64,000 nt of DNA from an uncultured Desulfovibrio sp. GTDB lineage: Bacteria; Desulfobacterota; Desulfovibrionia; Desulfovibrionales; Desulfovibrionaceae. The stretch lies in assembly GCA_900541395.1 (NCBI GenBank), contig UQJT01000001.1, positions 99,546 through 163,545 of the forward strand, read 5' to 3'. A model generated the notes under the pieces. That model saw only the letters and a program-made list of their open reading frames with translations. It was not told the origin of the DNA and did no database searches. The position numbers were made by a program, and so were the translations under genes. This document shows, in pieces, positions 1 through 64,000 of this stretch (positions are counted from its first letter, which is position 1; every line of letters begins with the position of its first letter).

Positions 1-791
1 CCGCTATTGTCGTCAATGGCCTTTTTGGCTTCGGCGGGCAGGGAATCGTAGGTACGCCGGTTCATGGCAACGGCGAAGTTCACGTTGCCGATGGGAATGT
101 TTTTGGTAATGTACGGCGCCACATCGGCAAAACGGAAACCGGCGACAAGTTCCCAGTCTCCGATAAGGCCGTCGATGACGCCTTTTTGAAGGCTCATGTA
201 GACATCCGGCGCGGCCATGACCACCGGCGTGGCGCCGAGAGCGGTAAGCCAGTTCACATAGGCTCCCGCCGTGCAACGGATTTTCATGCCCTTGAGGTCC
301 TCAAGGGTCCGCACGGGCTTCTTGGTCATAAGAAATATGGACGCCGTATCCGTGGAGTAGACGGCCAGCATTCTGTTGGCGGCCCACGGCTTGCGGACGG
401 CTTCCACGTTTTCGTATACGTTCCATACCCGCTCGGTTCCCTGCAGGGCGTCTTCGGCGGCAAGCCCGCCGAGCCCCACCACTTCCATAAGCGGGTTCAT
501 GCCCGCATACATATTCATGGGAATCCAGCCCATATCCGCGATGCCGTTGCGGATGGCCGCCCATACCTGAGGGCCTTTGGCCAGCGTCTGATTCGCGTAA
601 AGCTCGATTTTCAGCGTGCCGTCGGATTCCGCTTCGATTTTCCGCAGCCAGGGTATGAGTCCGTTTTCCGTGCTCCAGGCGTTTTCCGCGTTCTGGGTGG
701 CGAACTTCAGGGTGACGGGAGCCGCTTCGGCCGCGCCGGTCGCCAGCAATGTCGCCATGCCGAGGGTGAACAAAAGTTTTTTACCGAACAT
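1..791 (-). CDS. TRAP transporter solute-binding protein, DctP family (3' end outside window)
   Basis: Periplasmic binding component of a tripartite ATP-independent transporter for an organic acid or related anion. The reading frame from the ATG at 789-791 starts MFGKKLLFTLGMATLL, a cleavable signal peptide with likely cleavage after AEA. It continues with features typical of DctP proteins: FATQ near residue 30, a KIRCTAGAYVNWL segment, and a GVIDGLIGDWE segment. A strong AAGGAGG lies just upstream of the ATG. At least 263 residues are present and the C-terminus runs off the left edge. The DctQ/DctM membrane subunits are not in the window and may lie beyond the edge. The redox pair upstream on the same strand suggests, but does not prove, that the transported substrate is oxidised or reduced by that pair. 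Confidence 0.9.
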   Translation of the reverse strand, partial: MFGKKLLFTLGMATLLATGAAEAAPVTLKFATQNAENAWSTENGLIPWLRKIEAESDGTLKIELYANQTLAKGPQVWAAIRNGIADMGWIPMNMYAGMNPLMEVVGLGGLAAEDALQGTERVWNVYENVEAVRKPWAANRMLAVYSTDTASIFLMTKKPVRTLEDLKGMKIRCTAGAYVNWLTALGATPVVMAAPDVYMSLQKGVIDGLIGDWELVAGFRFADVAPYITKNIPIGNVNFAVAMNRRTYDSLPAEAKKAIDDNS

Positions 792-1047
792 GGTGTCCTC
801 CTTGTTTCGGGCAAAACAGCCGGGGGAATCATCCCTCCGACAAGGGTAAGGGCGGGCCTCGACGCCCCGGACAAACTGTTTTTCTGCGCTCTGCGGAAGC
901 CGGGGACGCGCATTTCCGTCAGAGAGGCGCTCGACAGCGCGCTCTCCGCTCGGCAAGGCTTCATCTCCGGGAGGAAGGAGGCGGCGGACGCTTCAACGGA
1001 CCGAAAACGGATAAAACACGGACCCGCGTAGCCCCGGCCGCCCGCCG

Positions 1048-2769
1048 CTATGCCGGGGATGCCCCGAGCCGCGGCTGATCCGGGTAGTTGAAGTCGTCCA
1101 TGTAGTAGCGATGGGGCTGGATAGGATAACGCTCCAGCGGAACAGGCTCGAGCGCGGCGCGAACTTCTCCGTCCCGTTTTTCCAGCACCACCCAGGCGGG
1201 ACGGGGCAGGCGGCTCGGATAGTCCTCGCGGAAATGCCCGCAGCGCGATTCCTTGCGGGCCAGAGCCGCCTTCAGGTACATTTCCGTCAGCAGGGTCATG
1301 GCCCTGGCCTCCACCAGCTTGAGCAGATAATGCGGTTCGGAGGCCGCGACTCCGGGCAGGATGTTGTCGCGCACGTCTTCCAGCTCGGCCAGGGCGCGGC
1401 TGAGCCCCTCGCCGGTCTTGAGAATGCTGACGTCCACAGGATTGACGATCTCCTGCATGCGCCGCACGATGTCCTTGGGCGCTATGCCCGGTTTGCCCAG
1501 CAGCCCCAGAGTGCCGTTCAAGCTTTCCTTCGCGGCGGCCATGTCCATGTCGTCCGGACAAACATCCCCCGCATGAGCGGCGGCCTCTTCCCCCGCGATA
1601 TAGCCGGTGGTGCTGGTGATGCAGGTATCCCATCCCCCCATGTACACGCCGGTATGAACGCTGAGCGCGCGCCCCGCCACATACAGGCCGGGCACGTCGG
1701 TACGACAGCGGGTATCCGCCGCCACTCCGCCGAAATTGTTGTTGAGCTGGGGCATCCAGGGCGTCTTCATGTTGAAGAAGTCGATGCCGATCTTTTTCAG
1801 TTTCTGGTCATTAAGCAGCATCCAGCCCCCGGTGGGCGTCATCACCCGAACGCCCTCCTCGCTCATGGTGCTGGTATCGAACCACACCGGGCCCCGACCT
1901 TCCCGCGCTTCCAGAGCCATGCCCCGGATGTTGTAGTGCGGGTCCACCTTGGCGCCGCGCTTCGGCGAATACCCCCTCATGAAGTCTTCGCCGTTTCCGT
2001 TCAAAAAACGCGCCCCGTAGGGCAGCATGCCCGTCTGCCCTTCCCAGGCGAACTGCACGGGCACGTTCCAGTGCTGGAGAAACTCCATATTGCGCAGCCT
2101 GGCCCCGGCATGGAAAGCCAGCATGGCCCCTTCGCCCGCGCAGGTGTTGGACAGGTAGGACTGCTTCCAGCCGCCTGTATGCGCGCACAGCACCACGGCC
2201 CCGGCCCGGAACACGCAGGGCGCGCCGCCGCGGGCATGGAAGCCGACCGCCCCGCAGACCCGGCCGTCTTGTTTGATCAGTTCGGTGATCTCCACGTTGG
2301 AAATGCGCCGCGCGCCATATTCGTCCATCTTGGCCTGAAGGGTGTCCGTGGTATGGATGCCGCCCTTGCCGTAAGGATGATAGAGATAGTAGCGCATAAA
2401 AGAGAGACCGCGCTGGGGAACATACAGCAGGGTTCCCTTTTCGTCCCTGGCGAAGATGTGCCCCCAGTTTTCCAGATCACGGAAGCGGTCGTAAGACGCT
2501 TCAAGAATGACGGCAAGCTGTTCCTGATCGCAGAGGCCGTCATAGTAATAGACCAGTTCGTCCAACAGATCCTTCACATCGAATTCCGGCTGCATGACGA
2601 TCATGTCGCCGCCGGACACCATGCCCAACCCGCGCCAGTCGCGGGGCCCCTTGTCCACGACAAGCACGCTCCGTCCCTGCTGGGAGGCCCGTATCGCCGC
2701 CCACATGCCCGAAAAGCCTCCGCCGATGATCAGAACGTCGGAGGTATGTACGATGGGTTTCACGGCCAT
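1048..2769 (-). CDS. FAD-dependent oxidoreductase, fumarate reductase/AprA-like flavoprotein
   Basis: A 573-residue cytoplasmic flavoprotein of the succinate dehydrogenase/fumarate reductase/adenylylsulfate reductase superfamily. The Rossmann FAD motif GGGFSG is at residues 16-21, and a second FAD-contact region GLYVAGRALSVHTG lies around residue 370. No Tat or Sec signal is seen. In fumarate reductases the equivalent C-terminal stretch carries HGANRLGGN with a catalytic arginine. Here it reads SVHTGVYMGGWDT, keeping the histidine but not the arginine, so fumarate reduction is doubtful (inference). The start lies 2 bp after the stop of the Fe-S/NAD(P)H oxidoreductase, so the two are translationally linked and probably form an electron-transfer pair. 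The TRAP binding protein follows 256 bp downstream. The substrate cannot be assigned from sequence. Confidence 0.85.
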   Translation of the reverse strand: MAVKPIVHTSDVLIIGGGFSGMWAAIRASQQGRSVLVVDKGPRDWRGLGMVSGGDMIVMQPEFDVKDLLDELVYYYDGLCDQEQLAVILEASYDRFRDLENWGHIFARDEKGTLLYVPQRGLSFMRYYLYHPYGKGGIHTTDTLQAKMDEYGARRISNVEITELIKQDGRVCGAVGFHARGGAPCVFRAGAVVLCAHTGGWKQSYLSNTCAGEGAMLAFHAGARLRNMEFLQHWNVPVQFAWEGQTGMLPYGARFLNGNGEDFMRGYSPKRGAKVDPHYNIRGMALEAREGRGPVWFDTSTMSEEGVRVMTPTGGWMLLNDQKLKKIGIDFFNMKTPWMPQLNNNFGGVAADTRCRTDVPGLYVAGRALSVHTGVYMGGWDTCITSTTGYIAGEEAAAHAGDVCPDDMDMAAAKESLNGTLGLLGKPGIAPKDIVRRMQEIVNPVDVSILKTGEGLSRALAELEDVRDNILPGVAASEPHYLLKLVEARAMTLLTEMYLKAALARKESRCGHFREDYPSRLPRPAWVVLEKRDGEVRAALEPVPLERYPIQPHRYYMDDFNYPDQPRLGASPA

Positions 2770-2771
2770 GA

Positions 2772-4418
2772 CTAGAATCCTCCCGTGTTGCTTTCGATGG
2801 TATAGGGCAGGCGTTCCTTGAAGGGATGCACGTCGATGGCCCCGCTCGGGCAGCGCAGCTCGCAGAAGAAGCAGGTCATGCAGTCGTCCCGAAAGGTTAT
2901 GCGGGCCTTCGCGCCGCAGGTCATGCAGCGCATGCTTTCATTCAACGCGTCGATGGCGTCGAAACCGCGCCGGGTTTCGGAGAAGCCTTCACCGGGCACG
3001 GAGTTGCGCTCGTTGCGCGGAACGGTCGGCACGCCTTCGCCGGGCAGGTTTTCCGCCACTTCGCGCGATTCCCCGCGGTCGCTGTGCAGGTGCGCGCCCT
3101 GCATCAGGCGGTCTATGGAGACGGCCGCCTCGCGTCCGCCCGCGATGGCCTTGATGACCGAAGCCGGACCGGTGACGGCGTCGCCGGCGGCAAACACGTT
3201 CCAGATCGAGGTGCCGAACGTGACGGGATCGACCTTGAGACGGGTGGCGGAAGCCTTTTCCAGATTCGGAAAAAGAGAAAGATCGCTGGCCTGACCAATG
3301 GCGAAAACAACGGCGTCGGCCCCGACTTCCCGCGTCTCGTTATCGTCGAAGACCGGGCGGAAGGCGTGGGCGTCGTCCCATACGGAAAGACAACGCCTGA
3401 GGACAAGACCGCGTACCCGGCCGTCCTTTCCCTCCACTTCCCTTACGCCCCAACCGGCATGGATAAGCACGCCCTCCGCGCGGGCGTCCGCGATATTGTG
3501 CGGAAAGGCGGGCATGGAATTCTCATCCTCCAGACAGAAGAGTTCCACGCGGGCCGCGCCCATGCGCCTGGCGCTGAGCGCGGCGTCCATAGCCACGTCG
3601 CCGCCGCCGATGACGACGACCGCGCCGCCGCGGGGAAAATCCGGCAAAGAAGAAACCGCGTCGCGACGATCCGCGCGCGCGGCGCGCAGAAATTCTATGC
3701 CGTGGAACACGCCGCGCAGATCTTCGCCGGGAACATCCGCCCTGCGTCCGAGATTCGCGCCGGGAGCCAGGCAGACGGCCCGGAAACCGCGCCGCTTCAA
3801 CTCCTCAAGACTGATGTCGCCTCCTTCGCCGATGCGGACGTTGCACATGAATCTGACGCCGAGGGCCTTGAGTTTGTTCACCTGGGCCTCAACGACGGCG
3901 CTCGGCAGACGATAGGCGGGAATGCCCCATCGCAGCATACCGCCGGGTTCCGGCAGGGCCTCGAACACGGTGACGGGATAGCCGGCTCTTGCCAAAAACC
4001 ACGCGCAGGAGAGCCCCGCGGGGCCGGAACCGGCCACGGCTATTTCGGCAAGATGCCGGACGGACGGAGGTTCGGGCGCGTCGTGCAGATCGTGGTCGCC
4101 CAAAAACTGTTCGACGGCATTGATGTTGACGGCGGAATCCACCCTGGCGCGTCGGCATTCCTTTTCGCAACCGTGCGGACAGACGCGGCCGGTAATGGCC
4201 GGAAAAGGATTTTTTTCTTTCAGCTTCTGTGCCGCCTCAAAAAATTTTCCCTGCTGCATGAGGGCGTTGTAGGCCCGGATGTCCGTTCCGGCGGGACAGG
4301 CCGCCATGCAGGGCGAAAGAGTGTTCTGGTTCGTGTCGATGCGGAACACGTCCAGACCGCATGTCTTGTAGCATGTGCCGCAGCCCGTGCATTTGGCCAC
4401 GTCGATGGTGTTGATCAC
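2772..4418 (-). CDS. Fe-S NAD(P)H-dependent FAD oxidoreductase, GltD-like, with N- and C-terminal 4Fe-4S motifs
   Basis: A 548-residue protein starting with GTG at 4416-4418 behind GGGAGGACAAC. Residues 10-20 form CxxCxxCxxxC (Cys10, 13, 16, 20), a 4Fe-4S site. A glutamate-synthase small-subunit type Fe-S region follows (CMAACPAG, then CPHGCEKEC). The FAD dinucleotide motif GSGPAGLS is near residue 125 and the NAD(P)H motif VIGGGDVAMD near residue 268. The C-terminus adds CMTCGAK and CMTCFFCELRC. Such proteins pass electrons between NAD(P)H and a partner flavoprotein or ferredoxin. The tight coupling to the following flavoprotein suggests it is that protein's electron donor or acceptor. It is first in its operon, and the leader carries a palindrome and a terminator-like hairpin. 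Confidence 0.85.
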   Translation of the reverse strand: MINTIDVAKCTGCGTCYKTCGLDVFRIDTNQNTLSPCMAACPAGTDIRAYNALMQQGKFFEAAQKLKEKNPFPAITGRVCPHGCEKECRRARVDSAVNINAVEQFLGDHDLHDAPEPPSVRHLAEIAVAGSGPAGLSCAWFLARAGYPVTVFEALPEPGGMLRWGIPAYRLPSAVVEAQVNKLKALGVRFMCNVRIGEGGDISLEELKRRGFRAVCLAPGANLGRRADVPGEDLRGVFHGIEFLRAARADRRDAVSSLPDFPRGGAVVVIGGGDVAMDAALSARRMGAARVELFCLEDENSMPAFPHNIADARAEGVLIHAGWGVREVEGKDGRVRGLVLRRCLSVWDDAHAFRPVFDDNETREVGADAVVFAIGQASDLSLFPNLEKASATRLKVDPVTFGTSIWNVFAAGDAVTGPASVIKAIAGGREAAVSIDRLMQGAHLHSDRGESREVAENLPGEGVPTVPRNERNSVPGEGFSETRRGFDAIDALNESMRCMTCGAKARITFRDDCMTCFFCELRCPSGAIDVHPFKERLPYTIESNTGGF

Positions 4419-4526
4419 GTTGTCCTCCCGAAAGACGTTGCGGGGCGCGGCCTTCCCTCCGGCCGGAGCGGGGCGCCGCGCGCGTTGCCTTTTTCGAGGA
4501 CATCATCGCCTTTTGGCGGAAAGGGG

Positions 4527-4546
4527 CATGTCTCAATTGCGACATG
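4527..4546. promoter_or_regulatory. Candidate operator palindrome upstream of the flavoprotein operon
   Basis: CATGTC and GACATG arms flank a central CAATTG, giving an 18-of-20 symmetric site about 110 bp upstream of the GTG start of the Fe-S oxidoreductase. The form resembles binding sites of dimeric activators or repressors. No regulator gene is visible next to it, so the cognate protein is unknown. Confidence 0.4.
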
Positions 4547-4549
4547 AAA

Positions 4550-4575
4550 TAAAAAAGACCGCCCCGGCAGGGGCG
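4550..4575 (-). terminator. Rho-independent terminator or attenuator in the leader of the flavoprotein operon
   Basis: On the minus strand CGCCCC-TGCC-GGGGCG is followed by GTC and six T residues. It lies about 130 bp before the start of the 2772-4418 gene, and no convincing minus-strand gene lies upstream of it. It either ends an unseen transcript or acts as an attenuator in the operon leader. Confidence 0.6.
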
Positions 4576-5366
4576 ATTCGGGGAAAAGTCCGGGCTTCCC
4601 GCGCGGTTTTCCTTATATGCTCCGCTCCGGCCGCCGAGGGGACAGTCCGCACGGCTGGAGCGTTTTGCTCTTGAAAATATCTGCCGCCCGCAGGTTTGAC
4701 GCCTCCACGCGCCGAACAATTCTCCGAGGTTCTGCCGTATCAACGGACCGGAGCAGATGGAGCCGAACACGGCGGCGGTCCGCAGTCGGCGGGAACGACT
4801 GCCGGGCGCTCCGGACGGTTCCGCTCGAAACGCAGAGTCAGCGGCGGGAAAAAGGCGGCGTGGACGCGGCGCAGTTCCTGCGGAGGCAGAGCCCCGCGGC
4901 CCGGCGGCGTCCATGACGAAAAAACGCAGACAAAGGATTTCGCCACAGCGGCGTATCCACACATGTGTTTTCCGCGGCATGCCGTCCGACCGGAGAAATC
5001 AGGGCGATGCCCCGTCCGCCGAATGTTCAGCGCGGTTCGTCGCTTTCCTTCAGCGGAACTCGGGGGTAACGCGCCCGGTTACGCCCGCCTCGGCGGCATC
5101 TTTCGCGAAGTTGCCCGAGCCGATTTACAGAATGGAATTCATGCGCCCCATGTGGTCAACCCGACTTGCAGGCGGAGAAAGGCTCGCAAAGTATTCGGGA
5201 TGTCGGCGCGCGACGGGAGACTTCTTCCACGACAAGGCCTTCGGCCGCAGACTCGGGGAAGGGAACGCCCATTTCAGTATTGTCCCCGCCGCGGGCTTCC
5301 GGTTCTTCCACAGCGCCGCGAAAGCGCTCCATGTTTCGCCTCGGCCGGATCGGAAGCGCCGCCCTT
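4576..5366. other. Non-coding stretch of about 790 bp
   Basis: No reading frame here has convincing protein character; open frames are Arg/Ala/Pro-rich, as expected for GC-rich non-coding DNA. The stretch contains a repeat fragment at 4657-4706. Together with 4419-4575 it forms the longest gene-free gap in the first 38 kb. A 58-codon minus-strand frame at 5156-5332 was considered, but there is no independent support for it. Confidence 0.5.
4657..4706. repeat. Fragment of dispersed TAGAGC-type repeat, subfamily 2
   Basis: The segment GGAGCGTTTTGCTCTTG, then AAAATATC, GCAGGTTTGACGCCTCC matches the left half of the element at 61590-61810 and the reverse complement of the right part of 39761-39895. 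The other half is missing, so this is a remnant. Confidence 0.6.
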
Positions 5367-5717
5367 TCACCCCTTGAACACGAAAAAGGCCCCGCCCACG
5401 ATGAGGGCGAACCCCACCAGATGATTCCAGCTCAGGCTTTCGCCCAGATACAGCGTGGAAAACACGCCGAAGATGGTGAGCGAAATGACTTCCTGGATGG
5501 TCTTGAGTTCCGCCGCGCTGAAGTAGCCGTATCCGATACGGTTGGCGGGCACTTGCAGGCAGTATTCAAAAAAAGCCACTCCCCAACTGATGACGATGGC
5601 CGCCAGCACCGGCATGGCCTGATGGCGCAGATGACCGTACCATGCATAGGTCATGAACAGGTTGGAGCCGATGAGCAGGCCGATGGTGGCCACAGGAATG
5701 GGCATGTTGAACAGCAT
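5367..5717 (-). CDS. DUF486 family small membrane protein (DMT-like)
   Basis: A 116-residue inner-membrane protein with four predicted hydrophobic segments. It contains the family-typical stretches SNLFMTYAWYGHL and SWGVAFFEYCLQVPANRIGYG. The start at 5717 (MLFNMPIPVATIGLL) is preferred over one 17 codons upstream because GGAGG lies 8 bases before it. The family is related to drug/metabolite transporters; no substrate is established. It follows cimA on the same strand with a 75 bp gap and may be the last gene of that operon. Codon use is like that of the neighbours. Confidence 0.85.
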   Translation of the reverse strand: MLFNMPIPVATIGLLIGSNLFMTYAWYGHLRHQAMPVLAAIVISWGVAFFEYCLQVPANRIGYGYFSAAELKTIQEVISLTIFGVFSTLYLGESLSWNHLVGFALIVGGAFFVFKG

Positions 5718-5792
5718 TTCATCCGCCTCCGGGCGCGGGATGGCCTGTTCCGCCGACGCGCTCCCCACGAAGAACGCCGGTCGGAAAGAATA

Positions 5793-7412
5793 TCAGTCTC
5801 CGCTCGCCCCGTGGTCGAGCCATTCGTCCCGGTACAGCTTGTAGCTGACCGAATCGGCCAGGGCCTGCCAACTGGCCTCGATGATGTCGTGGTCCACGCC
5901 CACAGTCACCCATGATCCGCTTTTGTCGGCCGATTCGATAAGCACCCGGGTGACCGAAGCCGTGCCCGTGGTATTGGCCGCGTCGTCGGGGTTGCCGGGC
6001 AGCACGCGGACCTTGAAGTCGCGCAGACTCATTTCGGCCAGACGGGGATAAAAAGGCAGCAAAGCCTTGCGCAGGGCGTTGTCCAGGGCGTTGACCGGAC
6101 CGTGACCCGTGGCGGCGGTGTGTTCCACCACGCCCTCGACCTCGACCATGACCGTGGCTTCGGCCAGGGGCGCGCCACCCGTCTTGGTCTCCACCACCCG
6201 CAGTTGTTGCAGACGGAAGAATTCGCGCACGCCGCGCCGGGCCATCTTGCGCAGCAGCAACAGTTCCACGCTGGCCTCGGCGGCCGCGTAGTCGTAGCCC
6301 TGGCTGGCCTTTTTTTTGAGTTCGTTGGACAGTCCCTTGACCACGGGCTCGTCCTTGTCCAGATGGAAGCCGAAACGCCGGGCCAGGGACACTATATTGC
6401 TGCGGCCGCCCAATTCGCTGATCAGCACACGCTGGCCGTTGCCCACCAGTTCGGGCGCGATGTGCTCGTACAGAGAGGCGTCGCGGTTGACCGCGCTGAC
6501 GTGTACCCCGCCCTTGTGCGCGAAGGCCGACCGCCCCACAAAGGCTTGACGGCTGAAGGGCGTCATGTTGGCCACTTCCGATACGTAACGGGATACGGCG
6601 GCCAACGAGGGCAGCCGCCCCTCGGGCAGGCAGGGCGTGTTCAGCTTGAGTTCCAGCACCGGAATGATGGAACACAGATTGGCGTTGCCGCAACGCTCGC
6701 CCACGCCGTTGATCGTGCCCTGGATATGAGTCGCTCCGGCCTGGACGGCGGCGACGGTGGCGGCCACGGCCATCTCGCAGTCGTTGTGGGCGTGAATGCC
6801 CAGCACCGCGCCGGGCAGACGGCGGGCCACCTCGGCCACGATGGCGGCCACGTCGGCGGGCAGGGTGCCGCCGTTGGTGTCGCACAGCACCAGAGCCGAG
6901 GCCCCGGCCTCATGGGCGCTTTGCAGCGCGGCGAACGTGTAGTCGGCGTTTTCGCGCCAGCCGTCGAAAAAATGTTCGGCGTCGAAAAACACGGTGTCCG
7001 TATGGCGGCGCAAAAAGGCCACCGAATCACGGATGACGTCCAGGTTGCGGACGGGTTCCAGACGCAGGGCGTCCTTGGCATGGCGTTCGCTGGACTTGCC
7101 GAAAATGGTCAGCACGGGCGCGCCGCAACTGATAAGGGCGCGCAGGGTGGGATCGGCGTCCGCCGCATGGGCGGGGTGATGGGTGCTGCCGAAGGCGGCC
7201 ACACGGGCATGATCCAGACTGTAGGACTGGATTTCGCGGAAAAAATCGGTATCCACCGGGCTGGCCCCCGGCCAGCCGCCCTCGATGTAGTCCACGCCCA
7301 GTTCGTCCAGTTTGAGGGCGATCTTGATCTTGTCCGGCGTGGTCAACTGCACGTCTTCGCACTGCGCGCCGTCGCGCAGGGTGGTGTCGTAAAGCGTCAT
7401 GGATGCGGACAT
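5793..7412 (-). CDS. cimA: (R)-citramalate synthase
   Basis: Condenses pyruvate and acetyl-CoA to citramalate, the first step of threonine-independent isoleucine synthesis. The 539-residue protein has the HMGL-like TIM barrel with LYDTTLRDG at residues 7-15, the metal-binding HAHND motif near residue 205, and NGVGERCGNANL near residue 240. A C-terminal LeuA-type regulatory domain follows, where isoleucine feedback would act. Length and GERCGN context favour citramalate synthase over isopropylmalate or homocitrate synthase. It starts 13 bp after lysC, an arrangement in keeping with an amino-acid biosynthesis operon. Confidence 0.93.
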   Translation of the reverse strand: MSASMTLYDTTLRDGAQCEDVQLTTPDKIKIALKLDELGVDYIEGGWPGASPVDTDFFREIQSYSLDHARVAAFGSTHHPAHAADADPTLRALISCGAPVLTIFGKSSERHAKDALRLEPVRNLDVIRDSVAFLRRHTDTVFFDAEHFFDGWRENADYTFAALQSAHEAGASALVLCDTNGGTLPADVAAIVAEVARRLPGAVLGIHAHNDCEMAVAATVAAVQAGATHIQGTINGVGERCGNANLCSIIPVLELKLNTPCLPEGRLPSLAAVSRYVSEVANMTPFSRQAFVGRSAFAHKGGVHVSAVNRDASLYEHIAPELVGNGQRVLISELGGRSNIVSLARRFGFHLDKDEPVVKGLSNELKKKASQGYDYAAAEASVELLLLRKMARRGVREFFRLQQLRVVETKTGGAPLAEATVMVEVEGVVEHTAATGHGPVNALDNALRKALLPFYPRLAEMSLRDFKVRVLPGNPDDAANTTGTASVTRVLIESADKSGSWVTVGVDHDIIEASWQALADSVSYKLYRDEWLDHGASGD

Positions 7413-7425
7413 GGCAGGCTCCGCG

Positions 7426-8652
7426 CTATTCCGCGCAAGACAGATGAAGGTCGAATTCCCTGTGCAGGGTGTTCACCGCCAAATCGACCAGGCCTTCCTC
7501 GATGAGGCAGGAAATTTTGATTTCCGAAGTGCTGATCATGAGGATATTGACGCCCGCCCGGTACAGCGCGTCGAAGGCCCGGGCCGCCACGCCGCTGTGG
7601 TTGCGCATGCCCACCCCGATGACGGACACCTTGGCCACATTGAGGTCGTGCTCGATATCCTGGCAGCCTATGGTCGGGCACACCGTGGACACAGTGGCCA
7701 GGGCGCGCTTCAAATCCTTGCGGGATACGGTGAAGGTCATGTCGGTAATGCCCTCGCGGCTGGCCTTCTGGACAATCATGTCCACCAAGATGCCGCCATC
7801 GGCCAGAGGGCCGAAAATAGCGGCGGAGATGCCCGGACGATCCGGAATGCCGCACAACGTGACGCGGGCCTGATCGCGGTCGTAGGCAATGCCCGAAACC
7901 AGCACGGATTCCATCATTTCGTCCTCCTGCGTGACCAGCGTGCCGGGATCGTCGGAAAAAGTCGAGCGCACCCGCACGGGAACCTTGTATTTTTTGGCGA
8001 ACTCCACGGACCGGATTTGCAGCACCTTGGCGCCCATAGACGACATTTCCAGCATTTCCTCGTAGCTGACGCGCTCCACCTTGCGGGCCTCGGAGCACAC
8101 GCGGGGGTCGGTGGTGTAGACGCCGTCCACGTCGGTATAGATATGACATTCGGTATCGCCCAGGGCGGCGGCCACGGCCACGGCCGAGGTATCGGAGCCT
8201 CCCCGGCCCAGCGTGGTCAGCCGACCGGCGTCGGTGCACCCCTGAAAGCCCGCCATGACCAACACGTCATACCGTTCCAGCTCGCGTCGCAGAAAATCGG
8301 CGTCGATGGACAGGATGCGCGCGCCGCCGTGGGCGTCGTCGGTGCGGACGGGCAACTGGTGGCCGAGCAGGGAACGGGCGTTGACGCCCGCGTCGCGCAG
8401 CAGCATGGCGAACAGCGCCACGGACTCCTGCTCGCCTGTGGTCAGCAGCACGTCCAGTTCGGCCGGGTCGGGCTCGTCGGACCACTGGTAGGCCATCTCC
8501 AGCAATTTGTTGGTCTGCCCGTAGCGGGCGGACAGGACCACAATCACCTTGCAGCCCTCGCCCCGGGCGGCCAGCACCTTGGCGCGCACCTTTTTCATGC
8601 ACTCCAGATCGGCAACGGAGGAGCCCCCGAATTTCTGCACCAGAATACGCAT
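7426..8652 (-). CDS. lysC: Aspartate kinase
   Basis: Phosphorylates aspartate, the entry step to lysine, threonine and methionine. The 408-residue protein begins MRILVQKFGGSSVAD, the nucleotide-binding signature. TTGEQES and GRGGSDTSAVA catalytic segments follow, then two C-terminal ACT domains (from about residue 270) typical of feedback-regulated monofunctional aspartokinases. It sits between tsaE (55 bp gap) and cimA (13 bp gap), all on the minus strand. Both cimA and lysC feed branched-chain and aspartate-family amino acids. Confidence 0.95.
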   Translation of the reverse strand: MRILVQKFGGSSVADLECMKKVRAKVLAARGEGCKVIVVLSARYGQTNKLLEMAYQWSDEPDPAELDVLLTTGEQESVALFAMLLRDAGVNARSLLGHQLPVRTDDAHGGARILSIDADFLRRELERYDVLVMAGFQGCTDAGRLTTLGRGGSDTSAVAVAAALGDTECHIYTDVDGVYTTDPRVCSEARKVERVSYEEMLEMSSMGAKVLQIRSVEFAKKYKVPVRVRSTFSDDPGTLVTQEDEMMESVLVSGIAYDRDQARVTLCGIPDRPGISAAIFGPLADGGILVDMIVQKASREGITDMTFTVSRKDLKRALATVSTVCPTIGCQDIEHDLNVAKVSVIGVGMRNHSGVAARAFDALYRAGVNILMISTSEIKISCLIEEGLVDLAVNTLHREFDLHLSCAE

Positions 8653-8707
8653 GGCTGAATCCTTGTATGTTTCACGCCGCGGCCGCTTCCGGCCGGAGAC
8701 CGGCCGG

Positions 8708-9292
8708 TCAGCGCCGGTCGGGCGCCTGCGCCGACGGGAAGCCCGCGCGCCCCGCCACGGGAAAACGCGCTTCCAAAACGGGCCGCAACTCGTCCAGCAG
8801 ACGGCGGGCGGCCTCGCCGTGGGCCGCCAGCCGCGCCAAGCGCTTCCTTTCGCACGGTTGCCTTAGAATGTCCAGATTTTCCGCCGGGTCAGCCGCATAC
8901 GGACGCAGTTCCACATCCAGCCTGTCCGGCGCATGAGACGACGTTGCCAGGCGTTCGGGCCACTCCAGAGCCAGCAGAACGCGCCCGTCGATTTCGTCCA
9001 GTTCCTCGGGCAAGGCCGAACCCGGCTCCAGCCGATACAAATCGGCGTGAAACACGGGAGGCAGCGTGGGGTATTCGTTGCACAGGGTGAAACTGGGGCT
9101 GGCCACTTCGGCCTGGTCTCCGCCGGGCAGTGCGGCGGCCAAACCGCGCACCAGGGTGGTTTTGCCGCCGCCCAGATCGCCGTAAAGGTACAGAGCGGGC
9201 AAAACGTCGGAAGGACAGGACGCCAGGGCCCGCCCCAAAAGATCGCCCAAATTCATGGTGGCTTCCGGAGAGTCCAGAATCAGCGTCAACAT
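8708..9292 (-). CDS. tsaE: tRNA threonylcarbamoyladenosine biosynthesis ATPase TsaE
   Basis: ATPase subunit of the TsaBDE machinery that makes t6A37 in ANN-decoding tRNAs. The start at 9292 (MLTLILDSPEAT) gives 194 residues with Walker A GGGKTT at residues 41-46 and family motifs SPSFTL and HADLYRLE. An upstream in-frame start would add a low-complexity extension and is rejected. The gene overlaps the end of nnr by 7 bp, so translation is coupled; the nnr-tsaE pairing is common in bacteria. It is longer than the usual 150-160 residues because of a C-terminal extension of about 40 residues. Confidence 0.92.
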   Translation of the reverse strand: MLTLILDSPEATMNLGDLLGRALASCPSDVLPALYLYGDLGGGKTTLVRGLAAALPGGDQAEVASPSFTLCNEYPTLPPVFHADLYRLEPGSALPEELDEIDGRVLLALEWPERLATSSHAPDRLDVELRPYAADPAENLDILRQPCERKRLARLAAHGEAARRLLDELRPVLEARFPVAGRAGFPSAQAPDRR

Positions 9293-11043
9293 GGCTCGCC
9301 TCCGCCGCGCCGCGGCGTATGGGAATGACAAGAAGGCCGGGGTCCGCGTTCCGCTCCGCGGCTCAGGGTTTCCAACAGGGGCCACGCGCCGGGCAATGCG
9401 GCGGCGATGTCGCGCGGTCCGTTGCCGCGCCGGGGATAAGGACCGGCCAGAGCCAGCCCGGCCAACGCATGCAGATGAACGCCCACGCAGGCCGCGTCCG
9501 GGGCGGTCCGTCCCGCGGCCAGCAGAGCGCCGATCAGTCCGGCCAGCACGTCACCCGAGCCGCCCACAGCCAGTTGCGGCACGTTGTAGGGGACGATGAT
9601 CGAAGCTTCGCCCGGGCAGGCGATGAGGGTTCCCGCCCCCTTGAGCACCCATACCGCCGGAGCCAAGGCCGCCAGGGCGGCCAGCGCGCCGAAGCGATCC
9701 GCCTGCACGTCCGCTGCGCTCAGGCCCAGCAGGCGGGCCGCCTCGCCGGGATGGGGAGTGAGCACGTCGCGCCCGCCCAGCCCGGCCAACAGGTCGGGGC
9801 GCCCCGCCAGGGCGTACAGGGCGTCGGCGTCCAACACCAGAGGAGGCCGCGCGGGCAGGCCGAGCAAAGCGGTCAGAACGTCGCCCGCTCCGTTGTCCCG
9901 GCCCATGCCGGGGCCGACGACCGCGGCCCGGGCCGAAGCCAGAGCGGGGGCCAACAAGTCCACGTGCCGGGCCGCCCACTCCGCAGCATGATTTTCACCC
10001 ACGCGGGGCAAGGCCACGGTAAGCGCCTCGGGCAGTTCGGCGCGCACCTCGGGCATGGACGCGACGGGCACGGCCGCTTCCACCAGACCGGCCCCGCCGC
10101 GCAACGCGCCTAAAGCGGCCAGGCGCGGCGCTCCGCTCATGCCCTCGCTCCCGCCGATTACCAGCACCCGCCCGGCCTCGCCCTTATGGGCCGGACCGGA
10201 GGACGCGACGGCCTCCGCCCGGTCCAGACGGCGGGCGCGACGCGGTCGAGGCAAGTCCGGACCGCGGCTCACCGTAAAAACATCCGTGGCATCGGCCGAT
10301 TGCGCCGAAGCCGGGCCCCGCCACAGACGATAAGACGCGGCGGCGCGGGCGGCGGCGGGAATGCCGATGGGACACACCTCCAGCCTGCCGGTGTGGGCCG
10401 CGGCTTCGGGAACCAGCAGGCCCGGCTTGGGGGCCTGGAAGGTAACGGTGAGGGTGGCGCGCACCGCGTCGGGCGCGGCGCGGCCGCTGCCCGCGTCGAA
10501 GCCCGAGGGCACGTCCAGGGCCAGGATGAAACTGCCGGCCCCGGCCAGAGCGTTGATCCGGGCCGCCACAGCGGCCTCGGCCGGGCGCAGGGGGCCGGAA
10601 AATCCCGTGCCCAGCAATCCGTCCACTACAATATCGGGCACAATATCGGATACGGCGCGGGAAACGGACAGAGCCGGGCTCCATGCCCAGGCGGCGGGCC
10701 GTTCGGGACGTGCCGGAGCGAAGGGCACGCCCAAGCGGCGGGCCAGCAGGGCGTAGCGACGGGCCGCGCCCCTGGCGGCGGACAGCGGCCGGGTGTGCAG
10801 CACACGGGGCAGGGCTCCGGCGTCGAGCAGATGCCGAGCCAGACAAGCCGCGTCGCCGCCGTTGTTGCCGCCGCCCATGACCAACAGCACGCGCGCGCCC
10901 CGCAGCGGTCCGTAATGGCGACGCAACGCGGCGAAGGCCGCGCGGGCCGCGTTTTCCATCAGCACCTCTTCGGGCAGCCCCAGAGCCGCGGCCGCTCTAT
11001 CCCAGTCCGCCATTTCAGCCGGAGTCGGCACGGGCGCAAACAT
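9286..11043 (-). CDS. nnr: Bifunctional NAD(P)H-hydrate epimerase / ADP-dependent (S)-NAD(P)H-hydrate dehydratase
   Basis: Repairs hydrated NADH/NADPH. This 585-residue fusion has an N-terminal YjeF epimerase domain (ENAARAAF, then GGGNNGGD near residue 55) and a C-terminal ribokinase-like dehydratase. The latter contains LTPHPGEAARLLG and the catalytic GGSGDVLAGLIGA segment. The start at 11043 (MFAPVPTPAEM) lies 2 bp after the acpS stop; longer in-frame extensions run antisense-like through acpS and are rejected. The acpS-nnr-tsaE order is a recurrent bacterial arrangement and supports all three calls. Confidence 0.94.
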   Translation of the reverse strand: MFAPVPTPAEMADWDRAAAALGLPEEVLMENAARAAFAALRRHYGPLRGARVLLVMGGGNNGGDAACLARHLLDAGALPRVLHTRPLSAARGAARRYALLARRLGVPFAPARPERPAAWAWSPALSVSRAVSDIVPDIVVDGLLGTGFSGPLRPAEAAVAARINALAGAGSFILALDVPSGFDAGSGRAAPDAVRATLTVTFQAPKPGLLVPEAAAHTGRLEVCPIGIPAAARAAASYRLWRGPASAQSADATDVFTVSRGPDLPRPRRARRLDRAEAVASSGPAHKGEAGRVLVIGGSEGMSGAPRLAALGALRGGAGLVEAAVPVASMPEVRAELPEALTVALPRVGENHAAEWAARHVDLLAPALASARAAVVGPGMGRDNGAGDVLTALLGLPARPPLVLDADALYALAGRPDLLAGLGGRDVLTPHPGEAARLLGLSAADVQADRFGALAALAALAPAVWVLKGAGTLIACPGEASIIVPYNVPQLAVGGSGDVLAGLIGALLAAGRTAPDAACVGVHLHALAGLALAGPYPRRGNGPRDIAAALPGAWPLLETLSRGAERGPRPSCHSHTPRRGGGEPC

Positions 11044-11045
11044 AA

Positions 11046-11426
11046 TCAGCCCTCCAGAATCACCACGGCGGCGGCCGCGTCGCGCTCGTGCGTCAGGGAA
11101 ATATGGACGGAGGCGGCCCCCAGTTCCCCGGCCCGGCGGGCGGCCGCGCCATGCAGATGCAGTTCGGGCTTGCCCGAAGGCAGGGAAACCACTTCCACGT
11201 CCCGGGGGCCCACGCCGGCGGCGAAGCCCGTGCCCAGGGCCTTGACCGCCGCCTCCTTGGCGGCGAAACGGGCGGCCACGTAGGCTGTCCGGGGCCCCGA
11301 CGCGGCAGGCAGGGCCGCGCGCTCGACCGGGGTCAGCACGCGTTCCAGCAGACGATCGCCGAAGCGCTCCAGACTGCGCTCCATGCGCGGCAGGGACACC
11401 AGGTCCAGACCGAGACCGAGAATCAT
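11046..11426 (-). CDS. acpS: Holo-[acyl-carrier-protein] synthase
   Basis: Transfers phosphopantetheine from CoA to acyl carrier protein. The 126-residue protein has the AcpS signature [11 protein letters not shown] at residues 4-14 (magnesium-binding Asp) and [13 protein letters not shown] near residue 55 (catalytic Glu/Lys). It ends with an [15 protein letters not shown] strand typical of the family. First of the acpS-nnr-tsaE-lysC-cimA run on the minus strand, it is separated by 81 bp from the DMT transporter gene upstream. Confidence 0.94.
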
Positions 11427-11507
11427 AGGCGCGCCTTGGTTGAAGTCGTGGCCCGACTTGAATCAAGCGGGCGAAAACAGGTACGTTGCAGGCCCGCGCC
11501 CGGAATG

Positions 11508-12449
11508 TCAAGAAACGGCGCGCGGGCCTCGGGCCGCGCCCGGCAGACGCAGGGCCGCCCGGTTGCGACGCATGATGGACAGGGTCTGCAGGGCCACGGA
11601 CAGGATGATGAGCCCCAGACCGCCGTAAAAGGCGGCGTTGAGTTGCCGGGCCTCGTCGAAAATGAGCATGGCCAGCAGAATGCTGTACACAGGTTCCAGA
11701 TTATAGGTAAGATTGACCGTGAAGGCCGAAATGCTTTGCAGCGCCTGGATTTGGAGGATATACAGGCCGATGGTGCAGAACAACGAAAGCATGAGCAGAA
11801 AGGCGAAGTCCCGGCCGTCGGGCAGGGCGAAGGGTATGGACAGCGCGGGCAGATAGAAGGGCAGCAGGCAGCTCAGACCGAGAAAGCCGCCGATCATCTC
11901 GTACCACAGCATGGTGGAGGCGTGACGGTCGCGCCCCACCCGCTTGTTGACGATGGTGAACAGGGCCGCCAGAATCGCGCCGACGAGGCCCATGGCAATC
12001 CCCGCGCGGTAGCGGGTGTCGAAGTGAAAAATCAGGGCCACGCCCGCCACGGTGAGCAGGCTGAAGGCCATTTCCCGCAGCGAAATGCGGCGACGGTCGA
12101 ACAGCGGCTCCATAAGGGCGGTGAAAAAGCCCACGGTGGAAAAGCTGACCACGCCCACGGACACATTGGAAGCCTTGATGCTGCCGTAAAAAAAGACCCA
12201 ATGCAGCCCCAGCAGCACGCCCACGCCGCCGATGCGCAGCGCGTCGCGCAAGGATACGCGGGGCAGCCGTCGCCCCAGGGCCAGCAGCGCCCCGAACAAA
12301 AGCGCGGTGATAAGCAGGCGGTACCACACCAGCAGTCCCTCGTTGAGGCTGATCAGCTTGCCGAACACGCCTGTGAATCCGGCCAGCAGCACGGACAGAT
12401 GCAACTTGCCGAAGGCGAGGGGCATGGAATCGGGCTTGGCGTCAAACAT
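11508..12449 (-). CDS. DMT (EamA) family permease
   Basis: A 313-residue inner-membrane protein with ten predicted helices arranged as two EamA repeats. It starts at 12449 (MFDAKPDSMPLAFGKLH), where GGAGC precedes the ATG. Recognisable segments are GLHWVFFYGSIKASNVSVGVV and YNLEPVYSILLAMLIFDE near the C-terminus, typical of amino-acid or metabolite exporters. The start region faces mutL divergently across 111 bp. The long open frame extending upstream over mutL is antisense and not real. Substrate unknown. Confidence 0.88.
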   Translation of the reverse strand: MFDAKPDSMPLAFGKLHLSVLLAGFTGVFGKLISLNEGLLVWYRLLITALLFGALLALGRRLPRVSLRDALRIGGVGVLLGLHWVFFYGSIKASNVSVGVVSFSTVGFFTALMEPLFDRRRISLREMAFSLLTVAGVALIFHFDTRYRAGIAMGLVGAILAALFTIVNKRVGRDRHASTMLWYEMIGGFLGLSCLLPFYLPALSIPFALPDGRDFAFLLMLSLFCTIGLYILQIQALQSISAFTVNLTYNLEPVYSILLAMLIFDEARQLNAAFYGGLGLIILSVALQTLSIMRRNRAALRLPGAARGPRAVS

Positions 12450-12525
12450 GGGAATGCTCCAAAACTCGGGGTGAACGGCGTTTCGGGGCATATACCAAGC
12501 ACGGTCCGGAGGCAAGCGGCATCGC

Positions 12526-12554
12526 TTGTTCTCCGCCGCGCTCCGGTATATATT
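12526..12554 (+). promoter_or_regulatory. Candidate sigma-70 promoter of mutL
   Basis: TTGTTC (12526-12531), a 17-base spacer, and TATATT (12549-12554). The mutL ATG starts only 6 bases after the -10 box, so a transcript from here would be leaderless or nearly so. No Shine-Dalgarno precedes the ATG, which fits. Confidence 0.45.
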
Positions 12555-12560
12555 CTTCGT

Positions 12561-14573
12561 ATGAGCTTCATCGTCGACACACCTCCCGCGGCCCCTGTTT
12601 CTCCCGCTTCCTCCGCCTCCATCCACGTGCTCCCGCCGGAGTTGGCCAACCAGATCGCCGCGGGCGAGGTGGTGGAACGCCCCGCCAGCGTGGTCAAGGA
12701 GCTGACCGAAAACAGCCTGGACGCGGGCGCGCGCCATGTGGAAGCAATTCTGGAAAACGGCGGCCAGACCCTGATCCGGGTCACCGACGACGGCCGGGGC
12801 GTCGCCCCCGGCGAACTGGAACTGGCCGTCACCCGCCACGCCACCAGCAAAATAGCCGGGGTGGACGATCTGTCCCGAATCGCCTCCTACGGTTTCCGGG
12901 GCGAAGCCTTGCCCAGCATAGCCTCGGTGTCGCGCTTCCGCATCGTATCCGCGCCCCGCGCGGCGGACGGTTCCATCGGCGACGCCCACAGCCTGGACGT
13001 GGAGTACGGCTCCGTCAAACGCTCGGGTCCGGCCTCGCTGCGCGAGGGGACTATGGTGGAGGTCCGCGACCTGTTCACCAATATTCCGGCCCGGCTCAAA
13101 TTTCTCAAAAGCCCGGCCACCGAACTCAAGCGCGCCCAGGAATTGTTCACCCGCCTGGCCCTGGCCCGGACCGACGTGGGATTCGTTCTCATGGCGGGCT
13201 CGCGCGAGGCGCTGCGCTTCGAGGCGGGGCAGAACCTGACCCGACGCCTGGGCCTGTTGTGGCCGCCTCTGGTGGTGGACGCCCTGCGCCCCTTCGATCT
13301 GACCGTGGGGTCCGTCCGCGTGCGGGGGCTGGCCTCCAACCCGCGCTCGTCCCAACCGCGCGCCGACCGCATGTTGTTCTACGTCAACGGCCGGGCCGTC
13401 AACGACAGGCTCATCATGCGGGCCGTGCGCCAGGCTTATCAGGGACGCCTGACCAGCCGCGACTACCCGCAGGCGGTGCTGTTTCTGGATCTTCCGCCCG
13501 ACGAAGTGGACGTCAACGTCCATCCGGCCAAAAACGAAGTCCGTTTTCGGGACGAACAAGCCGTGTTCGTGGCCGTGCTGCGCGCCGTGGGACAGGTGCT
13601 GAACGTCGACGCCGCCTCCGTTGCCCGTTCCGGAGAATTGACGCCGCCGACATCCGCTTCGGACGCGGATGTCGCTCCCTCCCGTTCCGTGCCCGACGCC
13701 GCCCCTCATCCGCCGGGCTTCTGGGGCGAGGCCGATCGCACCCGCATTATGCCCCGGCGCGAACCCCGTCCCGACCTGACCGCGTCGGATTACGCTCCCG
13801 AGGACGGCGCGCCTTTCGGCGGCGGCATGCGGGAGGCCCCCGCGCCCTACATAACGGCTCGCCCCACGGGGGCTCCGACTCCACCGGACTTTCCGGTCGC
13901 TCCGCTTCCTGATTCCCGCCTTGATGCGGACCGCCCCGCGCCGGAGCGTTCGGCCTTTCCCGCTCCGCACACGACGACGGAGCAAGCGGGCACGGACGAG
14001 CGGGACGCGCCCGTACCCCTCTCCAGCCGGGATTTCCGCTATCTGGGGCAGATTGCGGGCACTTACCTGGTCCTGGGCAAAGGCCGGGATACTTTGGTGC
14101 TGCTCGATCAGCACGCCGCCCATGAACGCATCCTCTACGAAAAATTCCGACAGGGCGGTCTGCGCGGGGTCGGGCGCCCGGTGCTGGTTCCGCTGGAAAT
14201 GCCCCTGCATCCGGCCGAGGAAGAACGCCTGTTGGAAATGCGGGACACCCTGGCCGAACTGGGCTTTGAACTGGAAACCCGGGGCGGCCGCTGCTCGGTC
14301 ACGGCTCTGCCTCCCTCGCTGGATCGCTCCGCCGCGGCGGCCTTTCTGCGCGAAGCTCTGTCCGGCCGCCAGGACGATCTGACGGCGCTGTGGGCCTCCC
14401 ATGCCTGCGCCACGGCCATCCGGGCCGGTCAAAGCCTGACCGAGACGGATGCCCTGGCCCTGGTGGCCCAATGGCTGGCCGCCGAAGAGCCGGACTATTG
14501 CCCGCACGGCCGCCCCTGCGCCGTCACATTGGACAAAGGCGACCTGGAAAAACTGTTCAAGCGACGCCAGTGA
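12561..14573 (+). CDS. mutL: DNA mismatch repair protein MutL with latent endonuclease motif
   Basis: A 670-residue mismatch repair factor. The GHKL ATPase motifs are ENSLDAG, DDGRGV, ATSKI and YGFRGEAL. The linker (about residues 350-470) is Pro/Asp-rich. The C-terminal dimerisation domain contains DQHAAHERILYE, matching the DQHA(X)2E(X)4E endonuclease motif. It also has an SHACATAIRAG segment and CPHGRPC near the end, so this is the nicking type of MutL found in bacteria without MutH. The ATG at 12561 adds about 20 residues before the conserved LPPELANQIAAGEVV; a GTG at 12628 is an alternative. Frames running longer at the 5' end overlap the divergent DMT gene and acpS and are rejected. Confidence 0.95.
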   Translation: MSFIVDTPPAAPVSPASSASIHVLPPELANQIAAGEVVERPASVVKELTENSLDAGARHVEAILENGGQTLIRVTDDGRGVAPGELELAVTRHATSKIAGVDDLSRIASYGFRGEALPSIASVSRFRIVSAPRAADGSIGDAHSLDVEYGSVKRSGPASLREGTMVEVRDLFTNIPARLKFLKSPATELKRAQELFTRLALARTDVGFVLMAGSREALRFEAGQNLTRRLGLLWPPLVVDALRPFDLTVGSVRVRGLASNPRSSQPRADRMLFYVNGRAVNDRLIMRAVRQAYQGRLTSRDYPQAVLFLDLPPDEVDVNVHPAKNEVRFRDEQAVFVAVLRAVGQVLNVDAASVARSGELTPPTSASDADVAPSRSVPDAAPHPPGFWGEADRTRIMPRREPRPDLTASDYAPEDGAPFGGGMREAPAPYITARPTGAPTPPDFPVAPLPDSRLDADRPAPERSAFPAPHTTTEQAGTDERDAPVPLSSRDFRYLGQIAGTYLVLGKGRDTLVLLDQHAAHERILYEKFRQGGLRGVGRPVLVPLEMPLHPAEEERLLEMRDTLAELGFELETRGGRCSVTALPPSLDRSAAAAFLREALSGRQDDLTALWASHACATAIRAGQSLTETDALALVAQWLAAEEPDYCPHGRPCAVTLDKGDLEKLFKRRQ

Positions 14574-14827
14574 CCTTTTGCCGCCGTCCCGCATCCGTTC
14601 CGCGCCCCACTTTGCCGGAACGGCAATACAGGCGCGAGACAAAGCGCTTGTCCCTCGTGTCGTGTCCTCTGTGGATGGACGAAAAAATATTGGGAAAAAA
14701 AAAACGCGTTTCTCGTTGACTTGGCAGTAACGTTAGTGCAAGAAAGGAAAACAGGAGAGCACGCCTTGGCAAAGGGTTTGTCGGTAGAAAGGCGTGTATG
14801 GTGATTCTTTTTTGTGAGGTTTTTTTA

Positions 14828-15094
14828 ATGGCCAAGTCTATTTATGTCGGGAACCTTCCCTGGTCCGCTACCGAAGAACAAGTGCAGAACCTTTTTGCGG
14901 AATATGGAGACGTGCTCTCTGTAAAACTGGTGAGCGACCGCGATACGGGCCGCGCCCGCGGTTTCGGTTTTGTCGAAATGGAAGAGCCCGGCGCCACCGC
15001 GGCCATCGAAGCTCTGGACAACGCCTCGTTCGGCGGCCGCACCCTGCGCGTGAACGAAGCCAAGCCCCGCGCTCCGCGTCCGCCCCGCTATTGA
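14828..15094 (+). CDS. RNA-binding protein, single RRM domain
   Basis: An 88-residue protein that is almost entirely one RNA recognition motif. RNP2 is IYVGNL (residues 5-10) and RNP1 is RGFGFVEM near residue 45, followed by a short basic, proline-rich tail. Such glycine-poor RRM proteins are common in Desulfovibrionaceae and cyanobacteria and are thought to act as RNA chaperones or cold-responsive factors. The start at 14828 (MAKSIYVG) is preferred to 14798 because GTGAGG is correctly spaced. A 250 bp leader with a ten-base A run precedes it, and a strong terminator follows, so it is monocistronic. Confidence 0.92.
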   Translation: MAKSIYVGNLPWSATEEQVQNLFAEYGDVLSVKLVSDRDTGRARGFGFVEMEEPGATAAIEALDNASFGGRTLRVNEAKPRAPRPPRY

Positions 15095-15125
15095 TAGTAC
15101 GCCGTTTTGCGCGGCGGCAATTTCC

Positions 15126-15155
15126 AAGCCGTCCCAAGAGGGACGGCTTTTTTTT
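15126..15155 (+). terminator. Rho-independent terminator of the RRM gene
   Basis: AAGCCGTCCC, loop AAGA, GGGACGGCTT, then a run of eight T residues. It lies 32 bp after the RRM stop codon. Confidence 0.9.
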
Positions 15156-15366
15156 CGCGCCTTGTCCGGCGACAATCGCCCTGTTTCATCCCCGGCGCAA
15201 GGTTTCCGGACCGGCCGAGCCTTCCGTTAACTGGACATTCCCTCCCGGCTCCGGCTACAATGGATATCGCATGCCGTCCGTGTCGACAGCCGGACGACCC
15301 GCTTTGCCGGCGACTCTGTTCCCCGGGCAATTCGGGGGGTAAGGAAAAACCACGAGGTATCGCCTT

Positions 15367-15846
15367 ATGAAACTGTATAAGCACATGGCCCTGTTTTTGG
15401 CGGCGCTGCTTGCGACCGTGCCGGTTCTCGGCGGCTGCGCGCCCAGCGTGGGCGGCAACGACTACGCCGTGTCCGGAGCCCAAGGCGGCTACGACGTGCA
15501 GTACGGAACGGTACAGTCCGTGCGCATGGTAAAAATCAATAACGAAAGCGACGGCAAGACGGCCGTCGGCGCGGTGGGCGGCGGCGTGCTGGGCGGCGTG
15601 CTCGGCAATATGATCGGCGGCGGCAAGGGCAATACCCTGGCCACCGTGATCGGCGCGGGCGCGGGCGCCCTGCTCGGTGGAGCGGGCAGCCAGGCCGTGG
15701 GCAATCAGACCGGCGTCGAAGTCACCGTCAAGCTGGACAGCGGCCGCACCATGGCCGTGGTGCAGGGCGCGGACATCAGCTTCGCCCCCGGTCAGCGCGT
15801 GCGCGTCATGATCGGTCAGGGCACCACCCGCGTCGTTCCCCAATAA
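15367..15846 (+). CDS. Outer-membrane lipoprotein with glycine-zipper 2TM domain (SlyB/Pcp-like)
   Basis: A 159-residue lipoprotein. The lipobox LGGC is at about residues 21-24 after a hydrophobic signal. A glycine zipper (GAVGGGVLGGVLGNMIGGG and GAGAGALLGGAGS) spans about residues 65-110, followed by a small beta domain with VTVKLDSGRTMAVVQ. The family includes SlyB and Pcp, which stabilise the outer membrane under cation stress. GAGG is correctly spaced before the ATG. A single-gene unit or cotranscribed with the SLOG-like gene 79 bp downstream. Confidence 0.88.
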   Translation: MKLYKHMALFLAALLATVPVLGGCAPSVGGNDYAVSGAQGGYDVQYGTVQSVRMVKINNESDGKTAVGAVGGGVLGGVLGNMIGGGKGNTLATVIGAGAGALLGGAGSQAVGNQTGVEVTVKLDSGRTMAVVQGADISFAPGQRVRVMIGQGTTRVVPQ

Positions 15847-15925
15847 CCCCTTATCGTTATCGCCGCCCGGTTCGGTCGGGCGGCGGCGTGCGGCTTGGCA
15901 CGCAACAACCTTTTCGGAGGAAAGA

Positions 15926-16480
15926 ATGCTGGACCCGAAACAATGTGTTCTCTTCAGCGGCGGCGCGGCGGGTACGGAACAATTTTTCGGCGCCCAGGCC
16001 GAAGCCTGGGGTATCGAAGAAGTCAACTACAGCTTTGAAGGCCACCAGATTGAGCGTTCGCGCGGGGTGCGCGTGCTGACCAGCGACGAACTGGCCCTCA
16101 AGGATGTAAGCATGACGTATGTCTCCCGCCTGATGGGGCGTGAATACACCCGCGCCCCCCTGTTCCGCAAAGTGCTCCAGTCCATCTGCTGGCAGGTCAG
16201 CAGCGGCCAGGAAGTTCTGGTGGTGGGCAGCATTCAGTCCGACAAAACCGTCAAGGGCGGCACCGGCTGGGGCGCGGAATTCGCCAAATTGTGCAATAAA
16301 CCGCTTCTGGTGTTCGACCAGGAACGCAACGGCTGGTTCCGCTGGAACAAGGAAGATTGGGAAGCCGAGGCCGATCCGGTCATCGCCCATTCCCATTTTA
16401 CCGCCACGGGCACCCGTTTTCTGGAGGCCAACGGCCGCAAAGCCATTGCCGACCTCTACAGCCGTTCGTTCTCTCGCTAG
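15926..16480 (+). CDS. Putative SLOG-superfamily nucleotide-binding protein
   Basis: A 184-residue protein behind a strong GGAGG. Residues 10-18 (FSGGAAGTE) followed by VNYSFEGHQ near residue 33 match the pattern seen in SLOG-type Rossmann proteins (GGA-x-G-x-(D/E) then YSFxGH), which bind nucleotide-derived ligands. Residues 95-125 hold VGSIQSDKTVKGGTGWGAEFAK, and the C-terminal part holds HSHFTATGTRFLEANGRKA. No catalytic activity can be assigned and no effector domain is fused. It is followed immediately by a 153 bp repeat element. SLOG proteins occur both in housekeeping and in conflict systems; no partner genes here point to defence. Confidence 0.6.
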   Translation: MLDPKQCVLFSGGAAGTEQFFGAQAEAWGIEEVNYSFEGHQIERSRGVRVLTSDELALKDVSMTYVSRLMGREYTRAPLFRKVLQSICWQVSSGQEVLVVGSIQSDKTVKGGTGWGAEFAKLCNKPLLVFDQERNGWFRWNKEDWEAEADPVIAHSHFTATGTRFLEANGRKAIADLYSRSFSR

Positions 16481-16492
16481 ACTCGGCCCTCA

Positions 16493-16645
16493 TTAGAGCG
16501 GATTCGCTTTGACTTTTTACAAAGTCAAAGCTGAAAGACACGCTCGCTTCGGCATGTAACAGCGCAAATAAATTGCGCTTATGCCTTCGCGGCGGCCGCC
16601 TGCTCACGTAGTCGGCAGAGCATTTTCAACGGGAAAATGCTCTAA
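16493..16645. repeat. TAGAGC-type dispersed repeat, complete copy, subfamily 1
   Basis: A 153 bp element with ends TTAGAGC and GCTCTAA in inverted orientation. It holds three perfect hairpins: GCTTTGACTTT / AAAGTCAAAGC, AGCGCAA / TTGCGCT, and AGAGCATTTTC / GAAAATGCTCT at the right end. The middle and right parts align with the copy at 30071-30195 (ACGCTCGCT-CGGC, AAAT-AATTGCGC, GCGGCGG, then the AGAGCATTT hairpin). It starts 12 bp after the SLOG-like gene stop. Confidence 0.8.
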
Positions 16646-16804
16646 AAACGGCGGTCCGCGAAACGCTGATTTTTTCGGTCGGCAAGGTGCAAGGCACACA
16701 TCGGGCGAAGCTGTATCGGACATACCGCAAGGTCGATGTCGGCCTTGCAACGCCGCGGGACGGAAAAAGGCGGCTTTGCAGCAGGCGGGGCAATGAGGCT
16801 GAAC

Positions 16805-16835
16805 CTAGAGCATTTTCACTTTAAACGCTCCGCGG
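16805..16835. repeat. Half copy of the TAGAGC-type repeat
   Basis: CTAGAGCATTTTCACTT followed by TAAACGCTCCGCGGAG. The preceding TGAAC and the following GCGGAG also occur around the left end of the element at 39761 (TGAACCTAGAGCATTT and CTCTGCGGAG), so the similarity extends beyond the terminal repeat. No matching right end was found. Confidence 0.6.
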
Positions 16836-16886
16836 AGCCGAGCCGTAGCGAGCCTTCGAGGCGACGCCGAAACAGCCGCCTTTCGA

Positions 16887-16913
16887 AACCCGGCCGACGA
16901 TGTCGGCCGGGTT
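16887..16913. terminator. Hairpin with 12-bp stem, possible terminator
   Basis: AACCCGGCCGAC, loop GAT, GTCGGCCGGGTT. The stem is perfect but no T run follows on either strand, so termination is only possible. Confidence 0.4.
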
Positions 16914-16960
16914 GATTCTCCGGCATGCCGATTCCGGCCCGGCCGTCATCGACATGACCG

Positions 16961-16998
16961 CAAAACCGCGAGCCCCATCGCGGTTTTGTCCGTTTTAT
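16961..16998 (+). terminator. Rho-independent terminator before rarD
   Basis: CAAAACCGCGA, loop GCCCCA, TCGCGGTTTTG, followed by TCCGTTTTATTT. It lies 60 bp upstream of rarD and would insulate it from the SLOG-like gene. Confidence 0.75.
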
Positions 16999-17047
16999 TT
17001 CCGTCGCGCGGGCGGTCCGTCCGCGCGACGCTTTCTCACGAGGTCCC

Positions 17048-18025
17048 ATGCCCTCCGCTTCTGCCACCCTCCCCGCGTCGACCCGCGCGGATTCCTTCCG
17101 GGGCGTTTTGGCCGGATGTTCGGCCCACGCGCTTTGGGGGGTCGCCGTCCTGTACTGGCGTCTGCTGGCCGAACTGCCCGCGGTATCCATCCTGGCCCAC
17201 CGCATGGCCTGGTCCTGTCTGTTCGTGCTGGCCGTGCTGATCGCCACCGGGCGCACGGGCGAGGTCAGGTCGGCCGCGGCCGACCGCCGTTCCCTGTTCA
17301 CCCTGGCCTGTTGCGCCTGTATCCTCAGCGTCAACTGGGGCACCTTTCTGTGGGCCGTCAACCGGGGCAACGTGGTGGAAACCAGCCTGGGCTATTTCAT
17401 CACCCCCCTGCTCAACGTGCTCATGGGCCGCGTGCTGCTGGGCGAACGCCTGTCCCGGCCCCAGGCCGCGGCCATCCTGCTGGCCCTGGCGGGAGTTTTG
17501 TGGGGCGTTGTGGCCTACGGCCATGTGCCGTGGATAGCCTTTGTCCTGGCCCTGACCTTCGCCGTGTACGGATACCTGCAAAAAACCGTGCGCGTGGAGG
17601 CCGCCCCCGGCCTGTTTGTGGAAACGGCCGTGCTTCTGCCCTTTGCCCTGTTGTGGCTGATCTTCGCCCATCCCGGCGAAATGGGCGGCCTGGCCGGACA
17701 CGGAACGGCCCGTCCCCTGCTGCTTATGGGCACCTGTCTGTTCACCGCCCTGCCCCTTTTGCTGTTCAGCTACGCCGCCCGCCACGTCACCCTGGCCACG
17801 GTGGGCATCGTCCAGTATCTGAGCCCCAGCATCAATTTTCTGCTGGCCGTGACCGTCATGGGCGAAGCGATCAAGCCCGGCGACATGGTCACCTTTCCGC
17901 TCATCTGGAGCGCCCTGGCCCTCTATACTTGGGATGCCCTGCGTTCCATGCGCCGCCTGAAGGCCGAAAACGCCGCGCGCTTTGCCGCCCGGGCCGAGGC
18001 GGTCGACGAATCGCCCCTTTCCTGA
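17048..18025 (+). CDS. rarD: EamA family permease, RarD type
   Basis: A 325-residue inner-membrane protein with ten predicted helices. RarD signatures are GVLAGCSAHALWG near the start, SVNWGTFLWAVN near residue 97, and a PSINFLLAVTVMGE segment near residue 260. RarD was named for chloramphenicol sensitivity in E. coli; its physiological substrate is not settled. It is the second DMT-type permease in the window and differs clearly from the one at 11508-12449. ispG starts 31 bp downstream. Confidence 0.88.
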   Translation: MPSASATLPASTRADSFRGVLAGCSAHALWGVAVLYWRLLAELPAVSILAHRMAWSCLFVLAVLIATGRTGEVRSAAADRRSLFTLACCACILSVNWGTFLWAVNRGNVVETSLGYFITPLLNVLMGRVLLGERLSRPQAAAILLALAGVLWGVVAYGHVPWIAFVLALTFAVYGYLQKTVRVEAAPGLFVETAVLLPFALLWLIFAHPGEMGGLAGHGTARPLLLMGTCLFTALPLLLFSYAARHVTLATVGIVQYLSPSINFLLAVTVMGEAIKPGDMVTFPLIWSALALYTWDALRSMRRLKAENAARFAARAEAVDESPLS

Positions 18026-18056
18026 CCTTCTCCCGATTCCATACGGAGCTGCCGCC

Positions 18057-19205
18057 ATGTCCCCTGCCGAAACGCCTTCCCACTCCTGCCCGTCGGCGTC
18101 CCCTTCTCCGGCCGCCGCGCCCCACCGAGCGCGCACGCGCGTTTTGCATCTGGGCCCCGTGACCATAGGCGGCGGCCATCCGGTGGCGGTCCAGAGCATG
18201 ACCAACACCGATACCCGCGACCCCGAGGCCACGCTGGCCCAGATCGAGCGTCTGGCTCGGGCCGGATGCGAGATCGTCCGGGTGGCCGTGCCCGACGAGG
18301 CGGCGGCCCGCGCCCTGAAACCTCTGGTGGCCCGCTCGCCCCTGCCCCTGGTGGCCGACATCCACTTCGATCACCGTCTGGCCTTGGCCGCGCTGGAAGC
18401 GGGCGTGCCCGGCCTGCGCATCAACCCCGGCAACATCCGGGTTACCGGCGAGGGAGGCGAAGCCCGGTTGGACGCCGTGGTGGACGCGGCCAAGGCCCGT
18501 CACGCCGTCATCCGGATAGGAGTCAACAGCGGTTCGGTGGAAAAAGATCTGCTGGACCGCTTCGGCGGTCCCACGCCCGAGGCCCTGGTCGAAAGCGCGC
18601 TGCGCCACGTGCGCCTGCTGGAAAAACGCGGTTTCGCCGACATCAAGGTATCGCTCAAATCCTCGTCCGTGCCCGGCACGGTGGAAGCCTGCCGCCTGAT
18701 GGCCGCCCGCGCGGACTATCCCCTGCACATCGGCGTCACCGAGGCGGGCACCCTGACGCGCGGCACGGTCAAATCGGCCGTAGGTCTCGGGGTTTTGCTT
18801 TTTGAAGGCATAGGCGATACACTTCGCGTTTCGCTGACCGCCGATCCCGTACGCGAAGTGGCCGTGGCCTGGGAAATACTGCGCGCCGCCGGACTGCGCC
18901 GCCGGGGGCCGGAAATCGTGTCCTGCCCCACCTGCGGCCGTACCGAAATCGACCTCATCGGCCTGGCCGAAAGGGTGGAAGCCCATCTGCAAGACTGTAC
19001 GGCCGACCTCAAAATCGCGGTCATGGGTTGCGTGGTCAACGGCCCCGGCGAGGCGCGCGAAGCCGATCTGGGCCTGGCCGGAGGCCGCGACAAAGGCGTC
19101 ATCTTCCGCAAGGGCGAGGTCGTGCGCACCGTGCGCGGGCAGGACGCCCTGCTGACCGCCTTTCTGGACGAACTGGACACGCTGCTGCAACATCATCAAC
19201 ACTAG
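18057..19205 (+). CDS. ispG: 4-hydroxy-3-methylbut-2-en-1-yl diphosphate synthase
   Basis: Penultimate MEP-pathway enzyme, a 4Fe-4S protein reducing MEcPP to HMBPP. The start at 18057 (MSPAETPSHS) has GGAG 9 bases upstream; an in-frame start further upstream lies within rarD and is rejected. The 382-residue protein has VAVQSMTNTDTRD near the N-terminus, NPGNIRV in the TIM barrel, and the cluster ligands in SCPTCGRTE plus CVVNGPGEA. The first 25 residues are Ser/Pro/Ala-rich and not conserved. proS follows after 9 bp. Confidence 0.96.
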   Translation: MSPAETPSHSCPSASPSPAAAPHRARTRVLHLGPVTIGGGHPVAVQSMTNTDTRDPEATLAQIERLARAGCEIVRVAVPDEAAARALKPLVARSPLPLVADIHFDHRLALAALEAGVPGLRINPGNIRVTGEGGEARLDAVVDAAKARHAVIRIGVNSGSVEKDLLDRFGGPTPEALVESALRHVRLLEKRGFADIKVSLKSSSVPGTVEACRLMAARADYPLHIGVTEAGTLTRGTVKSAVGLGVLLFEGIGDTLRVSLTADPVREVAVAWEILRAAGLRRRGPEIVSCPTCGRTEIDLIGLAERVEAHLQDCTADLKIAVMGCVVNGPGEAREADLGLAGGRDKGVIFRKGEVVRTVRGQDALLTAFLDELDTLLQHHQH

Positions 19206-19214
19206 AGGACCCTC

Positions 19215-20954
19215 ATGCGCTGGAGCCGCTATTACATCCCCACCCTCAAGGAAGCCCCCGCCGACGCCGAAGTGGTCAGCCACAAGCTGCTGGTGCGGGC
19301 GGGCATGATCCGCAAACTGACCTCGGGCATATATACATGGTTGCCGCTGGGCTTGCGCGCGCTCGAAAAGGCCAAGGCCATCGTGCGCCGCGAAATGAAC
19401 GCGGCCGGGGCCTGCGAAGTGTTGATGCCCATGGTCATTCCCGCCGACCTGTGGATCGAAACCGGCCGATGGGAAAAATTCGGGGACCAGTTATTGCGCT
19501 TCAAAGACCGCAACGAGCGCGACTATTGCCTGGGGCCCACCCACGAGGAAGTGGTCACCGATCTGCTGCGGGGCGAAGTGCGCTCGTACCGCCAGCTTCC
19601 GCTCAATCTGTACCAGATTCAGACCAAATTCCGCGATGAGTTGCGGCCCCGCTTCGGTCTTATGCGCGGGCGCGAATTTATGATGAAGGACGCCTATTCC
19701 TTCGACGCCGACGACGCGGGCGCGGACCGGAGCTACCTGGCCATGCGGGACGCCTACCACCGCATCTTCTCCGGCATGACTCTGGGCTTCCGCCAGGTGG
19801 AAGCCGACACCGGGGCCATAGGCGGCAATTTCTCGCACGAATTCATGGTCCTGGCCGAAACCGGCGAAGACACCATCGCCTCCTGCACCGGCTGGCCCGA
19901 GTGCGACTGGGCGGCCAATGTGGAGCGCGCGCCCATCGTCACCGCTTTCGAACAGGACGCCACGCCCTGCCCCCCCCTGGAAGAAGTGTCCACCCCGGCT
20001 CAGCACAGCATCGAAGACGTGTGCGCCTTCCTCCGGGTCGAGCCCTCGGCCCTGATCAAAACTCTGCTGCTGGTGGCCGACGGCAAACCCGTGGCGGTAC
20101 TGCTGCGCGGCGACCGCGAACTGAATGAAATCAAGCTCGGCAAGTTGCTGGGCGCGGATCGTCTGGCCTTCGCCTCGCCCGAGCAGGTTCGGGAATGGTC
20201 GGGCGCCCCGGCGGGCTTCGCCGGTCCGGCCGGGCTGAAAGGCGTGGACCGCATCTACGCGGACAACGAACTGAAAAGCGGAAACGACTGGATAGCCGGG
20301 GCCAACAAGGCCGACGCCCATGTGCGCCACTTGAGCCTGCTCCGCGACGTGACCCTGCCCCTGGAATGGGTCGATCTGCGCAACGCCGTGGCCGGCGACC
20401 CCTGCCCGCGCTGCGGCAGGCCGGTGGAGCTCAAGCGCGGCATCGAAGTGGGGCACATTTTCAAACTGGGCACCAAGTACAGTGAATCCATGCGCGCCGT
20501 GTTCCTGGATGAAAACGGCAAAGAACGGCCCATGATCATGGGGTGCTACGGCATCGGCGTGTCCCGCGTGGTGGCGGCCTGTATCGAACAGAACTTCGAC
20601 GAGGGCGGCATTATGTTCCCGCCGCCCCTGGCGCCCTTCGACGTTCACCTGATCGGCCTGGACCCCAAAAACGCCGAGGTGGCCGCCAAGGCCGACGCCC
20701 TGGACGCCGATCTGGCGGCCCTGGGGCTGGAAACCCTGTACGACGACCGCGACGAACGGCCCGGCGTCAAATTCAAGGACGCCGACCTCATCGGCCTGCC
20801 CGCCCAGGTGGTGGTGGGCGGCAAAAGCCTGGCCCGGGGCGAGGTGGAAGTCAAAAATCGGCGTACCGGAGTCAAAAGCGTCCTGCCCGCCGAGGGCTTC
20901 CGCGAAGCCTTCGCCGCCTGGTATCAAGACGTATTGCAAAGCTGGAAACGCTGA
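19215..20954 (+). CDS. proS: Prolyl-tRNA synthetase (bacterial type with editing domain)
   Basis: A 579-residue class II synthetase charging tRNA-Pro. Class II motif 1 region [11 protein letters not shown] is followed by the motif 2 loop ([19 protein letters not shown]). The INS editing domain that hydrolyses Ala-tRNA-Pro lies around residues 230-390 ([19 protein letters not shown]). Motif 3 is near residue 440 (GCYGIGVSR), and an anticodon-binding domain ends the protein. Length matches the E. coli type. Co-directional with ispG and probably cotranscribed. Confidence 0.97.
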
Positions 20955-21067
20955 CCCGTTCCGGCTGCCGGGCCGCCCGCGGCGGCCCGGCAGCCGACGT
21001 TTTTCACCGCCGGATCGCCCGGCATGGATTCCCCACCCGTTCCATCCCCGCCTCGGACCATACGCCC

Positions 21068-22111
21068 ATGACTCCGTCCCGTCCCGTCGCGCTCATCCCC
21101 GCCTACAAACCCGCGCCTGTTTTGGTCGACATCGCGGCCGCCCTGATGGCGAGCGAGGTCTTCGAAGCGGTCATTTGCGTGGACGACGGCGGCGGCGAGG
21201 CATACGCCCCTCTGTTCCGCCGTCTGGAAGAGATGGGGGTGGAAGTTCTGCATCATGCCGTCAACCTGGGCAAGGGTCAGGCCCTCAAAACAGGGTTCAA
21301 CCACGCCCTGCTCCACTGGCCGGACAGCATCGGCGTGGTCACCCTGGACGCCGACGGCCAACATCTGCCCGAAGACGTGGAAGCCGTGGGCCGGGCCCTG
21401 GACGCCGAGCCGAATCGCCTGGTGCTGGGCTGCCGCTCGTTCCACCGGCGCAACCGGGACATCCCCTGGCGCAGCCGCTGGGGCAACCGGGCCACCTGCC
21501 TCGCCATGCGCCTGTTCACCGGTCTGGCGGTCAGCGATACACAGACCGGCCTGCGCGGCGTGCCCCTGTCCATGCTGCCCGTTCTTCTGCGCCTGAAAGC
21601 CATGCGTTACGAATACGAAACGGACATGCTGCTGACGGCCAAACGGCACAATGTCCCCCTGCGCGAGGTGCCGATCCGCACTGTGTACGAGGAAGGCAAC
21701 CCCACCTCGCATTTCAATCCGCTGTGGGACTCCATGCGGATTTACTTCATGCTGCTGCGCTTTTCCTCTGTGTCTCTGCTGACGGCCCTGCTGGACTACG
21801 CGCTGTTTGCCGCGCTCATCGTTTTCTTTCCTCTGTGGCTGGCCCTGCCCCTGGCCCGCATCACGGCCGCCGTGTTCCAATTCGTCATGTCCGCGCGCTA
21901 CGTGTTTTTCGCGCGGGGCAGACGCTGGCCCTTTTTGCTCCGCTATGCGCTGGTGTTCGTATTCATCGCCTTCCTGGCCTACGGCGGCATCTTTCTGCTG
22001 ACCCACCACACGCCGGTGCCGGTGCTGGCAGCCAAAGCCCTGGTGGAAACGGCCCTGTTTTTCGTTTCCTTCCTGCTCCAGCGGGAATTCGTGTTCAAGC
22101 CCCGGAACTGA
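21068..22111 (+). CDS. Glycosyltransferase family 2 fused to GtrA-like membrane domain
   Basis: A 347-residue bifunctional-looking protein. Residues 1-220 are a GT2 polyprenol-phosphate glycosyltransferase-like domain (ALIPAYKP, VDDGGGE, LDADGQHLPED, TQTGLRG). Residues 225-347 are a GtrA domain with four predicted helices (LLRFSSVSLLTALLDYALF, RYVFFARGRR, FLLQREFVF). Proteins of this type attach a sugar to undecaprenyl phosphate and help move it across the membrane, for envelope glycan modification. The start at 21068 is the first ATG before the conserved strand. xseA follows after 6 bp. Confidence 0.9.
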   Translation: MTPSRPVALIPAYKPAPVLVDIAAALMASEVFEAVICVDDGGGEAYAPLFRRLEEMGVEVLHHAVNLGKGQALKTGFNHALLHWPDSIGVVTLDADGQHLPEDVEAVGRALDAEPNRLVLGCRSFHRRNRDIPWRSRWGNRATCLAMRLFTGLAVSDTQTGLRGVPLSMLPVLLRLKAMRYEYETDMLLTAKRHNVPLREVPIRTVYEEGNPTSHFNPLWDSMRIYFMLLRFSSVSLLTALLDYALFAALIVFFPLWLALPLARITAAVFQFVMSARYVFFARGRRWPFLLRYALVFVFIAFLAYGGIFLLTHHTPVPVLAAKALVETALFFVSFLLQREFVFKPRN

Positions 22112-22117
22112 ACCGAC

Positions 22118-23590
22118 ATGGACAATATTCTTTCGGTACGCGAGCTTACGGAACGTCTGCGTCAGGTAGTGGAGCAGCGTTTTCCCTACGCCTGGGTACG
22201 GGGCGAGGTGACCAACCTCTCCCGCCCCTCGTCGGGTCACGTGTACTTTTCCCTTAAAGAGGGCGACGCCCTGCTGGGATGCGTGTGGTTCGCGGGCCGT
22301 CAGAAAACTCACGAGCGCTTCGACCCGCTCACCGGCGAGGTATGGGAAGGCGGTCCCAAGCCCAGCCTGGCCCACAGCCTGGAAAACGGGCAGGAAATCG
22401 TGTGCGCGGGGCGCTTGTCGGTCTACGGGCCGCGCGGAGCCTACCAGATGCTCGTGGACCTGGCCCAGGAAACCGGCCGGGGGCGCTGGTATCTGGCCTT
22501 TGAGGAACTCAAGCGTTCGCTGGCCGCCCAGGGCTTTTTCGACCAGTCGCGCAAGCGTCCCATTCCGGACAGCCCCCGCCGCGTGGCCCTGATCACCGCC
22601 CCCACCGGCGCGGCCGTGCGCGACTTCATCCGCATTGCCGCCGACAGAGGATTAGGAGCCGGTATTCGCATCTATCCCACGCCGGTGCAGGGCGACGACG
22701 CCCCTCCGCGCATCGTGGCCGCTTTGGAAGAAGCCAACCGCCAGGGCTGGGCCGAGGTGGCGGTGCTCATCCGGGGCGGCGGCTCCATTCAGGATTTGTG
22801 GGCCTTCAATGACGAACGGGTGGCCCGGGCCGTATTCGCCTCGCGTTTACCCGTGCTGACCGGCGTAGGGCACGAGATCGATCACAGCATCGCCGACTTC
22901 GTGGCCGACAAGGCGGCCGCCACCCCCAGCCACACGGCCCAATTATTGTGGCCCGAACGTCGAACCTACGCGCAACGGGTGGACGATGCCGAAACGGCCC
23001 TCCTCCAGGCCGCCGCGCGTCGTCTGGGGTACGGCCTGCGCGCTCTGGACGGTCTGGAACGCACCCTGACCCTGCTCTCTCCCACAGCGCGCCTGAACCG
23101 TCAGACCGAGCGGCTGGCCGACGCGGTCGGACGCCTGACCCCGGCTTTGCAGCGCCTTCTGCGCGAGCGGGAAGCCGACCTGAGCGCGGGCCTGGCCGCC
23201 CTGATGCGCCACGGCGGACCAAACGGATTGGAACAACGCCGCCGCGCCTTGGATGAACTTGTTCCGCGCCTCGACTCCGCCGGGCGCGCGCGGCTGGACC
23301 GCGCCGGGCGCGAAGCCGAACGCGGACGGGACCGGCTGCTGCCCCTGGCGGCCCTGCGGCTGGACCGCGCCGAGCATAGTCTGGAGCGGCTGGCCCTGCG
23401 CCTGGCCGGACTGGACCCCGCCGCTCCCCTGGAACGGGGCTACGCCCTGGTACACGGCCGGGACGGTCGTCTGGTGCGCTCGGTGGACGACGTGGCCGTC
23501 GACGAAAACGTCAGCCTAGAAGTGCGGAACGGCTCCATCGCCGCCCGCGTCACCGGCGTCACCCCCGCGCCCTCTCCCAATCCCTCGTAG
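22118..23590 (+). CDS. xseA: Exodeoxyribonuclease VII large subunit
   Basis: Catalytic subunit of the ExoVII single-strand nuclease, 490 residues. The N-terminal OB fold is SVRELTERLRQVVEQRF ... WVRGEVTN. The catalytic domain shows ITAPTGAAVRDF, VLIRGGGSIQDLWAFND and GVGHEIDH. The C-terminus is a long Arg/Leu-rich coiled coil (about residues 300-450) followed by the ERGYALV segment. xseB lies downstream with an M23 peptidase gene in between, so the two subunits are in the same transcription unit. Confidence 0.96.
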   Translation: MDNILSVRELTERLRQVVEQRFPYAWVRGEVTNLSRPSSGHVYFSLKEGDALLGCVWFAGRQKTHERFDPLTGEVWEGGPKPSLAHSLENGQEIVCAGRLSVYGPRGAYQMLVDLAQETGRGRWYLAFEELKRSLAAQGFFDQSRKRPIPDSPRRVALITAPTGAAVRDFIRIAADRGLGAGIRIYPTPVQGDDAPPRIVAALEEANRQGWAEVAVLIRGGGSIQDLWAFNDERVARAVFASRLPVLTGVGHEIDHSIADFVADKAAATPSHTAQLLWPERRTYAQRVDDAETALLQAAARRLGYGLRALDGLERTLTLLSPTARLNRQTERLADAVGRLTPALQRLLREREADLSAGLAALMRHGGPNGLEQRRRALDELVPRLDSAGRARLDRAGREAERGRDRLLPLAALRLDRAEHSLERLALRLAGLDPAAPLERGYALVHGRDGRLVRSVDDVAVDENVSLEVRNGSIAARVTGVTPAPSPNPS

Positions 23591-23623
23591 AACCCATCCG
23601 GCGCGCCGCGCCAAGGAGTCGCC

Positions 23624-24601
23624 ATGTCCCCTGTTTTCTCTTTTCTTTGCGCCCGTCCGGGCCGTGTTCTGCGTCGGGCGGTCGCTCTGACTCTGGCCCT
23701 CGCGGCCGTCCAGAGCGCCGCCTGGGCCGCGCCCCGCTGGGATGCCCCCGCCGAGGTCAGCCAGGGCCGGGCCTTCGTGGTCCGTGCCACGGACACGCAA
23801 CCCTTCACGGCTTCCGTCGTCTGGCGGGACAAAACCATTCCTCTGGCCGTGACCGAGCACGCGGACGGCTGGGAAGGCCGGGTCATGCTGGCCGTGCCCA
23901 TCGACGCCAAAGGTTCGCTCAATCTGACACTCAAGGACAGCGAAGGCGCGCGCACGGTCAAGGTAGAGGCCCTGTCCGTGCCCTGGCATGAGGACCGGCT
24001 CACCGTGGCCCCCCAATATGTCACTCCGCCCGCCGAGGTTCAGGCCCGGATCAAACGCGACGGCGAACACAACGCCAGGGTTCTGGCTTCGATGCGGCCC
24101 GAGGCGGAATGGACGCTGCCCCTGTATCGCCCGGTCAAAGGCAGCATCAGCGGCCCCTTCGGCGGACGCCGGGTATTCAACGGTCAACCCCGGGCCCCGC
24201 ACAAAGGCACGGACATGCGCGGCCCCACCGGCACCCCGGCCCACGCGGTGGCCGCGGGCACCGTGGTCCTGGCCGAACCCCAGTATTATTCCGGCAACGT
24301 GGTCATGGTGGATCACGGTCAGGGCGTGATAAGCATGTACGCCCACCTGTCGGCCTTTGACGTCAAAGTGGGAGACAGGGTAGAACGGGGACAGATCGTG
24401 GGCAAAGTGGGCGCCACAGGGCGGGTGACAGGTCCCCACCTGCATCTCGGCCTGATGGTGCAGGGCGTGGCCGTGGACGCCATGCCCCTGTATACGGAAC
24501 CGCTTCGGGTAGTAGGCGGCCCCACTCCCGAGGATAAAATCGCGCGGCCCGCGCCGCAGAACAAGGCCGCCGCGCCCGGCCCGGCGGGAACCAAATCATG
24601 A
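23624..24601 (+). CDS. M23 family (LytM-like) peptidoglycan metalloendopeptidase
   Basis: A 325-residue exported protein. The signal peptide is at residues 1-35 (ends SAAWAA). An Ig-like beta region spans about 40-130, then an M23 domain with HKGTD (zinc His and Asp) and HLHLG near residues 185 and 275. These are the LytM metal ligands and indicate an active fold rather than a degenerate EnvC-type. The tail is Ala/Pro/Lys-rich. GGAG lies 6 bases upstream. Its stop overlaps the xseB start (ATGA), so it is embedded in the xse operon. Confidence 0.92.
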   Translation: MSPVFSFLCARPGRVLRRAVALTLALAAVQSAAWAAPRWDAPAEVSQGRAFVVRATDTQPFTASVVWRDKTIPLAVTEHADGWEGRVMLAVPIDAKGSLNLTLKDSEGARTVKVEALSVPWHEDRLTVAPQYVTPPAEVQARIKRDGEHNARVLASMRPEAEWTLPLYRPVKGSISGPFGGRRVFNGQPRAPHKGTDMRGPTGTPAHAVAAGTVVLAEPQYYSGNVVMVDHGQGVISMYAHLSAFDVKVGDRVERGQIVGKVGATGRVTGPHLHLGLMVQGVAVDAMPLYTEPLRVVGGPTPEDKIARPAPQNKAAAPGPAGTKS

Positions 24602-24891
24602 CAAGAAAACCCAAAGAACTCAGCTTCGAGCAACGACTCGCCCGTCTCCAGGCCATTGTGGCCGCGCTGGAATCCGGCGAAAGCCCGCTGGAGGAAAGCG
24701 TCGCCCTGTATAAAGAAGGGCTGGCCCACACCAGGGCCTGCCGCGAACAGCTTGCCAAGGCACGGCACGACATTGAAATTTATCAGAACGGAGCCTGCGC
24801 GCCCTTCGCCGTCGATCCGGCGGAAGACGACCGGGCCTCCGGCGACACGGACGGCGCGGGCGACGAGGATGGAGACGGCCATGAGTTCTGA
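24598..24891 (+). CDS. xseB: Exodeoxyribonuclease VII small subunit
   Basis: A 97-residue protein with the family signature SFEQRLARLQAIVAALESGE near residue 9, then PLEESVALYKEGLAH. A long acidic tail (Asp/Glu-rich, about 25 residues) extends past the usual 75-80 residue length. It overlaps the M23 gene by 4 bp (ATGA) and ispA by 11 bp. The xseB-ispA-dxs order is widespread in proteobacteria. Confidence 0.94.
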   Translation: MTRKPKELSFEQRLARLQAIVAALESGESPLEESVALYKEGLAHTRACREQLAKARHDIEIYQNGACAPFAVDPAEDDRASGDTDGAGDEDGDGHEF

Positions 24892-25810
24892 CCCGATGCG
24901 GACCGCCCGGCCGGACTGGAAAAAACTGCTGCGTGAACGGGCCGCCCTGGTTGAAGATGAATTGGCACGGGTGTACGCCGGGGGCGACGAGCCGTCCCGC
25001 CTGGTCGAGGCCGCCCGCTACAGCCTGTTGGCCGGAGGCAAGCGGCTGCGCCCCGTCCTGTGTCTGGCCTGTGCCCGAGTGTGCGAACCGGACGGCGGAG
25101 CTGCCCTTGACGCGGCCGTATTGCCCTTCGCCGTCGGGCTGGAGATGATCCACACCTATTCGCTGATCCACGACGATCTGCCCGCTATGGACGACGACGA
25201 TCTGCGCCGGGGCCGTCCCACCTGCCACAAAGTCTGGGGCGAAGCCACGGCCATCTTGGCCGGCGACGCCCTGCTGACCGACGCTTTCGGCCGCATGGCC
25301 ACCGTTCCGCTGCCCCCGGATCGGGTGCTGGCGGCTGTGGCCCTGGCAGCCCGTGCCGCCGGAGCCGCGGGCATGGTCGGCGGACAAGTTCTGGACCTGG
25401 CCGCCGAGGGCCGGACGCTGTCCCGCGCCGAACTGGTGGAGCTCAACGCCAAAAAGACAGGCGCGCTTATCGCCGCCGCCTGCGAATGCGGGGCGACGCT
25501 GGCCGGAGCCGATCCGGCCCGGCGCGCGGCGCTGCGCCGTTTCGGCGAGGAATTGGGCATTGCCTTTCAAATAACGGATGATATACTTGACGTTGTCGGC
25601 GATGAGACGGAAGTGGGCAAGGAGGTGCGCCACGACGCCAAAGCCGCCAAAGCCACCTGGCCCGCCCTGTTGGGCCTGGATGCCGCCCGCGCCCTGGCCG
25701 AAAAACACTGCCGGGCGGCCGAAGCGACCGTGGACCCGACGTTCTTTTCCGGACCCGAGGCCGACTTTCTGCGTCTGAGCGCCCGTTATCTGGTGTCTCG
25801 CACGTTTTGA
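24881..25810 (+). CDS. ispA: Polyprenyl synthetase (farnesyl/geranylgeranyl diphosphate synthase)
   Basis: Makes the C15-C20 prenyl diphosphates. The start at 24881 (MSSDPMRTARPDW) overlaps xseB and has GGAG 7 bases upstream; a longer frame starting inside xseB is rejected. The 309-residue protein has the first Asp-rich motif DDLPAMDDDD near residue 93 and the second DDILD near residue 233, with GGKRLRP near residue 48. Product chain length cannot be fixed by eye. It lies between xseB and dxs, a classic arrangement. Confidence 0.94.
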   Translation: MSSDPMRTARPDWKKLLRERAALVEDELARVYAGGDEPSRLVEAARYSLLAGGKRLRPVLCLACARVCEPDGGAALDAAVLPFAVGLEMIHTYSLIHDDLPAMDDDDLRRGRPTCHKVWGEATAILAGDALLTDAFGRMATVPLPPDRVLAAVALAARAAGAAGMVGGQVLDLAAEGRTLSRAELVELNAKKTGALIAAACECGATLAGADPARRAALRRFGEELGIAFQITDDILDVVGDETEVGKEVRHDAKAAKATWPALLGLDAARALAEKHCRAAEATVDPTFFSGPEADFLRLSARYLVSRTF

Positions 25811-25939
25811 AATTTTGCCGGAAAAAGCAAACGCCCAACCGCGGCACGCTGTTCCGGCCCCGGTTTCACGCGTCTCCGGAGCAGGGATTGCCCTTACCCC
25901 GCTGCCCTTCCCAAAACAACATTTCACCCCCTCAAGCCC

Positions 25940-27955
25940 ATGCCGTTTGAACTCCCTCCCCTGCTGGCTTCCCTGTGTCTGCCCGACGACATCCCGGGGC
26001 TGACGCCGCCGCAACGGGCGATTCTGGCCCAGGAGGTACGCGACGTCATTCTCAGGGTAGTGTCGCAAAACGGCGGACATCTGGCTCCGTCGCTGGGCGT
26101 GGTGGAATTGACCATAGCCCTGCTTGCGGTCTTTGATCCTCGCCGCGACGCCGTAGTGTGGGACGTGGGGCACCAGGCTTATCCCTGGAAGCTGCTCACC
26201 GGACGGGCCGACCGCTTCGACACGCTGCGCCGCCGGGGAGGCTTGTCCGGCTTTCCGCACCGGAGCGAAAGCCCTTGCGACGCGTTCGGCGTAGGGCATG
26301 CCTCCACCTCGCTGTCGGCGGCCCTGGGCATGGCTGTGGCTCGCGATCTCCAGGGCGGCGACGAGCACGTGACGGCCGTCATCGGAGACGGCGCCCTGAC
26401 CGGAGGCATGGCCTTCGAGGCTCTGAACCAGGCCGGAGGCATGGGCAAGCGGCTCATTGTCATCCTCAACGACAACAGCATGTCCATCGCGCCCAGCGTG
26501 GGAGCACTGTCCCAGTTTCTGCACGAAAACCCCCTCGGTTTGCGATCGGTGACCAAAAGTGACGGGCCGCCCGCCGCGTTATCCCTGTTTCTCAGCCGCA
26601 ACCTGCTCACCAAACGGGCGCGGCAGGCCAAGCAGCGCATGGCCGGCTTGCTGCTGTCCGTTCCCCGTATCGGCCCCCAACTGCTGGATATGGCTCAGCA
26701 GGGCGAATTGAGCTTTAAAAGTTTCTTTACGCCCGGCACCTTATTTGAAGCCTTTCATTTCAACTACATAGGCCCCATCGACGGACACGATATCGGCCAG
26801 CTTGTCCGTCACCTGGAAACGGCCAAGGGACTCGAGGCCCCCGTGCTGCTGCACGTACGCACTCGAAAGGGTCGGGGCTATGCGCCGGCCGAAGCCGACC
26901 CCGAACGCTTCCACGGGGTGTCGGGATTTTCGCCCGATACGGGCCGCCCGCTGTCCCCGCCCAGCGATGAACCCCAGGGGCCGGGCTATAGTTGCGCCTT
27001 CGGCGGAGCGTTGTGCAAACTGGCCGAAAGCGATCCGCGCATCGTGGCGATCACCGCGGCCATGCCCGAAGGCACCGGTCTCAGCGACTTTCGCGAACGC
27101 TTCCCGGAGCGGTTTATAGACGTGGGCATCTGTGAGGAGCACGCCGTCACCTTTGCCGCCGGCTTGGCCAGCCGGGGTTTGCGCCCCGTCGTGGCCGTTT
27201 ATTCCACCTTCATGCAACGGGCCTACGACCAAATCATCCACGACGTATGCCTGCAAAAGCTGCCCGTGGTTCTGTGTCTGGATCGGGCCGGACTGGTGGG
27301 GGAGGACGGCCCCACCCACCACGGAGCCTTCGATTTGTCGTGGTTGCGCGTGGTGCCCAATTTGTCCCTGGCCGCCCCCCGTGATGAAGGCGAACTGGCC
27401 CACGCTTTATATACCGCGCTGAAGCTCGACGGCCCCACGGCCCTGCGTTATCCGCGCGGCCGCAGCCGTCTGCCCGCCTCTCCTTTTGCGGCCGAAGAAG
27501 TGTGCGTGCCCCCCCGGCAATTCCGCTTTCTCCCCCCCGGCTCGGGTGAAATGCTCCTTGAGGGCGAGGGCCGGGTGTGTGTGGTAGCCGCCGGTCAACG
27601 GGCCCTGCCCGCCGTGGAGGCCGCCCAGCGTGTGGCGGCCAAAAGCGGCCGCCGGGCCAGCGTGTTCGATCCCCGCTGGATCAAGCCGCTGCCCGAGGCG
27701 CAATTGTTGACCCTGGCCAAAACTCACGAGGCCTTGCTGCTGGTGGAAGAAAACAGCCTGTTGGGCGGATTTTCCTCGGCCGTGCTCGAACTGCTGGCCG
27801 ACCACGATCTGTCGGGCGCGCTCAAAGTGCGACGTCTGGGGCTGCCCGACCGCTTCGTGCCCCACGGCGAGGCGCGCGGCTTGCGCGCCGAACTGGGGCT
27901 GAATGTGGACGGCATTGCCGCCGCTCTGGAAAGCTTGTTCACGGAACTGCCGTGA
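25940..27955 (+). CDS. dxs: 1-deoxy-D-xylulose-5-phosphate synthase
   Basis: First MEP-pathway enzyme (pyruvate plus glyceraldehyde 3-phosphate), 671 residues. The thiamine diphosphate/Mg motif is GDGALTGGMAFEALN (about residue 151). WDVGHQAYPWKLLTGR and GHASTSLSAALGMA are typical. The transketolase-type second domain has the catalytic Glu in DVGICEEHAVTFAAG and GPTHHGAFDL near residue 455. No clear Shine-Dalgarno precedes the ATG at 25940. The 129 bp gap after ispA may hold its own signal. Length is slightly over the typical 620-640. Confidence 0.96.
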   Translation: MPFELPPLLASLCLPDDIPGLTPPQRAILAQEVRDVILRVVSQNGGHLAPSLGVVELTIALLAVFDPRRDAVVWDVGHQAYPWKLLTGRADRFDTLRRRGGLSGFPHRSESPCDAFGVGHASTSLSAALGMAVARDLQGGDEHVTAVIGDGALTGGMAFEALNQAGGMGKRLIVILNDNSMSIAPSVGALSQFLHENPLGLRSVTKSDGPPAALSLFLSRNLLTKRARQAKQRMAGLLLSVPRIGPQLLDMAQQGELSFKSFFTPGTLFEAFHFNYIGPIDGHDIGQLVRHLETAKGLEAPVLLHVRTRKGRGYAPAEADPERFHGVSGFSPDTGRPLSPPSDEPQGPGYSCAFGGALCKLAESDPRIVAITAAMPEGTGLSDFRERFPERFIDVGICEEHAVTFAAGLASRGLRPVVAVYSTFMQRAYDQIIHDVCLQKLPVVLCLDRAGLVGEDGPTHHGAFDLSWLRVVPNLSLAAPRDEGELAHALYTALKLDGPTALRYPRGRSRLPASPFAAEEVCVPPRQFRFLPPGSGEMLLEGEGRVCVVAAGQRALPAVEAAQRVAAKSGRRASVFDPRWIKPLPEAQLLTLAKTHEALLLVEENSLLGGFSSAVLELLADHDLSGALKVRRLGLPDRFVPHGEARGLRAELGLNVDGIAAALESLFTELP

Positions 27956-28521
27956 CGCGCTTTACCCGTTTCGCCCTGGCTCTGACGGCGGCTCTGTCGA
28001 TCATTCTGTCGTGGCTGTTCACCCCCTCCGACCTGCCGAAGGGCTCCTCCGCCGGTTCCCTCTCTTCCCCCTCTCCTTCCTCTTCCCCGTGGCGGGCGCA
28101 TCTGGTGCGCGCCGCCGACGGCGACAGCTTCACCGCGCAACGCGCCGATACAGGCCAAACCGTGGAACTGCGTCTGTACGGCGTGGACGCTCCGGAAAAC
28201 GGCCAACCCTATGGCCAGGCATCGCGCCGCAGCCTCCTCGCCATGACGGAAGGAAAAATTCTGACTGTAAGCCCTGTGGAAAACGACCGGTACGGTCGTG
28301 TGGTGGCCGTGGTATTTGCGGCCGGAGACGAGACGAGCGTCAATGAGCGCCAGCTTGAGCAGGGCATGGCCTGGTATTACGGGCGCTTTTGTCGGGCGCC
28401 GTTCTGCAAAGACTGGAAGACCAAGGAGCAGCGGGCCCGCGCTGAACACGCGGGTCTGTGGCGGGACAAGCGCCCCGAAGCCCCCTACGAGTGGCGTCGG
28501 GAACATCGGCTCCCGCGCTGA
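27952..28521 (+). CDS. Thermonuclease (SNase)-like nuclease with signal anchor
   Basis: Starts with GTG at 27952, overlapping the dxs stop (GTGA), giving 189 residues. Residues 1-25 are a hydrophobic signal or anchor, then a Ser/Pro linker. The staphylococcal-nuclease fold follows with RLYGVDAPE near residue 70, ENDRYGRVVAVV near residue 105, and the C-terminal A-GLW-RDKRPEAPYEWR pattern. The catalytic Arg/Asp/Glu arrangement looks present. Probably a secreted or periplasmic nuclease. A longer in-frame extension lies over dxs and is not used. Coupled to dxs only by position; no metabolic link is apparent. Confidence 0.85.
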   Translation: MTRFTRFALALTAALSIILSWLFTPSDLPKGSSAGSLSSPSPSSSPWRAHLVRAADGDSFTAQRADTGQTVELRLYGVDAPENGQPYGQASRRSLLAMTEGKILTVSPVENDRYGRVVAVVFAAGDETSVNERQLEQGMAWYYGRFCRAPFCKDWKTKEQRARAEHAGLWRDKRPEAPYEWRREHRLPR

Positions 28522-28568
28522 CTTACCCCAAAACGCCGCGCCTCCCGGACGGAGGACGGGAACGCCTT

Positions 28569-28688
28569 ATGAACCATGACAGCCGGAATAAAGAAATTAA
28601 ACGACCATCAGCGGGACGCCCCGGGGACATCCCGCCGATGAAAGGTCTGAAAAAGCCTCGACCTCAGTATTCGATGGAGCCTTTCTGA
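28569..28688 (+). CDS. Possible small basic protein of 39 residues
   Basis: The frame starts MNHDSRNKEIKRPSAGRP and ends QYSMEPF. GGAGG lies about 13 bases before the ATG, a long spacing. Composition is basic and Pro-rich with no membrane segment. It follows the nuclease gene by 47 bp. No family is recognised; it could be spurious. Confidence 0.25.
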   Translation: MNHDSRNKEIKRPSAGRPGDIPPMKGLKKPRPQYSMEPF

Positions 28689-28757
28689 AGGCTCACGAAG
28701 GCGCTTTGCGCCGACGGCTGAAGGCGCCGCGCCGTAATCGACTGATTTTCGCGCCTT

Positions 28758-28786
28758 GCCGTCAAACCGCTTTGCGGCTTGACGGC
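28758..28786. repeat. Palindromic hairpin element (REP-like)
   Basis: GCCGTCAA and TTGACGGC arms enclose CCGC-TTT-GCGG, a near-perfect 29-base structure. Just upstream, AAGGCGC-TTT-GCGCC (about 28697-28711) and GGCGCCGCGCC form further palindromes. The cluster lies between the convergent nuclease and dsrP genes. Confidence 0.55.
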
Positions 28787-28820
28787 GCAACCCCCGCAAG
28801 GCGAGGTTTGTCGTCAGTTT

Positions 28821-28855
28821 GAGGAGGAAAACTGTGTTCCGCAGTTTTCCTCCTC
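28821..28855 (-). terminator. Terminator hairpin after dsrP
   Basis: A 14-bp perfect stem (GAGGAGGAAAACTG / CAGTTTTCCTCCTC) with a 7-base loop, 8 bp after the dsrP stop. No long T run follows on either strand, so it may need other factors or serve as a 3' stabiliser. It likely ends the dsr operon. Confidence 0.65.
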
Positions 28856-28862
28856 ATCTATC

Positions 28863-30059
28863 TTATACTTTGGTCGCCTCGTCGGCGGGCAGTTCAAATG
28901 CCTCGCCCGCTTCCTTTTTGACGTCGAGGGCAATCTTCCACAGCAGAGACACGATAAGCGCGCCCAAAGCGAAGATGCCGAGGCCGATGGACACTTCCCA
29001 GAAGGAGGGAGTGTACACCTCGTAAGTTTCGTAAGGAGTAGGCATGAAGCCGCCGATGAGCAGCCCCAAGCTCTTGTCGATCCAGGAGGCGATAAAGAGC
29101 ATGAGCAGAGCCCAGGGCAGGATTTTGTCGTTCTTGCGGAAGCGCGGGGTCAGCAACAACGCCATGGACAGAAAAGCAAAAACCACGGCCGTCCACATCC
29201 AACCCGTCACCCACACGTTCAGCCCCTCGTGCCCGGTGAACAGGAAGATAAGGGGATGTTGATGGCCGGGAATGCCGCTGTAGAAGGCGGTGAACACTTC
29301 CAGGCAGTAGAAGAAGATGTTGATGCCCATAGCGTAGGTAATGATCAGCGACAGCGGACGTACCACGGCCTTGCCGGGATCGAAACCGGTCAGGCGCTTG
29401 AGCATGAACAAAAGCAGAAGCAGCAGGGCCGGTCCGGAACAGAAGGCCGAGGCCAGGAAGCGGGCGGCCATGATGGCGGTGAGCCAATAGTGGCGACCGG
29501 GCAACCCGGCGTACAGGAAACCGGTGACGGTATGAATGGAAAACGCCCAAAAGATGGACACGTATACCAGGTACTTAATCCACTTGGGCGGCTGCACGTC
29601 GTAGCGTTCGGCTTCCAGAGTGGTCCAGCCGATGACGGCGTTGAGGATCAAATAGCCCAAAAGCACGGTGGCATCCCAGAACATGACCGAATTGGGCGTG
29701 GGGTGCAGAAACATGTTCATCACACGCTGCGGCTGCCCCATGTCCACCACGATGAACAACATGCACATGACCACCGCGCCGATGGCGAGGAATTCGCCGA
29801 AGATGATCACGCGCTTGAAAGGCTTGTAGTGGTGGAAATAGGCGGGCAATACCAGCATGACGGCGCCGGCGGCCACCCCCACCAGATATGTGAACTGAGC
29901 GATGTAAAATCCCCACGACACGTTGCGGGACAGACCGGTCAGCTTCAGACCGTAGATCAACTGAAAGACATAGACGACAAACGCGTAGCCGATGACGGCC
30001 AACAAAAAGCAGAGCCACGCGTAGTACTTGGGCGACCCTTTGAGCACTCGTTCGAGCAT
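28863..30059 (-). CDS. dsrP: Sulfite reduction-associated complex membrane protein DsrP (NrfD family)
   Basis: A 398-residue integral membrane subunit with ten predicted helices, homologous to NrfD/PsrC quinol-interacting proteins. Family marks are NVSWGFYIAQFTYLVGVAAGA near residue 46, MGQPQRVMNMFLHPTPNSVMFWD near residue 105, and FTGHEGLNVWVTGW near residue 265. It exchanges electrons between the quinone pool and DsrO/DsrJ in the periplasm. GGAG lies at the correct spacing, directly next to the inserted repeat that separates it from dsrO. Last gene of the operon. Confidence 0.96.
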   Translation of the reverse strand: MLERVLKGSPKYYAWLCFLLAVIGYAFVVYVFQLIYGLKLTGLSRNVSWGFYIAQFTYLVGVAAGAVMLVLPAYFHHYKPFKRVIIFGEFLAIGAVVMCMLFIVVDMGQPQRVMNMFLHPTPNSVMFWDATVLLGYLILNAVIGWTTLEAERYDVQPPKWIKYLVYVSIFWAFSIHTVTGFLYAGLPGRHYWLTAIMAARFLASAFCSGPALLLLLLFMLKRLTGFDPGKAVVRPLSLIITYAMGINIFFYCLEVFTAFYSGIPGHQHPLIFLFTGHEGLNVWVTGWMWTAVVFAFLSMALLLTPRFRKNDKILPWALLMLFIASWIDKSLGLLIGGFMPTPYETYEVYTPSFWEVSIGLGIFALGALIVSLLWKIALDVKKEAGEAFELPADEATKV

Positions 30060-30070
30060 GGCAGTCTCCT

Positions 30071-30195
30071 CTAGAGCATTTGATGGTGAGACGCTCGCTC
30101 CGGCGCTTGACGGCGTAAATGAATTGCGCCTGCGCCTGCGCGGCGGGCGGCCGCATAAGCGGCCGCCAGAGCATTTCCAGTCTGAAATGCTCTAG
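30071..30195. repeat. TAGAGC-type repeat inserted between dsrO and dsrP, subfamily 1
   Basis: A 125 bp element with perfect 11-bp inverted ends CTAGAGCATTT / AAATGCTCTAG. The right end forms a second hairpin, AGAGCATTTC / GAAATGCTCT. An internal GGCGGCCGC / GCGGCCGCC hairpin is present. The element overlaps the last three bases of dsrO: the dsrO TAG stop (30192-30194) is read from the element terminus. The left end abuts the dsrP ribosome-binding site. It aligns with the copy at 16493-16645. Confidence 0.9.
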
Positions 30196-30980
30196 ATGAT
30201 GTAGTAAACGCCAGGATCGGTGCCCAGGTCGGGCTTGCGGCGTATGCTGAAGTTTTCGGCCAGCGCCTTGCGCACCGTCGATTCCGGGTCCATAAGGTCT
30301 CCGAACAGGATGGCCCCGTCCGACGCTTCGACGCAGGCGGGCAACAGACCTTTTTCCAGGCGTTCGGCGCAGAAGGTACACTTTTCCACCACCCCGCGCA
30401 TGCGGGTGGGATACTCGGGATTAAGGCCGGTCAAGAAGGGACGCGGGTCCTGGAAGTTGAAGCTGCGCGACCCGTAGGGACAGGCGGCCATGCAGAAGCG
30501 GCAGCCTATGCAGCGGTGATAGTCCTGGGCCACCAACCCCTGGGGCGTGGTGTAGGTGGCCTTGACCGGGCATACCCGCACGCAGGGGGGATTGGTGCAC
30601 TGGTTGCACAGCAGGAAGTAGCGACGCTCTTCCACGTCCTTGGGCAACACCGGATTGGGGTCGGAGGCGAAGGCGTGGTGGAAGGTGTCGTCCCAGATCC
30701 ACTTGACTTCCTGGGGGCCGGGAATGGTGGGCACGTTGTGGGCGGCGTTGCAGGCTTCGATAATAGGCCGCATGGACTCGGGCGAGGTGAAACGGCGGGT
30801 GTCGATGACCATGGCCCAGCGCTTGGCGTGCAGGGCGTCCTTGGCGGTGGTGTACGCGCCCTCGCCCGCCGGGGCCGGAGTCAGCACGGCCTGGGCGGCG
30901 ACCGAGGCGCCCGAGGCGGCCGCCAGGGCGAAGGTGGACAGCCCCGCGACTTTCAGAAAGTAACGTCTACTCGAATTCAT
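30192..30980 (-). CDS. dsrO: Periplasmic Fe-S protein DsrO
   Basis: A 262-residue four-cluster ferredoxin-like subunit of the DsrMKJOP complex. The twin-arginine signal SRRYFLK is at residues 4-10, with a hydrophobic stretch to about residue 32, so it is exported folded. Cys groups CNQCTNPPCVRVC, CIGCRFCMAACPYG and KCTFCAERL bind 4Fe-4S clusters as in HybA/DmsB-like proteins. It overlaps dsrJ by 14 bp. Its stop codon is supplied by the repeat element. It passes electrons between DsrP and the haem protein DsrJ. Confidence 0.96.
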   Translation of the reverse strand: MNSSRRYFLKVAGLSTFALAAASGASVAAQAVLTPAPAGEGAYTTAKDALHAKRWAMVIDTRRFTSPESMRPIIEACNAAHNVPTIPGPQEVKWIWDDTFHHAFASDPNPVLPKDVEERRYFLLCNQCTNPPCVRVCPVKATYTTPQGLVAQDYHRCIGCRFCMAACPYGSRSFNFQDPRPFLTGLNPEYPTRMRGVVEKCTFCAERLEKGLLPACVEASDGAILFGDLMDPESTVRKALAENFSIRRKPDLGTDPGVYYII

Positions 30981-31404
30981 GATTGTTCCCCTGGGGTATG
31001 ACGTGGCAATCCCAGCAGTACGGATTCACGCTGTTTTGATCGTGGCATTTGTCGCAGAAGTCGGCCTTGTTGGCGTGGCAGCCCATGCAGGTATTTTGCA
31101 GGCTGGTGTTCCACTCTTTGCCGTCGCTGGCGACGTAGACGCGCTTTTCGTCGCGCAGGGCCTCGTCGCGCCAGTCGAGGAGCAGGCTCATATGGTTGGC
31201 CCGCATCCACTCGCGCGGTTCGACGCAACCCGCTCCGGCGTCCACGGTGACGGGCTCGGAGCCGCCGTACAGCGTTACCTGCCCCTGCGGCAGCGCCACT
31301 TCGGGATAGACGTACTTGGGCGAAAACAAATTGAGCCAGATAGGCAGGGTGAATATCCCCACGAAGACCACCAGGCCGGGGATGATGTATTTGGCGTTAT
31401 ACAT
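30967..31404 (-). CDS. dsrJ: Triheme cytochrome c DsrJ
   Basis: A 145-residue periplasmic cytochrome with an N-terminal signal anchor (residues 5-25). Three haem-binding motifs, CMGCH, CDKCH and CWDCH, cluster in the last 45 residues. The start codon directly follows the dsrK TAA with no spacer; the GGAGG for dsrJ lies inside the end of dsrK. It belongs to the DsrMKJOP sulfite-respiration complex. Confidence 0.96.
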   Translation of the reverse strand: MYNAKYIIPGLVVFVGIFTLPIWLNLFSPKYVYPEVALPQGQVTLYGGSEPVTVDAGAGCVEPREWMRANHMSLLLDWRDEALRDEKRVYVASDGKEWNTSLQNTCMGCHANKADFCDKCHDQNSVNPYCWDCHVIPQGNNHEFE

Positions 31405-33060
31405 TTAGGCGTCCTCCTCCACAGTCTCCGCAGACGCCGCGGCGTCTTCAGGCTCCTCGTCGGGGAAGGGCAAATCCTCCTGCCGCATGTCCAAAGTGCG
31501 GGGGATTTCGCCCTTCATGACCAGCGCGTTGGCCACCAGTTCGTGCAGGCCGCTCACGGTGACGCCGGGCACCCAGTAGTCCACCAGCGGAGGCAGGGCC
31601 GCGCGATCCAGGGCGCACACGCACCCCATCCAGTTGACCCCATGCTTGTCGTGCACGTAGCGCAGAGCGTTGGCCCGGGGCAGACCGCCCCGCATGCGCA
31701 GGTCCATGATTTCCTCGGTATTCAGGCCCGATCCGGAACCGCAGCAGAACGTTTCCTCACGGATGGTATGGACGGGCATTTCCACAAAATTGTTGCACAC
31801 GGCTTTGAGCACGGCGCGCGGTTCTTCCAGCAGGCCCATGGCCCGGGCGGGATTGCACGAGTCGTGCCAGGTGGTGATGATGTGATTGTTGCGCTCGGGC
31901 TTGAGGTTGAGCTTGTTGTGATGGATGAGGTCGGCCGTGAACTCGGCGATGTGCACCATTTTGGTGGCCGCCGCATTCTTGAACACCGTGCCGGTGATGG
32001 GCGACACGGGCTGTTCCATGTTGGCCGGGGTGGGGCCGTTGTAGGTGGCCATATACTGGTTCACCACGCGCCACATATGGCCGCACTCGCCTCCCAGAAT
32101 CCACTTGACGCCCAGGCGTTCGGCCTCAGCATACATTTTGGCGTTGAGCTTCTTGGCGATGTCGAAGGACACGAAGGAGCCGAAGTTGCCGCCTTCGGAA
32201 GCGTAGGTGGACAGGGTGTAGTCCAGCCCCAGCTCGTGGAAGAGCATGAGGTAACCCATGAAAGTGTAAATGCCGGGGTCCGCGAAGTAGTCGCCCGAGG
32301 GGGTGACGAACAGGATTTCGTGACCTTTTTCGTTGAAAGGCGGATCGATGCGGATGCCGGTGATGGTTTCGATATCGTCGCACAGAAACTCGACGATTTC
32401 CTTCATGGCGTGGGGCTGGATGCCGAGATGGTTGCCGGTGCGGTTGCAGTTGGACACCGGGTCCATGATCCAGTTGGTGCCAAGCCCCAGATCAAGCAGC
32501 ATTTCGCGCACGATGACCGTCAGTTCGGCGGTATCGATGCCGTAGGGACAGTACAACGAGCAACGGCGGCACTCGGAACACTGATAGAAGTAGCTGAACC
32601 ACTCCTTGACCACGGCCTTGTCCAGCTTGCGGGCCCCGGCATATTTGCCGAGCAGCTTGCCGGCCAGGGTGAAGTCCTGCCGGTAGACCGAACGCAGAAG
32701 TTCGGCGCGCAACACGGGCATGTTCTTGGGATCGTTGGTGCCCAGGAAAAAGTGACACTTGTCGGCGCAGGCGCCGCAGCGCACGCACACGTCGAGGAAT
32801 ACCTTGAGGGAACGATGCTTTTCCAGACGGCTTTTCAGGCCGTCGTACAGAATCTGTTCCCAGTTTTCGGGCAGGTGCCAGTCCTCCTCTTCGGGAGCCC
32901 AGGCGTGAGCGTTGGCAAACCCCATACCGGCCATCGTCTCGGGCTTGGCGGGGTAGCAGAAGGTTCCGGCCCGGAAATCCGGCTTGGTGTCCATCCAGTT
33001 CCGGGCGGGGAAAGCCGGCGTGGCCGCCAGCAGTTCATCGGGCGTAGGCATTTTGGCCAT
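31405..33060 (-). CDS. dsrK: Heterodisulfide reductase-like Fe-S protein DsrK
   Basis: Catalytic cytoplasmic subunit of DsrMKJOP, 551 residues, believed to reduce the DsrC trisulfide. Two 4Fe-4S motifs, CVRCGACADKC and CSECRRCSLYC, are followed by CCG-type domains as in HdrD: GGECGHMWR near residue 317 and CCGSGSGLNTEE near residue 438. The start at 33060 (MAKMPTPDEL) is preferred over the ATG two codons upstream because AAGGAG is then 8 bases away. The C-terminus is acidic. dsrM precedes it by about 24 bp. Confidence 0.96.
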   Translation of the reverse strand: MAKMPTPDELLAATPAFPARNWMDTKPDFRAGTFCYPAKPETMAGMGFANAHAWAPEEEDWHLPENWEQILYDGLKSRLEKHRSLKVFLDVCVRCGACADKCHFFLGTNDPKNMPVLRAELLRSVYRQDFTLAGKLLGKYAGARKLDKAVVKEWFSYFYQCSECRRCSLYCPYGIDTAELTVIVREMLLDLGLGTNWIMDPVSNCNRTGNHLGIQPHAMKEIVEFLCDDIETITGIRIDPPFNEKGHEILFVTPSGDYFADPGIYTFMGYLMLFHELGLDYTLSTYASEGGNFGSFVSFDIAKKLNAKMYAEAERLGVKWILGGECGHMWRVVNQYMATYNGPTPANMEQPVSPITGTVFKNAAATKMVHIAEFTADLIHHNKLNLKPERNNHIITTWHDSCNPARAMGLLEEPRAVLKAVCNNFVEMPVHTIREETFCCGSGSGLNTEEIMDLRMRGGLPRANALRYVHDKHGVNWMGCVCALDRAALPPLVDYWVPGVTVSGLHELVANALVMKGEIPRTLDMRQEDLPFPDEEPEDAAASAETVEEDA

Positions 33061-33084
33061 GACCATAACTCCTTGCGAAACGAC

Positions 33085-34098
33085 TTACGCGTCGGCTTTG
33101 GGTTCGGGCTGCTTTTCCAGCGGCAGACCGGCTTCCGCCATAGCGTCGCGGAAATCGTCCTCGTACTCGGCGTAGGTATGATACTTCTTGGGCGGGTTCC
33201 AGGGGTTCACGTGGCGTTCCTGGCGCGTGTCGACCTTCATGTTGCGCGTGGGCGACAGGAAAACGCCGCCCATGTGCATGAGCTTGGAGAAGGGGAAGTA
33301 GATGAGCAGCGCGCTCACGAACGTGACGTGGATGAAAAAGATGTTCCCCAGCCCCGCGGGCGAAACGGGATGCAGGGTGGCCAGGCCCATGATGAACACC
33401 TTGGCCTGCGCGATGTCGATCTTGTCGATATAGCGCATACAGACGCCCGAACCGGCGATGCCGATAAGCAAAAACAGCGCGAACCAGTCGGCGGGCAACG
33501 AAATATAGCGCACCTTTTGAGAGTACAGTCGCCGCGCGAAGAGCAGAACCAAAGCCAGCAGAATAAAGGCGTCGGTCATGTAAAAGCGGGGCGCGCCTAT
33601 CTGCATTACGCCGTCCACAAACTCCACAACCGTCACCCACAGGGGGACGGGTTCCAGAAACAGGCGGGCGTGGCGCAACACGATGACAAGCATGCTGTAG
33701 TGGAACAGCAGGGCGAACACCCATATCCATTTGGAGGAGTAATAGGTGATGCGGGGCACGCCGTCGATGGTCGTGCGTTCGGCGTTCGTGTTGCGGAAGA
33801 GCGAACGGAAGGTCAGCACCTCCAGGGCCATACGGCCGATGACGGCGGCCCTGGTCCAGGGCGCGTCCAGGCGCGAAGGCTTGATCCAGTCCAGCGATTT
33901 CTGCTGGCCGCCCACGGTGGGGATGGCGAAGGGCACGGGCGACTTGGCCCAGTACACCACTCTCCAGATGAAGCCGACGACGAACACGACGGCCGCCGCC
34001 AGGGGAAGCACCACCCCCAGCAGATACTGCAGGCCCAGCGCGGACCCCACCCATCCTATGGCCAGGATGATCAGGGACGCCACCAATGCAATGGTCAT
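33085..34098 (-). CDS. dsrM: Membrane cytochrome b subunit DsrM (NarI-like)
   Basis: A 337-residue membrane subunit with about six helices that carries b haems and links the quinone pool to DsrK. Family marks include the NarI-like segment around residues 110-260 (HYSMLVIVLRHARLF, PVSPAGLGNIFFIHVTF) and the C-terminal NMKVDTRQERHVNPWNPPKKYHTY region. The start at 34098 has only a close-spaced GAGGA, so the exact start is uncertain. It follows the RsbRD-type gene by 73 bp and leads the operon. Confidence 0.95.
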   Translation of the reverse strand: MTIALVASLIILAIGWVGSALGLQYLLGVVLPLAAAVVFVVGFIWRVVYWAKSPVPFAIPTVGGQQKSLDWIKPSRLDAPWTRAAVIGRMALEVLTFRSLFRNTNAERTTIDGVPRITYYSSKWIWVFALLFHYSMLVIVLRHARLFLEPVPLWVTVVEFVDGVMQIGAPRFYMTDAFILLALVLLFARRLYSQKVRYISLPADWFALFLLIGIAGSGVCMRYIDKIDIAQAKVFIMGLATLHPVSPAGLGNIFFIHVTFVSALLIYFPFSKLMHMGGVFLSPTRNMKVDTRQERHVNPWNPPKKYHTYAEYEDDFRDAMAEAGLPLEKQPEPKADA

Positions 34099-34171
34099 TC
34101 CTCTACCCCTCGAATTTGCAGTTTCGGAACCGGCGCCGGGCCGTGTTCCCCACTTGGCGGCGGACGGCCGA

Positions 34172-34732
34172 TCAGCGGTCCGGCGACCCGGCCCCGTCGG
34201 CCGCGCCCTGCCGCAGCGTGGCCCAGCGCACGACTTGCGACTGGCTCCGCTTTATTTCTTCCACCCGCAGGTTGAAGACCTTTTCACGATCGCCCGCGTA
34301 CAGATCGAGGGCCATCAATCCCAGGCTGTCCACGCGCGATTCCACGGCGAGATATTCGTTCAGACGCGCGACCGTGTTCCCGCCCCCGGTGTCCTGACGC
34401 ACGAATTCGGGCAGTACGGCTTCACGCAGCAGCGTCTTGAGCAGAAAAACGGGCCCCACGGCCTTGGCAGGCGGCATATCCTGCACGGCGCGCAGCCGCA
34501 TCAGATCGGCCAGGGCGGCGTGCACCGCGTCGGGCTCGACATCGTTGCCGGCCGCGGCGTCGTACAGCACGGGCAACGATTCCCGCACGATACGGCCCAC
34601 CGGATTGGCGAAGGGATCGGTCTGGGTGCGCAAAAAGCCCGGGCCATCCAGGGGATACGCGGCGAAAAAAAGCTCCGTCCAGCGGGGAAGGAGCGTGGCG
34701 CGCCGTTCATTGCACAGTTCGGTGATGTTCAT
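34172..34732 (-). CDS. RsbRD N-terminal domain-like protein upstream of dsrM
   Basis: A 186-residue soluble protein with an RsbRD-type all-helical N-terminal domain (ERRATLLPRWTELFFAAYP at about residue 9, DPFANPVGRIV near residue 38) and a helical C-terminus (LNEYLAVESRVDSLGLMALDLY). No enzyme motif is seen. Genes of this type precede dsrM in other Desulfovibrionaceae (established as a gene-order pattern; role unknown). The start at 34732 gives the conserved MNITELCNERR; upstream frames lack support. Likely the first gene of the dsr unit. Confidence 0.8.
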   Translation of the reverse strand: MNITELCNERRATLLPRWTELFFAAYPLDGPGFLRTQTDPFANPVGRIVRESLPVLYDAAAGNDVEPDAVHAALADLMRLRAVQDMPPAKAVGPVFLLKTLLREAVLPEFVRQDTGGGNTVARLNEYLAVESRVDSLGLMALDLYAGDREKVFNLRVEEIKRSQSQVVRWATLRQGAADGAGSPDR

Positions 34733-34932
34733 AAACAGACTTTGCTTGCGATCTGAACCCGAAAACCAGCGGGAATCAAGACTCCCTGCCTGAATAAGAG
34801 TGCGTCGGGCAACATCTAAGCTTAGCTGTTTTTTTATCAATACACAAGCCAAGACATAGCGAAATCGCGGGAAAATTGCGCCCCCCGCCCGAGTGCGCGC
34901 CACGCGCTCCGAAAGCTATGAGGCAACTCGAT
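34733..34932. promoter_or_regulatory. AT-rich intergenic region upstream of the dsr unit
   Basis: The 200 bp between the VKOR-like gene stop and the RsbRD-like start contains an AT-rich tract (34805-34865), unusual for this genome and the likely site of the dsr promoter. No single -35/-10 pair is unambiguous. Confidence 0.4.
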
Positions 34933-36048
34933 CTATTCGGAATGCTCGCCGCGCATCAGGCTGTCCAGGCTGATGGGCGCTCTTGATACGTCAGATGCGT
35001 CTGAGGCATCCGACGCGCCGGACGGAGCGGATGAGCCGAATGCCCCGGAAAAAACGGGCTCATCGCAAGGCGCGTCGCCGCCGTCGCAAAAGCCGGTTAC
35101 ATTCAGGAACGGCAAAGGCGACGTCACGGCATCGGGAACGGCGGGCGACGACGCCGTTTCGGCGGCCGGAGGCGGAGTTTGCAGGACGGCGGGCGCCCCG
35201 TGAAATTCCACAAAGGGCAAACGGTCGGAACCGGCGTCAAGCACTCGGGCCGCGTTGCGCCACAGACGAAATTGCAGCAGCAGAGCGCCGGGAGAGAGCT
35301 GGGCGGAAGGGGCCGTCCGGACCGGGGCGGCAGCCAGCGACGCATCCAAAGCGGCGGCCAGCGATGCCCCGCCTTCCGGGCCGTCTTCCGCCATACGCCG
35401 CCTCATGTCCGCAATAATCATCAAATCACGTTCATTTTCCGCCACAGGATACCATGCGGCCGAGCCGGAACGGGCCTCGTCATACGAACGCACCAATGAG
35501 ACGCAGGCCGCGCACGAAGGCGAAAAATACACCCGCACAGCCGCTTCCGAACCGTCGGAGGGTTCGACCAGCGCCCAGGGGTCCAAACTTTCCCGGGCCA
35601 GGCAGCCTACGTCGACAATGAACAGTAAAATCCACACCGTCAGAAGGGGCGACAGGGAACCGTCCGCGCGCCGCCGCTGGTCCCGCCGGGCGGCGGCCCG
35701 GTAGGAGACGAAGGTCAAAGCCAGCAGCAATCCGATAATCAAACAATTAAAACAGGGAGCCGTGAAAAGCATGACAAGCAGCAACAGGCAGTCCAGGACC
35801 AGGCCCAACCCCGCGCATACCATGCCGGCCGCGGCCAGACCGGGGATGGCGAGGAGCAGCAAAAGGCCGAAACCGGCCACGCCCGCCCACCACAGCGAGA
35901 CGCCCGCCAGCGTATACGTGCTGAACAGCGAGCATCCTTCCGTTACACACAGCGCCGAGGCGTCGCCCAGCGCATTCCACAGAGAAAACAGGATGCCCGC
36001 CAAAGCCAGAAAGAACGGCAAAGGCAAAAAGCGTTGTTGAGATGCCAT
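34933..36048 (-). CDS. VKOR-like membrane protein with thioredoxin-like part
   Basis: A 371-residue protein with about five membrane segments in the first 170 residues. A cysteine pair in CVTEGC (near residue 35) and a CFNC motif (near residue 99) match the loop cysteines and CXXC of vitamin K epoxide reductase-type disulfide generators. A following soluble part holds FSPSCAACVSLV, a thioredoxin-like CXXC. The C-terminal 100 residues are Ala/Ser/Pro/Asp-rich with CDGGDAPC near the end. It likely oxidises or shuttles disulfides in the periplasm, which would suit cytochrome and DsrJ-type protein maturation nearby (inference). Start weakly supported. Confidence 0.7.
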   Translation of the reverse strand: MASQQRFLPLPFFLALAGILFSLWNALGDASALCVTEGCSLFSTYTLAGVSLWWAGVAGFGLLLLLAIPGLAAAGMVCAGLGLVLDCLLLLVMLFTAPCFNCLIIGLLLALTFVSYRAAARRDQRRRADGSLSPLLTVWILLFIVDVGCLARESLDPWALVEPSDGSEAAVRVYFSPSCAACVSLVRSYDEARSGSAAWYPVAENERDLMIIADMRRRMAEDGPEGGASLAAALDASLAAAPVRTAPSAQLSPGALLLQFRLWRNAARVLDAGSDRLPFVEFHGAPAVLQTPPPAAETASSPAVPDAVTSPLPFLNVTGFCDGGDAPCDEPVFSGAFGSSAPSGASDASDASDVSRAPISLDSLMRGEHSE

Positions 36049-36396
36049 GCGTCACACCCTTTACCGGCTGTTGTACGTCGCGCGACCGCACTTTACGGCA
36101 GGGCGCGTGTCTGGTTCCGAACCCCGCGCGGCCTCGCCGGGTCCGTTCGCGGCGCATTGTTCTTCCCTTAGCGCACGGCGCGGAGTCCGTAAAGCCCTTT
36201 CCTCCGAACGGGCCGGGGCAGACGCAGAAGATGCGTCTGCCCTGCCCGAAAAACCGAAAGACGTTCTCTCGACGTCGGGTCGCCGACAGGATGTCTTTCA
36301 TGCGTCCGCCTGAGGAAAGGGCGTTTTCCGCTCTGGCAATGCCGCCCGCTTCGTGATAGACAGCAGCCATAACCTCCAAAGTTACCCGAGGCCGCC
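36049..36396. other. Divergent intergenic region between the VKOR-like gene and lgt
   Basis: About 350 bp with no convincing gene. It holds a strong hairpin at 36216-36242 (GGGCAGACGCA / TGCGTCTGCCC). Promoters for both flanking genes should lie here, but none is distinctive. Confidence 0.45.
36216..36242. terminator. Hairpin with 11-bp perfect stem
   Basis: GGGCAGACGCA, loop GAAGA, TGCGTCTGCCC. A short A run follows on the plus side. It lies in a divergent intergenic region, so it may be a leader structure rather than a terminator. Confidence 0.4.
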
Positions 36397-37239
36397 ATGT
36401 TGCCCTACCCCGCCATCGATCCCGTTGCCGTTTCCTTTGGCCCGGTGCGCCTGCACTGGTACGGCGTCATGTATATAGCGGCCTTTCTGGCGGCTTGGCT
36501 GCTGGGCCGCTGCCGAGCCGCGCGGCCGGGCTCGGGCTGGACCGCCGACCAGGTGGACGACCTGGCCACCTGGGCCATGCTCGGCGTGGTGCTGGGCGCG
36601 CGACTGGGTTATATCTTGTTTTACGATCTCGACACCTACCTGGCCGATCCCCTGGAAGTGTTCCGGGTATGGAACGGCGGCATGTCCTTCCACGGCGGAC
36701 TCGTCGGCGTGCTGTCGGCCGCCCTGTGGTGGAGCCTGCGGCATAAAAAACGTTTCCTTGACGTCACCGACTTCGTGGCCCCGCTGGTGCCGCCCGGCCT
36801 TTTCTTCGGACGCCTGGGCAATTTCATCAACGGCGAGTTGTGGGGCAAGGTCACCACAGTGGACTGGGGCATGGTGTTTCCCGGAGCGGGCGAATTGCCC
36901 CGCCACCCCACCCAGCTTTACGAGGCCGGACTGGAAGGACTGTTGCTGTTCACGATATTATGGGTATATTCCCGCAAACCGCGTCCTCTGGGCGCGGTAT
37001 CGGGCCTGTTCGCCGTGCTCTATGCCCTGTGCCGCATCGGGGTGGAATTTTTCCGCCTGCCCGATCCTCAACTGGGTTACCTGTTTTTCGGTTGGGTGAC
37101 TATGGGCCAGGTATTGTGCCTCCCTCTGCTGTTGGCCGGCGTCCTGCTGCTGGCCCACGCCGCGTATGAAAAGCGTCATCCCAGCCGGGACAGAGTGGTG
37201 CTCGACGACGGTTCGGTGGTGTGGATCAAGCGGCGTTGA
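36397..37239 (+). CDS. lgt: Phosphatidylglycerol-prolipoprotein diacylglyceryl transferase
   Basis: Adds diacylglycerol to lipobox cysteines of prolipoproteins in the inner membrane. The 280-residue protein has seven predicted helices. It carries the Lgt signature [16 protein letters not shown] near residue 130, HWYGVMYI near the N-terminus, and HPTQLYEA near residue 168. The start [16 protein letters not shown] is the typical N-terminus. The window encodes at least one clear lipoprotein substrate (15367-15846). infA follows 274 bp downstream. Confidence 0.96.
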
Positions 37240-37513
37240 AGGCGCGTTTCCCCCCCCCTTTCAAAATCCGGCCCGACCGTCGCCGTTCTTTACCCCTTTT
37301 TGCGCGACGCATGTCAAACAGGGGGAGAGCGACGTTTCTCCTGACCTGGCTTCGTTCGACGCCTATCCGCCTGAAGTTTATGCCGCCCGATTCGGCCGCC
37401 TGTCGGCCATGCCCCCCTATCCCGCTCAAATGCCGGACTGCCCGGCTACCCGCTCCGCCATATTGACAATCCCCGGATTTTATGAAATTCAGACAAGCTG
37501 CTTTGGAGGTATT

Positions 37514-37732
37514 ATGGCAAAAGAAGACGCCATAGAAGTGGACGGCGTGGTGGAGGAAGCCCTCCCCAACGCCATGTTCCGGGTGGAACTGGAAAACGGA
37601 CACGAGGTGTTGGCGCACATTTCCGGTAAAATGCGCAAGTTTTACATCCGCATTCTGCCCGGTGATCGCGTAAAGGTGGAGCTTTCGCCCTACGACCTGA
37701 CCCGCGGGCGCATCACATATCGTATGAAGTAG
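37514..37732 (+). CDS. infA: Translation initiation factor IF-1
   Basis: A 72-residue S1/OB-fold protein that binds the ribosomal A site during initiation. The sequence [20 protein letters not shown] at the N-terminus and [13 protein letters not shown] at the C-terminus are near-invariant. GGAGG lies 4 bases before the ATG. A longer frame from 37166 is an upstream extension without support. The DUF4911 gene starts 2 bp after its stop. Confidence 0.98.
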
Positions 37733-37734
37733 TA

Positions 37735-38064
37735 ATGTCCGGAGTATTCGTCGCGCCGGGCGGCGCCCGCACCGGCCGCCGCAAACCGGTTTCGCATCCT
37801 CCCGCCAACCGATCCGCCGTTCTCCTGATCCGCATCGCACCGCGCGATGTGGGTCTTTTTCGTTTTCTTCTGGAAGCCCGCGACAATCTCGCCCTGTTCA
37901 CAGTAATCGATCCGCGCGCAGCCCTGCTTAAATTGCTCTTTTCTCCCCATCAATCCGATGACGTGCGTGCCGCTCTGGCCGAAATGGCCGAAATGCTGCC
38001 TTTTCACGTGGAAGTATGTTCCGCGGCAAACGGCACACGCGACGCGAAAACATTTTCACTTTAA
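37735..38064 (+). CDS. DUF4911 domain-containing protein
   Basis: A 109-residue protein whose middle (about residues 28-90) shows the DUF4911 pattern: RIAPRDVGLFRFLLEARDNLALFTV, then ALLKLLFSPHQ. The family is largely restricted to deltaproteobacteria and has no known function. It is translationally tied to infA (2 bp spacing), suggesting a housekeeping link to translation (inference). The last codons and stop are encoded by a CATTTTCACTTTAA stretch that matches the half repeat at 16805, so the C-terminus may have been altered by a repeat insertion. Confidence 0.75.
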   Translation: MSGVFVAPGGARTGRRKPVSHPPANRSAVLLIRIAPRDVGLFRFLLEARDNLALFTVIDPRAALLKLLFSPHQSDDVRAALAEMAEMLPFHVEVCSAANGTRDAKTFSL

Positions 38065-38067
38065 CGC
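38048..38067. repeat. Short match to the TAGAGC-type repeat at the end of DUF4911
   Basis: ACATTTTCACTTTAACG matches GCATTTTCACTTTAAACG of the half repeat at 16805-16835 apart from an indel and the first base. It includes the DUF4911 TAA stop. Short enough to be chance. Confidence 0.35.
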
Positions 38068-38072
38068 GCCAA

Positions 38073-38118
38073 GCCCCCGGCTACGCCGTCTTTACAAGCA
38101 AACGGCATGGCCGGGGGC
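38073..38118. terminator. Bidirectional terminator between convergent genes
   Basis: GCCCCCGGC and GCCGGGGGC outer arms with an inner CGCCGT / ACGGC pairing around CTTTACAAGCAA. It lies between the DUF4911 stop and the stop of the convergent small secreted protein gene. Confidence 0.65.
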
Positions 38119-38142
38119 CTGAACCCTCGCAAGAAAAACGGG

Positions 38143-38421
38143 CTACCAGGGCCAGTTCAGGCACCCGCCCAAGGGTTCGACACCGTAGCCGATACCCGTC
38201 GCTTGTTCCCGTAATACCGCGCGTACGGCCGTATCTTTCTGAAGCTCTCGTTCCCACGGATACACAATTTTGGATGTGGTGTAATCGCCACACGGATCAA
38301 GCGCGGCTTGCAGCTCCTCCGGAGTCCGGGCCACCTTTTCGGTATCCGCGGCCAGAGCCGTACCTGCCGTTGCCGTCACTATAACGCACCCCAGCGCGAA
38401 AGTAAGCAGAGTCTTGTTCAT
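38143..38421 (-). CDS. Small secreted protein of unknown function, two cysteines
   Basis: A 92-residue protein with a clear Sec signal (residues 1-24, ending TALA|AD). The mature 68 residues contain Cys in ALDPCGDYTTSK and PLGGCLNWPW, which could form a disulfide in the periplasm. A TATCTCC-complement ribosome-binding site (GGAGATA) precedes the ATG. I recognise no family. The downstream side faces a bidirectional terminator, and the upstream side opens into the acquired region at 38.5-50.5 kb. It may be the last chromosomal or first island gene. Confidence 0.6.
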   Translation of the reverse strand: MNKTLLTFALGCVIVTATAGTALAADTEKVARTPEELQAALDPCGDYTTSKIVYPWERELQKDTAVRAVLREQATGIGYGVEPLGGCLNWPW

Positions 38422-38684
38422 ATCTATCTCCTTATTCCGGGCGTACCCGGATTATTGTTTCATTGCCAAGCATCACATAACCAGGTGTGATATTTTACTT
38501 TATGGCAATGTATTATACTATTTTCAGGATAATGCAGCTTCTGTGCCAATTTTATGATTGCCTTACAACCAACAGAATTTACTGACAGAGCAAAGCGAAT
38601 CCCTATCTAACATGCTGTTATAGTTGTTCAAATTTTATCCACATAATTGCCCGTACCGAGAAAAATTTACGCAGACGGTAAAAG

Positions 38685-38711
38685 AGCCCCACCAGCCTGG
38701 CCGGTGGGGCT
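38685..38711 (-). terminator. Terminator hairpin at the left edge of the acquired region
   Basis: On the minus strand AGCCCCACC ... GGTGGGGCT is followed by CTTTT. No minus-strand gene immediately upstream is intact, so it may belong to lost DNA. Confidence 0.55.
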
Positions 38712-38734
38712 TTGACCTGTAGGCTCTCTTGTCG

Positions 38735-39230
38735 GCGACTCCAGCAGAAGCATTTTGGAGACGCCCGCGCATGGGCCGCCCGGGATGTAGGCAATATGCT
38801 TTTGCCGACCTTTTTTGCCGGGATGCGGCGGGGGAGATTTTCAAACTGCGAGATGAGGACGTAGCATTCGGTCCTCCGTCTGCGCGATCCCAAGGGCAGA
38901 AAAACGCTTTCCATAGGCATAAGCGCCCTGGTGGAAGAGTTGCTGCGCGGGCAGATGAACTGGCGGAATGAAAACTTTCCGGGCAACCCATATCTTTTCC
39001 CCGGCAAGGATGGCGAAATGCGCAAGGATTGTTCCGCCGTTGTCCGCTTCCGCAAGGCGGCGGGCCTGCCGCTCAAGTTCCGGCCCTTCCACGGCCTGCG
39101 CCATCATTTTGCCGTGAGTCTCGCCAACAGCGGCAAATGCGGACGGCAGGTTTCGCGGCTGTTCCGACTCTCGTGTATACATGGCGCAGGAAAAGGATAT
39201 TATTGTAAGGAGCCTGCACGACATTCACAC
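38735..39230 (+). pseudogene. Tyrosine recombinase (phage-type integrase) remnant
   Basis: C-terminal catalytic part of an integrase broken by frameshifts. Frame 1 reads ARDVGNMLLPTFFAGMRRG; frame 2 continues GEIFKLRDEDV; frame 3 continues LRDPKGRKTLSIGISALVEE, then NPYLFPGKDGEMRKD and FRPFHGLRHHFAVSLANSG. The last holds the HxLRH active-site box. The segment with the catalytic tyrosine is not recognisable. At least two frameshifts are needed to join the pieces, and no N-terminal domain is found. It marks the left side of an integrated element. Confidence 0.8.
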
Positions 39231-39309
39231 TTCAGATGCTCAGGGAACAGGCCGCACGCCTGATGATTGACGCCCCCCGCCTCAAGGTCCGCAGAACAGC
39301 AGCGAGTCT

Positions 39310-39747
39310 GCTGAAAAAAGGAGCCTTTCCCAATGTATCGGACGCATAAAAGGCGGTCTCAATTCAAAACTCCATGCCGTTTGCAATGCCTCCGGTCAAC
39401 CGACAGCGTTCCATCTGGGCGGCGGTCAGGTGAGCGATTACAAGGGGGCCGCTGTCTTGCTTGCTTCTCTGCCACAGGCCAGGGAACTTCTGGCGGATAG
39501 AGGCTATGATGCCGACTGGTTTCGCAACGCCTTGTCCAGTAAAAGAATCACGCCGCGTATTCCGGGCAGGCACAGTCGGAAAGCTCCGGTGGCCTATGAC
39601 AAGGAGCTTTGCAAACAGCGGCACAAAATAGAAATCATGTTCGGCAGGCTCACGGATTGGCGCAGAATTGCCACGCGTTATGACCGCTGTGTCCACACGT
39701 TCTTTTCCGCCATTTGCATCGCTGCCATTGTCACCTTTTATATTTAA
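39310..39747 (+). pseudogene. IS5-family transposase, C-terminal fragment
   Basis: The open frame reads SQCIGRIKGGLNSKLHAV, then ADRGYDADWFRNAL near the middle, and KIEIMFGRLTDWRRIATRYD near the end. These correspond to the second Asp and the Glu (Y-2-R-like FGRLTDWRRIATRYDR) parts of the IS5/IS427 DDE domain. The N-terminal third with the first Asp is missing and no start codon is apparent. It ends in TAA at 39745-39747, 13 bp before a TAGAGC-type repeat. Confidence 0.8.
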
Positions 39748-39760
39748 TGAGTCCTGAACC

Positions 39761-39895
39761 TAGAGCATTTCGCGTATGAAATGCTCTGCGGAGTCGGGCA
39801 GGGCGAGACTTCGCCGCTCCGATGAAGGCGTGAAACCTGCGAACAGGAACGCGGGATCCGGCCGGCAGATATTTTCAAATGTAAAACGCTCTAAG
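39761..39895. repeat. TAGAGC-type repeat, complete copy, subfamily 2
   Basis: A 135 bp element starting TAGAGCATTTCGCG and ending GTAAAACGCTCTAAG, with ends in inverted orientation. The left terminus folds as AGAGCATTTC / GAAATGCTCT. Read in reverse it matches the element at 61590: AGAGCGTTTT, TTGAAAATATC, GCAGGTTTCACGCC and CATCGGAGC occur in the same order. The kdpE stop TAG (39891-39893, minus) lies in its terminus. Confidence 0.85.
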
Positions 39896-40673
39896 ATTTA
39901 CCTGAGTGTGGAACTGCCTGCTGGTTTTGGTTTGATGCATTGTCGCCTTCCACGCGAACCATGCGATATCCTATGCCCATATGTGTTTTTATATAATTGC
40001 ACTGAGGGGATATATGTTCAATCTTTTTTCGGAGTGTAGCCATAAATACGCGTAAGGAAGGAAGATTCTGTTCCAGGGAGTTTCCCCATACTGTCTGGAG
40101 AATAAATCTGTAGGTAAGCACCTTGCCTACATTGTGGGCAAGAAGGCATAAAAGTTTATACTCCATGGGGGCAAGATGAATTTCTTTTCCTGACACTGTT
40201 ACGGTACCTGCGGTATAGTCCAGAAAAAGCTCACCGTTTTCAAAGGAATTTTCATCGTGTGAATCTCTGTCCCGATCATAATGCACGCGGCGCAGCGCGG
40301 CCCGCAGTCTGGCCAGCAGTTCTTCCACACTGAACGGTTTGGTCAGATAGTCGTCAGCTCCCGCATCCAGCGCGGCTACCTTGTCGTCTCCTTCACTGCG
40401 GGCGCTGACGACAATAATGAACATCATGCTCCATTGTCTGACTGCTTTGATGACCTCCACTCCGTCCATATCGGGCAGGCCCAGGTCAAGCAGCATGACG
40501 GAGGGATTGCTGCGTGCGGCTTCGGCCAGAGCGGCTCGTCCTGTGGAAACGAGTACAGGCTCCACTTCCTGACGTTCCAGCGTCGTTGAAATAAGCGCGC
40601 GGATGGCCTTGTCGTCCTCCACTACAAGTACGCGTTCCCGAAAAAGGGGCGTACCTCCGAGATCGGAACTCAT
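39891..40673 (-). CDS. kdpE: KDP operon response regulator KdpE
   Basis: A 260-residue OmpR/PhoB-family regulator. The receiver domain has VLVVEDDKAI (acidic pocket), MLLDLGLPD (phosphoacceptor Asp) and LTKPFSVEEL (Lys). The C-terminal winged helix includes HLAPMEYKLLCLLAHNVGKVLTYR and VFMATLRKKIE. The start at 40673 overlaps the kdpD stop (ATGA). The final codons run into the terminal repeat of the adjacent element, so the last residues may not be ancestral. It activates the kdpFABC promoter at low potassium in known systems. Confidence 0.95.
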   Translation of the reverse strand: MSSDLGGTPLFRERVLVVEDDKAIRALISTTLERQEVEPVLVSTGRAALAEAARSNPSVMLLDLGLPDMDGVEVIKAVRQWSMMFIIVVSARSEGDDKVAALDAGADDYLTKPFSVEELLARLRAALRRVHYDRDRDSHDENSFENGELFLDYTAGTVTVSGKEIHLAPMEYKLLCLLAHNVGKVLTYRFILQTVWGNSLEQNLPSLRVFMATLRKKIEHISPQCNYIKTHMGIGYRMVRVEGDNASNQNQQAVPHSGKS

Positions 40674-43399
40674 GGTTGCTCCTGCATGGAATTGCACAGC
40701 GAAAGCTCTTCGGCTTCACGTTGCAGATTGAAGAAAAACACTGTCCCTACAGGCATGTTGTCACGAACGCCGATTTCACCGCCCATAGCCTGGATGATGC
40801 TTCTGCACAGCGCCAGCCCTATGCCCATGCCGCGTCTGCCGTCTCCCTTTCCCGTAGAGGTCGTGTAAAACATTTCAAAAATATGTTCCTTGTCAGCCTT
40901 GGGGATGCCGGAACCTTCATCGGCAACCTCGACAACGACTTCCTTTCCTCTGGGAATGGCTCTGATAGTGATGGAAGAATCCTCCGGGGAATGTCGGATG
41001 GCATTATCCAGCAGATTGACAAGAACCTGCACGGTCAGCCGGGCATCCATACGCGCAAGGAGAAGCGGTGCGGCAAATTCCGTTTTCAGCCTGCGCCGTC
41101 CTGCACGCGGACGTATGATGTTTACAGCCTCCTGCACCACATCTTCCACGAGTTCGGCTTCCATACGGAGTGTAAAACCATACTGTTCAAGGCGGGTCAG
41201 CGCCAGAATATTTTCTACCATGTCGACGAGATAACGGGCTTCGTCCTCAATGGCGTCGGCCAGTTCATGCCTGCGAGCGGGCGGCAGCATGTCCGCGTTG
41301 CTGGAAAGCATGGCGGCGTTGCCGTAAATGGAGGTCAACGGTGTGCGCAGATCATGGGAAATGGTGCGCAGGACATCGGCATGCAGTTTTTCCTGCTGGA
41401 CTCTGGCTCGTATTTTCGCATTGGCATGTATCAGTCTTTCCTTTTCGATGGCAAGAGCGCATTCGCCGCTCAGTGCAAGCACCAGATTTTTTTCCGCCGC
41501 ATCGAATACGCGGGAAGCTCCGTCATCATCCGGCCTGGCGAAGCCGAAGACGGCAAAGACTTCCCTGTGGCCGGCTATGGGGATATAATGGCAAAATGCG
41601 CCGGGCAGAGTATCCGTTCCCGCTCCGGCAGGCCGATTGTTTTTCATAACCCACTGGGCCACGCTCTTTTCGTTGCTCCTGGTAAGCAAGGTGGAAGCAG
41701 CCGCATCCTGTCCATCCGCTCTGAGATGGATCTGAGGCCGTCCAAGCGCGCCGTCGTGCACCGGGTAGCATACAACGTGACACCCCAGCAGCGCACGAAA
41801 CTGGCGGCATGCTTCTGTCAGCATGGCTTCTTCATTTTCAGCCTGCTGCAGACGCCTGCTGTTGGTCAGCATGAGTTCGGTATATGTGGCTCTGCGTATG
41901 CTCTGCTGAGCCTGGGCCTGGGTACGGCTGGTAAGCGCGCTGGCTGAAAGGGCAACCAGGAACATGAGTGTGAAGGTAATGAAGTAACTGAGATCATAGA
42001 CGGAAAGGCTGAAAAGAGGGGGGACGAACAGACAGTCGAAAAGCAGAACGCTCATGGCGGAGGCTGCCGCACCATACCAGGGGCCTGCGGTAAAGGCGGC
42101 AATGCCCAGCACGCCGAACATGTACAGTCCGGTAATACCGATGTCATGCACGCCGCAAAGGCGCAGCAGCCATCCGCCCGCGCTGCACAGGCATAGAATC
42201 AGTCCGGTTATTCCCCACTGCTTCCAGGATGAAGGCGGTGTGCCCAGCAGAGATCCGAGATTCCGGAAATGCCGCTTCCGTCGCGAGGGGTGGGAGGAAA
42301 TCGGCTGTGAATCAGGAATAATGTAGATGTCTATTTCCGGCGCGAGTTCCGCCAGGCGCTCCACCAGCGTCGGCACTTGTCTGAACAGATGCTTGCCGGC
42401 AGGAGATCTGCCCAGGACAATCTTGCTGACCCCGCTGAGTTTGGCGTATTCTGCTATTCTCGCGGGGATATTGCTTCCCCGTGTTTCGACCACTACGGCG
42501 CCCAGCTCTTCAGCGAGCTTTACGTTGGCCAGCAGAGCCGGATCTTTGGAGCGTTTCTCTCCCTCGTTGTTCTGAACATACAGAGCCGTAAAGTCGGCAT
42601 GGAAAGCGTCCGTCATTCTCGCAGCCGTGCGGATGACCCGTGCATTGCTGGGGGCTCCGGAAAGACAGATGAGAATATGTTCCTTGACCTGTCTCCGCCC
42701 GCTTCCGGATGGGGATTCCGCCTGGGCGGCACGATTGACCCGATCCGCCATGCGGCGCAGGGCTATTTCACGCAGACCGGTAAGGTTGGCAGGAAGAAAG
42801 AAGTGTTCCAGCGCCCGCTGGGCCTGTTTTTCCCTGTAAATTTTTCCGGCTTTCAGCCTGAGTATGAGTTCTTTCGGTTCAATGTCGACAAGCTCCACCT
42901 GGTCGGCCTGATCAAAAACGTTGTCCGGCAGGCGCTCGCGTACGACAACTCCGGTGATGGATGCTACCAGATCGTTGAGACTTTCAAGATGCTGAACATT
43001 GACGGTCGTCCAGACGGAAATACCCGCCCGCAGAATCTCTTCAACATCCTGATAGCGCTTGGTGTTGCGGCTGCCGTGCGCGTTGGTGTGGGCCAGTTCG
43101 TCCACCAGAAGAACTTCCGGCTTGCGCGCCAGCGCCGCATCCACATCAAGTTCATTAAGGGCGACATTTCTGTAGGAAATACGGAGAAGCGGGAGCTGTT
43201 CAAGACCATCAAGCAGTGCGGATGTTTCCGGGCGGGGATGGGGTTCGACATAACCGACGACGATGTCTATTCCCTGCGCCTTGGCCGCATGCGCGGCCTT
43301 GAGCATGGCGGTGGTCTTGCCCACTCCGGCGGCATAGCCGAAGAAGATTTTCAGCATTCCTTTCCGGGGGGAAGAGGCGAGTGAGGCATCCTGAACCAT
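40670..43399 (-). CDS. kdpD: Sensor histidine kinase KdpD
   Basis: A 909-residue potassium/turgor sensor. The KdpD N-terminal domain has Walker A GYAAGVGKTTAML near residue 21 and LLVDELAHTN near residue 95. A universal stress-type domain (about 250-370), four membrane helices (about 400-500), a GAF-like domain and the kinase core follow. The phosphorylated His is in ISHDLRTPLTSIYGN, with N and G boxes LVNLLDNAIRHSPE and GRRGMGIGLALCRSI. No strong Shine-Dalgarno is seen. A 216 bp spacer separates it from kdpC. Confidence 0.95.
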   Translation of the reverse strand: MVQDASLASSPRKGMLKIFFGYAAGVGKTTAMLKAAHAAKAQGIDIVVGYVEPHPRPETSALLDGLEQLPLLRISYRNVALNELDVDAALARKPEVLLVDELAHTNAHGSRNTKRYQDVEEILRAGISVWTTVNVQHLESLNDLVASITGVVVRERLPDNVFDQADQVELVDIEPKELILRLKAGKIYREKQAQRALEHFFLPANLTGLREIALRRMADRVNRAAQAESPSGSGRRQVKEHILICLSGAPSNARVIRTAARMTDAFHADFTALYVQNNEGEKRSKDPALLANVKLAEELGAVVVETRGSNIPARIAEYAKLSGVSKIVLGRSPAGKHLFRQVPTLVERLAELAPEIDIYIIPDSQPISSHPSRRKRHFRNLGSLLGTPPSSWKQWGITGLILCLCSAGGWLLRLCGVHDIGITGLYMFGVLGIAAFTAGPWYGAAASAMSVLLFDCLFVPPLFSLSVYDLSYFITFTLMFLVALSASALTSRTQAQAQQSIRRATYTELMLTNSRRLQQAENEEAMLTEACRQFRALLGCHVVCYPVHDGALGRPQIHLRADGQDAAASTLLTRSNEKSVAQWVMKNNRPAGAGTDTLPGAFCHYIPIAGHREVFAVFGFARPDDDGASRVFDAAEKNLVLALSGECALAIEKERLIHANAKIRARVQQEKLHADVLRTISHDLRTPLTSIYGNAAMLSSNADMLPPARRHELADAIEDEARYLVDMVENILALTRLEQYGFTLRMEAELVEDVVQEAVNIIRPRAGRRRLKTEFAAPLLLARMDARLTVQVLVNLLDNAIRHSPEDSSITIRAIPRGKEVVVEVADEGSGIPKADKEHIFEMFYTTSTGKGDGRRGMGIGLALCRSIIQAMGGEIGVRDNMPVGTVFFFNLQREAEELSLCNSMQEQP

Positions 43400-43615
43400 G
43401 GCAATGCGTTCCGACTGCTTGAAAATTCGGGTTGGCGGAAATACTTTCCAGCCGGTATTTTCTCCGGCGCACGGCGACGCCTTGCGGATGCTTCCCGCAC
43501 GGCATCAGAGCGCCATGCGGAAAGCATCCACGGGGCGTGTGAAAATGTCCGTCAGAACCGCTCGGGAATGAGGAGAGCGGAGACAGGCATGAGGACACAT
43601 TCAGATGAAAGCGCG

Positions 43616-44290
43616 TCAGCGGGAGGCCTGAAGCAGACCCAGTTCACCTGCAATGTCCAGATTCACCATAAGAACATTAACGGTTTCTCCTCCGAAAATT
43701 CCAAGGAATTTACCCCGAGTGTGCCTTTTTACAATAGATTCCAGACGCTCTTTTGACAATCCTGTGGCCTCGGCCATGGCCGGAATTTGAACCGCTGCGG
43801 CAGCGGGGCTGATATACGGTTCAAGTCCGGAACCGGACGCCGTGAGCAGATCTGTCGGAATGTCCTCCTTGCTTACGGAAGGATTGTTCCGCAGAAATTC
43901 CTCCAGATCCTTTTCAACGCGCTCGGCCAGAGCGGGATTGGTCGGCCCGAAGTTCTGTGAACCGGAAGCCACGCCGGCATAGCTGCCGCTGTCCTTGTCT
44001 GCCTGAGTATAGGTGTTGTAGTTGTAGGCGGAGGGACGGCACTTCATGAATCGTGCGTCCGTAAACGCCTGTCCGACCAGTTTGGAGCCTACCGCGTGTC
44101 CGTTCACTTCAATAAGGCTGCCGTTGGCCTTTTCCGGAAAGATGGCCTGGCTGAGCCCCGTCATCAGAACCGGATAGGCCAGGCCGCAGATAATCAGCAG
44201 TACCAGCGTCAGCAGTACAGGCTTCTTTATTTCGTTCACCATGACACTCATTCCTGTTGTTTCCGCGTTCAGGCGGGTTGGATTATTCAT
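43616..44290 (-). CDS. kdpC: Potassium-transporting ATPase KdpC subunit
   Basis: A 224-residue single-span accessory subunit of the KdpFABC pump. The membrane helix VLLTLVLLIICGLAYPVLMTG lies near residue 22. The conserved periplasmic part has NGSLIEVNG, GQAFTDARFMKCRPSA, SGSQNFGPTNP, DLLTASGSGLEPYISP and AAAVQIPAMAEATGLS. The start at 44290 (MNNPTR) has AAGGGGGAG 5 bases upstream; an internal ATG at 44242 is an alternative. It follows kdpB by about 103 bp. Confidence 0.94.
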   Translation of the reverse strand: MNNPTRLNAETTGMSVMVNEIKKPVLLTLVLLIICGLAYPVLMTGLSQAIFPEKANGSLIEVNGHAVGSKLVGQAFTDARFMKCRPSAYNYNTYTQADKDSGSYAGVASGSQNFGPTNPALAERVEKDLEEFLRNNPSVSKEDIPTDLLTASGSGLEPYISPAAAAVQIPAMAEATGLSKERLESIVKRHTRGKFLGIFGGETVNVLMVNLDIAGELGLLQASR

Positions 44291-44393
44291 CGTACTCCCC
44301 CTTGCGGGAAGGGGGAGGCGTCTCCTGCGGCCATCGCATGGAGCCGTCCCAGAGATGCCGCGGCCGTGCATGGCACACGACCGCGGATTCCCG

Positions 44394-46448
44394 TTACATT
44401 CCCATGGCCGCCAGCATGGGGGCGATAATCAGATCAATCAGCTTGATGCCGACAAAGGGAGCAATGACGCCGCCCAGTCCGTAAATCAGCATGTTTCGGG
44501 CCAGCATCTTTTCCGCGCGCATGGGTTTGTAGGTTACGCCGCGCATGGCGAGGGGAATCAGGCATGGAATGATGACAGCGTTGAAGATCAGCGCGGAAAG
44601 GATGGCGCTGAGCGGCGTGGCCAGTCCCATGACGTTCAGAACCTGCAACTGGGGAATCACTACCATGAACATGGCGGGAATGATGGCAAAATACTTGGCG
44701 ATGTCGTTGGCGATACTGAAGGTCGTCAGCGATCCGCGCGTAATCAGGAGCTGCTTGCCGATTTCCACCACATCCAGCATCTTGGTGGGATCGGAGTCGA
44801 GATCGACCATGTTGGCGGCTTCCTTGGCGGCCTGGGTCCCGCTGTTCATGGCTATGCCCACGTTGGCCTGCGCAAGGGCGGGAGCATCGTTGGTGCCGTC
44901 GCCGGTCATGGCCACGATCTTGCCGTTGGCCTGTTCTGCCTTGATGGCCCTGATTTTGTCTTCCGGCTTGCACTGTGCGATAAAGCTGTCCACGCCGGCT
45001 TCCTGCGCGATGGTCGCGGCAGTCAGCGGGTTGTCGCCTGTGCACATGATGGTCTTGATGCCGATGGCGCGCAGCCGCGCAAAACGCTCCACCAGACCTG
45101 CCTTTATGGTATCCTTGAGGTAGATGACGCCGAGAATGCGGTTATCCACGCTGACGACCAGCGGCGTTCCGCCCTTTTCCGCGACCTGGTTGACGTGGTG
45201 TTCAAGGTCTTCCGGAAGGCTGCCGCCCTTTTCCTTCACATAATTCTGGATGGCGTCGGAAGCGCCCTTGCGGATCTGCGTTCCGTCAGGCAGGTTCACA
45301 CCGCTCATGCGCGTCTGCGCTGTAAAGGGGATGAACTCCATGCCCTGAACTTTTTCCACAGACGTTCCGTTCAGCTTTTCTCCAAGTTCGATGACAGATT
45401 TGCCTTCGGGGGTATCATCCTCCACGGAACTCATCATCGCGTATCTGACAAGTTCACCGGCGTCCACGCCGCGCACGGGAATGAACTCCGCGGCCATCCG
45501 GTTGCCATATGTGATGGTTCCGGTCTTGTCCAGAATCATGGTGTCCACGTCGCCGCAGACTTCAACAGCCTTGCCGGAAAGGGCGATGACATTGAATCTC
45601 GCCACGCGATCCATGCCGGCAATGCCGATGGCGGAGAGAAGACCGCCGATGGTGGTCGGAATCAGACATACCGTGAGGGCAATCAGCGTGGAGATCGGCA
45701 GATGCACGCCGCTGTATACGGCCATGGGATACAGGGTGACAACGACGATCAGGAAGATGATGGTAAGGCTGACCAGCAGCGTGTTCAGCGCGATTTCGTT
45801 AGGTGTTTTCTTGCGGGAAGCGCCTTCGACGAGGGCGATCATCTTGTCCAGAAAGGATTCGCCGGGGTTGGAGGTGATGCGGATTTTAAGCCAGTCGCTG
45901 GCCACGGTAGTACCGCCGGTGACGGACGAGAAGTCTCCTCCGCTTTCCTTCAGCACCGGAGCGGATTCGCCGGTGATGGCGGATTCATCCACGGAAGCCA
46001 CGCCGTCAATGACTTCGCCGTCATTGGGGATGAGTTCCCCCGCCCGGACCAGGACGATATCGCCTTTCTTCAGCGCGTTGGCGTTGATGATGTTTTCCGA
46101 GCCGTCCGCACGCAGGATGCGCGCCTGCATGTCCTTCTGCGTTTTTTTCAGGCTTTCGGCCTGGGCCTTGCCCCGACCTTCGGCCACGGCTTCGGCAAAG
46201 TTGGCAAACAGCAGCGTGATCAGCAGTATGGCGGATACGATCGCGTTGTAGGCCGTCAGATTATTGCCGTCTCCTCCGAAGAGATTCGGGAAGAAGCACA
46301 GCAGCAGGGTCACCACAAAACCAACTTCCACCACGAACATGACCGGATTTTTAATCATGTATACGGGGTTCAGCTTCGTGATCGAGCCGATCAGGGATGA
46401 TTTCAGAATATCCGCGGTAATAAATGCGGTTTTCGTTTTTTTGCTCAT
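44394..46448 (-). CDS. kdpB: Potassium-transporting ATPase KdpB (P-type ATPase)
   Basis: A 684-residue catalytic subunit. The phosphorylation motif is [10 protein letters not shown] near residue 307. Actuator-domain TGES is within [11 protein letters not shown], and the hinge motif [15 protein letters not shown] lies near residue 515. Seven membrane helices are predicted. The start at 46448 (MSKKTKTAF) has AGGAG at good spacing after kdpA; a start 7 codons upstream is rejected. Energises potassium uptake through KdpA. Confidence 0.97.
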
Positions 46449-46459
46449 GTCCGTAACTC

Positions 46460-48184
46460 CTAGCCCCACAAAATCATGTGTTCCGTAAGCGGTCCGAGAA
46501 CCAGCGCGGGGAAAAACGTCAGCGCGGCAATGATGACAACGACCATGAACAGGGACACGGTAAAGGTGCGGGTATCGGTTCTCAGTGTGCCGATGGATTC
46601 GCTGACCGGCTGCTTCAGCATGATCGAGCTGGAAATGGCCAGCGCAATGACGATGGAAAGATAGCGGCCGAAGAACATGGCCAGACCGGCAGTTACGTTC
46701 CAGAACAGGGAGTTGTCCGCCAGGCCTTCAAAACCTGAGCCGTTGTTGGCTGCGGAAGAAGCATATTCATACAGCACCTGGGTCAGGCCATGCGGTCCCG
46801 GATTGGTAATGCCCGCCAGCCCGTCCGGCACGGCCACGGCCAGGGCGGAAAAGCCCAGAATCAGCAGAGGATGGATGATGATGCACAGGGCTGCCAGCTT
46901 CATTTCCCTGCCTTCAATCTTTTTGGCCAGATATTCGGGTGTGCGCCCCACCATCAGTCCGCAGACGAACACGGTCAGTATTACATAGATGAGCATGTTG
47001 ACCAGTCCCACGCCTTCGCCGCCGAACACGAAATTGAGCATCATGTTGATCAGCGGGACCATGCCGCCAATGGGCGTCAGTGTGTCATGCATGTTGTTGA
47101 CCGTACCGGTGGTAAAAGAGGTGGTTACGGTCGTGAACGTGGCGGACTGGGCAATGCCGAAGCGTACTTCCTTGCCTTCCATACTGCCCATGTCCTGATT
47201 CAGCCCCACCTGTTCCAGTCTGGGATTCCCCGCGAGTTCCGAAGTATAGCAGGCGGTCAGTCCGATGAGGAAGATGGCGAACATGACGGCGAAGACGGGT
47301 TTGGCTTCACTGCCCAGCAGGATACCTTCCTTCCTGCCTTCTTTTTCCGCCTTCTGCCTGCGGCGATCGCGCACCATCAAGCCGAACATGACGACGAAAG
47401 AGCCGGGCAGAAGCATCATGGACAGCATCTCAAGCATGCTGGTGAACACGTTGGGGTTTTCCAGAGGGGTAGTCGAGTTGGCCCCGAGGAAACCGCCGCC
47501 GTTGGTTCCCAGATGCTTGATGCTCACCAGCGAGGCGATGGGCCCCATGGCGATGTCCTGATATTTTCCTTCGATGGTCTGGACGGTGGCATTAGCCGAG
47601 AAGTTCTGTGGGCACCCTTGCGACACGAGTACCAGCCCCACCACGATGGCAAGCGGCAAAAGCACGCGGGTCGTATTCCTGACAAGATCACGGTAGAAAT
47701 TGCCCATGTTTCTGCAGGTGCCTGAAAGGCCGCGGACAAAGGCCATGACCACAGCGCCGCCGGTGGCCGCGGAGGTAAACATCATGTAGATGATGACCAG
47801 CATCTGACTCAGATAGGAAAGGCCGGATTCGCCTGAATAATGCTGCAGGTTGGTGTTTGTCATGAAACTGATGATGGTATTGAATGACAAACTGGCTTCC
47901 ATTGAGTCGATGCCGTTGGGATTGAACCATGGAATAAATTGGATACGCAGGATCAGATAGCCGATAAAGACCATCGCCGCATTGGTGGCGACAAGCGCCA
48001 CTGCATATCTTTTCCAGCTCATTCCCTCGTCATCAATGCCGCATATCCGGTAAATGACGTTGTCCAGCCGATCAAATACCGGATCGGCAAAGGTGTGCTG
48101 TTCCGTGGCAATGTGGTAAAGATATTTTCCCGTCGGGAAAATCACGACAATAAAGACAGCCAAAAATAACAGAATCTCCAGCAT
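46460..48184 (-). CDS. kdpA: Potassium-transporting ATPase KdpA (potassium channel-like subunit)
   Basis: A 574-residue membrane subunit with ten helices and four selectivity-filter-like loops: [37 protein letters not shown] and [11 protein letters not shown]. The conserved NNGSGFEGL and LGTNGGGF segments are intact, so the pore looks functional. It starts 21 bp after kdpF. Confidence 0.97.
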
Positions 48185-48205
48185 TTTTTATCCCTTGTAT
48201 TGCCG

Positions 48206-48283
48206 TTAAAACTTTTCCGGGTTTGCAAGCGCGTATACCAGATACAGGCATAGCGCGGCGATCAGGATTCCAAGTGCAAGCAT
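48206..48283 (-). CDS. kdpF: Potassium-transporting ATPase KdpF small subunit
   Basis: A 25-residue single-helix peptide, MLALGILIAALCLYLVYALA followed by NPEKF. The YLVYAL-x-NPEKF end is the KdpF hallmark. It lies directly before kdpA. In known complexes KdpF stabilises KdpABC. Confidence 0.92.
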   Translation of the reverse strand: MLALGILIAALCLYLVYALANPEKF

Positions 48284-48295
48284 GGAAATACTCCT

Positions 48296-48388
48296 CTATT
48301 TTTCCTCAACCTGGGATTCACACCAGCAGGCAAGCGCGATGACCAGCAGAAAACAGATTATCAGCGTGCCAACCATGAAAAAATCCAT
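48296..48388 (-). CDS. Small single-span membrane peptide upstream of kdpF
   Basis: A 30-residue frame beginning MDFFMVGTLIICFLLVIALA and ending CWCESQVEEK, preceded by AAAGGAG at ideal spacing. One transmembrane helix, then a polar tail with a Cys-Trp-Cys-Glu group. It ends 12 bp before kdpF and is probably its operon leader. It is not a duplicate of KdpF. I have a general memory of similar tiny frames before kdpF in other bacteria but cannot verify it here. A role in Kdp assembly or regulation is inference. Confidence 0.65.
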   Translation of the reverse strand: MDFFMVGTLIICFLLVIALACWCESQVEEK

Positions 48389-48953
48389 ACAAAACTCCTT
48401 TGCATGTTTCCGGTATCCAGTGCCGGATGTCATTTGCCCGGATGGGGACAGAGGGGGAGAGCATCCCCTCTGACAGGCAAATACAGAAGTGGATGGTATG
48501 AAGGCAGGCATAAAAACGGGATTAAAAAATGAGGTTTTATATTAAATTTTTATTAAAATCATGTTTGAATTCTAATGGTTGTCAGTCCTGTACCCGCGGC
48601 GGAGAAGGACTGCGGGCATGATGCGGCGAGACTGCACAGCATGGATCCGGCAGTCTGCAAGGGGGGGAGAAAACAGGGAGGAGAGGCGACCGGAGTGTTT
48701 CACAGAAGAGCGGGACGCTGTGCTTCATGAGGTGGATCTGCATCTGCCGCAGGATCGGTACACGGGAATTCCTGCTTCGACGGAGACTTGACGGCAGGGA
48801 GGAAAATATTTTCGGAATTTGTTTTGAAGGCAGCTTTATCGGCCCTAGTTTCGACTTGATCTGACAGTAGTCCCTTGAATAAGGAAAGAGAACTCCGTTT
48901 TGATGGAAGTGCAAACACCCCATCAACCGGGCGTCATGCCCACGGAGTTCCCG
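48389..48953. other. Gap between the kdp leader peptide and transposase remnant
   Basis: About 560 bp. It holds the AT-rich kdp promoter zone and, from 48600 to 48950, sequence without a convincing gene. Confidence 0.45.
48520..48580 (-). promoter_or_regulatory. AT-rich kdp promoter/KdpE-binding region
   Basis: An almost pure A/T tract (TTTTAATAAAAATTTAATAT on the minus strand) lies 130-190 bp upstream of the first kdp peptide. This is the expected position and composition of a KdpE-controlled promoter. Exact -35/-10 boxes are not assigned. Confidence 0.5.
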
Positions 48954-49486
48954 ATGGAAAGTTTTAATCAAAGCGGCATCAAGCACAGGACCGGCCTTCT
49001 CAACCTGGCCGCGGAGCTGGGGAATATCTCCAATGCCTGCCGTATCATGGGCTTTTCCAGAGATACTTTTTACCGCTATCCGGCCGCCCGTGATGCGGGT
49101 GGGGTTGAAGCCCTGTTTGAGGCCAGTCGCAGAAAGCCGAACCTGAAAAATCATGTGGAAGAAGCGACGGAACAGGCTGTTGTCGAGTTCGCCACCGCAT
49201 TTCCCGCATACGGACAAGTCAGAGCCAATAACGAACTACGCAAGCAAGGCACTTCGTCTCTCCTTCTGAAGTCCGCTCCATCTGGTTGCGTCATGGCCTT
49301 GCTTCCATGAAGCAGCGCCTGACGGCTTTGAAAAAATGTCCGCTAAACAATGCCTGGTGATGACCGAAGCACAGGTGCAGTATCTGGAGTGTAAAAAACA
49401 GGATGATGAAGCATCCGGTGAGATAGAGAGCCATCATCCCGGCTATCTCGGCAGTCAGGACACATTTTTTCTTGTAATCTTCTGAT
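48954..49486 (+). pseudogene. IS481-family transposase remnant
   Basis: N-terminal part of an IS481-type transposase: GNISNACRIMGFSRDTFYRY near the start, then EALFEASRRKPNLKNHVEEA and FPAYGQVRANNELRKQG. After 49255 the match moves to another frame (VRSIWLRHGLASMKQRL), then to a third (MSAKQCLVMTEAQVQYLECK, then GYLGSQDTFFLVIF). The DDE domain is truncated just after its start. At least two frameshifts separate the pieces, so it is non-functional. GGAG precedes the ATG at 48954. Confidence 0.8.
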
Positions 49487-49589
49487 GCCTGGAGAAATTC
49501 ATATATTGAACCGACCATAGAACGAGCTTTCCGTTTCATTTTTGACTTTTTTTTACAAAGCAATAGATAATATTCTACATAATCTGCTA

Positions 49590-50415
49590 AGACCTGATTC
49601 AGTCCATTAATAGATCACCCGTGAAAGGTCACAACATCATTAAGACGAAGAACTTCTCCATGGAAGATATCTGCATCGGAACCATATTCAAAATGCCCCT
49701 GATACCCCTTATAGGTATATTCATGGCTTCAATCCTATATTCGCAAAAAGCGCCTTACTGATTTGACCGCGCATCAGTATTGGGCTGCGGGTGAGGGCGG
49801 TGAAACCGCGAACCTCGCCCTTCTTTGATGACCCCGCCGTATCCACGGAACACCTTTTTTCTTTTTCCCCATGTTTCCTGGTTCTTGGGCTGTCATGTGC
49901 CCCTAAAATCCGCTTTTCACCAAAGAGGGTCAACCATCACTCATCTTTTCTTGAAACTGAACGGGATTACATGCCCTCAATAACGCCTTTTCAAAAAGAA
50001 TATCATATTCCGGGGCCAGCTTTTTTCGATTCGTGGAAAGCTAGAAAATCGGTAGAAAACTGGGTAGGAAAAAAGGGTAGGAGTGCCTAATGTCTACTTG
50101 CAAAAGTAGACACTACAAAACCCGCAAGAGTCTTGCGGCGGCGTATCCGCCGTGAGTGAGCGAAAAACCACGCTTTTTCGCGAACGATCCTGTAAAAATT
50201 TTTCGCATGATTATGCGGAGAATTTTTGCAATGAGACACTAGGCAGGAGGGCAAGGCGTCCTTGCGTTCTCAATTTTCGCCGGCTTCCAGGTTCTTTCCC
50301 CGTATGCGGCGCCACGCCTGAGCCCTTGCCACGGTAAAACGTCAATCCCGTTCAAACCGCTTCTGCCAAGGGCAAACGCCATCCCACAAAAATCGTTTCT
50401 GGTTAGGAATAGGTT
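49590..50415. other. AT-richer gene-poor tract with hairpins beside tRNA-fMet
   Basis: No confident gene. Two short frames (GTG at 49621, 46 residues; ATG at 49971, 39 residues, SWKARKSVENWVGKKGRSA at its end) have weak or no ribosome-binding sites. Four hairpins lie in 50091-50230: TGTCTACTT / AAGTAGACA, CCGCAAGA / TCTTGCGG, GGCGG / CCGCC, and a long imperfect one at 50193-50228. The tract appears to be the right end of the acquired region. Confidence 0.55.
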
Positions 50416-50458
50416 AAAAAACGAGAAAAGCGCTTATGGCTGAATTCCACAAGCGCTT
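50416..50458 (-). terminator. Terminator of tRNA-fMet
   Basis: Two AAGCGCTT arms, 15 bases apart, followed on the minus strand by TTCTCGTTTTTT. It begins 9 bases after the tRNA CCA end. Confidence 0.7.
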
Positions 50459-50466
50459 AAATTTCT

Positions 50467-50543
<77 letters not shown>

Positions 50544-50555
50544 TCACGTCGGATA

Positions 50556-50584
50556 TATGTAGGCGCGTCCTCCCGCCCTGTCAA
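50556..50584 (-). promoter_or_regulatory. Sigma-70 promoter of tRNA-fMet
   Basis: On the minus strand TTGACA (50579-50584), 17-base spacer, TACATA (50556-50561), with the tRNA 5' end 12 bases after the -10 box. Confidence 0.85.
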
Positions 50585-51078
50585 GCTCTTTTCCACATCT
50601 CCTCCTCGGTCCAGGCGGATAGGAACGGAAGCCCGGCAGGCCGAACGAATATTTCGCTTCGGATATACTAAAAATGTGCCGCCTTTTCCTCTCTCCGACA
50701 AGACGGGTTTAAGATATGCAATCTCCCCGCCTCAATGCGGCTCAACGGACAACCACAGGCGACTGCGACCGGGACAGGTCTCCCGTAGGCAGGCTAGGGA
50801 GGAGCCGAGGCCTCGAGCGGCTCCATGAACCATATATAATGAAACGCACGGACGCACAAAAAACATTCCGCCGTTTCTCCCGATGCGAACGGCGCATGGA
50901 CAAAGCGGAATACGTGTGTCTGCCGCTCCGCTGCTCTCTCCAGTCGCAGGCGCTCCCCCGACGCCCATAATCGACATACACACACGATAAGAGACCGCAC
51001 CGCCATGAACAAATTTATACCATCCTGTTCGTCCCGTATTCCGTAGAGAACAGGAGGGCAGACAAGCATCCCCAAAGC
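50585..51078. other. Gene-free region between tRNA-fMet and queH
   Basis: About 490 bp with no convincing protein frame. A GGAGCCG / CGGCTCC hairpin lies near 50801-50824, and TATATAATG occurs near 50833. It could hold a non-coding RNA but matches none I recognise. Confidence 0.4.
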
Positions 51079-51675
51079 TCAGACTGTCTTTTTGCGCGCC
51101 GCCCTGGCCGCATCACGCGCGGCCCGCTGGCGTTCGGCCTCTCCTTTGCTCAGAATGCAACCGCACCATTTTTGCCGGTACAGTCCCATTTCTTTGGAAA
51201 GGTGGATACCGTCCTGCCAATACGGACGAAAATCCCGGTACAGAAAGCACGCCCCCGCATCGCACGCCGCCGTTTCCGCCTCTGCCGCAATCTCCGCATG
51301 ATGCTGGTAGCGTGAATAAAGCAAGCTGGTGCAAAAAGCGTCGAAGCCCCGGACACGGGCCAGCCGAGCCGCGGCCTTCATGCGGGTACGATAGCAATCG
51401 CGGCAACGGACGCCCTCGGCCGTGCGCGCACCCAGCGCCTTCACCCAAGCCGCCGGGTCCACAGCATCCTCCCCCGTTTCAGGTTCCCACACCACCGGCA
51501 CGCCCATGAGTTCCGACACCTGTCGCATGGCTTCGCGCCGACGCTGATATTCGTCCTGGGGATGAATATTGGGATTGAAAAAATACGCGGTGACGGCAAA
51601 GCCCTCCTCGCGCAGACGGATGATGGGCATCAGCGAGCAGGGCCCGCAACACACGTGCAAAAGCAAGGTTTTCAC
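51079..51675 (-). CDS. queH: Epoxyqueuosine reductase QueH
   Basis: Last step of queuosine synthesis in tRNA, 198 residues. QueH signature cysteines are present: HVCCGPC at residues 7-13, CRDCY near residue 90, and KWCGC near residue 168. Tyr/Arg-rich SLLYSRYQHH is typical. It is the non-B12 alternative to QueG. It starts 21 bp after the GGDEF/TPR gene, so the two may be cotranscribed. The C-terminal tail is Arg/Ala-rich. Confidence 0.93.
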   Translation of the reverse strand: MKTLLLHVCCGPCSLMPIIRLREEGFAVTAYFFNPNIHPQDEYQRRREAMRQVSELMGVPVVWEPETGEDAVDPAAWVKALGARTAEGVRCRDCYRTRMKAAARLARVRGFDAFCTSLLYSRYQHHAEIAAEAETAACDAGACFLYRDFRPYWQDGIHLSKEMGLYRQKWCGCILSKGEAERQRAARDAARAARKKTV

Positions 51676-51696
51676 AGTCGGCCTCTCCCCTCGGAA

Positions 51697-54204
51697 CTAC
51701 AATTCCGCCGCCCGAACCCGGGCCTCGCGCGCGTCACGATGCCGCCCCTGGGCTTCCAGCGCCCGGGCCAGTTCCAGCCAGGCGGCCTTGCGATCCGGCC
51801 GCAGGGCCACGCTCTGACGAGCCAGAGTTTCGGCCAACTCCGGGTCTTCGTCGCCGTCCAGATACAGCCGGGCCATGAGATGCAGGCTGAAGGCGTCCTG
51901 AGGATTGCGCAGCAGGGCCTGATGCAGGCGCTCGCGGGCCTTATCCGGATGCCTTTCCCGCAATTCCAGGCGGGCCAGGCAGCGGTGCGGCAGAGAGCTT
52001 GCCGGGTCGGCCACGGCAGCGCGCTCATACAGACGGCGGGCTTCATCGCCGTCACCCCGGCTTTCGGCCAATTCGCCCAGACGAATGCAGGCGTATACAT
52101 GGCCGGGGTCCAGGTCCAGGCAAGTCCGGAATTGCGCGGCGGCCTCGGCCGCGTCGCCCAGGGTCGCGCAGGCCGTGCCCAGATTGTAGTGTCCGGCCGG
52201 TTCACCGGGCGCCCGCTTCACGGCTTCCTCAAAGGCCCGGCGGGCCTCGGCGGCGCGTCCCGCCCCGGCCAGGCATACCCCCAGAGAGTTCCAAGCCAGG
52301 ATATTGTTCTCATCGGCCAGCAGGGCCAGGCGGTATTCCTCCAGCGCCCCGAACACGTCGCCCTGACTGTAACGCTTGTCCGCGCTGATATTCACAGCCA
52401 GGGAGTCGAACACCCCGACATGGGGCGGGGGCAAGAGCAGGGCGTATTCCAAAGCCTTGCGACAACATTCCAGGGCGTCGCCCGCCCGGTAGGTCAGCCA
52501 GGGCAGGCAGGCCACGCCGAGAGCCGCCGGATGCCCCAGACGTTCCGTCAGGTCCGCTCCCACGGGAGCATACAGATCACGTGCCGCGGCGGGCGTCAGG
52601 CCGGGATGAAACAGCAAAAGTCCATTCAGACTATAGCGTCCGGCGGGCCATTCGGCCACCGGGGGAAGCTCCGTTTTCGTTCCGGCGGCCTCCAGTCGCT
52701 CCTCGATCAGGCGGCGCAGCAGCGCGGCGGCCTCGGCCATACCGTGCTCCTGGTCCTCCTGATCCAGAGGCCGTCCCTCCCGATCCTGGGCGGGCAGTTC
52801 AAAGCGGGCCAGCACCAGCCCGAACACGGGATAACGTTCGCGGGCCTCGGCCAGACGAGCCAGAAAATCTCCGTGGCGATACAGCCCGGTGAGCGGATCG
52901 GGCCGGGCCGGGCCGTCGTTGCCGCGTCCGCTCGCCCCCGCCGCTCCGTAATCCTCGGGCAACAGGGTCAGGCGGTCGCCCGGCTCCAGCGACCATGCCG
53001 GATCGCCGAGCAGCAACACATCGGCCTGGGAGAAGTCCTCCCGCACGTCAGCCAGCACGATTTCCCCCTTGTACAGGGGTTCGCGGGCGGCTTCAGCTTC
53101 CGCGCCCGCCCGGCCCCGCACGGGGTAATCCAAAGACCACACCGAAAACCGCTGGCCTTCGCGCGCGCCCACGTCGCGTCCCAGGGTGACGCGCACCCGC
53201 GACAGGGGCAATACCTGATCCACTACGCCGCCTCGAGGCAGGATAAGGCCGTACCCCAAAACATGGTCGTCCCCGTCCCCCAGATCGGCCGCTCGGCGGG
53301 CGGCCAGCCTGGCCTTGTCGAGCAGGGCCGCGGCTTCCTCGTCGGCTTCACGAGCCTCACGACCGCCCTCCCAGTCCTGAGGAAACAGGACGTAGCCCGC
53401 ATGTGCCGCCCCCCGCACCGATATGCCGGTCAGGGGGCCGGGCAGACGCACGGCGTCCAGCGCGCGTACCGCGTCGCGGGCCAGGTCTTCCATACTTTGC
53501 CGGACCGCGCCGGGCCACAGCACGGTGAACTCGGCGTCGCCGGTGCGGGCGGCCACGGCCTCGGCCGGGAGCAGAGCCGTCAACGCCTCGCCCAGCCGGG
53601 CCAGCAAACGTTCGGCCGTCAGATGCCCGTGCGTGCGCGAAACGGCGCGCAGGCCGGTCAGCCGCAGCGTCAGCAGGCCCAGTGTAGCCTGCCAGGCGGT
53701 CTCGCCGCCCGTTGTTCCGCCCTCTTCGGGCTCGGGCCCCAGACCGGCGGCAAAGGCGCGGCGGATATGCTCCAGTTCCCGCGCCAACTGTTCCAGCAAC
53801 ACGGGCCGGGTGACGAGACCGGTCAGGGCGTCGAGACGCCCTGCCTTGAACAAGGCCAGCTTGTCCAAACACAGGTCGACAATGCCGGGCAGATACGGCA
53901 ACAGAGCGGCCACGGCGTCGGAATCGGGCCGTCGCAGCAGCAGTACGCCAAGCAACGCGCCGTCGCGGCGCAACGGCAGCAGCAGGCGACTTTCGTCCTC
54001 GATCCACAACGGTCCGGGCACTTCGTCGTCGGTGGGAAAGTACAGGGCGTGGGCCTCACAGGGCAATACGCGGCCCACGTCCTGCATCAAAAGGCGTTCA
54101 AAGGCCAACAGGTCGCGTCGGGTCAGGGGCAGGCCCCCACCGAGCGAAGCCGACGGAAAGGCGTGGGGCGCGGAATATTCGGAACACGGTTTAAAACTGC
54201 TCAT
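51697..54204 (-). CDS. GAF-like / degenerate GGDEF / TPR protein
   Basis: An 835-residue cytoplasmic protein. Residues 25-115 look GAF-like. A first GGDEF-like domain (LDALTGLVTR near residue 125) has the signature degraded to RTGDAEF. A second, started by PDPLTGLYRHGDFL near residue 435, has no GGDEF-like box. From about residue 600 there are at least five TPR repeats (NNILAWNSLGVCLAGAG, PAGHYNLGTACATLGD and similar). With both signatures degenerate, diguanylate cyclase activity is unlikely; it may bind c-di-GMP or act as a scaffold (inference). Rich in Arg/Leu/Ala like its neighbours. Confidence 0.75.
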   Translation of the reverse strand: MSSFKPCSEYSAPHAFPSASLGGGLPLTRRDLLAFERLLMQDVGRVLPCEAHALYFPTDDEVPGPLWIEDESRLLLPLRRDGALLGVLLLRRPDSDAVAALLPYLPGIVDLCLDKLALFKAGRLDALTGLVTRPVLLEQLARELEHIRRAFAAGLGPEPEEGGTTGGETAWQATLGLLTLRLTGLRAVSRTHGHLTAERLLARLGEALTALLPAEAVAARTGDAEFTVLWPGAVRQSMEDLARDAVRALDAVRLPGPLTGISVRGAAHAGYVLFPQDWEGGREAREADEEAAALLDKARLAARRAADLGDGDDHVLGYGLILPRGGVVDQVLPLSRVRVTLGRDVGAREGQRFSVWSLDYPVRGRAGAEAEAAREPLYKGEIVLADVREDFSQADVLLLGDPAWSLEPGDRLTLLPEDYGAAGASGRGNDGPARPDPLTGLYRHGDFLARLAEARERYPVFGLVLARFELPAQDREGRPLDQEDQEHGMAEAAALLRRLIEERLEAAGTKTELPPVAEWPAGRYSLNGLLLFHPGLTPAAARDLYAPVGADLTERLGHPAALGVACLPWLTYRAGDALECCRKALEYALLLPPPHVGVFDSLAVNISADKRYSQGDVFGALEEYRLALLADENNILAWNSLGVCLAGAGRAAEARRAFEEAVKRAPGEPAGHYNLGTACATLGDAAEAAAQFRTCLDLDPGHVYACIRLGELAESRGDGDEARRLYERAAVADPASSLPHRCLARLELRERHPDKARERLHQALLRNPQDAFSLHLMARLYLDGDEDPELAETLARQSVALRPDRKAAWLELARALEAQGRHRDAREARVRAAEL

Positions 54205-54376
54205 GGGGGCGGGTTATACCGTGTTTCCACCCGCTTGAACAGGGCGGACGCGCGCCCGTTTCCGGCCTGCGCCGCAAGCGGCGAGGCTTTCAATCGCCGA
54301 AGACGCTTAAAAGAACCGTTGAAAACCCGGAGGCGTCCGGGCTACACTGACGCCAGCCCAAGCCAAAGGAGCCTCC

Positions 54377-55003
54377 ATGCCCGTCCTCACCTTTCCCTTC
54401 GGTCCCCTGGAAGCCAACGCCTACCTGCTGCACAACGGCCGCGACGCCGTGGTGGCCGATCCGCCCGACGATCCGGCCCGTGTGCTCGACATCATCCGCG
54501 ACAATCATCTGACGCTGCGCGCCATTCTGCTTACGCATCTTCATTTCGACCATGCGGGCGGCTGCGCGGCCATGAGCGCCGCCACGGGACTGCCCGCGCG
54601 CGTGGGGCGGGAAGACTGGGACCTGCGCGACACGCTGTTGTCCGGAGGCATGTTGTTCGGTCTGCCGCCCGTTCCGGCCTTCGAGGCCGACCCCTTGGAG
54701 CCCGGTCCTGTCCCGGCCGGGACCTGGGGCAGCCTGAATTGCACCGTGTTGCACGTGCCCGGCCATTCGCCGGGCAGCCTGTGTTATTACTTTCCCGAGG
54801 AAAAGGCCCTGCTGGCCGGCGACGTGATCTTTTACCGCTCCGTGGGCCGGACCGACCTGCCCGGCGGCGATTTCGACACTCTGTGCCGCTCCCTGCGTTC
54901 CGCCGTATATACCCTGCCTCCGGACACCGTTATCTATCCCGGCCACGGCGAACCCACCACAGTGGGGAGCGAGGCCGCGTCCAACCCCTTCTGTCCGGCA
55001 TGA
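54377..55003 (+). CDS. Metallo-beta-lactamase fold hydrolase (glyoxalase II-like)
   Basis: A 208-residue MBL hydrolase. The metal-binding HLHFDH motif lies near residue 55, then HVPGHSPGS near residue 132, GDVIF near 154 and PGHGEPTT near 195. The pattern fits the hydroxyacylglutathione hydrolase-like branch, where thioester hydrolysis or persulfide chemistry is common. AAAGGAG precedes the ATG. Its stop overlaps the start of the flavodoxin-like gene (ATGA). Confidence 0.9.
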   Translation: MPVLTFPFGPLEANAYLLHNGRDAVVADPPDDPARVLDIIRDNHLTLRAILLTHLHFDHAGGCAAMSAATGLPARVGREDWDLRDTLLSGGMLFGLPPVPAFEADPLEPGPVPAGTWGSLNCTVLHVPGHSPGSLCYYFPEEKALLAGDVIFYRSVGRTDLPGGDFDTLCRSLRSAVYTLPPDTVIYPGHGEPTTVGSEAASNPFCPA

Positions 55004-55581
55004 GCGCCGCCCCCGCCCTGATATTGGCGTGCAGCCCCCGCCGGGGCGGCAATACGGATACGGCGGCGGCTCTGTTGGCCGCCGCCCTGTCCCCGCCGAC
55101 CGGAGCGGCATCGGCCGAAATACGACGTGTCGCGGATGTCGAACCGGGCCCCTGTCTGGCCTGCGACGCGTGCGCCGCAAGGCCCGGAACCTGCGTCCGG
55201 CACGATGCGGCCCTGCCTCTGCTCAAAGATATGGCCTCGGCGTCCGCCGCCTGCCTGGTCTCCCCCATTTACTTTTATCACCTGCCCGCCCAGGCCAAGG
55301 CCCTGGTTGACCGCGCCCAGGCCTTCTGGCATCTGTCGCCCGATCGCAAACCCGGCGGCGGCCGCCGTTTGGGCGTGGTGCTGCTGGGCGCGCGGCCGCG
55401 CGGAGACAAGCTTTTCAGCGGGGCCCTGCTGACCGTGCGCTATATGGCGGAAGCGCTGGGCTTGACCGCGGCCGAGCCTCTTTTACTCTATGGCCTGGAC
55501 GGCGCCGACGCGCTGCGGAGCCGCCCGGACCTGGGCGAACGCGTCACGGAATACGGACGTGCTCTGGCCGCCGCTGTCTGA
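55000..55581 (+). CDS. Flavodoxin/NADPH-dependent FMN reductase family protein
   Basis: A 193-residue flavin-binding protein. SPRRGGNT at residues 12-19 is the FMN phosphate loop. CLACDACAARPGTCVRHD near residue 55 is the iron-sulfur-flavoprotein-type Cys cluster (CxxCxxC), which may be an Fe-S site. SPIYFYHLPAQAKALVDRA near residue 88 is typical. Start overlaps the MBL gene. The end overlaps the preferred comF start by 23 bp. Confidence 0.85.
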   Translation: MSAAPALILACSPRRGGNTDTAAALLAAALSPPTGAASAEIRRVADVEPGPCLACDACAARPGTCVRHDAALPLLKDMASASAACLVSPIYFYHLPAQAKALVDRAQAFWHLSPDRKPGGGRRLGVVLLGARPRGDKLFSGALLTVRYMAEALGLTAAEPLLLYGLDGADALRSRPDLGERVTEYGRALAAAV

Positions 55582-56344
55582 CCGCCTCCGCGCCTGGCTG
55601 CGCGCGACGGGCTTGGACGAAAAACGGTGCGCGGCCTGCCGGGAGCCGTTTCAGCCGCCGCCGGGTTCCCGTGGCATGACCGCCGTTTTGTGCCCGGATT
55701 GCGTGGCCCGTCTGCCCCGGCGCACGGCAGGATACTGCCCGCGCTGCGGCGAAGTGACGGCCGATCCCGCGGCGCCGTGCACCCCCTGTGGCGCGTGTCT
55801 GGCCGACGACCCGCCGTGGACGGCCTTTCGCCTGTACGGCGTGTTCGACGGCCTGTTGCGTGACATGTTGCATCGCGGCAAATACGGATCGGACGAAGCC
55901 TGTCTGGACGCCTTGGGAGGACTGCTGGCCGAAGTCTGCGGCGATCTGCCCCGGCCGGACGCGGTGGTCCCCATGCCTCTGCATCCGGAGCGCCTGCGCA
56001 AGCGCGGCTACAATCAATGCCGGGAAATGGCCCGTCCCCTGGCCCGAGCGCTGGACGCGCCCGTTCGGGACGATCTTTTAATCCGGCAACGCCCCACCCG
56101 CCCCCAGACCGAACTGAAACGCCGCGACCGATTGCGCAACCTGGACGGCGCCTTCCTGGGCCTGCCCGCCGCGTATGGGCTGCACGTCCTGCTGGCGGAC
56201 GACACCGCCACCACCGGCACCTCGCTGCGCCGAGCGGCCCACGCGCTGCTGGACGCCGGAGCCCGTCGAGTGGACGTGGTCGTGGCGGCCCACGCCAGTT
56301 TGCATACGCCCGCCGCCCCGCTCCGCGCGGCGGGCTCCGTTTAG
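55559..56344 (+). CDS. ComF family phosphoribosyltransferase-like protein
   Basis: A 261-residue protein from a GTG at 55559. An N-terminal Cys4 zinc ribbon (CAAC ... CPDC, CPRCG ... CTPCGAC) is followed by a PRTase domain with the PRPP loop VLLADDTATTGTSLRRA near residue 200 and RKRGYNQCREMARPLA near residue 150. ComF proteins support DNA uptake in transformable bacteria but are widespread elsewhere. An ATG 23 codons upstream would deepen the overlap with the previous gene and is less likely. Confidence 0.88.
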   Translation: MLWPPLSDRLRAWLRATGLDEKRCAACREPFQPPPGSRGMTAVLCPDCVARLPRRTAGYCPRCGEVTADPAAPCTPCGACLADDPPWTAFRLYGVFDGLLRDMLHRGKYGSDEACLDALGGLLAEVCGDLPRPDAVVPMPLHPERLRKRGYNQCREMARPLARALDAPVRDDLLIRQRPTRPQTELKRRDRLRNLDGAFLGLPAAYGLHVLLADDTATTGTSLRRAAHALLDAGARRVDVVVAAHASLHTPAAPLRAAGSV

Positions 56345-56498
56345 ATTTACTTGATTTTCCCGCTCCGCCCTGCCACACTGATGCGCCTTTCAATCATAAG
56401 TATTATTGGGATGAGGCGCTTTTCACCGCGACTCAACCGAGTGCAGGCGCAAAGCCTTCCCCAAGGCTTTCGCTTTCCCGCTTTTTCCCGGAGTGGTT

Positions 56499-57446
56499 AT
56501 GGACGAACTGTGGGCCGCGCTGATTCAACCGATGACGCGGGTTTTGATCGGTCTGGCGGCGGGTCTGTTTGTCGCCTCTCTCATCGAGGGCCTGCAATGG
56601 ACCCGGCACCTGGCCCGACTGGCCGCGCCGCTTATGCGGCAGGCGCACCTGGGGCTGGTGCCGGGAGCGGCCTTCGCCCTGGCCTTTTTTTCTCCCTCCT
56701 CGGCCAACGCTCTGCTGGGCGAAGCCCATGCCAAGGGCGAACTGTCCGGCCGCGAAGTCATGTTGGCCAACCTGTTCAACAGCCTGCCCTCATGGATCAC
56801 GCACACGCCGTCCATCTTTTTTCTCACCTGGCCGGTATTGGGCTTTCCGGCCGTCATCTACACGAGCCTGACCTTGCTCGCGGCCGTGGCCCGCACCCTG
56901 TTCACCGTGGGCCTCGGTCGGGCGTTGTTGCCGCCCCCGCCTCAAGTAGCGGCCATGACCGTGCCGACGACGCCGGGTTCCCCTTGGAAAAAGGGCCTGC
57001 ACAGCGCTTGGCGGCGTTTCAAAAAACGCGTGCCCCGGCTCATATTTGTAGCCGTGCCCATCTACGTGGCCATGTTCTATCTGCAAAAGGCCGGGGCCTT
57101 CGAGGCCACGGAACGCTGGCTGTCCGCTCATGTGGCTCTGCTCGGCAGCCTGAAGCCCGAAAGTCTGGGCATCATCGTCCTTTATATGGGGGCCGAGCTG
57201 GGCGCGGCTGTGGTCGCCGCGGGCTCGGTGCTGCATAGCGGGGGCCTGAGCACTCAGGATGTGGTGTTCGCCCTGCTGGTGGGCAATGTCCTGTCCACGC
57301 CCCTGCGCGCTTTGCGCCACCAGTTGCCCGCCTATGCGGCCTATTTTCAACCCCGATTGGCCGCCAAACTGGTGGCGGCCAACCAGCTTCTGCGCGCCGC
57401 CAGCATTCTGGCCGTGGCCTGGCTGTACCATGGTCTGGCCTTTTAA
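56499..57446 (+). CDS. Gate-domain (nucleoside-recognition) membrane protein
   Basis: A 315-residue inner-membrane protein with about eight helices. It contains two Gate-type halves, SSANALLGEAHAKGELSGREVMLANLFNSLPSW near residue 68 and LSTQDVVFALLVGNVLSTPLRALRHQ near residue 247. The family resembles SpmA/SpmB and nucleoside transporters but has no defined substrate. ATG at 56499 has GGAG 6 bases before it; the GTG two codons upstream is an alternative. dus follows after 15 bp. Confidence 0.75.
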   Translation: MDELWAALIQPMTRVLIGLAAGLFVASLIEGLQWTRHLARLAAPLMRQAHLGLVPGAAFALAFFSPSSANALLGEAHAKGELSGREVMLANLFNSLPSWITHTPSIFFLTWPVLGFPAVIYTSLTLLAAVARTLFTVGLGRALLPPPPQVAAMTVPTTPGSPWKKGLHSAWRRFKKRVPRLIFVAVPIYVAMFYLQKAGAFEATERWLSAHVALLGSLKPESLGIIVLYMGAELGAAVVAAGSVLHSGGLSTQDVVFALLVGNVLSTPLRALRHQLPAYAAYFQPRLAAKLVAANQLLRAASILAVAWLYHGLAF

Positions 57447-57461
57447 ACGGATGCCGCTGCC

Positions 57462-58481
57462 ATGAACGAACTTGTTTTTCGCGCCGACGCCCCCTGGCTG
57501 GCCCCGCTGGCCGGTTGGTCGGACCTGGCCTTTCGCCTGCTGTGCCGTGAGCAGGGGGCCGCCGTGTGCTGCACCGAAATGATCAGCGCCAAAGGTCTGG
57601 TCTACGGCGGCCGCAACACCGAGGACCTGCTGACTACCGGACCGGAGGACGCGCCTCTGGTGGCCCAGGTGTTCGGGGCCGAGCCGTATTTTATGGGCGA
57701 GGCCGTGCGCCGCCTGCGGGACCGGGGCTTTGCCTGGTTCGACGTGAACATGGGCTGTTCGGTGCATAAGGTCGGCAAAACCGGATCGGGCGCGGCTCTG
57801 CTGCGCGATCCGGGCTTGGCCCTGGCCGTGGCCGACGCGGTTATCGCGGCGGCCGGACCGGGTCGGGTCGGCTTCAAGCTGCGCCTGGGATGGGAAGAGA
57901 CGCCGGACCGCTCCGGCGACGTCTACCTCGGCCTGGGGCGGGAACTGGCCGCCAGGGGGGCCGGCTGGCTGACCCTTCACCCCCGCTATGCCCGCCAGAA
58001 ATTCAGCGGCGTGCCCCGTTACGCAGCCCTGACCGAACTGGTTCGGGCCGTATCCGTGCCGGTCATCGCCAGCGGCGATCTGTTCCGGGCCGAAGACGGC
58101 GCGCGGGTATTGGCCGAAACGGGCGCGGCCACGGTCATGTACGCCCGTGGAGCTCTGGGCGACCCGTCCGTGTTCGCCCGCCACAAAGCCCTGCTGGCTT
58201 CCGGAAACGCGCCGGATTCCCCCAGTCATGCCGAACTGGAGGAACGGGCCGACACGCCCGCCGAACGCGAAGCCCTGGCCCGTCTCATCCGACGACACGC
58301 CGAGCTGGCCCGGCGCTACTCGAACCGCACGGCTCTGCTCAAAATGCGCACCTTCGTGCCGCGTTACGTGCGCCATATCGACGGGGCGCGGGCCTTGCGC
58401 CGGAGGCTGATAACCTGTACGGACTGGGATACGCTGAACGTTATTCTGGCCGACATACCCTTTTGCACGGATCGCGCATGA
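57462..58481 (+). CDS. tRNA-dihydrouridine synthase
   Basis: A 339-residue flavin-dependent Dus enzyme that reduces uridines in tRNA D loops. APLAGWSDLAFR and CCTEMISAKGL match the FMN-binding N-terminus. FDVNMGCSVHKVGKTGSGAALL holds the catalytic Cys, followed by LTLHPRYARQKFSG and IASGDLFRAEDG. The sequence is closest by eye to the DusB/DusA-like family; the target position is not assigned. Its stop overlaps the rlmN start (ATGA). Confidence 0.92.
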   Translation: MNELVFRADAPWLAPLAGWSDLAFRLLCREQGAAVCCTEMISAKGLVYGGRNTEDLLTTGPEDAPLVAQVFGAEPYFMGEAVRRLRDRGFAWFDVNMGCSVHKVGKTGSGAALLRDPGLALAVADAVIAAAGPGRVGFKLRLGWEETPDRSGDVYLGLGRELAARGAGWLTLHPRYARQKFSGVPRYAALTELVRAVSVPVIASGDLFRAEDGARVLAETGAATVMYARGALGDPSVFARHKALLASGNAPDSPSHAELEERADTPAEREALARLIRRHAELARRYSNRTALLKMRTFVPRYVRHIDGARALRRRLITCTDWDTLNVILADIPFCTDRA

Positions 58482-59650
58482 TCGACGACGCTTCCTGCCC
58501 CCCCGTCACGACAAGGACGGATTCCACCGCCACGGGTTCCGCTTCGCCGGACTCCGCCGCACGGCCGCTTTGCCCCGACGGACGGGTGGATCTGTGCAAT
58601 CTGAGCTTTCCCGAACTGGAACGTTTCGTCACCGTCGATCTGGGGCAGCCTAAATTCCGCGCGCTCCAGATATGGCAGTGGATATGGCGTAAAAACGTCG
58701 CGGACTTCGAGGCCATGACCGACGTTTCCCGCGAAACGCGGGCGCTGCTGACCGAGCGGGCCACGCTGTCCCGGCCCGAGGTGGCTGTGGTGCGCCAAAG
58801 TTCGGACGGCACCGTCAAATTCCTGCTGCGCCTGGCCGACGGCGAGCATGTGGAAACCGTGCTTATCCCCAGCGACGCGCCCCCGCGGCCCGGCGACCGC
58901 GCCGGGCGCATGACTCAATGCCTGTCCACCCAGGTGGGCTGCGCCATGGGCTGTACCTTTTGCAGCACCGGCGGCCTGGGCTTTACCCGCAACATGAGCA
59001 TGGGCGAAATCCTGGGCCAGTTGCAGGCGGCCCGAGCCTGGCTGGGCGACGACCTGCCCGAGCGCCCCATTATCCGCAACCTGGTCTATATGGGCATGGG
59101 CGAACCTCTGCTCAACCTGCCCCAGGTCATGCGCTCGCTGCAAACCCTGCACCATCCGCGCGGGCTCAACTTTTCCGCCCGCCGAATCACCGTATCCACC
59201 TGCGGCATCGAACACGGCCTGCGTGAGTTGGGTGAAAGCGGCCTTGCCTATCTGGCCGTGTCTCTGCATGCCCCCACCCAGGAACTGCGCGCCCGCCTCA
59301 TGCCCAAGGCCGCCCGCTGGCCGCTGGATGAACTTGTGACCGCGCTGGAAAGCTACCCGCTTAAAACCCGCGAACGCATCACCCTCGAATACCTGGTCAT
59401 CGGCGGGGTCAACGACGGGCCGGAACAGGCCCGTCAACTGGTGCGCCTATGTTCGCGGCTGAAGGCCAAACTCAATCTCATTCCCTATAATCCCACGCCC
59501 GGTTCAGCCTACCGGCCGCCCACGCCCGAATCTCTGCTGGCCTTTGAAAAAATGCTGTGGGACAAACACGTGACGGCCATCGTGCGCAAAAGCAAGGGGC
59601 AGGACATAGAAGCCGCCTGCGGCCAGTTGCGCGCCGCCCTGCGGGACTGA
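58478..59650 (+). CDS. rlmN: Dual-specificity rRNA/tRNA adenine-C2 methyltransferase
   Basis: Radical-SAM enzyme methylating A2503 of 23S rRNA and A37 of tRNA. The 390-residue protein has CAMGCTFCSTG (CxxxCxxC cluster) near residue 151, GMGEPLLN near residue 206, and STCGIEHG near residue 240. It ends CGQLRAALRD. The start at 58478 (MIDDASCPPV) overlaps dus; the first 30 residues are Ser/Thr/Pro-rich and poorly conserved. Longer frames that extend into dus are rejected. A terminator follows. Confidence 0.96.
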   Translation: MIDDASCPPVTTRTDSTATGSASPDSAARPLCPDGRVDLCNLSFPELERFVTVDLGQPKFRALQIWQWIWRKNVADFEAMTDVSRETRALLTERATLSRPEVAVVRQSSDGTVKFLLRLADGEHVETVLIPSDAPPRPGDRAGRMTQCLSTQVGCAMGCTFCSTGGLGFTRNMSMGEILGQLQAARAWLGDDLPERPIIRNLVYMGMGEPLLNLPQVMRSLQTLHHPRGLNFSARRITVSTCGIEHGLRELGESGLAYLAVSLHAPTQELRARLMPKAARWPLDELVTALESYPLKTRERITLEYLVIGGVNDGPEQARQLVRLCSRLKAKLNLIPYNPTPGSAYRPPTPESLLAFEKMLWDKHVTAIVRKSKGQDIEAACGQLRAALRD

Positions 59651-59752
59651 GCGAGCCGCCGCATCGCGCCGAAAAACGACTTTTTCCTCCCCGCGTTCCG
59701 ACCGTGCGACGATCCGCCGGACAGACATCCATCAAAAAATTCTTTCTGCTTT

Positions 59753-59780
59753 CGCCCCCGGTTCAAGCGGGGCGGTTTTT
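59753..59780 (+). terminator. Rho-independent terminator of the comF-rlmN run
   Basis: CGCCCC and GGGGCG arms with a 10-base loop, then G and five T residues, 103 bp after the rlmN stop. Confidence 0.8.
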
Positions 59781-59798
59781 GAGCGTGTCTTTACAAAA

Positions 59799-59828
59799 TT
59801 GATAAAAATAAAAAGACGGCATTATGAT
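59799..59828 (+). promoter_or_regulatory. Candidate promoter of the symporter gene
   Basis: TTGATA (59799-59804), 18-base spacer, TATGAT (59823-59828), in an AT-rich context. It would give a leader of about 255 bases. Confidence 0.45.
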
Positions 59829-59967
59829 TGATTACTCAATCAAAAACAGACTTCTTCTGCCTCTCCCGTTGATATATACGCCTGCCCAAAAACAGGCGCG
59901 CATAAGATTTCATGCCGTATAACCGCATCCGGGACCGGCTTGCGACAGTTCCACAACATGCCCTATC

Positions 59968-59982
59968 TATTGTGAAACAATA
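59968..59982. promoter_or_regulatory. Operator-like palindrome
   Basis: TATTGT-GAA-ACAATA, perfect 6-base arms, about 105 bp before the symporter start. Confidence 0.4.
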
Positions 59983-60088
59983 CACAAAATTTTCCCCTTG
60001 ATTTTTTCCTCTATTCTGGCACGTTTACAATATTGTCATTATTTGCCGTATCCGTCAGTATCAGGGAAACAGTGTGGAGGGAGTCTAC

Positions 60089-61513
60089 ATGCTGGAATTT
60101 ATTGACCAAATAGCCTCATCACCAGCCGTTCAGCACATAGCGTCGGTTGTGACCACGATCCTGACCCCCGTCAATAATGTGGTATGGGGACCGGCCATGC
60201 TGGTGCTGCTGCTCGGTACCGGTCTTTTTCTGACATTCGGGCTCCGCTTCATGACCTGGCGGGATATTCCGCGCGGGTTCAAGCTGTTGTGGCGCGGTCG
60301 CGCCAAACTGGATCATCTTGAAGGCGAGTTGTCGCCTTTCAACGCTCTGATGACAGCCCTGGCCGCCACCGTAGGCGTAGGCAACATCGTGGGCGTGGCT
60401 ACGGCCATCCTGATCGGCGGGCCCGGAGCCCTGTTCTGGATGTGGTGTACGGCCATGGTGGGCATGGCCACCAAATTCGCCGAAACCGTGCTGGCTGTTC
60501 ACTATCGCGAAGTCACCCCGGCGGGCAACGTGGTGGGCGGTCCCATGTATTTCATCAAAAACGGCCTGGGCAAAAACTGGTTGTGGCTGGGCACCCTGTT
60601 CGCCGTCTTCGGCGGTCTGGCGGGCTTCGGCATCGGCAACATGACCCAGGCCAACGCCATTTCCGGCGCGCTGGCCAAGTTCGGCGTTTCTCCCTGGCTC
60701 ACGGCCGGCATCCTGTTCGTGCTGATCGGCGTCGTGCTCGTCGGCGGCGTCCAGCGCATCGGCGCCGTATCCGGCAAACTGGTGCCTTTCATGGCCGTCT
60801 TTTATATCATCACGGCTCTGATCATCATTGTGGTCCACATCGACCGCGTGCCTGAAATTTTCATGCTGGTCATCCGCGAGGCCTTTACCCCGTCCGCGGC
60901 ACAGGGCGGTTTTGCCGGGGCCTCGGTATGGCTGGCCATCCGTTACGGCGTGGCGCGCGGCGTGTTCTCCAACGAGGCCGGTCTGGGGAGTGCGGCCATC
61001 GCCCAGGCCACAGCCACCGTGGACAACCCTGTGACCATGGGCCTCATCGGCATGCTCGGCACCTTCATCGACACCATTATCGTATGCAGCATGACCGGCT
61101 TCGCCATTCTGGTCACCGGGGTATGGACCGCCCCCGGCGCGGACGGCGCCACCCTGACTTCGGTGGCCTTCGCCACGGGCCTGCCCGCCTTCCTCCAGGG
61201 CTGGGGCGACGCTCTGGTCACTATCGCCCTGGCTCTCTTCGCCTTTTCCACCATTCTCGGCTGGTGCGTGTACAGCGAACGCTGCTGGGTTTTTCTGCTG
61301 GGCGACAAAGCTCTCAAGCCCTTCCGCCTGATCTTCACCATTGTTGTGCCCATCGGCGCCGTGTCCCACCTCGACACGGTATGGCTGGTGGCCGACACGC
61401 TCAACGCCCTCATGGCCATTCCCAACCTCATCGGTCTGCTTCTGCTCAGTCCCATATTGTTCAAGTTGGTCAAGGAATACAACGCCACGCATAAAGGTGA
61501 AGAGCGTTTGTAA
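60089..61513 (+). CDS. Sodium/alanine symporter, AGCS family
   Basis: A 474-residue inner-membrane amino-acid:cation symporter with about eleven helices. The AGCS signature is FSNEAGLGSAAIAQATA near residue 291, and ATVGVGNIVGVATAILIGGPGA near residue 95 is conserved. The start at 60089 (MLEFIDQIASS) has GGAGG 8 bases upstream; a GTG 5 codons earlier is less well placed. Such carriers take up alanine or glycine. It is a single-gene unit flanked by terminators. Confidence 0.92.
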   Translation: MLEFIDQIASSPAVQHIASVVTTILTPVNNVVWGPAMLVLLLGTGLFLTFGLRFMTWRDIPRGFKLLWRGRAKLDHLEGELSPFNALMTALAATVGVGNIVGVATAILIGGPGALFWMWCTAMVGMATKFAETVLAVHYREVTPAGNVVGGPMYFIKNGLGKNWLWLGTLFAVFGGLAGFGIGNMTQANAISGALAKFGVSPWLTAGILFVLIGVVLVGGVQRIGAVSGKLVPFMAVFYIITALIIIVVHIDRVPEIFMLVIREAFTPSAAQGGFAGASVWLAIRYGVARGVFSNEAGLGSAAIAQATATVDNPVTMGLIGMLGTFIDTIIVCSMTGFAILVTGVWTAPGADGATLTSVAFATGLPAFLQGWGDALVTIALALFAFSTILGWCVYSERCWVFLLGDKALKPFRLIFTIVVPIGAVSHLDTVWLVADTLNALMAIPNLIGLLLLSPILFKLVKEYNATHKGEERL

Positions 61514-61542
61514 GCCGTCTCCGCTCTTCCGCCGACGCTTTC

Positions 61543-61584
61543 CCACATCAAAGCCGCCCGGTTCGACGGGCGGCTTTGATGTGG
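61543..61584 (+). terminator. Long hairpin terminator after the symporter gene
   Basis: An 18-bp perfect stem (inner AAGCCGCCCG / CGGGCGGCTT) with loop GTTCGA, 29 bp after the stop. Only a short T stretch follows inside the arm, so it may act in both directions or as a 3' stabiliser. Confidence 0.75.
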
Positions 61585-61589
61585 CTGCC

Positions 61590-61810
61590 AGAGCGTTTTG
61601 CCCTTGAAAATATCCGCGGGCCGGAACCCTGTTGTGTTCCGGCCCGCAGGTTTCACGCCTCCATCGGAGCTGTACGCCGCCCATAAATTGCGGCGGCTCC
61701 GATGTCGCGGCGCCCTCAGCCGTCAGCGCGAAGCGCGCTACGGATAAGGAGAGCAGAGAGGAACCTCGCTTCGCTCGGCTCCGGGAGCATTTTCAAGCTG
61801 AAATGCTCTA
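61590..61810. repeat. TAGAGC-type repeat, longest copy, subfamily 2
   Basis: A 221 bp element starting AGAGCGTTTTGCCCTTG and ending GAAATGCTCTA. Contained hairpins are GCGGGCCGGAAC / GTTCCGGCCCGC, TCGGAGC ... GCTCCGA enclosing GCCGC / GCGGC, and the terminal GAGCATTTTC / GAAATGCTC. Its left part aligns with 4657-4706 and the reverse complement of 39761-39895. It occupies the gap between the symporter terminator and the convergent ribF gene. Confidence 0.85.
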
Positions 61811-61851
61811 TTTTCGGCAAATTCAGACTATTCGGCGCGAGCCCGAAACGT

Positions 61852-62832
61852 TCAATACAAGGCCGTGTCCGACAACGGGGAAAAATGCTCTCCCATGCCC
61901 CGCCGCGCCTCGATATCCGCATGGAGTTGCGCCACCAACTCGTCCGGCCCCCGGAACTTTTGCGCTTCGCGCAGTCGTCCCATAAAAGCCACTTCCAATT
62001 CCCGCCCGTATATATCGCCGGAAAAATCCAGAATATGGGTTTCCAGAGTAAGCGCGTCCTCCTCGGGACGGCCGGTCCGGAAAGTGGGATTACGGCTGAA
62101 ACAGGTCACGGAGGGCATAGCTTTGCCCCCGTCGGTCAGCCGGGCCGTGGTAGCGTAAACGGCGGGCCGAGGCAGCATGACCCCGGTCTGTTCCAGGTTG
62201 GCTGTGGGCACGCCGAGCAGCGGACCGCCCCGACCGGCCCCGTGCACCACCATGCCGCGCACCGTATGCGGTCGTCCCAGCATGGCGTTGGCCAAGTCCA
62301 GGCGTCCGTCGGCCAAAGCCCGGCGGATACGGGTGGAACTGACGGGAGAGCCCTCGAACATGACGGCGTGGATGTGCATCACCTCGAACCCCAAACGGCG
62401 GCCTATGTTCGAGATGGCCTCGGGACCGGCCTGATCCCGGCCCAGGCAGAAATCATACCCGATAAACAGAACATGCGTATGCAGAGCCTCCTTGAGGACC
62501 GCACGGCAGAACTCCTCGGCGGACACGGACGCCAGTTCCAAGGTGAAAGGCATAAGCAGAGTGGCGTCCATTCCCAGGGAGGCCAGCAAATCCAGCCGCT
62601 GCCGGGCGCTGCTCAGAGCGGGGGGCGGATTGTCGGTCAGCACCCCCGCCGGATGCGGCTCGAAGGTAACGGCCAGCGCTCTCAAGCCCAGTTTATGCGC
62701 ACGGTTCACGGTGCGCCGGATCAGGGCCTGGTGCCCCAGATGCACGCCGTCGAAATTGCCGATGGTGACCACAAACGGCCGGGGCCCCCCCGCCGCACGG
62801 GCGCATTCCTCCGGCGTGGACGCAACGATCAT
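61852..62832 (-). CDS. ribF: Bifunctional riboflavin kinase/FMN adenylyltransferase
   Basis: Makes FMN and FAD from riboflavin, 326 residues. The nucleotidyltransferase domain has VTIGNFDGVHLGHQALI near residue 22 and EGSPVSSTRIRRALADG near residue 157. The C-terminal riboflavin-kinase domain has GVPTANLE near residue 206 and LDFSGDIYGRELEVAFMGRLRE near residue 268. It supplies cofactor for the many flavoproteins here. Convergent with the symporter gene across a repeat. Confidence 0.95.
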   Translation of the reverse strand: MIVASTPEECARAAGGPRPFVVTIGNFDGVHLGHQALIRRTVNRAHKLGLRALAVTFEPHPAGVLTDNPPPALSSARQRLDLLASLGMDATLLMPFTLELASVSAEEFCRAVLKEALHTHVLFIGYDFCLGRDQAGPEAISNIGRRLGFEVMHIHAVMFEGSPVSSTRIRRALADGRLDLANAMLGRPHTVRGMVVHGAGRGGPLLGVPTANLEQTGVMLPRPAVYATTARLTDGGKAMPSVTCFSRNPTFRTGRPEEDALTLETHILDFSGDIYGRELEVAFMGRLREAQKFRGPDELVAQLHADIEARRGMGEHFSPLSDTALY

Positions 62833-62890
62833 GGCAGCATACCTCGCAATATCAAAAAGGCCGCCGTCTCGCGCGGCCGCCCGCCTGCTT

Positions 62891-63682
62891 TTATTGTTTC
62901 AACGCCAGTTCCACGGCGTCGATAAAATTCTCCAGAGGCAACGCGCCCCGGATGACCATGTTGTCGACCAGAAAATAGGGGGTGCCGCTGAATCCCAGTC
63001 GCTTGGCGTCGGCCACATCGGCGTCGATGATTTCATCATAGCTTTTGGCGTTGGCCTTGAGATCGGCCTCGATGGCTTTGGCGTCCAGCCCGGCCGTGGC
63101 GGCCAGCTCGGTCAACACGGTCTGCGGATCGGCCATGAAGCGTTGCTGGGCGTCGAACAGCAGGGCATACAAGCGCCAGGCCTTGGCCGGGTCCTGCCGC
63201 GAGGCGGCCAGAAACCAGCGCGCTCCCAGGCGGCCCAGTTCCGTTCCCACAGACTCCTTGTACACGTAGCGGATTTTGCCGGGATAGCGCTTGAGCAGGG
63301 TTTCGACCGTAAAGGCCGCCTGCTGGCAATAGGCGCAGGTAAAGTCGGAAAAAGCCACCAGAGTGACCGGCGCGTCGGCCGGACCGCGCGAAGGCCGCCC
63401 GTCCAGGGCCACCTGCTTGACATTTCGGCTGTCGTCCTGCCACTGGCGCAGCAGAGCCTGACGCCGCCGCTGATCCGCGCCCTGCTGCACGATGTCGAGC
63501 AACGTTTCGCTGTTGTCGCGCAGAACGTCCAACACTATTTCCGGATGATCCTTGAGCGCCTGACGGATGGCCGCCGCATCGGGCGCTGCGGCGGACGCAA
63601 CGTCGGCCGACGCGGCGGCGACGGAAAAGCTCATGCCGAGGACCGCCAGGGCGGCCCCGAACAACCATTGTCTCAACGACAT
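62891..63682 (-). CDS. DsbA-family thiol:disulfide oxidoreductase, periplasmic
   Basis: A 263-residue exported protein with signal residues 1-26. After a helical N-terminal region, the thioredoxin fold has SDFTCAYCQQAAF (CxxC) near residue 115 and the cis-Pro loop FSGTPYFLVDN near residue 235. It matches Com1/DsbG-like thiol oxidoreductases. The start at 63682 (MSLRQWLFG) has GGAG 8 bases before it; an upstream in-frame start is low in quality. It may partner the VKOR-like protein at 34933-36048 (inference; not linked in position). Confidence 0.88.
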   Translation of the reverse strand: MSLRQWLFGAALAVLGMSFSVAAASADVASAAAPDAAAIRQALKDHPEIVLDVLRDNSETLLDIVQQGADQRRRQALLRQWQDDSRNVKQVALDGRPSRGPADAPVTLVAFSDFTCAYCQQAAFTVETLLKRYPGKIRYVYKESVGTELGRLGARWFLAASRQDPAKAWRLYALLFDAQQRFMADPQTVLTELAATAGLDAKAIEADLKANAKSYDEIIDADVADAKRLGFSGTPYFLVDNMVIRGALPLENFIDAVELALKQ

Positions 63683-64000
63683 AGGCACGTCTCCTTGATA
63701 TTCGGCTGGGGAACACGGGCGATGCCCGCTTCCCCGGCGACCCGGCAAAACTCGCTCGGCGGGGCCGCCGCTTCCGAACATGAAACAAAACGGCGGGCGG
63801 GGCAAGAGGGCGAGCGCCATGAGCCGCGCCCGGAAAAACGTGGGCGGGGCGTCCGTCCCGCTTTTTCGAATTTTTGACGGCGAGCAGGCGACGCGGGACG
63901 CGCTCCCGCAAGAAAGCGCGCTTTTCAGGCGAAATGACGGCAGCGCCGCTTTTGAAATGGGCCCATTTCAAAAGCAACATGCTCTCGGGGGCCCCGGCGC
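63683..64000. other. Right-edge non-coding stretch with a 28-bp palindrome
   Basis: No gene seen. It contains a perfect 28-bp palindrome at 63948-63975, followed by AACATGCTCTC, which resembles the inverted end of the TAGAGC-type repeat. Another copy may begin at or beyond the window edge. Confidence 0.5.
63948..63975. repeat. Perfect 28-bp palindrome
   Basis: GCTTTTGAAATGGG joined to its exact reverse complement, with no loop. The ATTTC/GAAAT core resembles the terminal hairpins of the dispersed repeats in this window. Confidence 0.7.

Follow-up and report, generated by a model that had tools for sequence, protein, structure and literature searches.

The window, a 64-kb stretch of an uncultured Desulfovibrio genome, carries a set of short repeats with inverted ends, raising the question of whether these are mobile sequences, and what moves them, or working parts of the host's transcripts. 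We conclude that they are very probably non-autonomous MITEs of Desulfovibrionaceae that an IS630/Tc1-mariner-type transposase, recognising TA-GAGCRTTT ends, mobilises in trans; a host function is unnecessary to explain them.

Repeat copies, their ends and their target site

An earlier note on this DNA had listed several places with a dispersed repeat, and every one of them carries related sequence (Table 1). Exact AGAGCRTTT matches in the window number 13, versus a mean of 0.59 and a highest value of 3 in 100 shuffles. The repeats are small, non-coding and form a MITE family of Desulfovibrionaceae, sulfate-reducing bacteria; that they are non-coding, as had been claimed, was judged from their position between genes and from their presence and absence. 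The window copies measure 119–219 bp between the TAs. The proposed division into two subfamilies holds as well: the copy at 16493 aligns with that at 30071, and those at 61590, 39761 and 4657 match one another and also copies in Candidatus Mailhella excrementigallinarum. Inverted ends are shared, but they had been drawn as TAGAGC, and the true ends are a TA, which is the target duplication, plus GAGC. This TA duplication was found in three of the four full copies (e.g., 30072-30073 and 30193-30194 for the dsrO-dsrP copy), the 61590-61810 copy having TA on the right only and CA, without the T, on the left.

Table 1 Repeat copies and associated genes in the window.
Feature	Position	Strand	Remarks
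One-end fragment, subfamily B	4657..4706	+	
Full MITE copy, subfamily A	16494..16644	-	151 bp including both TAs
End fragment: hairpin and part of subfamily-B-like interior	16806..16850	+	right limit approximate
dsrP	28863..30059	-	NF045798 DsrP, 455 bits; directly downstream of element
Full MITE copy, subfamily A, between dsrO and dsrP	30072..30194	-	
dsrO	30192..30980	-	NF045797 DsrO, 296 bits; TAG stop is TA plus the element's first G
Full MITE copy, subfamily B	39761..39893	+	
kdp segment (kdpE-like, kdpD, kdpC, kdpB-like ATPase, kdpA)	39761..48834		9,074 bp; 98.9% identity to G005:C3
KdpE-like response regulator	39891..40697	-	206 bits, under the KdpE cut-off of 325; TAG stop formed by element end
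Longest MITE copy, subfamily B, between agcS and ribF	61590..61810	-	

The search of related genomes that the earlier note had proposed revealed a multi-copy spread: the hairpin end, TAGAGCRTTT-N-AAAYGCTCT, was found in 35 of 288 genomes of the family, with up to 280 strand matches per genome, and a reversed control pattern had no match in the same search. Ends and target were aligned in two genomes, where the pattern gives 141 + 139 and 51 + 52 strand matches; 82 and 79 hairpins were fetched, and 1 and 25 were left out as they gave no full-copy alignment. In the remaining 81 and 54 full copies the ends are constant and a second TA flanks 76/81 and 48/54, with T or C at position -1 in 70/81 and 46/54 and A or G at position +1 in 76/81 and 53/54. 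The preferred target is Y-TA-R. Counting against the TA-duplication rule, 6 of 25 hairpins in M. excrementigallinarum (G005) have TA on neither side.

Free-standing 28-bp palindromes were considered as minimal elements and rejected, as several of those in two genomes (G049 and G050) share flanks and so look like the ends of longer repeats. Among viral contigs, the hairpin pattern occurs in 40 stretches. No account of the repeat family was found in the open literature searched.

Empty sites and stop codons

The empty sites that the earlier note had suggested looking for do exist in relatives. A total of 28 dsrO-dsrP junctions were inspected, and 27 are without the 30072-30194 copy, which is common to the window and one further locus and is present in two species. 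This element entered the TA of the dsrO TAG stop, and a ribosome-binding-like stretch (AGAGGAG) comes after it, ahead of dsrP. Two of the three window places comparable with the nearest relative, HAN036, are empty there: the place of the 16494 copy is a 120-bp gap without the hairpin, and the agcS-ribF gap, which holds the 61590 copy in the window, is shorter and likewise without it. The dsrO-dsrP insertion offers a natural experiment for asking if repeats of this kind change the expression of the sulfite-reduction machinery.

The copies had also been described as lying beside stop codons, and two of the four full copies overlap one (dsrO and the kdpE-like gene), while the 16494 copy starts 13 bp beyond the stop of an ORF at 15926-16480. 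With G as the first base at either end, the element always turns a TAA or TAG into which it inserts into TAG, whichever its orientation, and the protein is therefore unchanged; by this simple sequence rule a transposon can harmlessly land on stop codons. Genes were called with our own codon-score script instead of a standard tool, and the empty sites were rebuilt for this analysis because gene calls with the element present mixed in truncated genes. A stop codon lies at the rebuilt site for 15/81 and 21/54 copies, versus 78/751 and 28/249 non-coding Y-TA-R sites; in G050, none of five is at a stop. Specific targeting of stop codons was rejected, as within 40 bp of a gene 3' end the copies are not significantly commoner on the stop than the Y-TA-R null (15/33 vs 68/125, p = 0.43; 21/31 vs 27/54, p = 0.17). 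The excess is explained by the Y-TA-R preference together with tolerance at gene 3' ends.

RNA fold, terminator-like sites and the kdp segment

The copies might instead have been co-opted as structured mRNA 3' ends (stabilisers or processing sites) whose RNA fold is under selection. In one subfamily a five-helix fold with covariation is conserved, shown by the 16494 copy (subfamily A) when read on the minus strand. Across an alignment of 10 rows, five of them from a single genome, 97.4% of cells are paired, both sides have changed in 13 of 35 pairs, and such compensatory changes fill 32 cells versus 11.3 in shuffles (0/500). However, further pair types are no more frequent than in shuffles (15 vs 16.7), and palindromes can covary as DNA too. 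The folding z values of the four full copies (-5.8, -4.6, -2.7 and -7.1) are consistent with a selected fold, as is the presence of the dsrO-dsrP copy in two species. So is the orientation at stop codons, where 26 of 36 copies turn the hairpin end toward the gene (uncorrected p = 0.011). No clear bias in orientation (11 to 7 and 5 to 5) is seen among copies near, but off, a stop, and the two empty places in HAN036 argue against selective maintenance. At the gathering score, Rfam yields one tRNA in the window and no family for the repeats; Chlorobi-1, which had the lowest E-value in a lax search of two copies (20.5 bits vs a gathering score of 50), was judged a chance match. Co-option as 3' ends is thus improbable, albeit with some chance of being right. 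We likewise hold it unlikely that the Y-TA-R choice, the TAG-rebuilding G ends and the gene-facing hairpin combine such that insertion would give an mRNA a selectively maintained structured 3' end with the protein untouched, even at dsrO-dsrP.

It is highly unlikely that the repeats are simply intrinsic terminators, repeated because genes end there. Their hairpins do lie near stop codons. The earlier note had placed copies beside stop codons or terminators, and terminator-like sites occur within two of the four full copies. The one in the 16494 copy is weak (shuffles of that stretch give a mean of 0.8); the other, in the 61590 copy, is a minus-strand stem of 14 pairs, downstream of ribF and in its direction. 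These two sites weaken the case against terminators, and individual copies may serve as such. However, the 30072 and 39761 copies gave no terminator-like site when scanned, one copy lies between the co-directional dsrO and dsrP, and places are empty in relatives.

Copies could also double as the ends of a transposon that takes genes beside them along, for example the 9-kb kdp segment. The 98.9% identity of this segment to M. excrementigallinarum, whose other stretches shared with the window are about 66–81% identical, stops exactly at the left outer TA of the 39761 copy, with unrelated flanks beyond, and the copy itself is orthologous there (8 mismatches in 133). At an E-value of 0.001 the kdp stretch matches 121 of 288 genomes, at 99% in M. 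excrementigallinarum only, the next best reaching 66–72%. However, the far end at 48834 has neither a matching TIR nor a TA and adjoins an IS481 remnant; this is a single case, and recombination at a repeat would give such a breakpoint as well. We regard this role as doubtful, with a small chance of being correct.

Candidate mobiliser and comparison with known systems

The earlier note had seen no transposase that obviously had such ends in the window and had proposed looking for an insertion sequence that shares them. The element now found, an IS630-family element in relatives, indeed has no match within the window, nor on plasmids, and carries the same TA-GAGCATTTT ends as the MITEs. These common ends were seen at two loci (L097 and L098) and, out of 30 IS loci that were fetched, at 9 where the two ends could both be made out; contig ends cut off some of the others. 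The transposase matches NF033545 (IS630, 196.5 bits) and PF13358. An intact one, at locus L136, is 310 aa long. Elements with the MITE ends are present in a genome carrying 99 hairpins, and the IS partner was found in ZJ369 and eight further hairpin genomes. The hairpin occurs in 9 of 20 IS-carrying genomes versus 26 of 268 others (p = 1.4e-4, uncorrected for kinship), so 11 of the 20 are without it. Conversely, the IS search at an E-value of 1e-20 had no match in 26 of the 35 genomes with the hairpin, among them G001 and G005, which have no PF13358 match either; several of the 26 are metagenome assemblies, from which multi-copy ISs are readily lost, and a different transposase may act in hairpin genomes of this kind.

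Given that the ends are constant, TA is duplicated, empty sites exist, relatives carry many copies and an IS630-family IS has the same TIRs, the suggestion that the family is mobilised in trans gains support, and the IS630-type transposase of related genomes most likely moves the repeats. It would recognise the TA-GAGCRTTT ends shared by MITE and IS, and probably moves the MITEs by cut-and-paste at TA. Insertion at Y-TA-R would duplicate the TA and, within TAA or TAG, rebuild TAG in either orientation with the protein intact. Copies would sit at stop codons, with one tolerated between dsrO and dsrP, because the ends start with G, Y-TA-R targets are preferred and insertions elsewhere are selected against. 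The analysis describes this family of repeats in sulfate reducers and proposes what mobilises it.

REP/BIME sequences, which a RAYT (Y1 transposase) mobilises, are likewise short intergenic palindromes in many copies. They are not known to have a TIR pair or a target duplication, whereas the repeats here are two-ended elements with TA duplication (76/81 and 48/54 copies) and TIRs common with IS630. This origin is extremely unlikely, and the REP half of the earlier label, MITE/REP-like, is unsupported because target duplications and two TIRs are present. Correia elements and ERIC are TA-flanked non-coding palindromic repeats between genes that, as described, differ from the MITEs here in sequence, host and mobiliser. 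IS630 reportedly prefers TA within CTAG (Tenzen and Ohtsubo, 1991), and ISY100, an IS of the Tc1/mariner family, inserts into and duplicates TA. The MITEs share TA insertion with both and TA duplication with ISY100; unlike these autonomous elements they have no transposase, and their target is Y-TA-R. The closest likeness is to RUP of Streptococcus pneumoniae, described as a non-coding repeat of ~107 bp in about 108–110 copies, with TA in the target, TIRs resembling IS630-family ISs and IS630-Spn1 as the proposed trans mobiliser (PMC3049150, PMC2229807). The window MITEs resemble RUP as so described in being short non-coding repeats with a TA target and the TIRs of an IS630-family IS; they probably differ from it in sequence, and they do so in host, in a GC-rich interior with a covarying fold, and in G-start ends that restore stops. 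By analogy, the family appears to be a further RUP/IS630-Spn1-like system.

Repeat copies in the window and in relatives

The dispersed family of non-coding MITE/REP-like repeats that the earlier note proposed is real, as every place it named holds repeat sequence and both of its subfamilies were seen. The motif AGAGCRTTT occurs 13 times in the 64 kb window (0.59 expected), and terminator-like sites lie within two of the four full copies.

Copies of the repeat family in the window
Type	Position
Full copy	16494-16644
Full copy	30072-30194
Full copy	39761-39893
Full copy	61590-61810
Fragment	at 16806
Fragment	at 4657

The hairpin end, absent from five of the eight genomes tried first, was found in 35 of 288 Desulfovibrionaceae genomes, and the reversed-control pattern matched in none of them. 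In a phylum-wide draw, 6 of 395 genomes matched, five of which the family set had also included, and the reversed control matched in one of the 395. Copy numbers reach 99 hairpins in Desulfovibrio sp. ZJ369 and up to 280 strand matches in another relative, G037. Full copies in these two genomes are nearly uniform in length (~141 and ~128 bp, respectively), have Y-TA-R as target and show a second TA at 48/54 and 76/81 copies, respectively. In ZJ369, a second TAGAGC-ended palindrome with another interior, a related repeat, adjoins a family hairpin (L195, G008:C8:22068). Three hairpin-pattern matches on one IMG/VR contig (L337) suggest that prophages may carry the repeats.

Insertion at stop codons

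The nearest relative by DsrO search was HAN036, a Desulfovibrionaceae MAG (89% DsrO identity), followed by Mailhella. Among 28 dsrO-dsrP junctions inspected from 80 loci, the element was present only in HAN036; in the other 27 the dsrO stop is followed by a short stretch and the dsrP start. Comparison of the empty site in Mailhella loci (ATC-TAG-GAGG) with the filled site (ATC-TAG-AGC...GCTC-TAG-AGGAG) indicates that the element inserted at the TA of the dsrO stop codon with TA duplication, and that its first G restored the TAG. Likewise, the stop of a kdpE-like gene at 39891 is the TAG of an element end. No hairpin was detected in the HAN036 agcS-ribF gap or in its gap corresponding to window positions 16478-16961 (120 versus 483 bp). 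The AgcS end (61501-61513) reads AAGAGCGTTTGTAA, like a repeat end, and differs in the HAN036 orthologue; an old remnant or mere coincidence may account for this.

Once the empty sites had been rebuilt, their TA coincided with a called stop in 21/54 ZJ369 copies versus 11.2% of non-coding Y-TA-R sites (p 1.3e-6), and in 15/81 G037 copies versus 10.4% (p 0.037). With genes called in place, where a restored stop and a truncation look alike, the end TAG closes a gene at 8/25 hairpins in Candidatus Mailhella excrementigallinarum and at 7/13, 4/9 and 0/5 in three further relatives (G135, G049 and G050). The excess was no longer significant within 40 bp of gene ends; the placement was therefore interpreted as target preference and tolerance rather than as the work of a stop-codon sensor. 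Of the 36 copies at stops, 26 have their hairpin end towards the gene (p 0.011, uncorrected), and copies near, not at, stops had no clear orientation bias.

A candidate IS630-family mobiliser and the kdp segment

Among nine PF13358 matches in ZJ369 are an element whose left end reads TA-GAGCATTTTCACTTTT and copies that finish on the right in AAAATGCTC-TA. Both ends of the MITE type were visible in 9 of 30 fetched IS loci, and one locus (L136) encodes an intact 310-aa transposase of the IS630 family that has helix-turn-helix and DDE_3 domains. The transposase query matched 20 of the 288 genomes at E 1e-20; nine of these carry the hairpin, versus 26 of the other 268 (p 1.4e-4, uncorrected for kinship). 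The 26 hairpin genomes with no transposase match in this search are the main weakness of the mobiliser case, and the window itself had no match to the element. One ZJ369 copy of the IS (L097) provides a phage-type integrase gene with its stop codon. The transposase frame of this copy is broken at an A run (L097:1384-1463) that is one base shorter in a second copy (L098), possibly through programmed frameshifting or decay.

Window positions 39761-48834 share 98.9% identity with M. excrementigallinarum, versus ~66-81% for other shared stretches, and no other of the 288 genomes has this kdp segment at 99%. The identity stops precisely where the 39761 copy has its outer TA, and the other end of the segment has no matching TIR. 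This looks like recent horizontal gene exchange with the repeat end as border. Just past the other end lies an IS481-family transposase remnant (48936-49310; 60.8 bits, cut-off 224).

Conserved fold and known elements

A five-helix fold is common to ten subfamily-A sequences, five of them from G037 and the rest from the window, HAN036, G027 and G109 (five genomes in all); 97.4% of cells are paired, a value favoured by deriving the fold from the alignment on which it was scored; slid controls were only 31-46% paired. Both-sided changes occurred in 13 of 35 pairs, and none of 500 shuffles reached as high a level of such change. Further pair types were not above shuffles, and nine of ten end-hairpin pairs are invariant. 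The conserved fold may reflect upkeep of an RNA or of a DNA palindrome.

Among the open papers listed, some judged by title, we found no account of the family in Desulfovibrio or Bilophila, nor, in the portions available, a description of restored stops after insertion; as the searches were limited to open papers, absence in print is only as good as those searches. RUP/IS630-Spn1 and the TA insertion of ISY100 are described in PMC3049150, PMC2170065 and PMC2229807, and the MITE family is a further member of an already known type of element.
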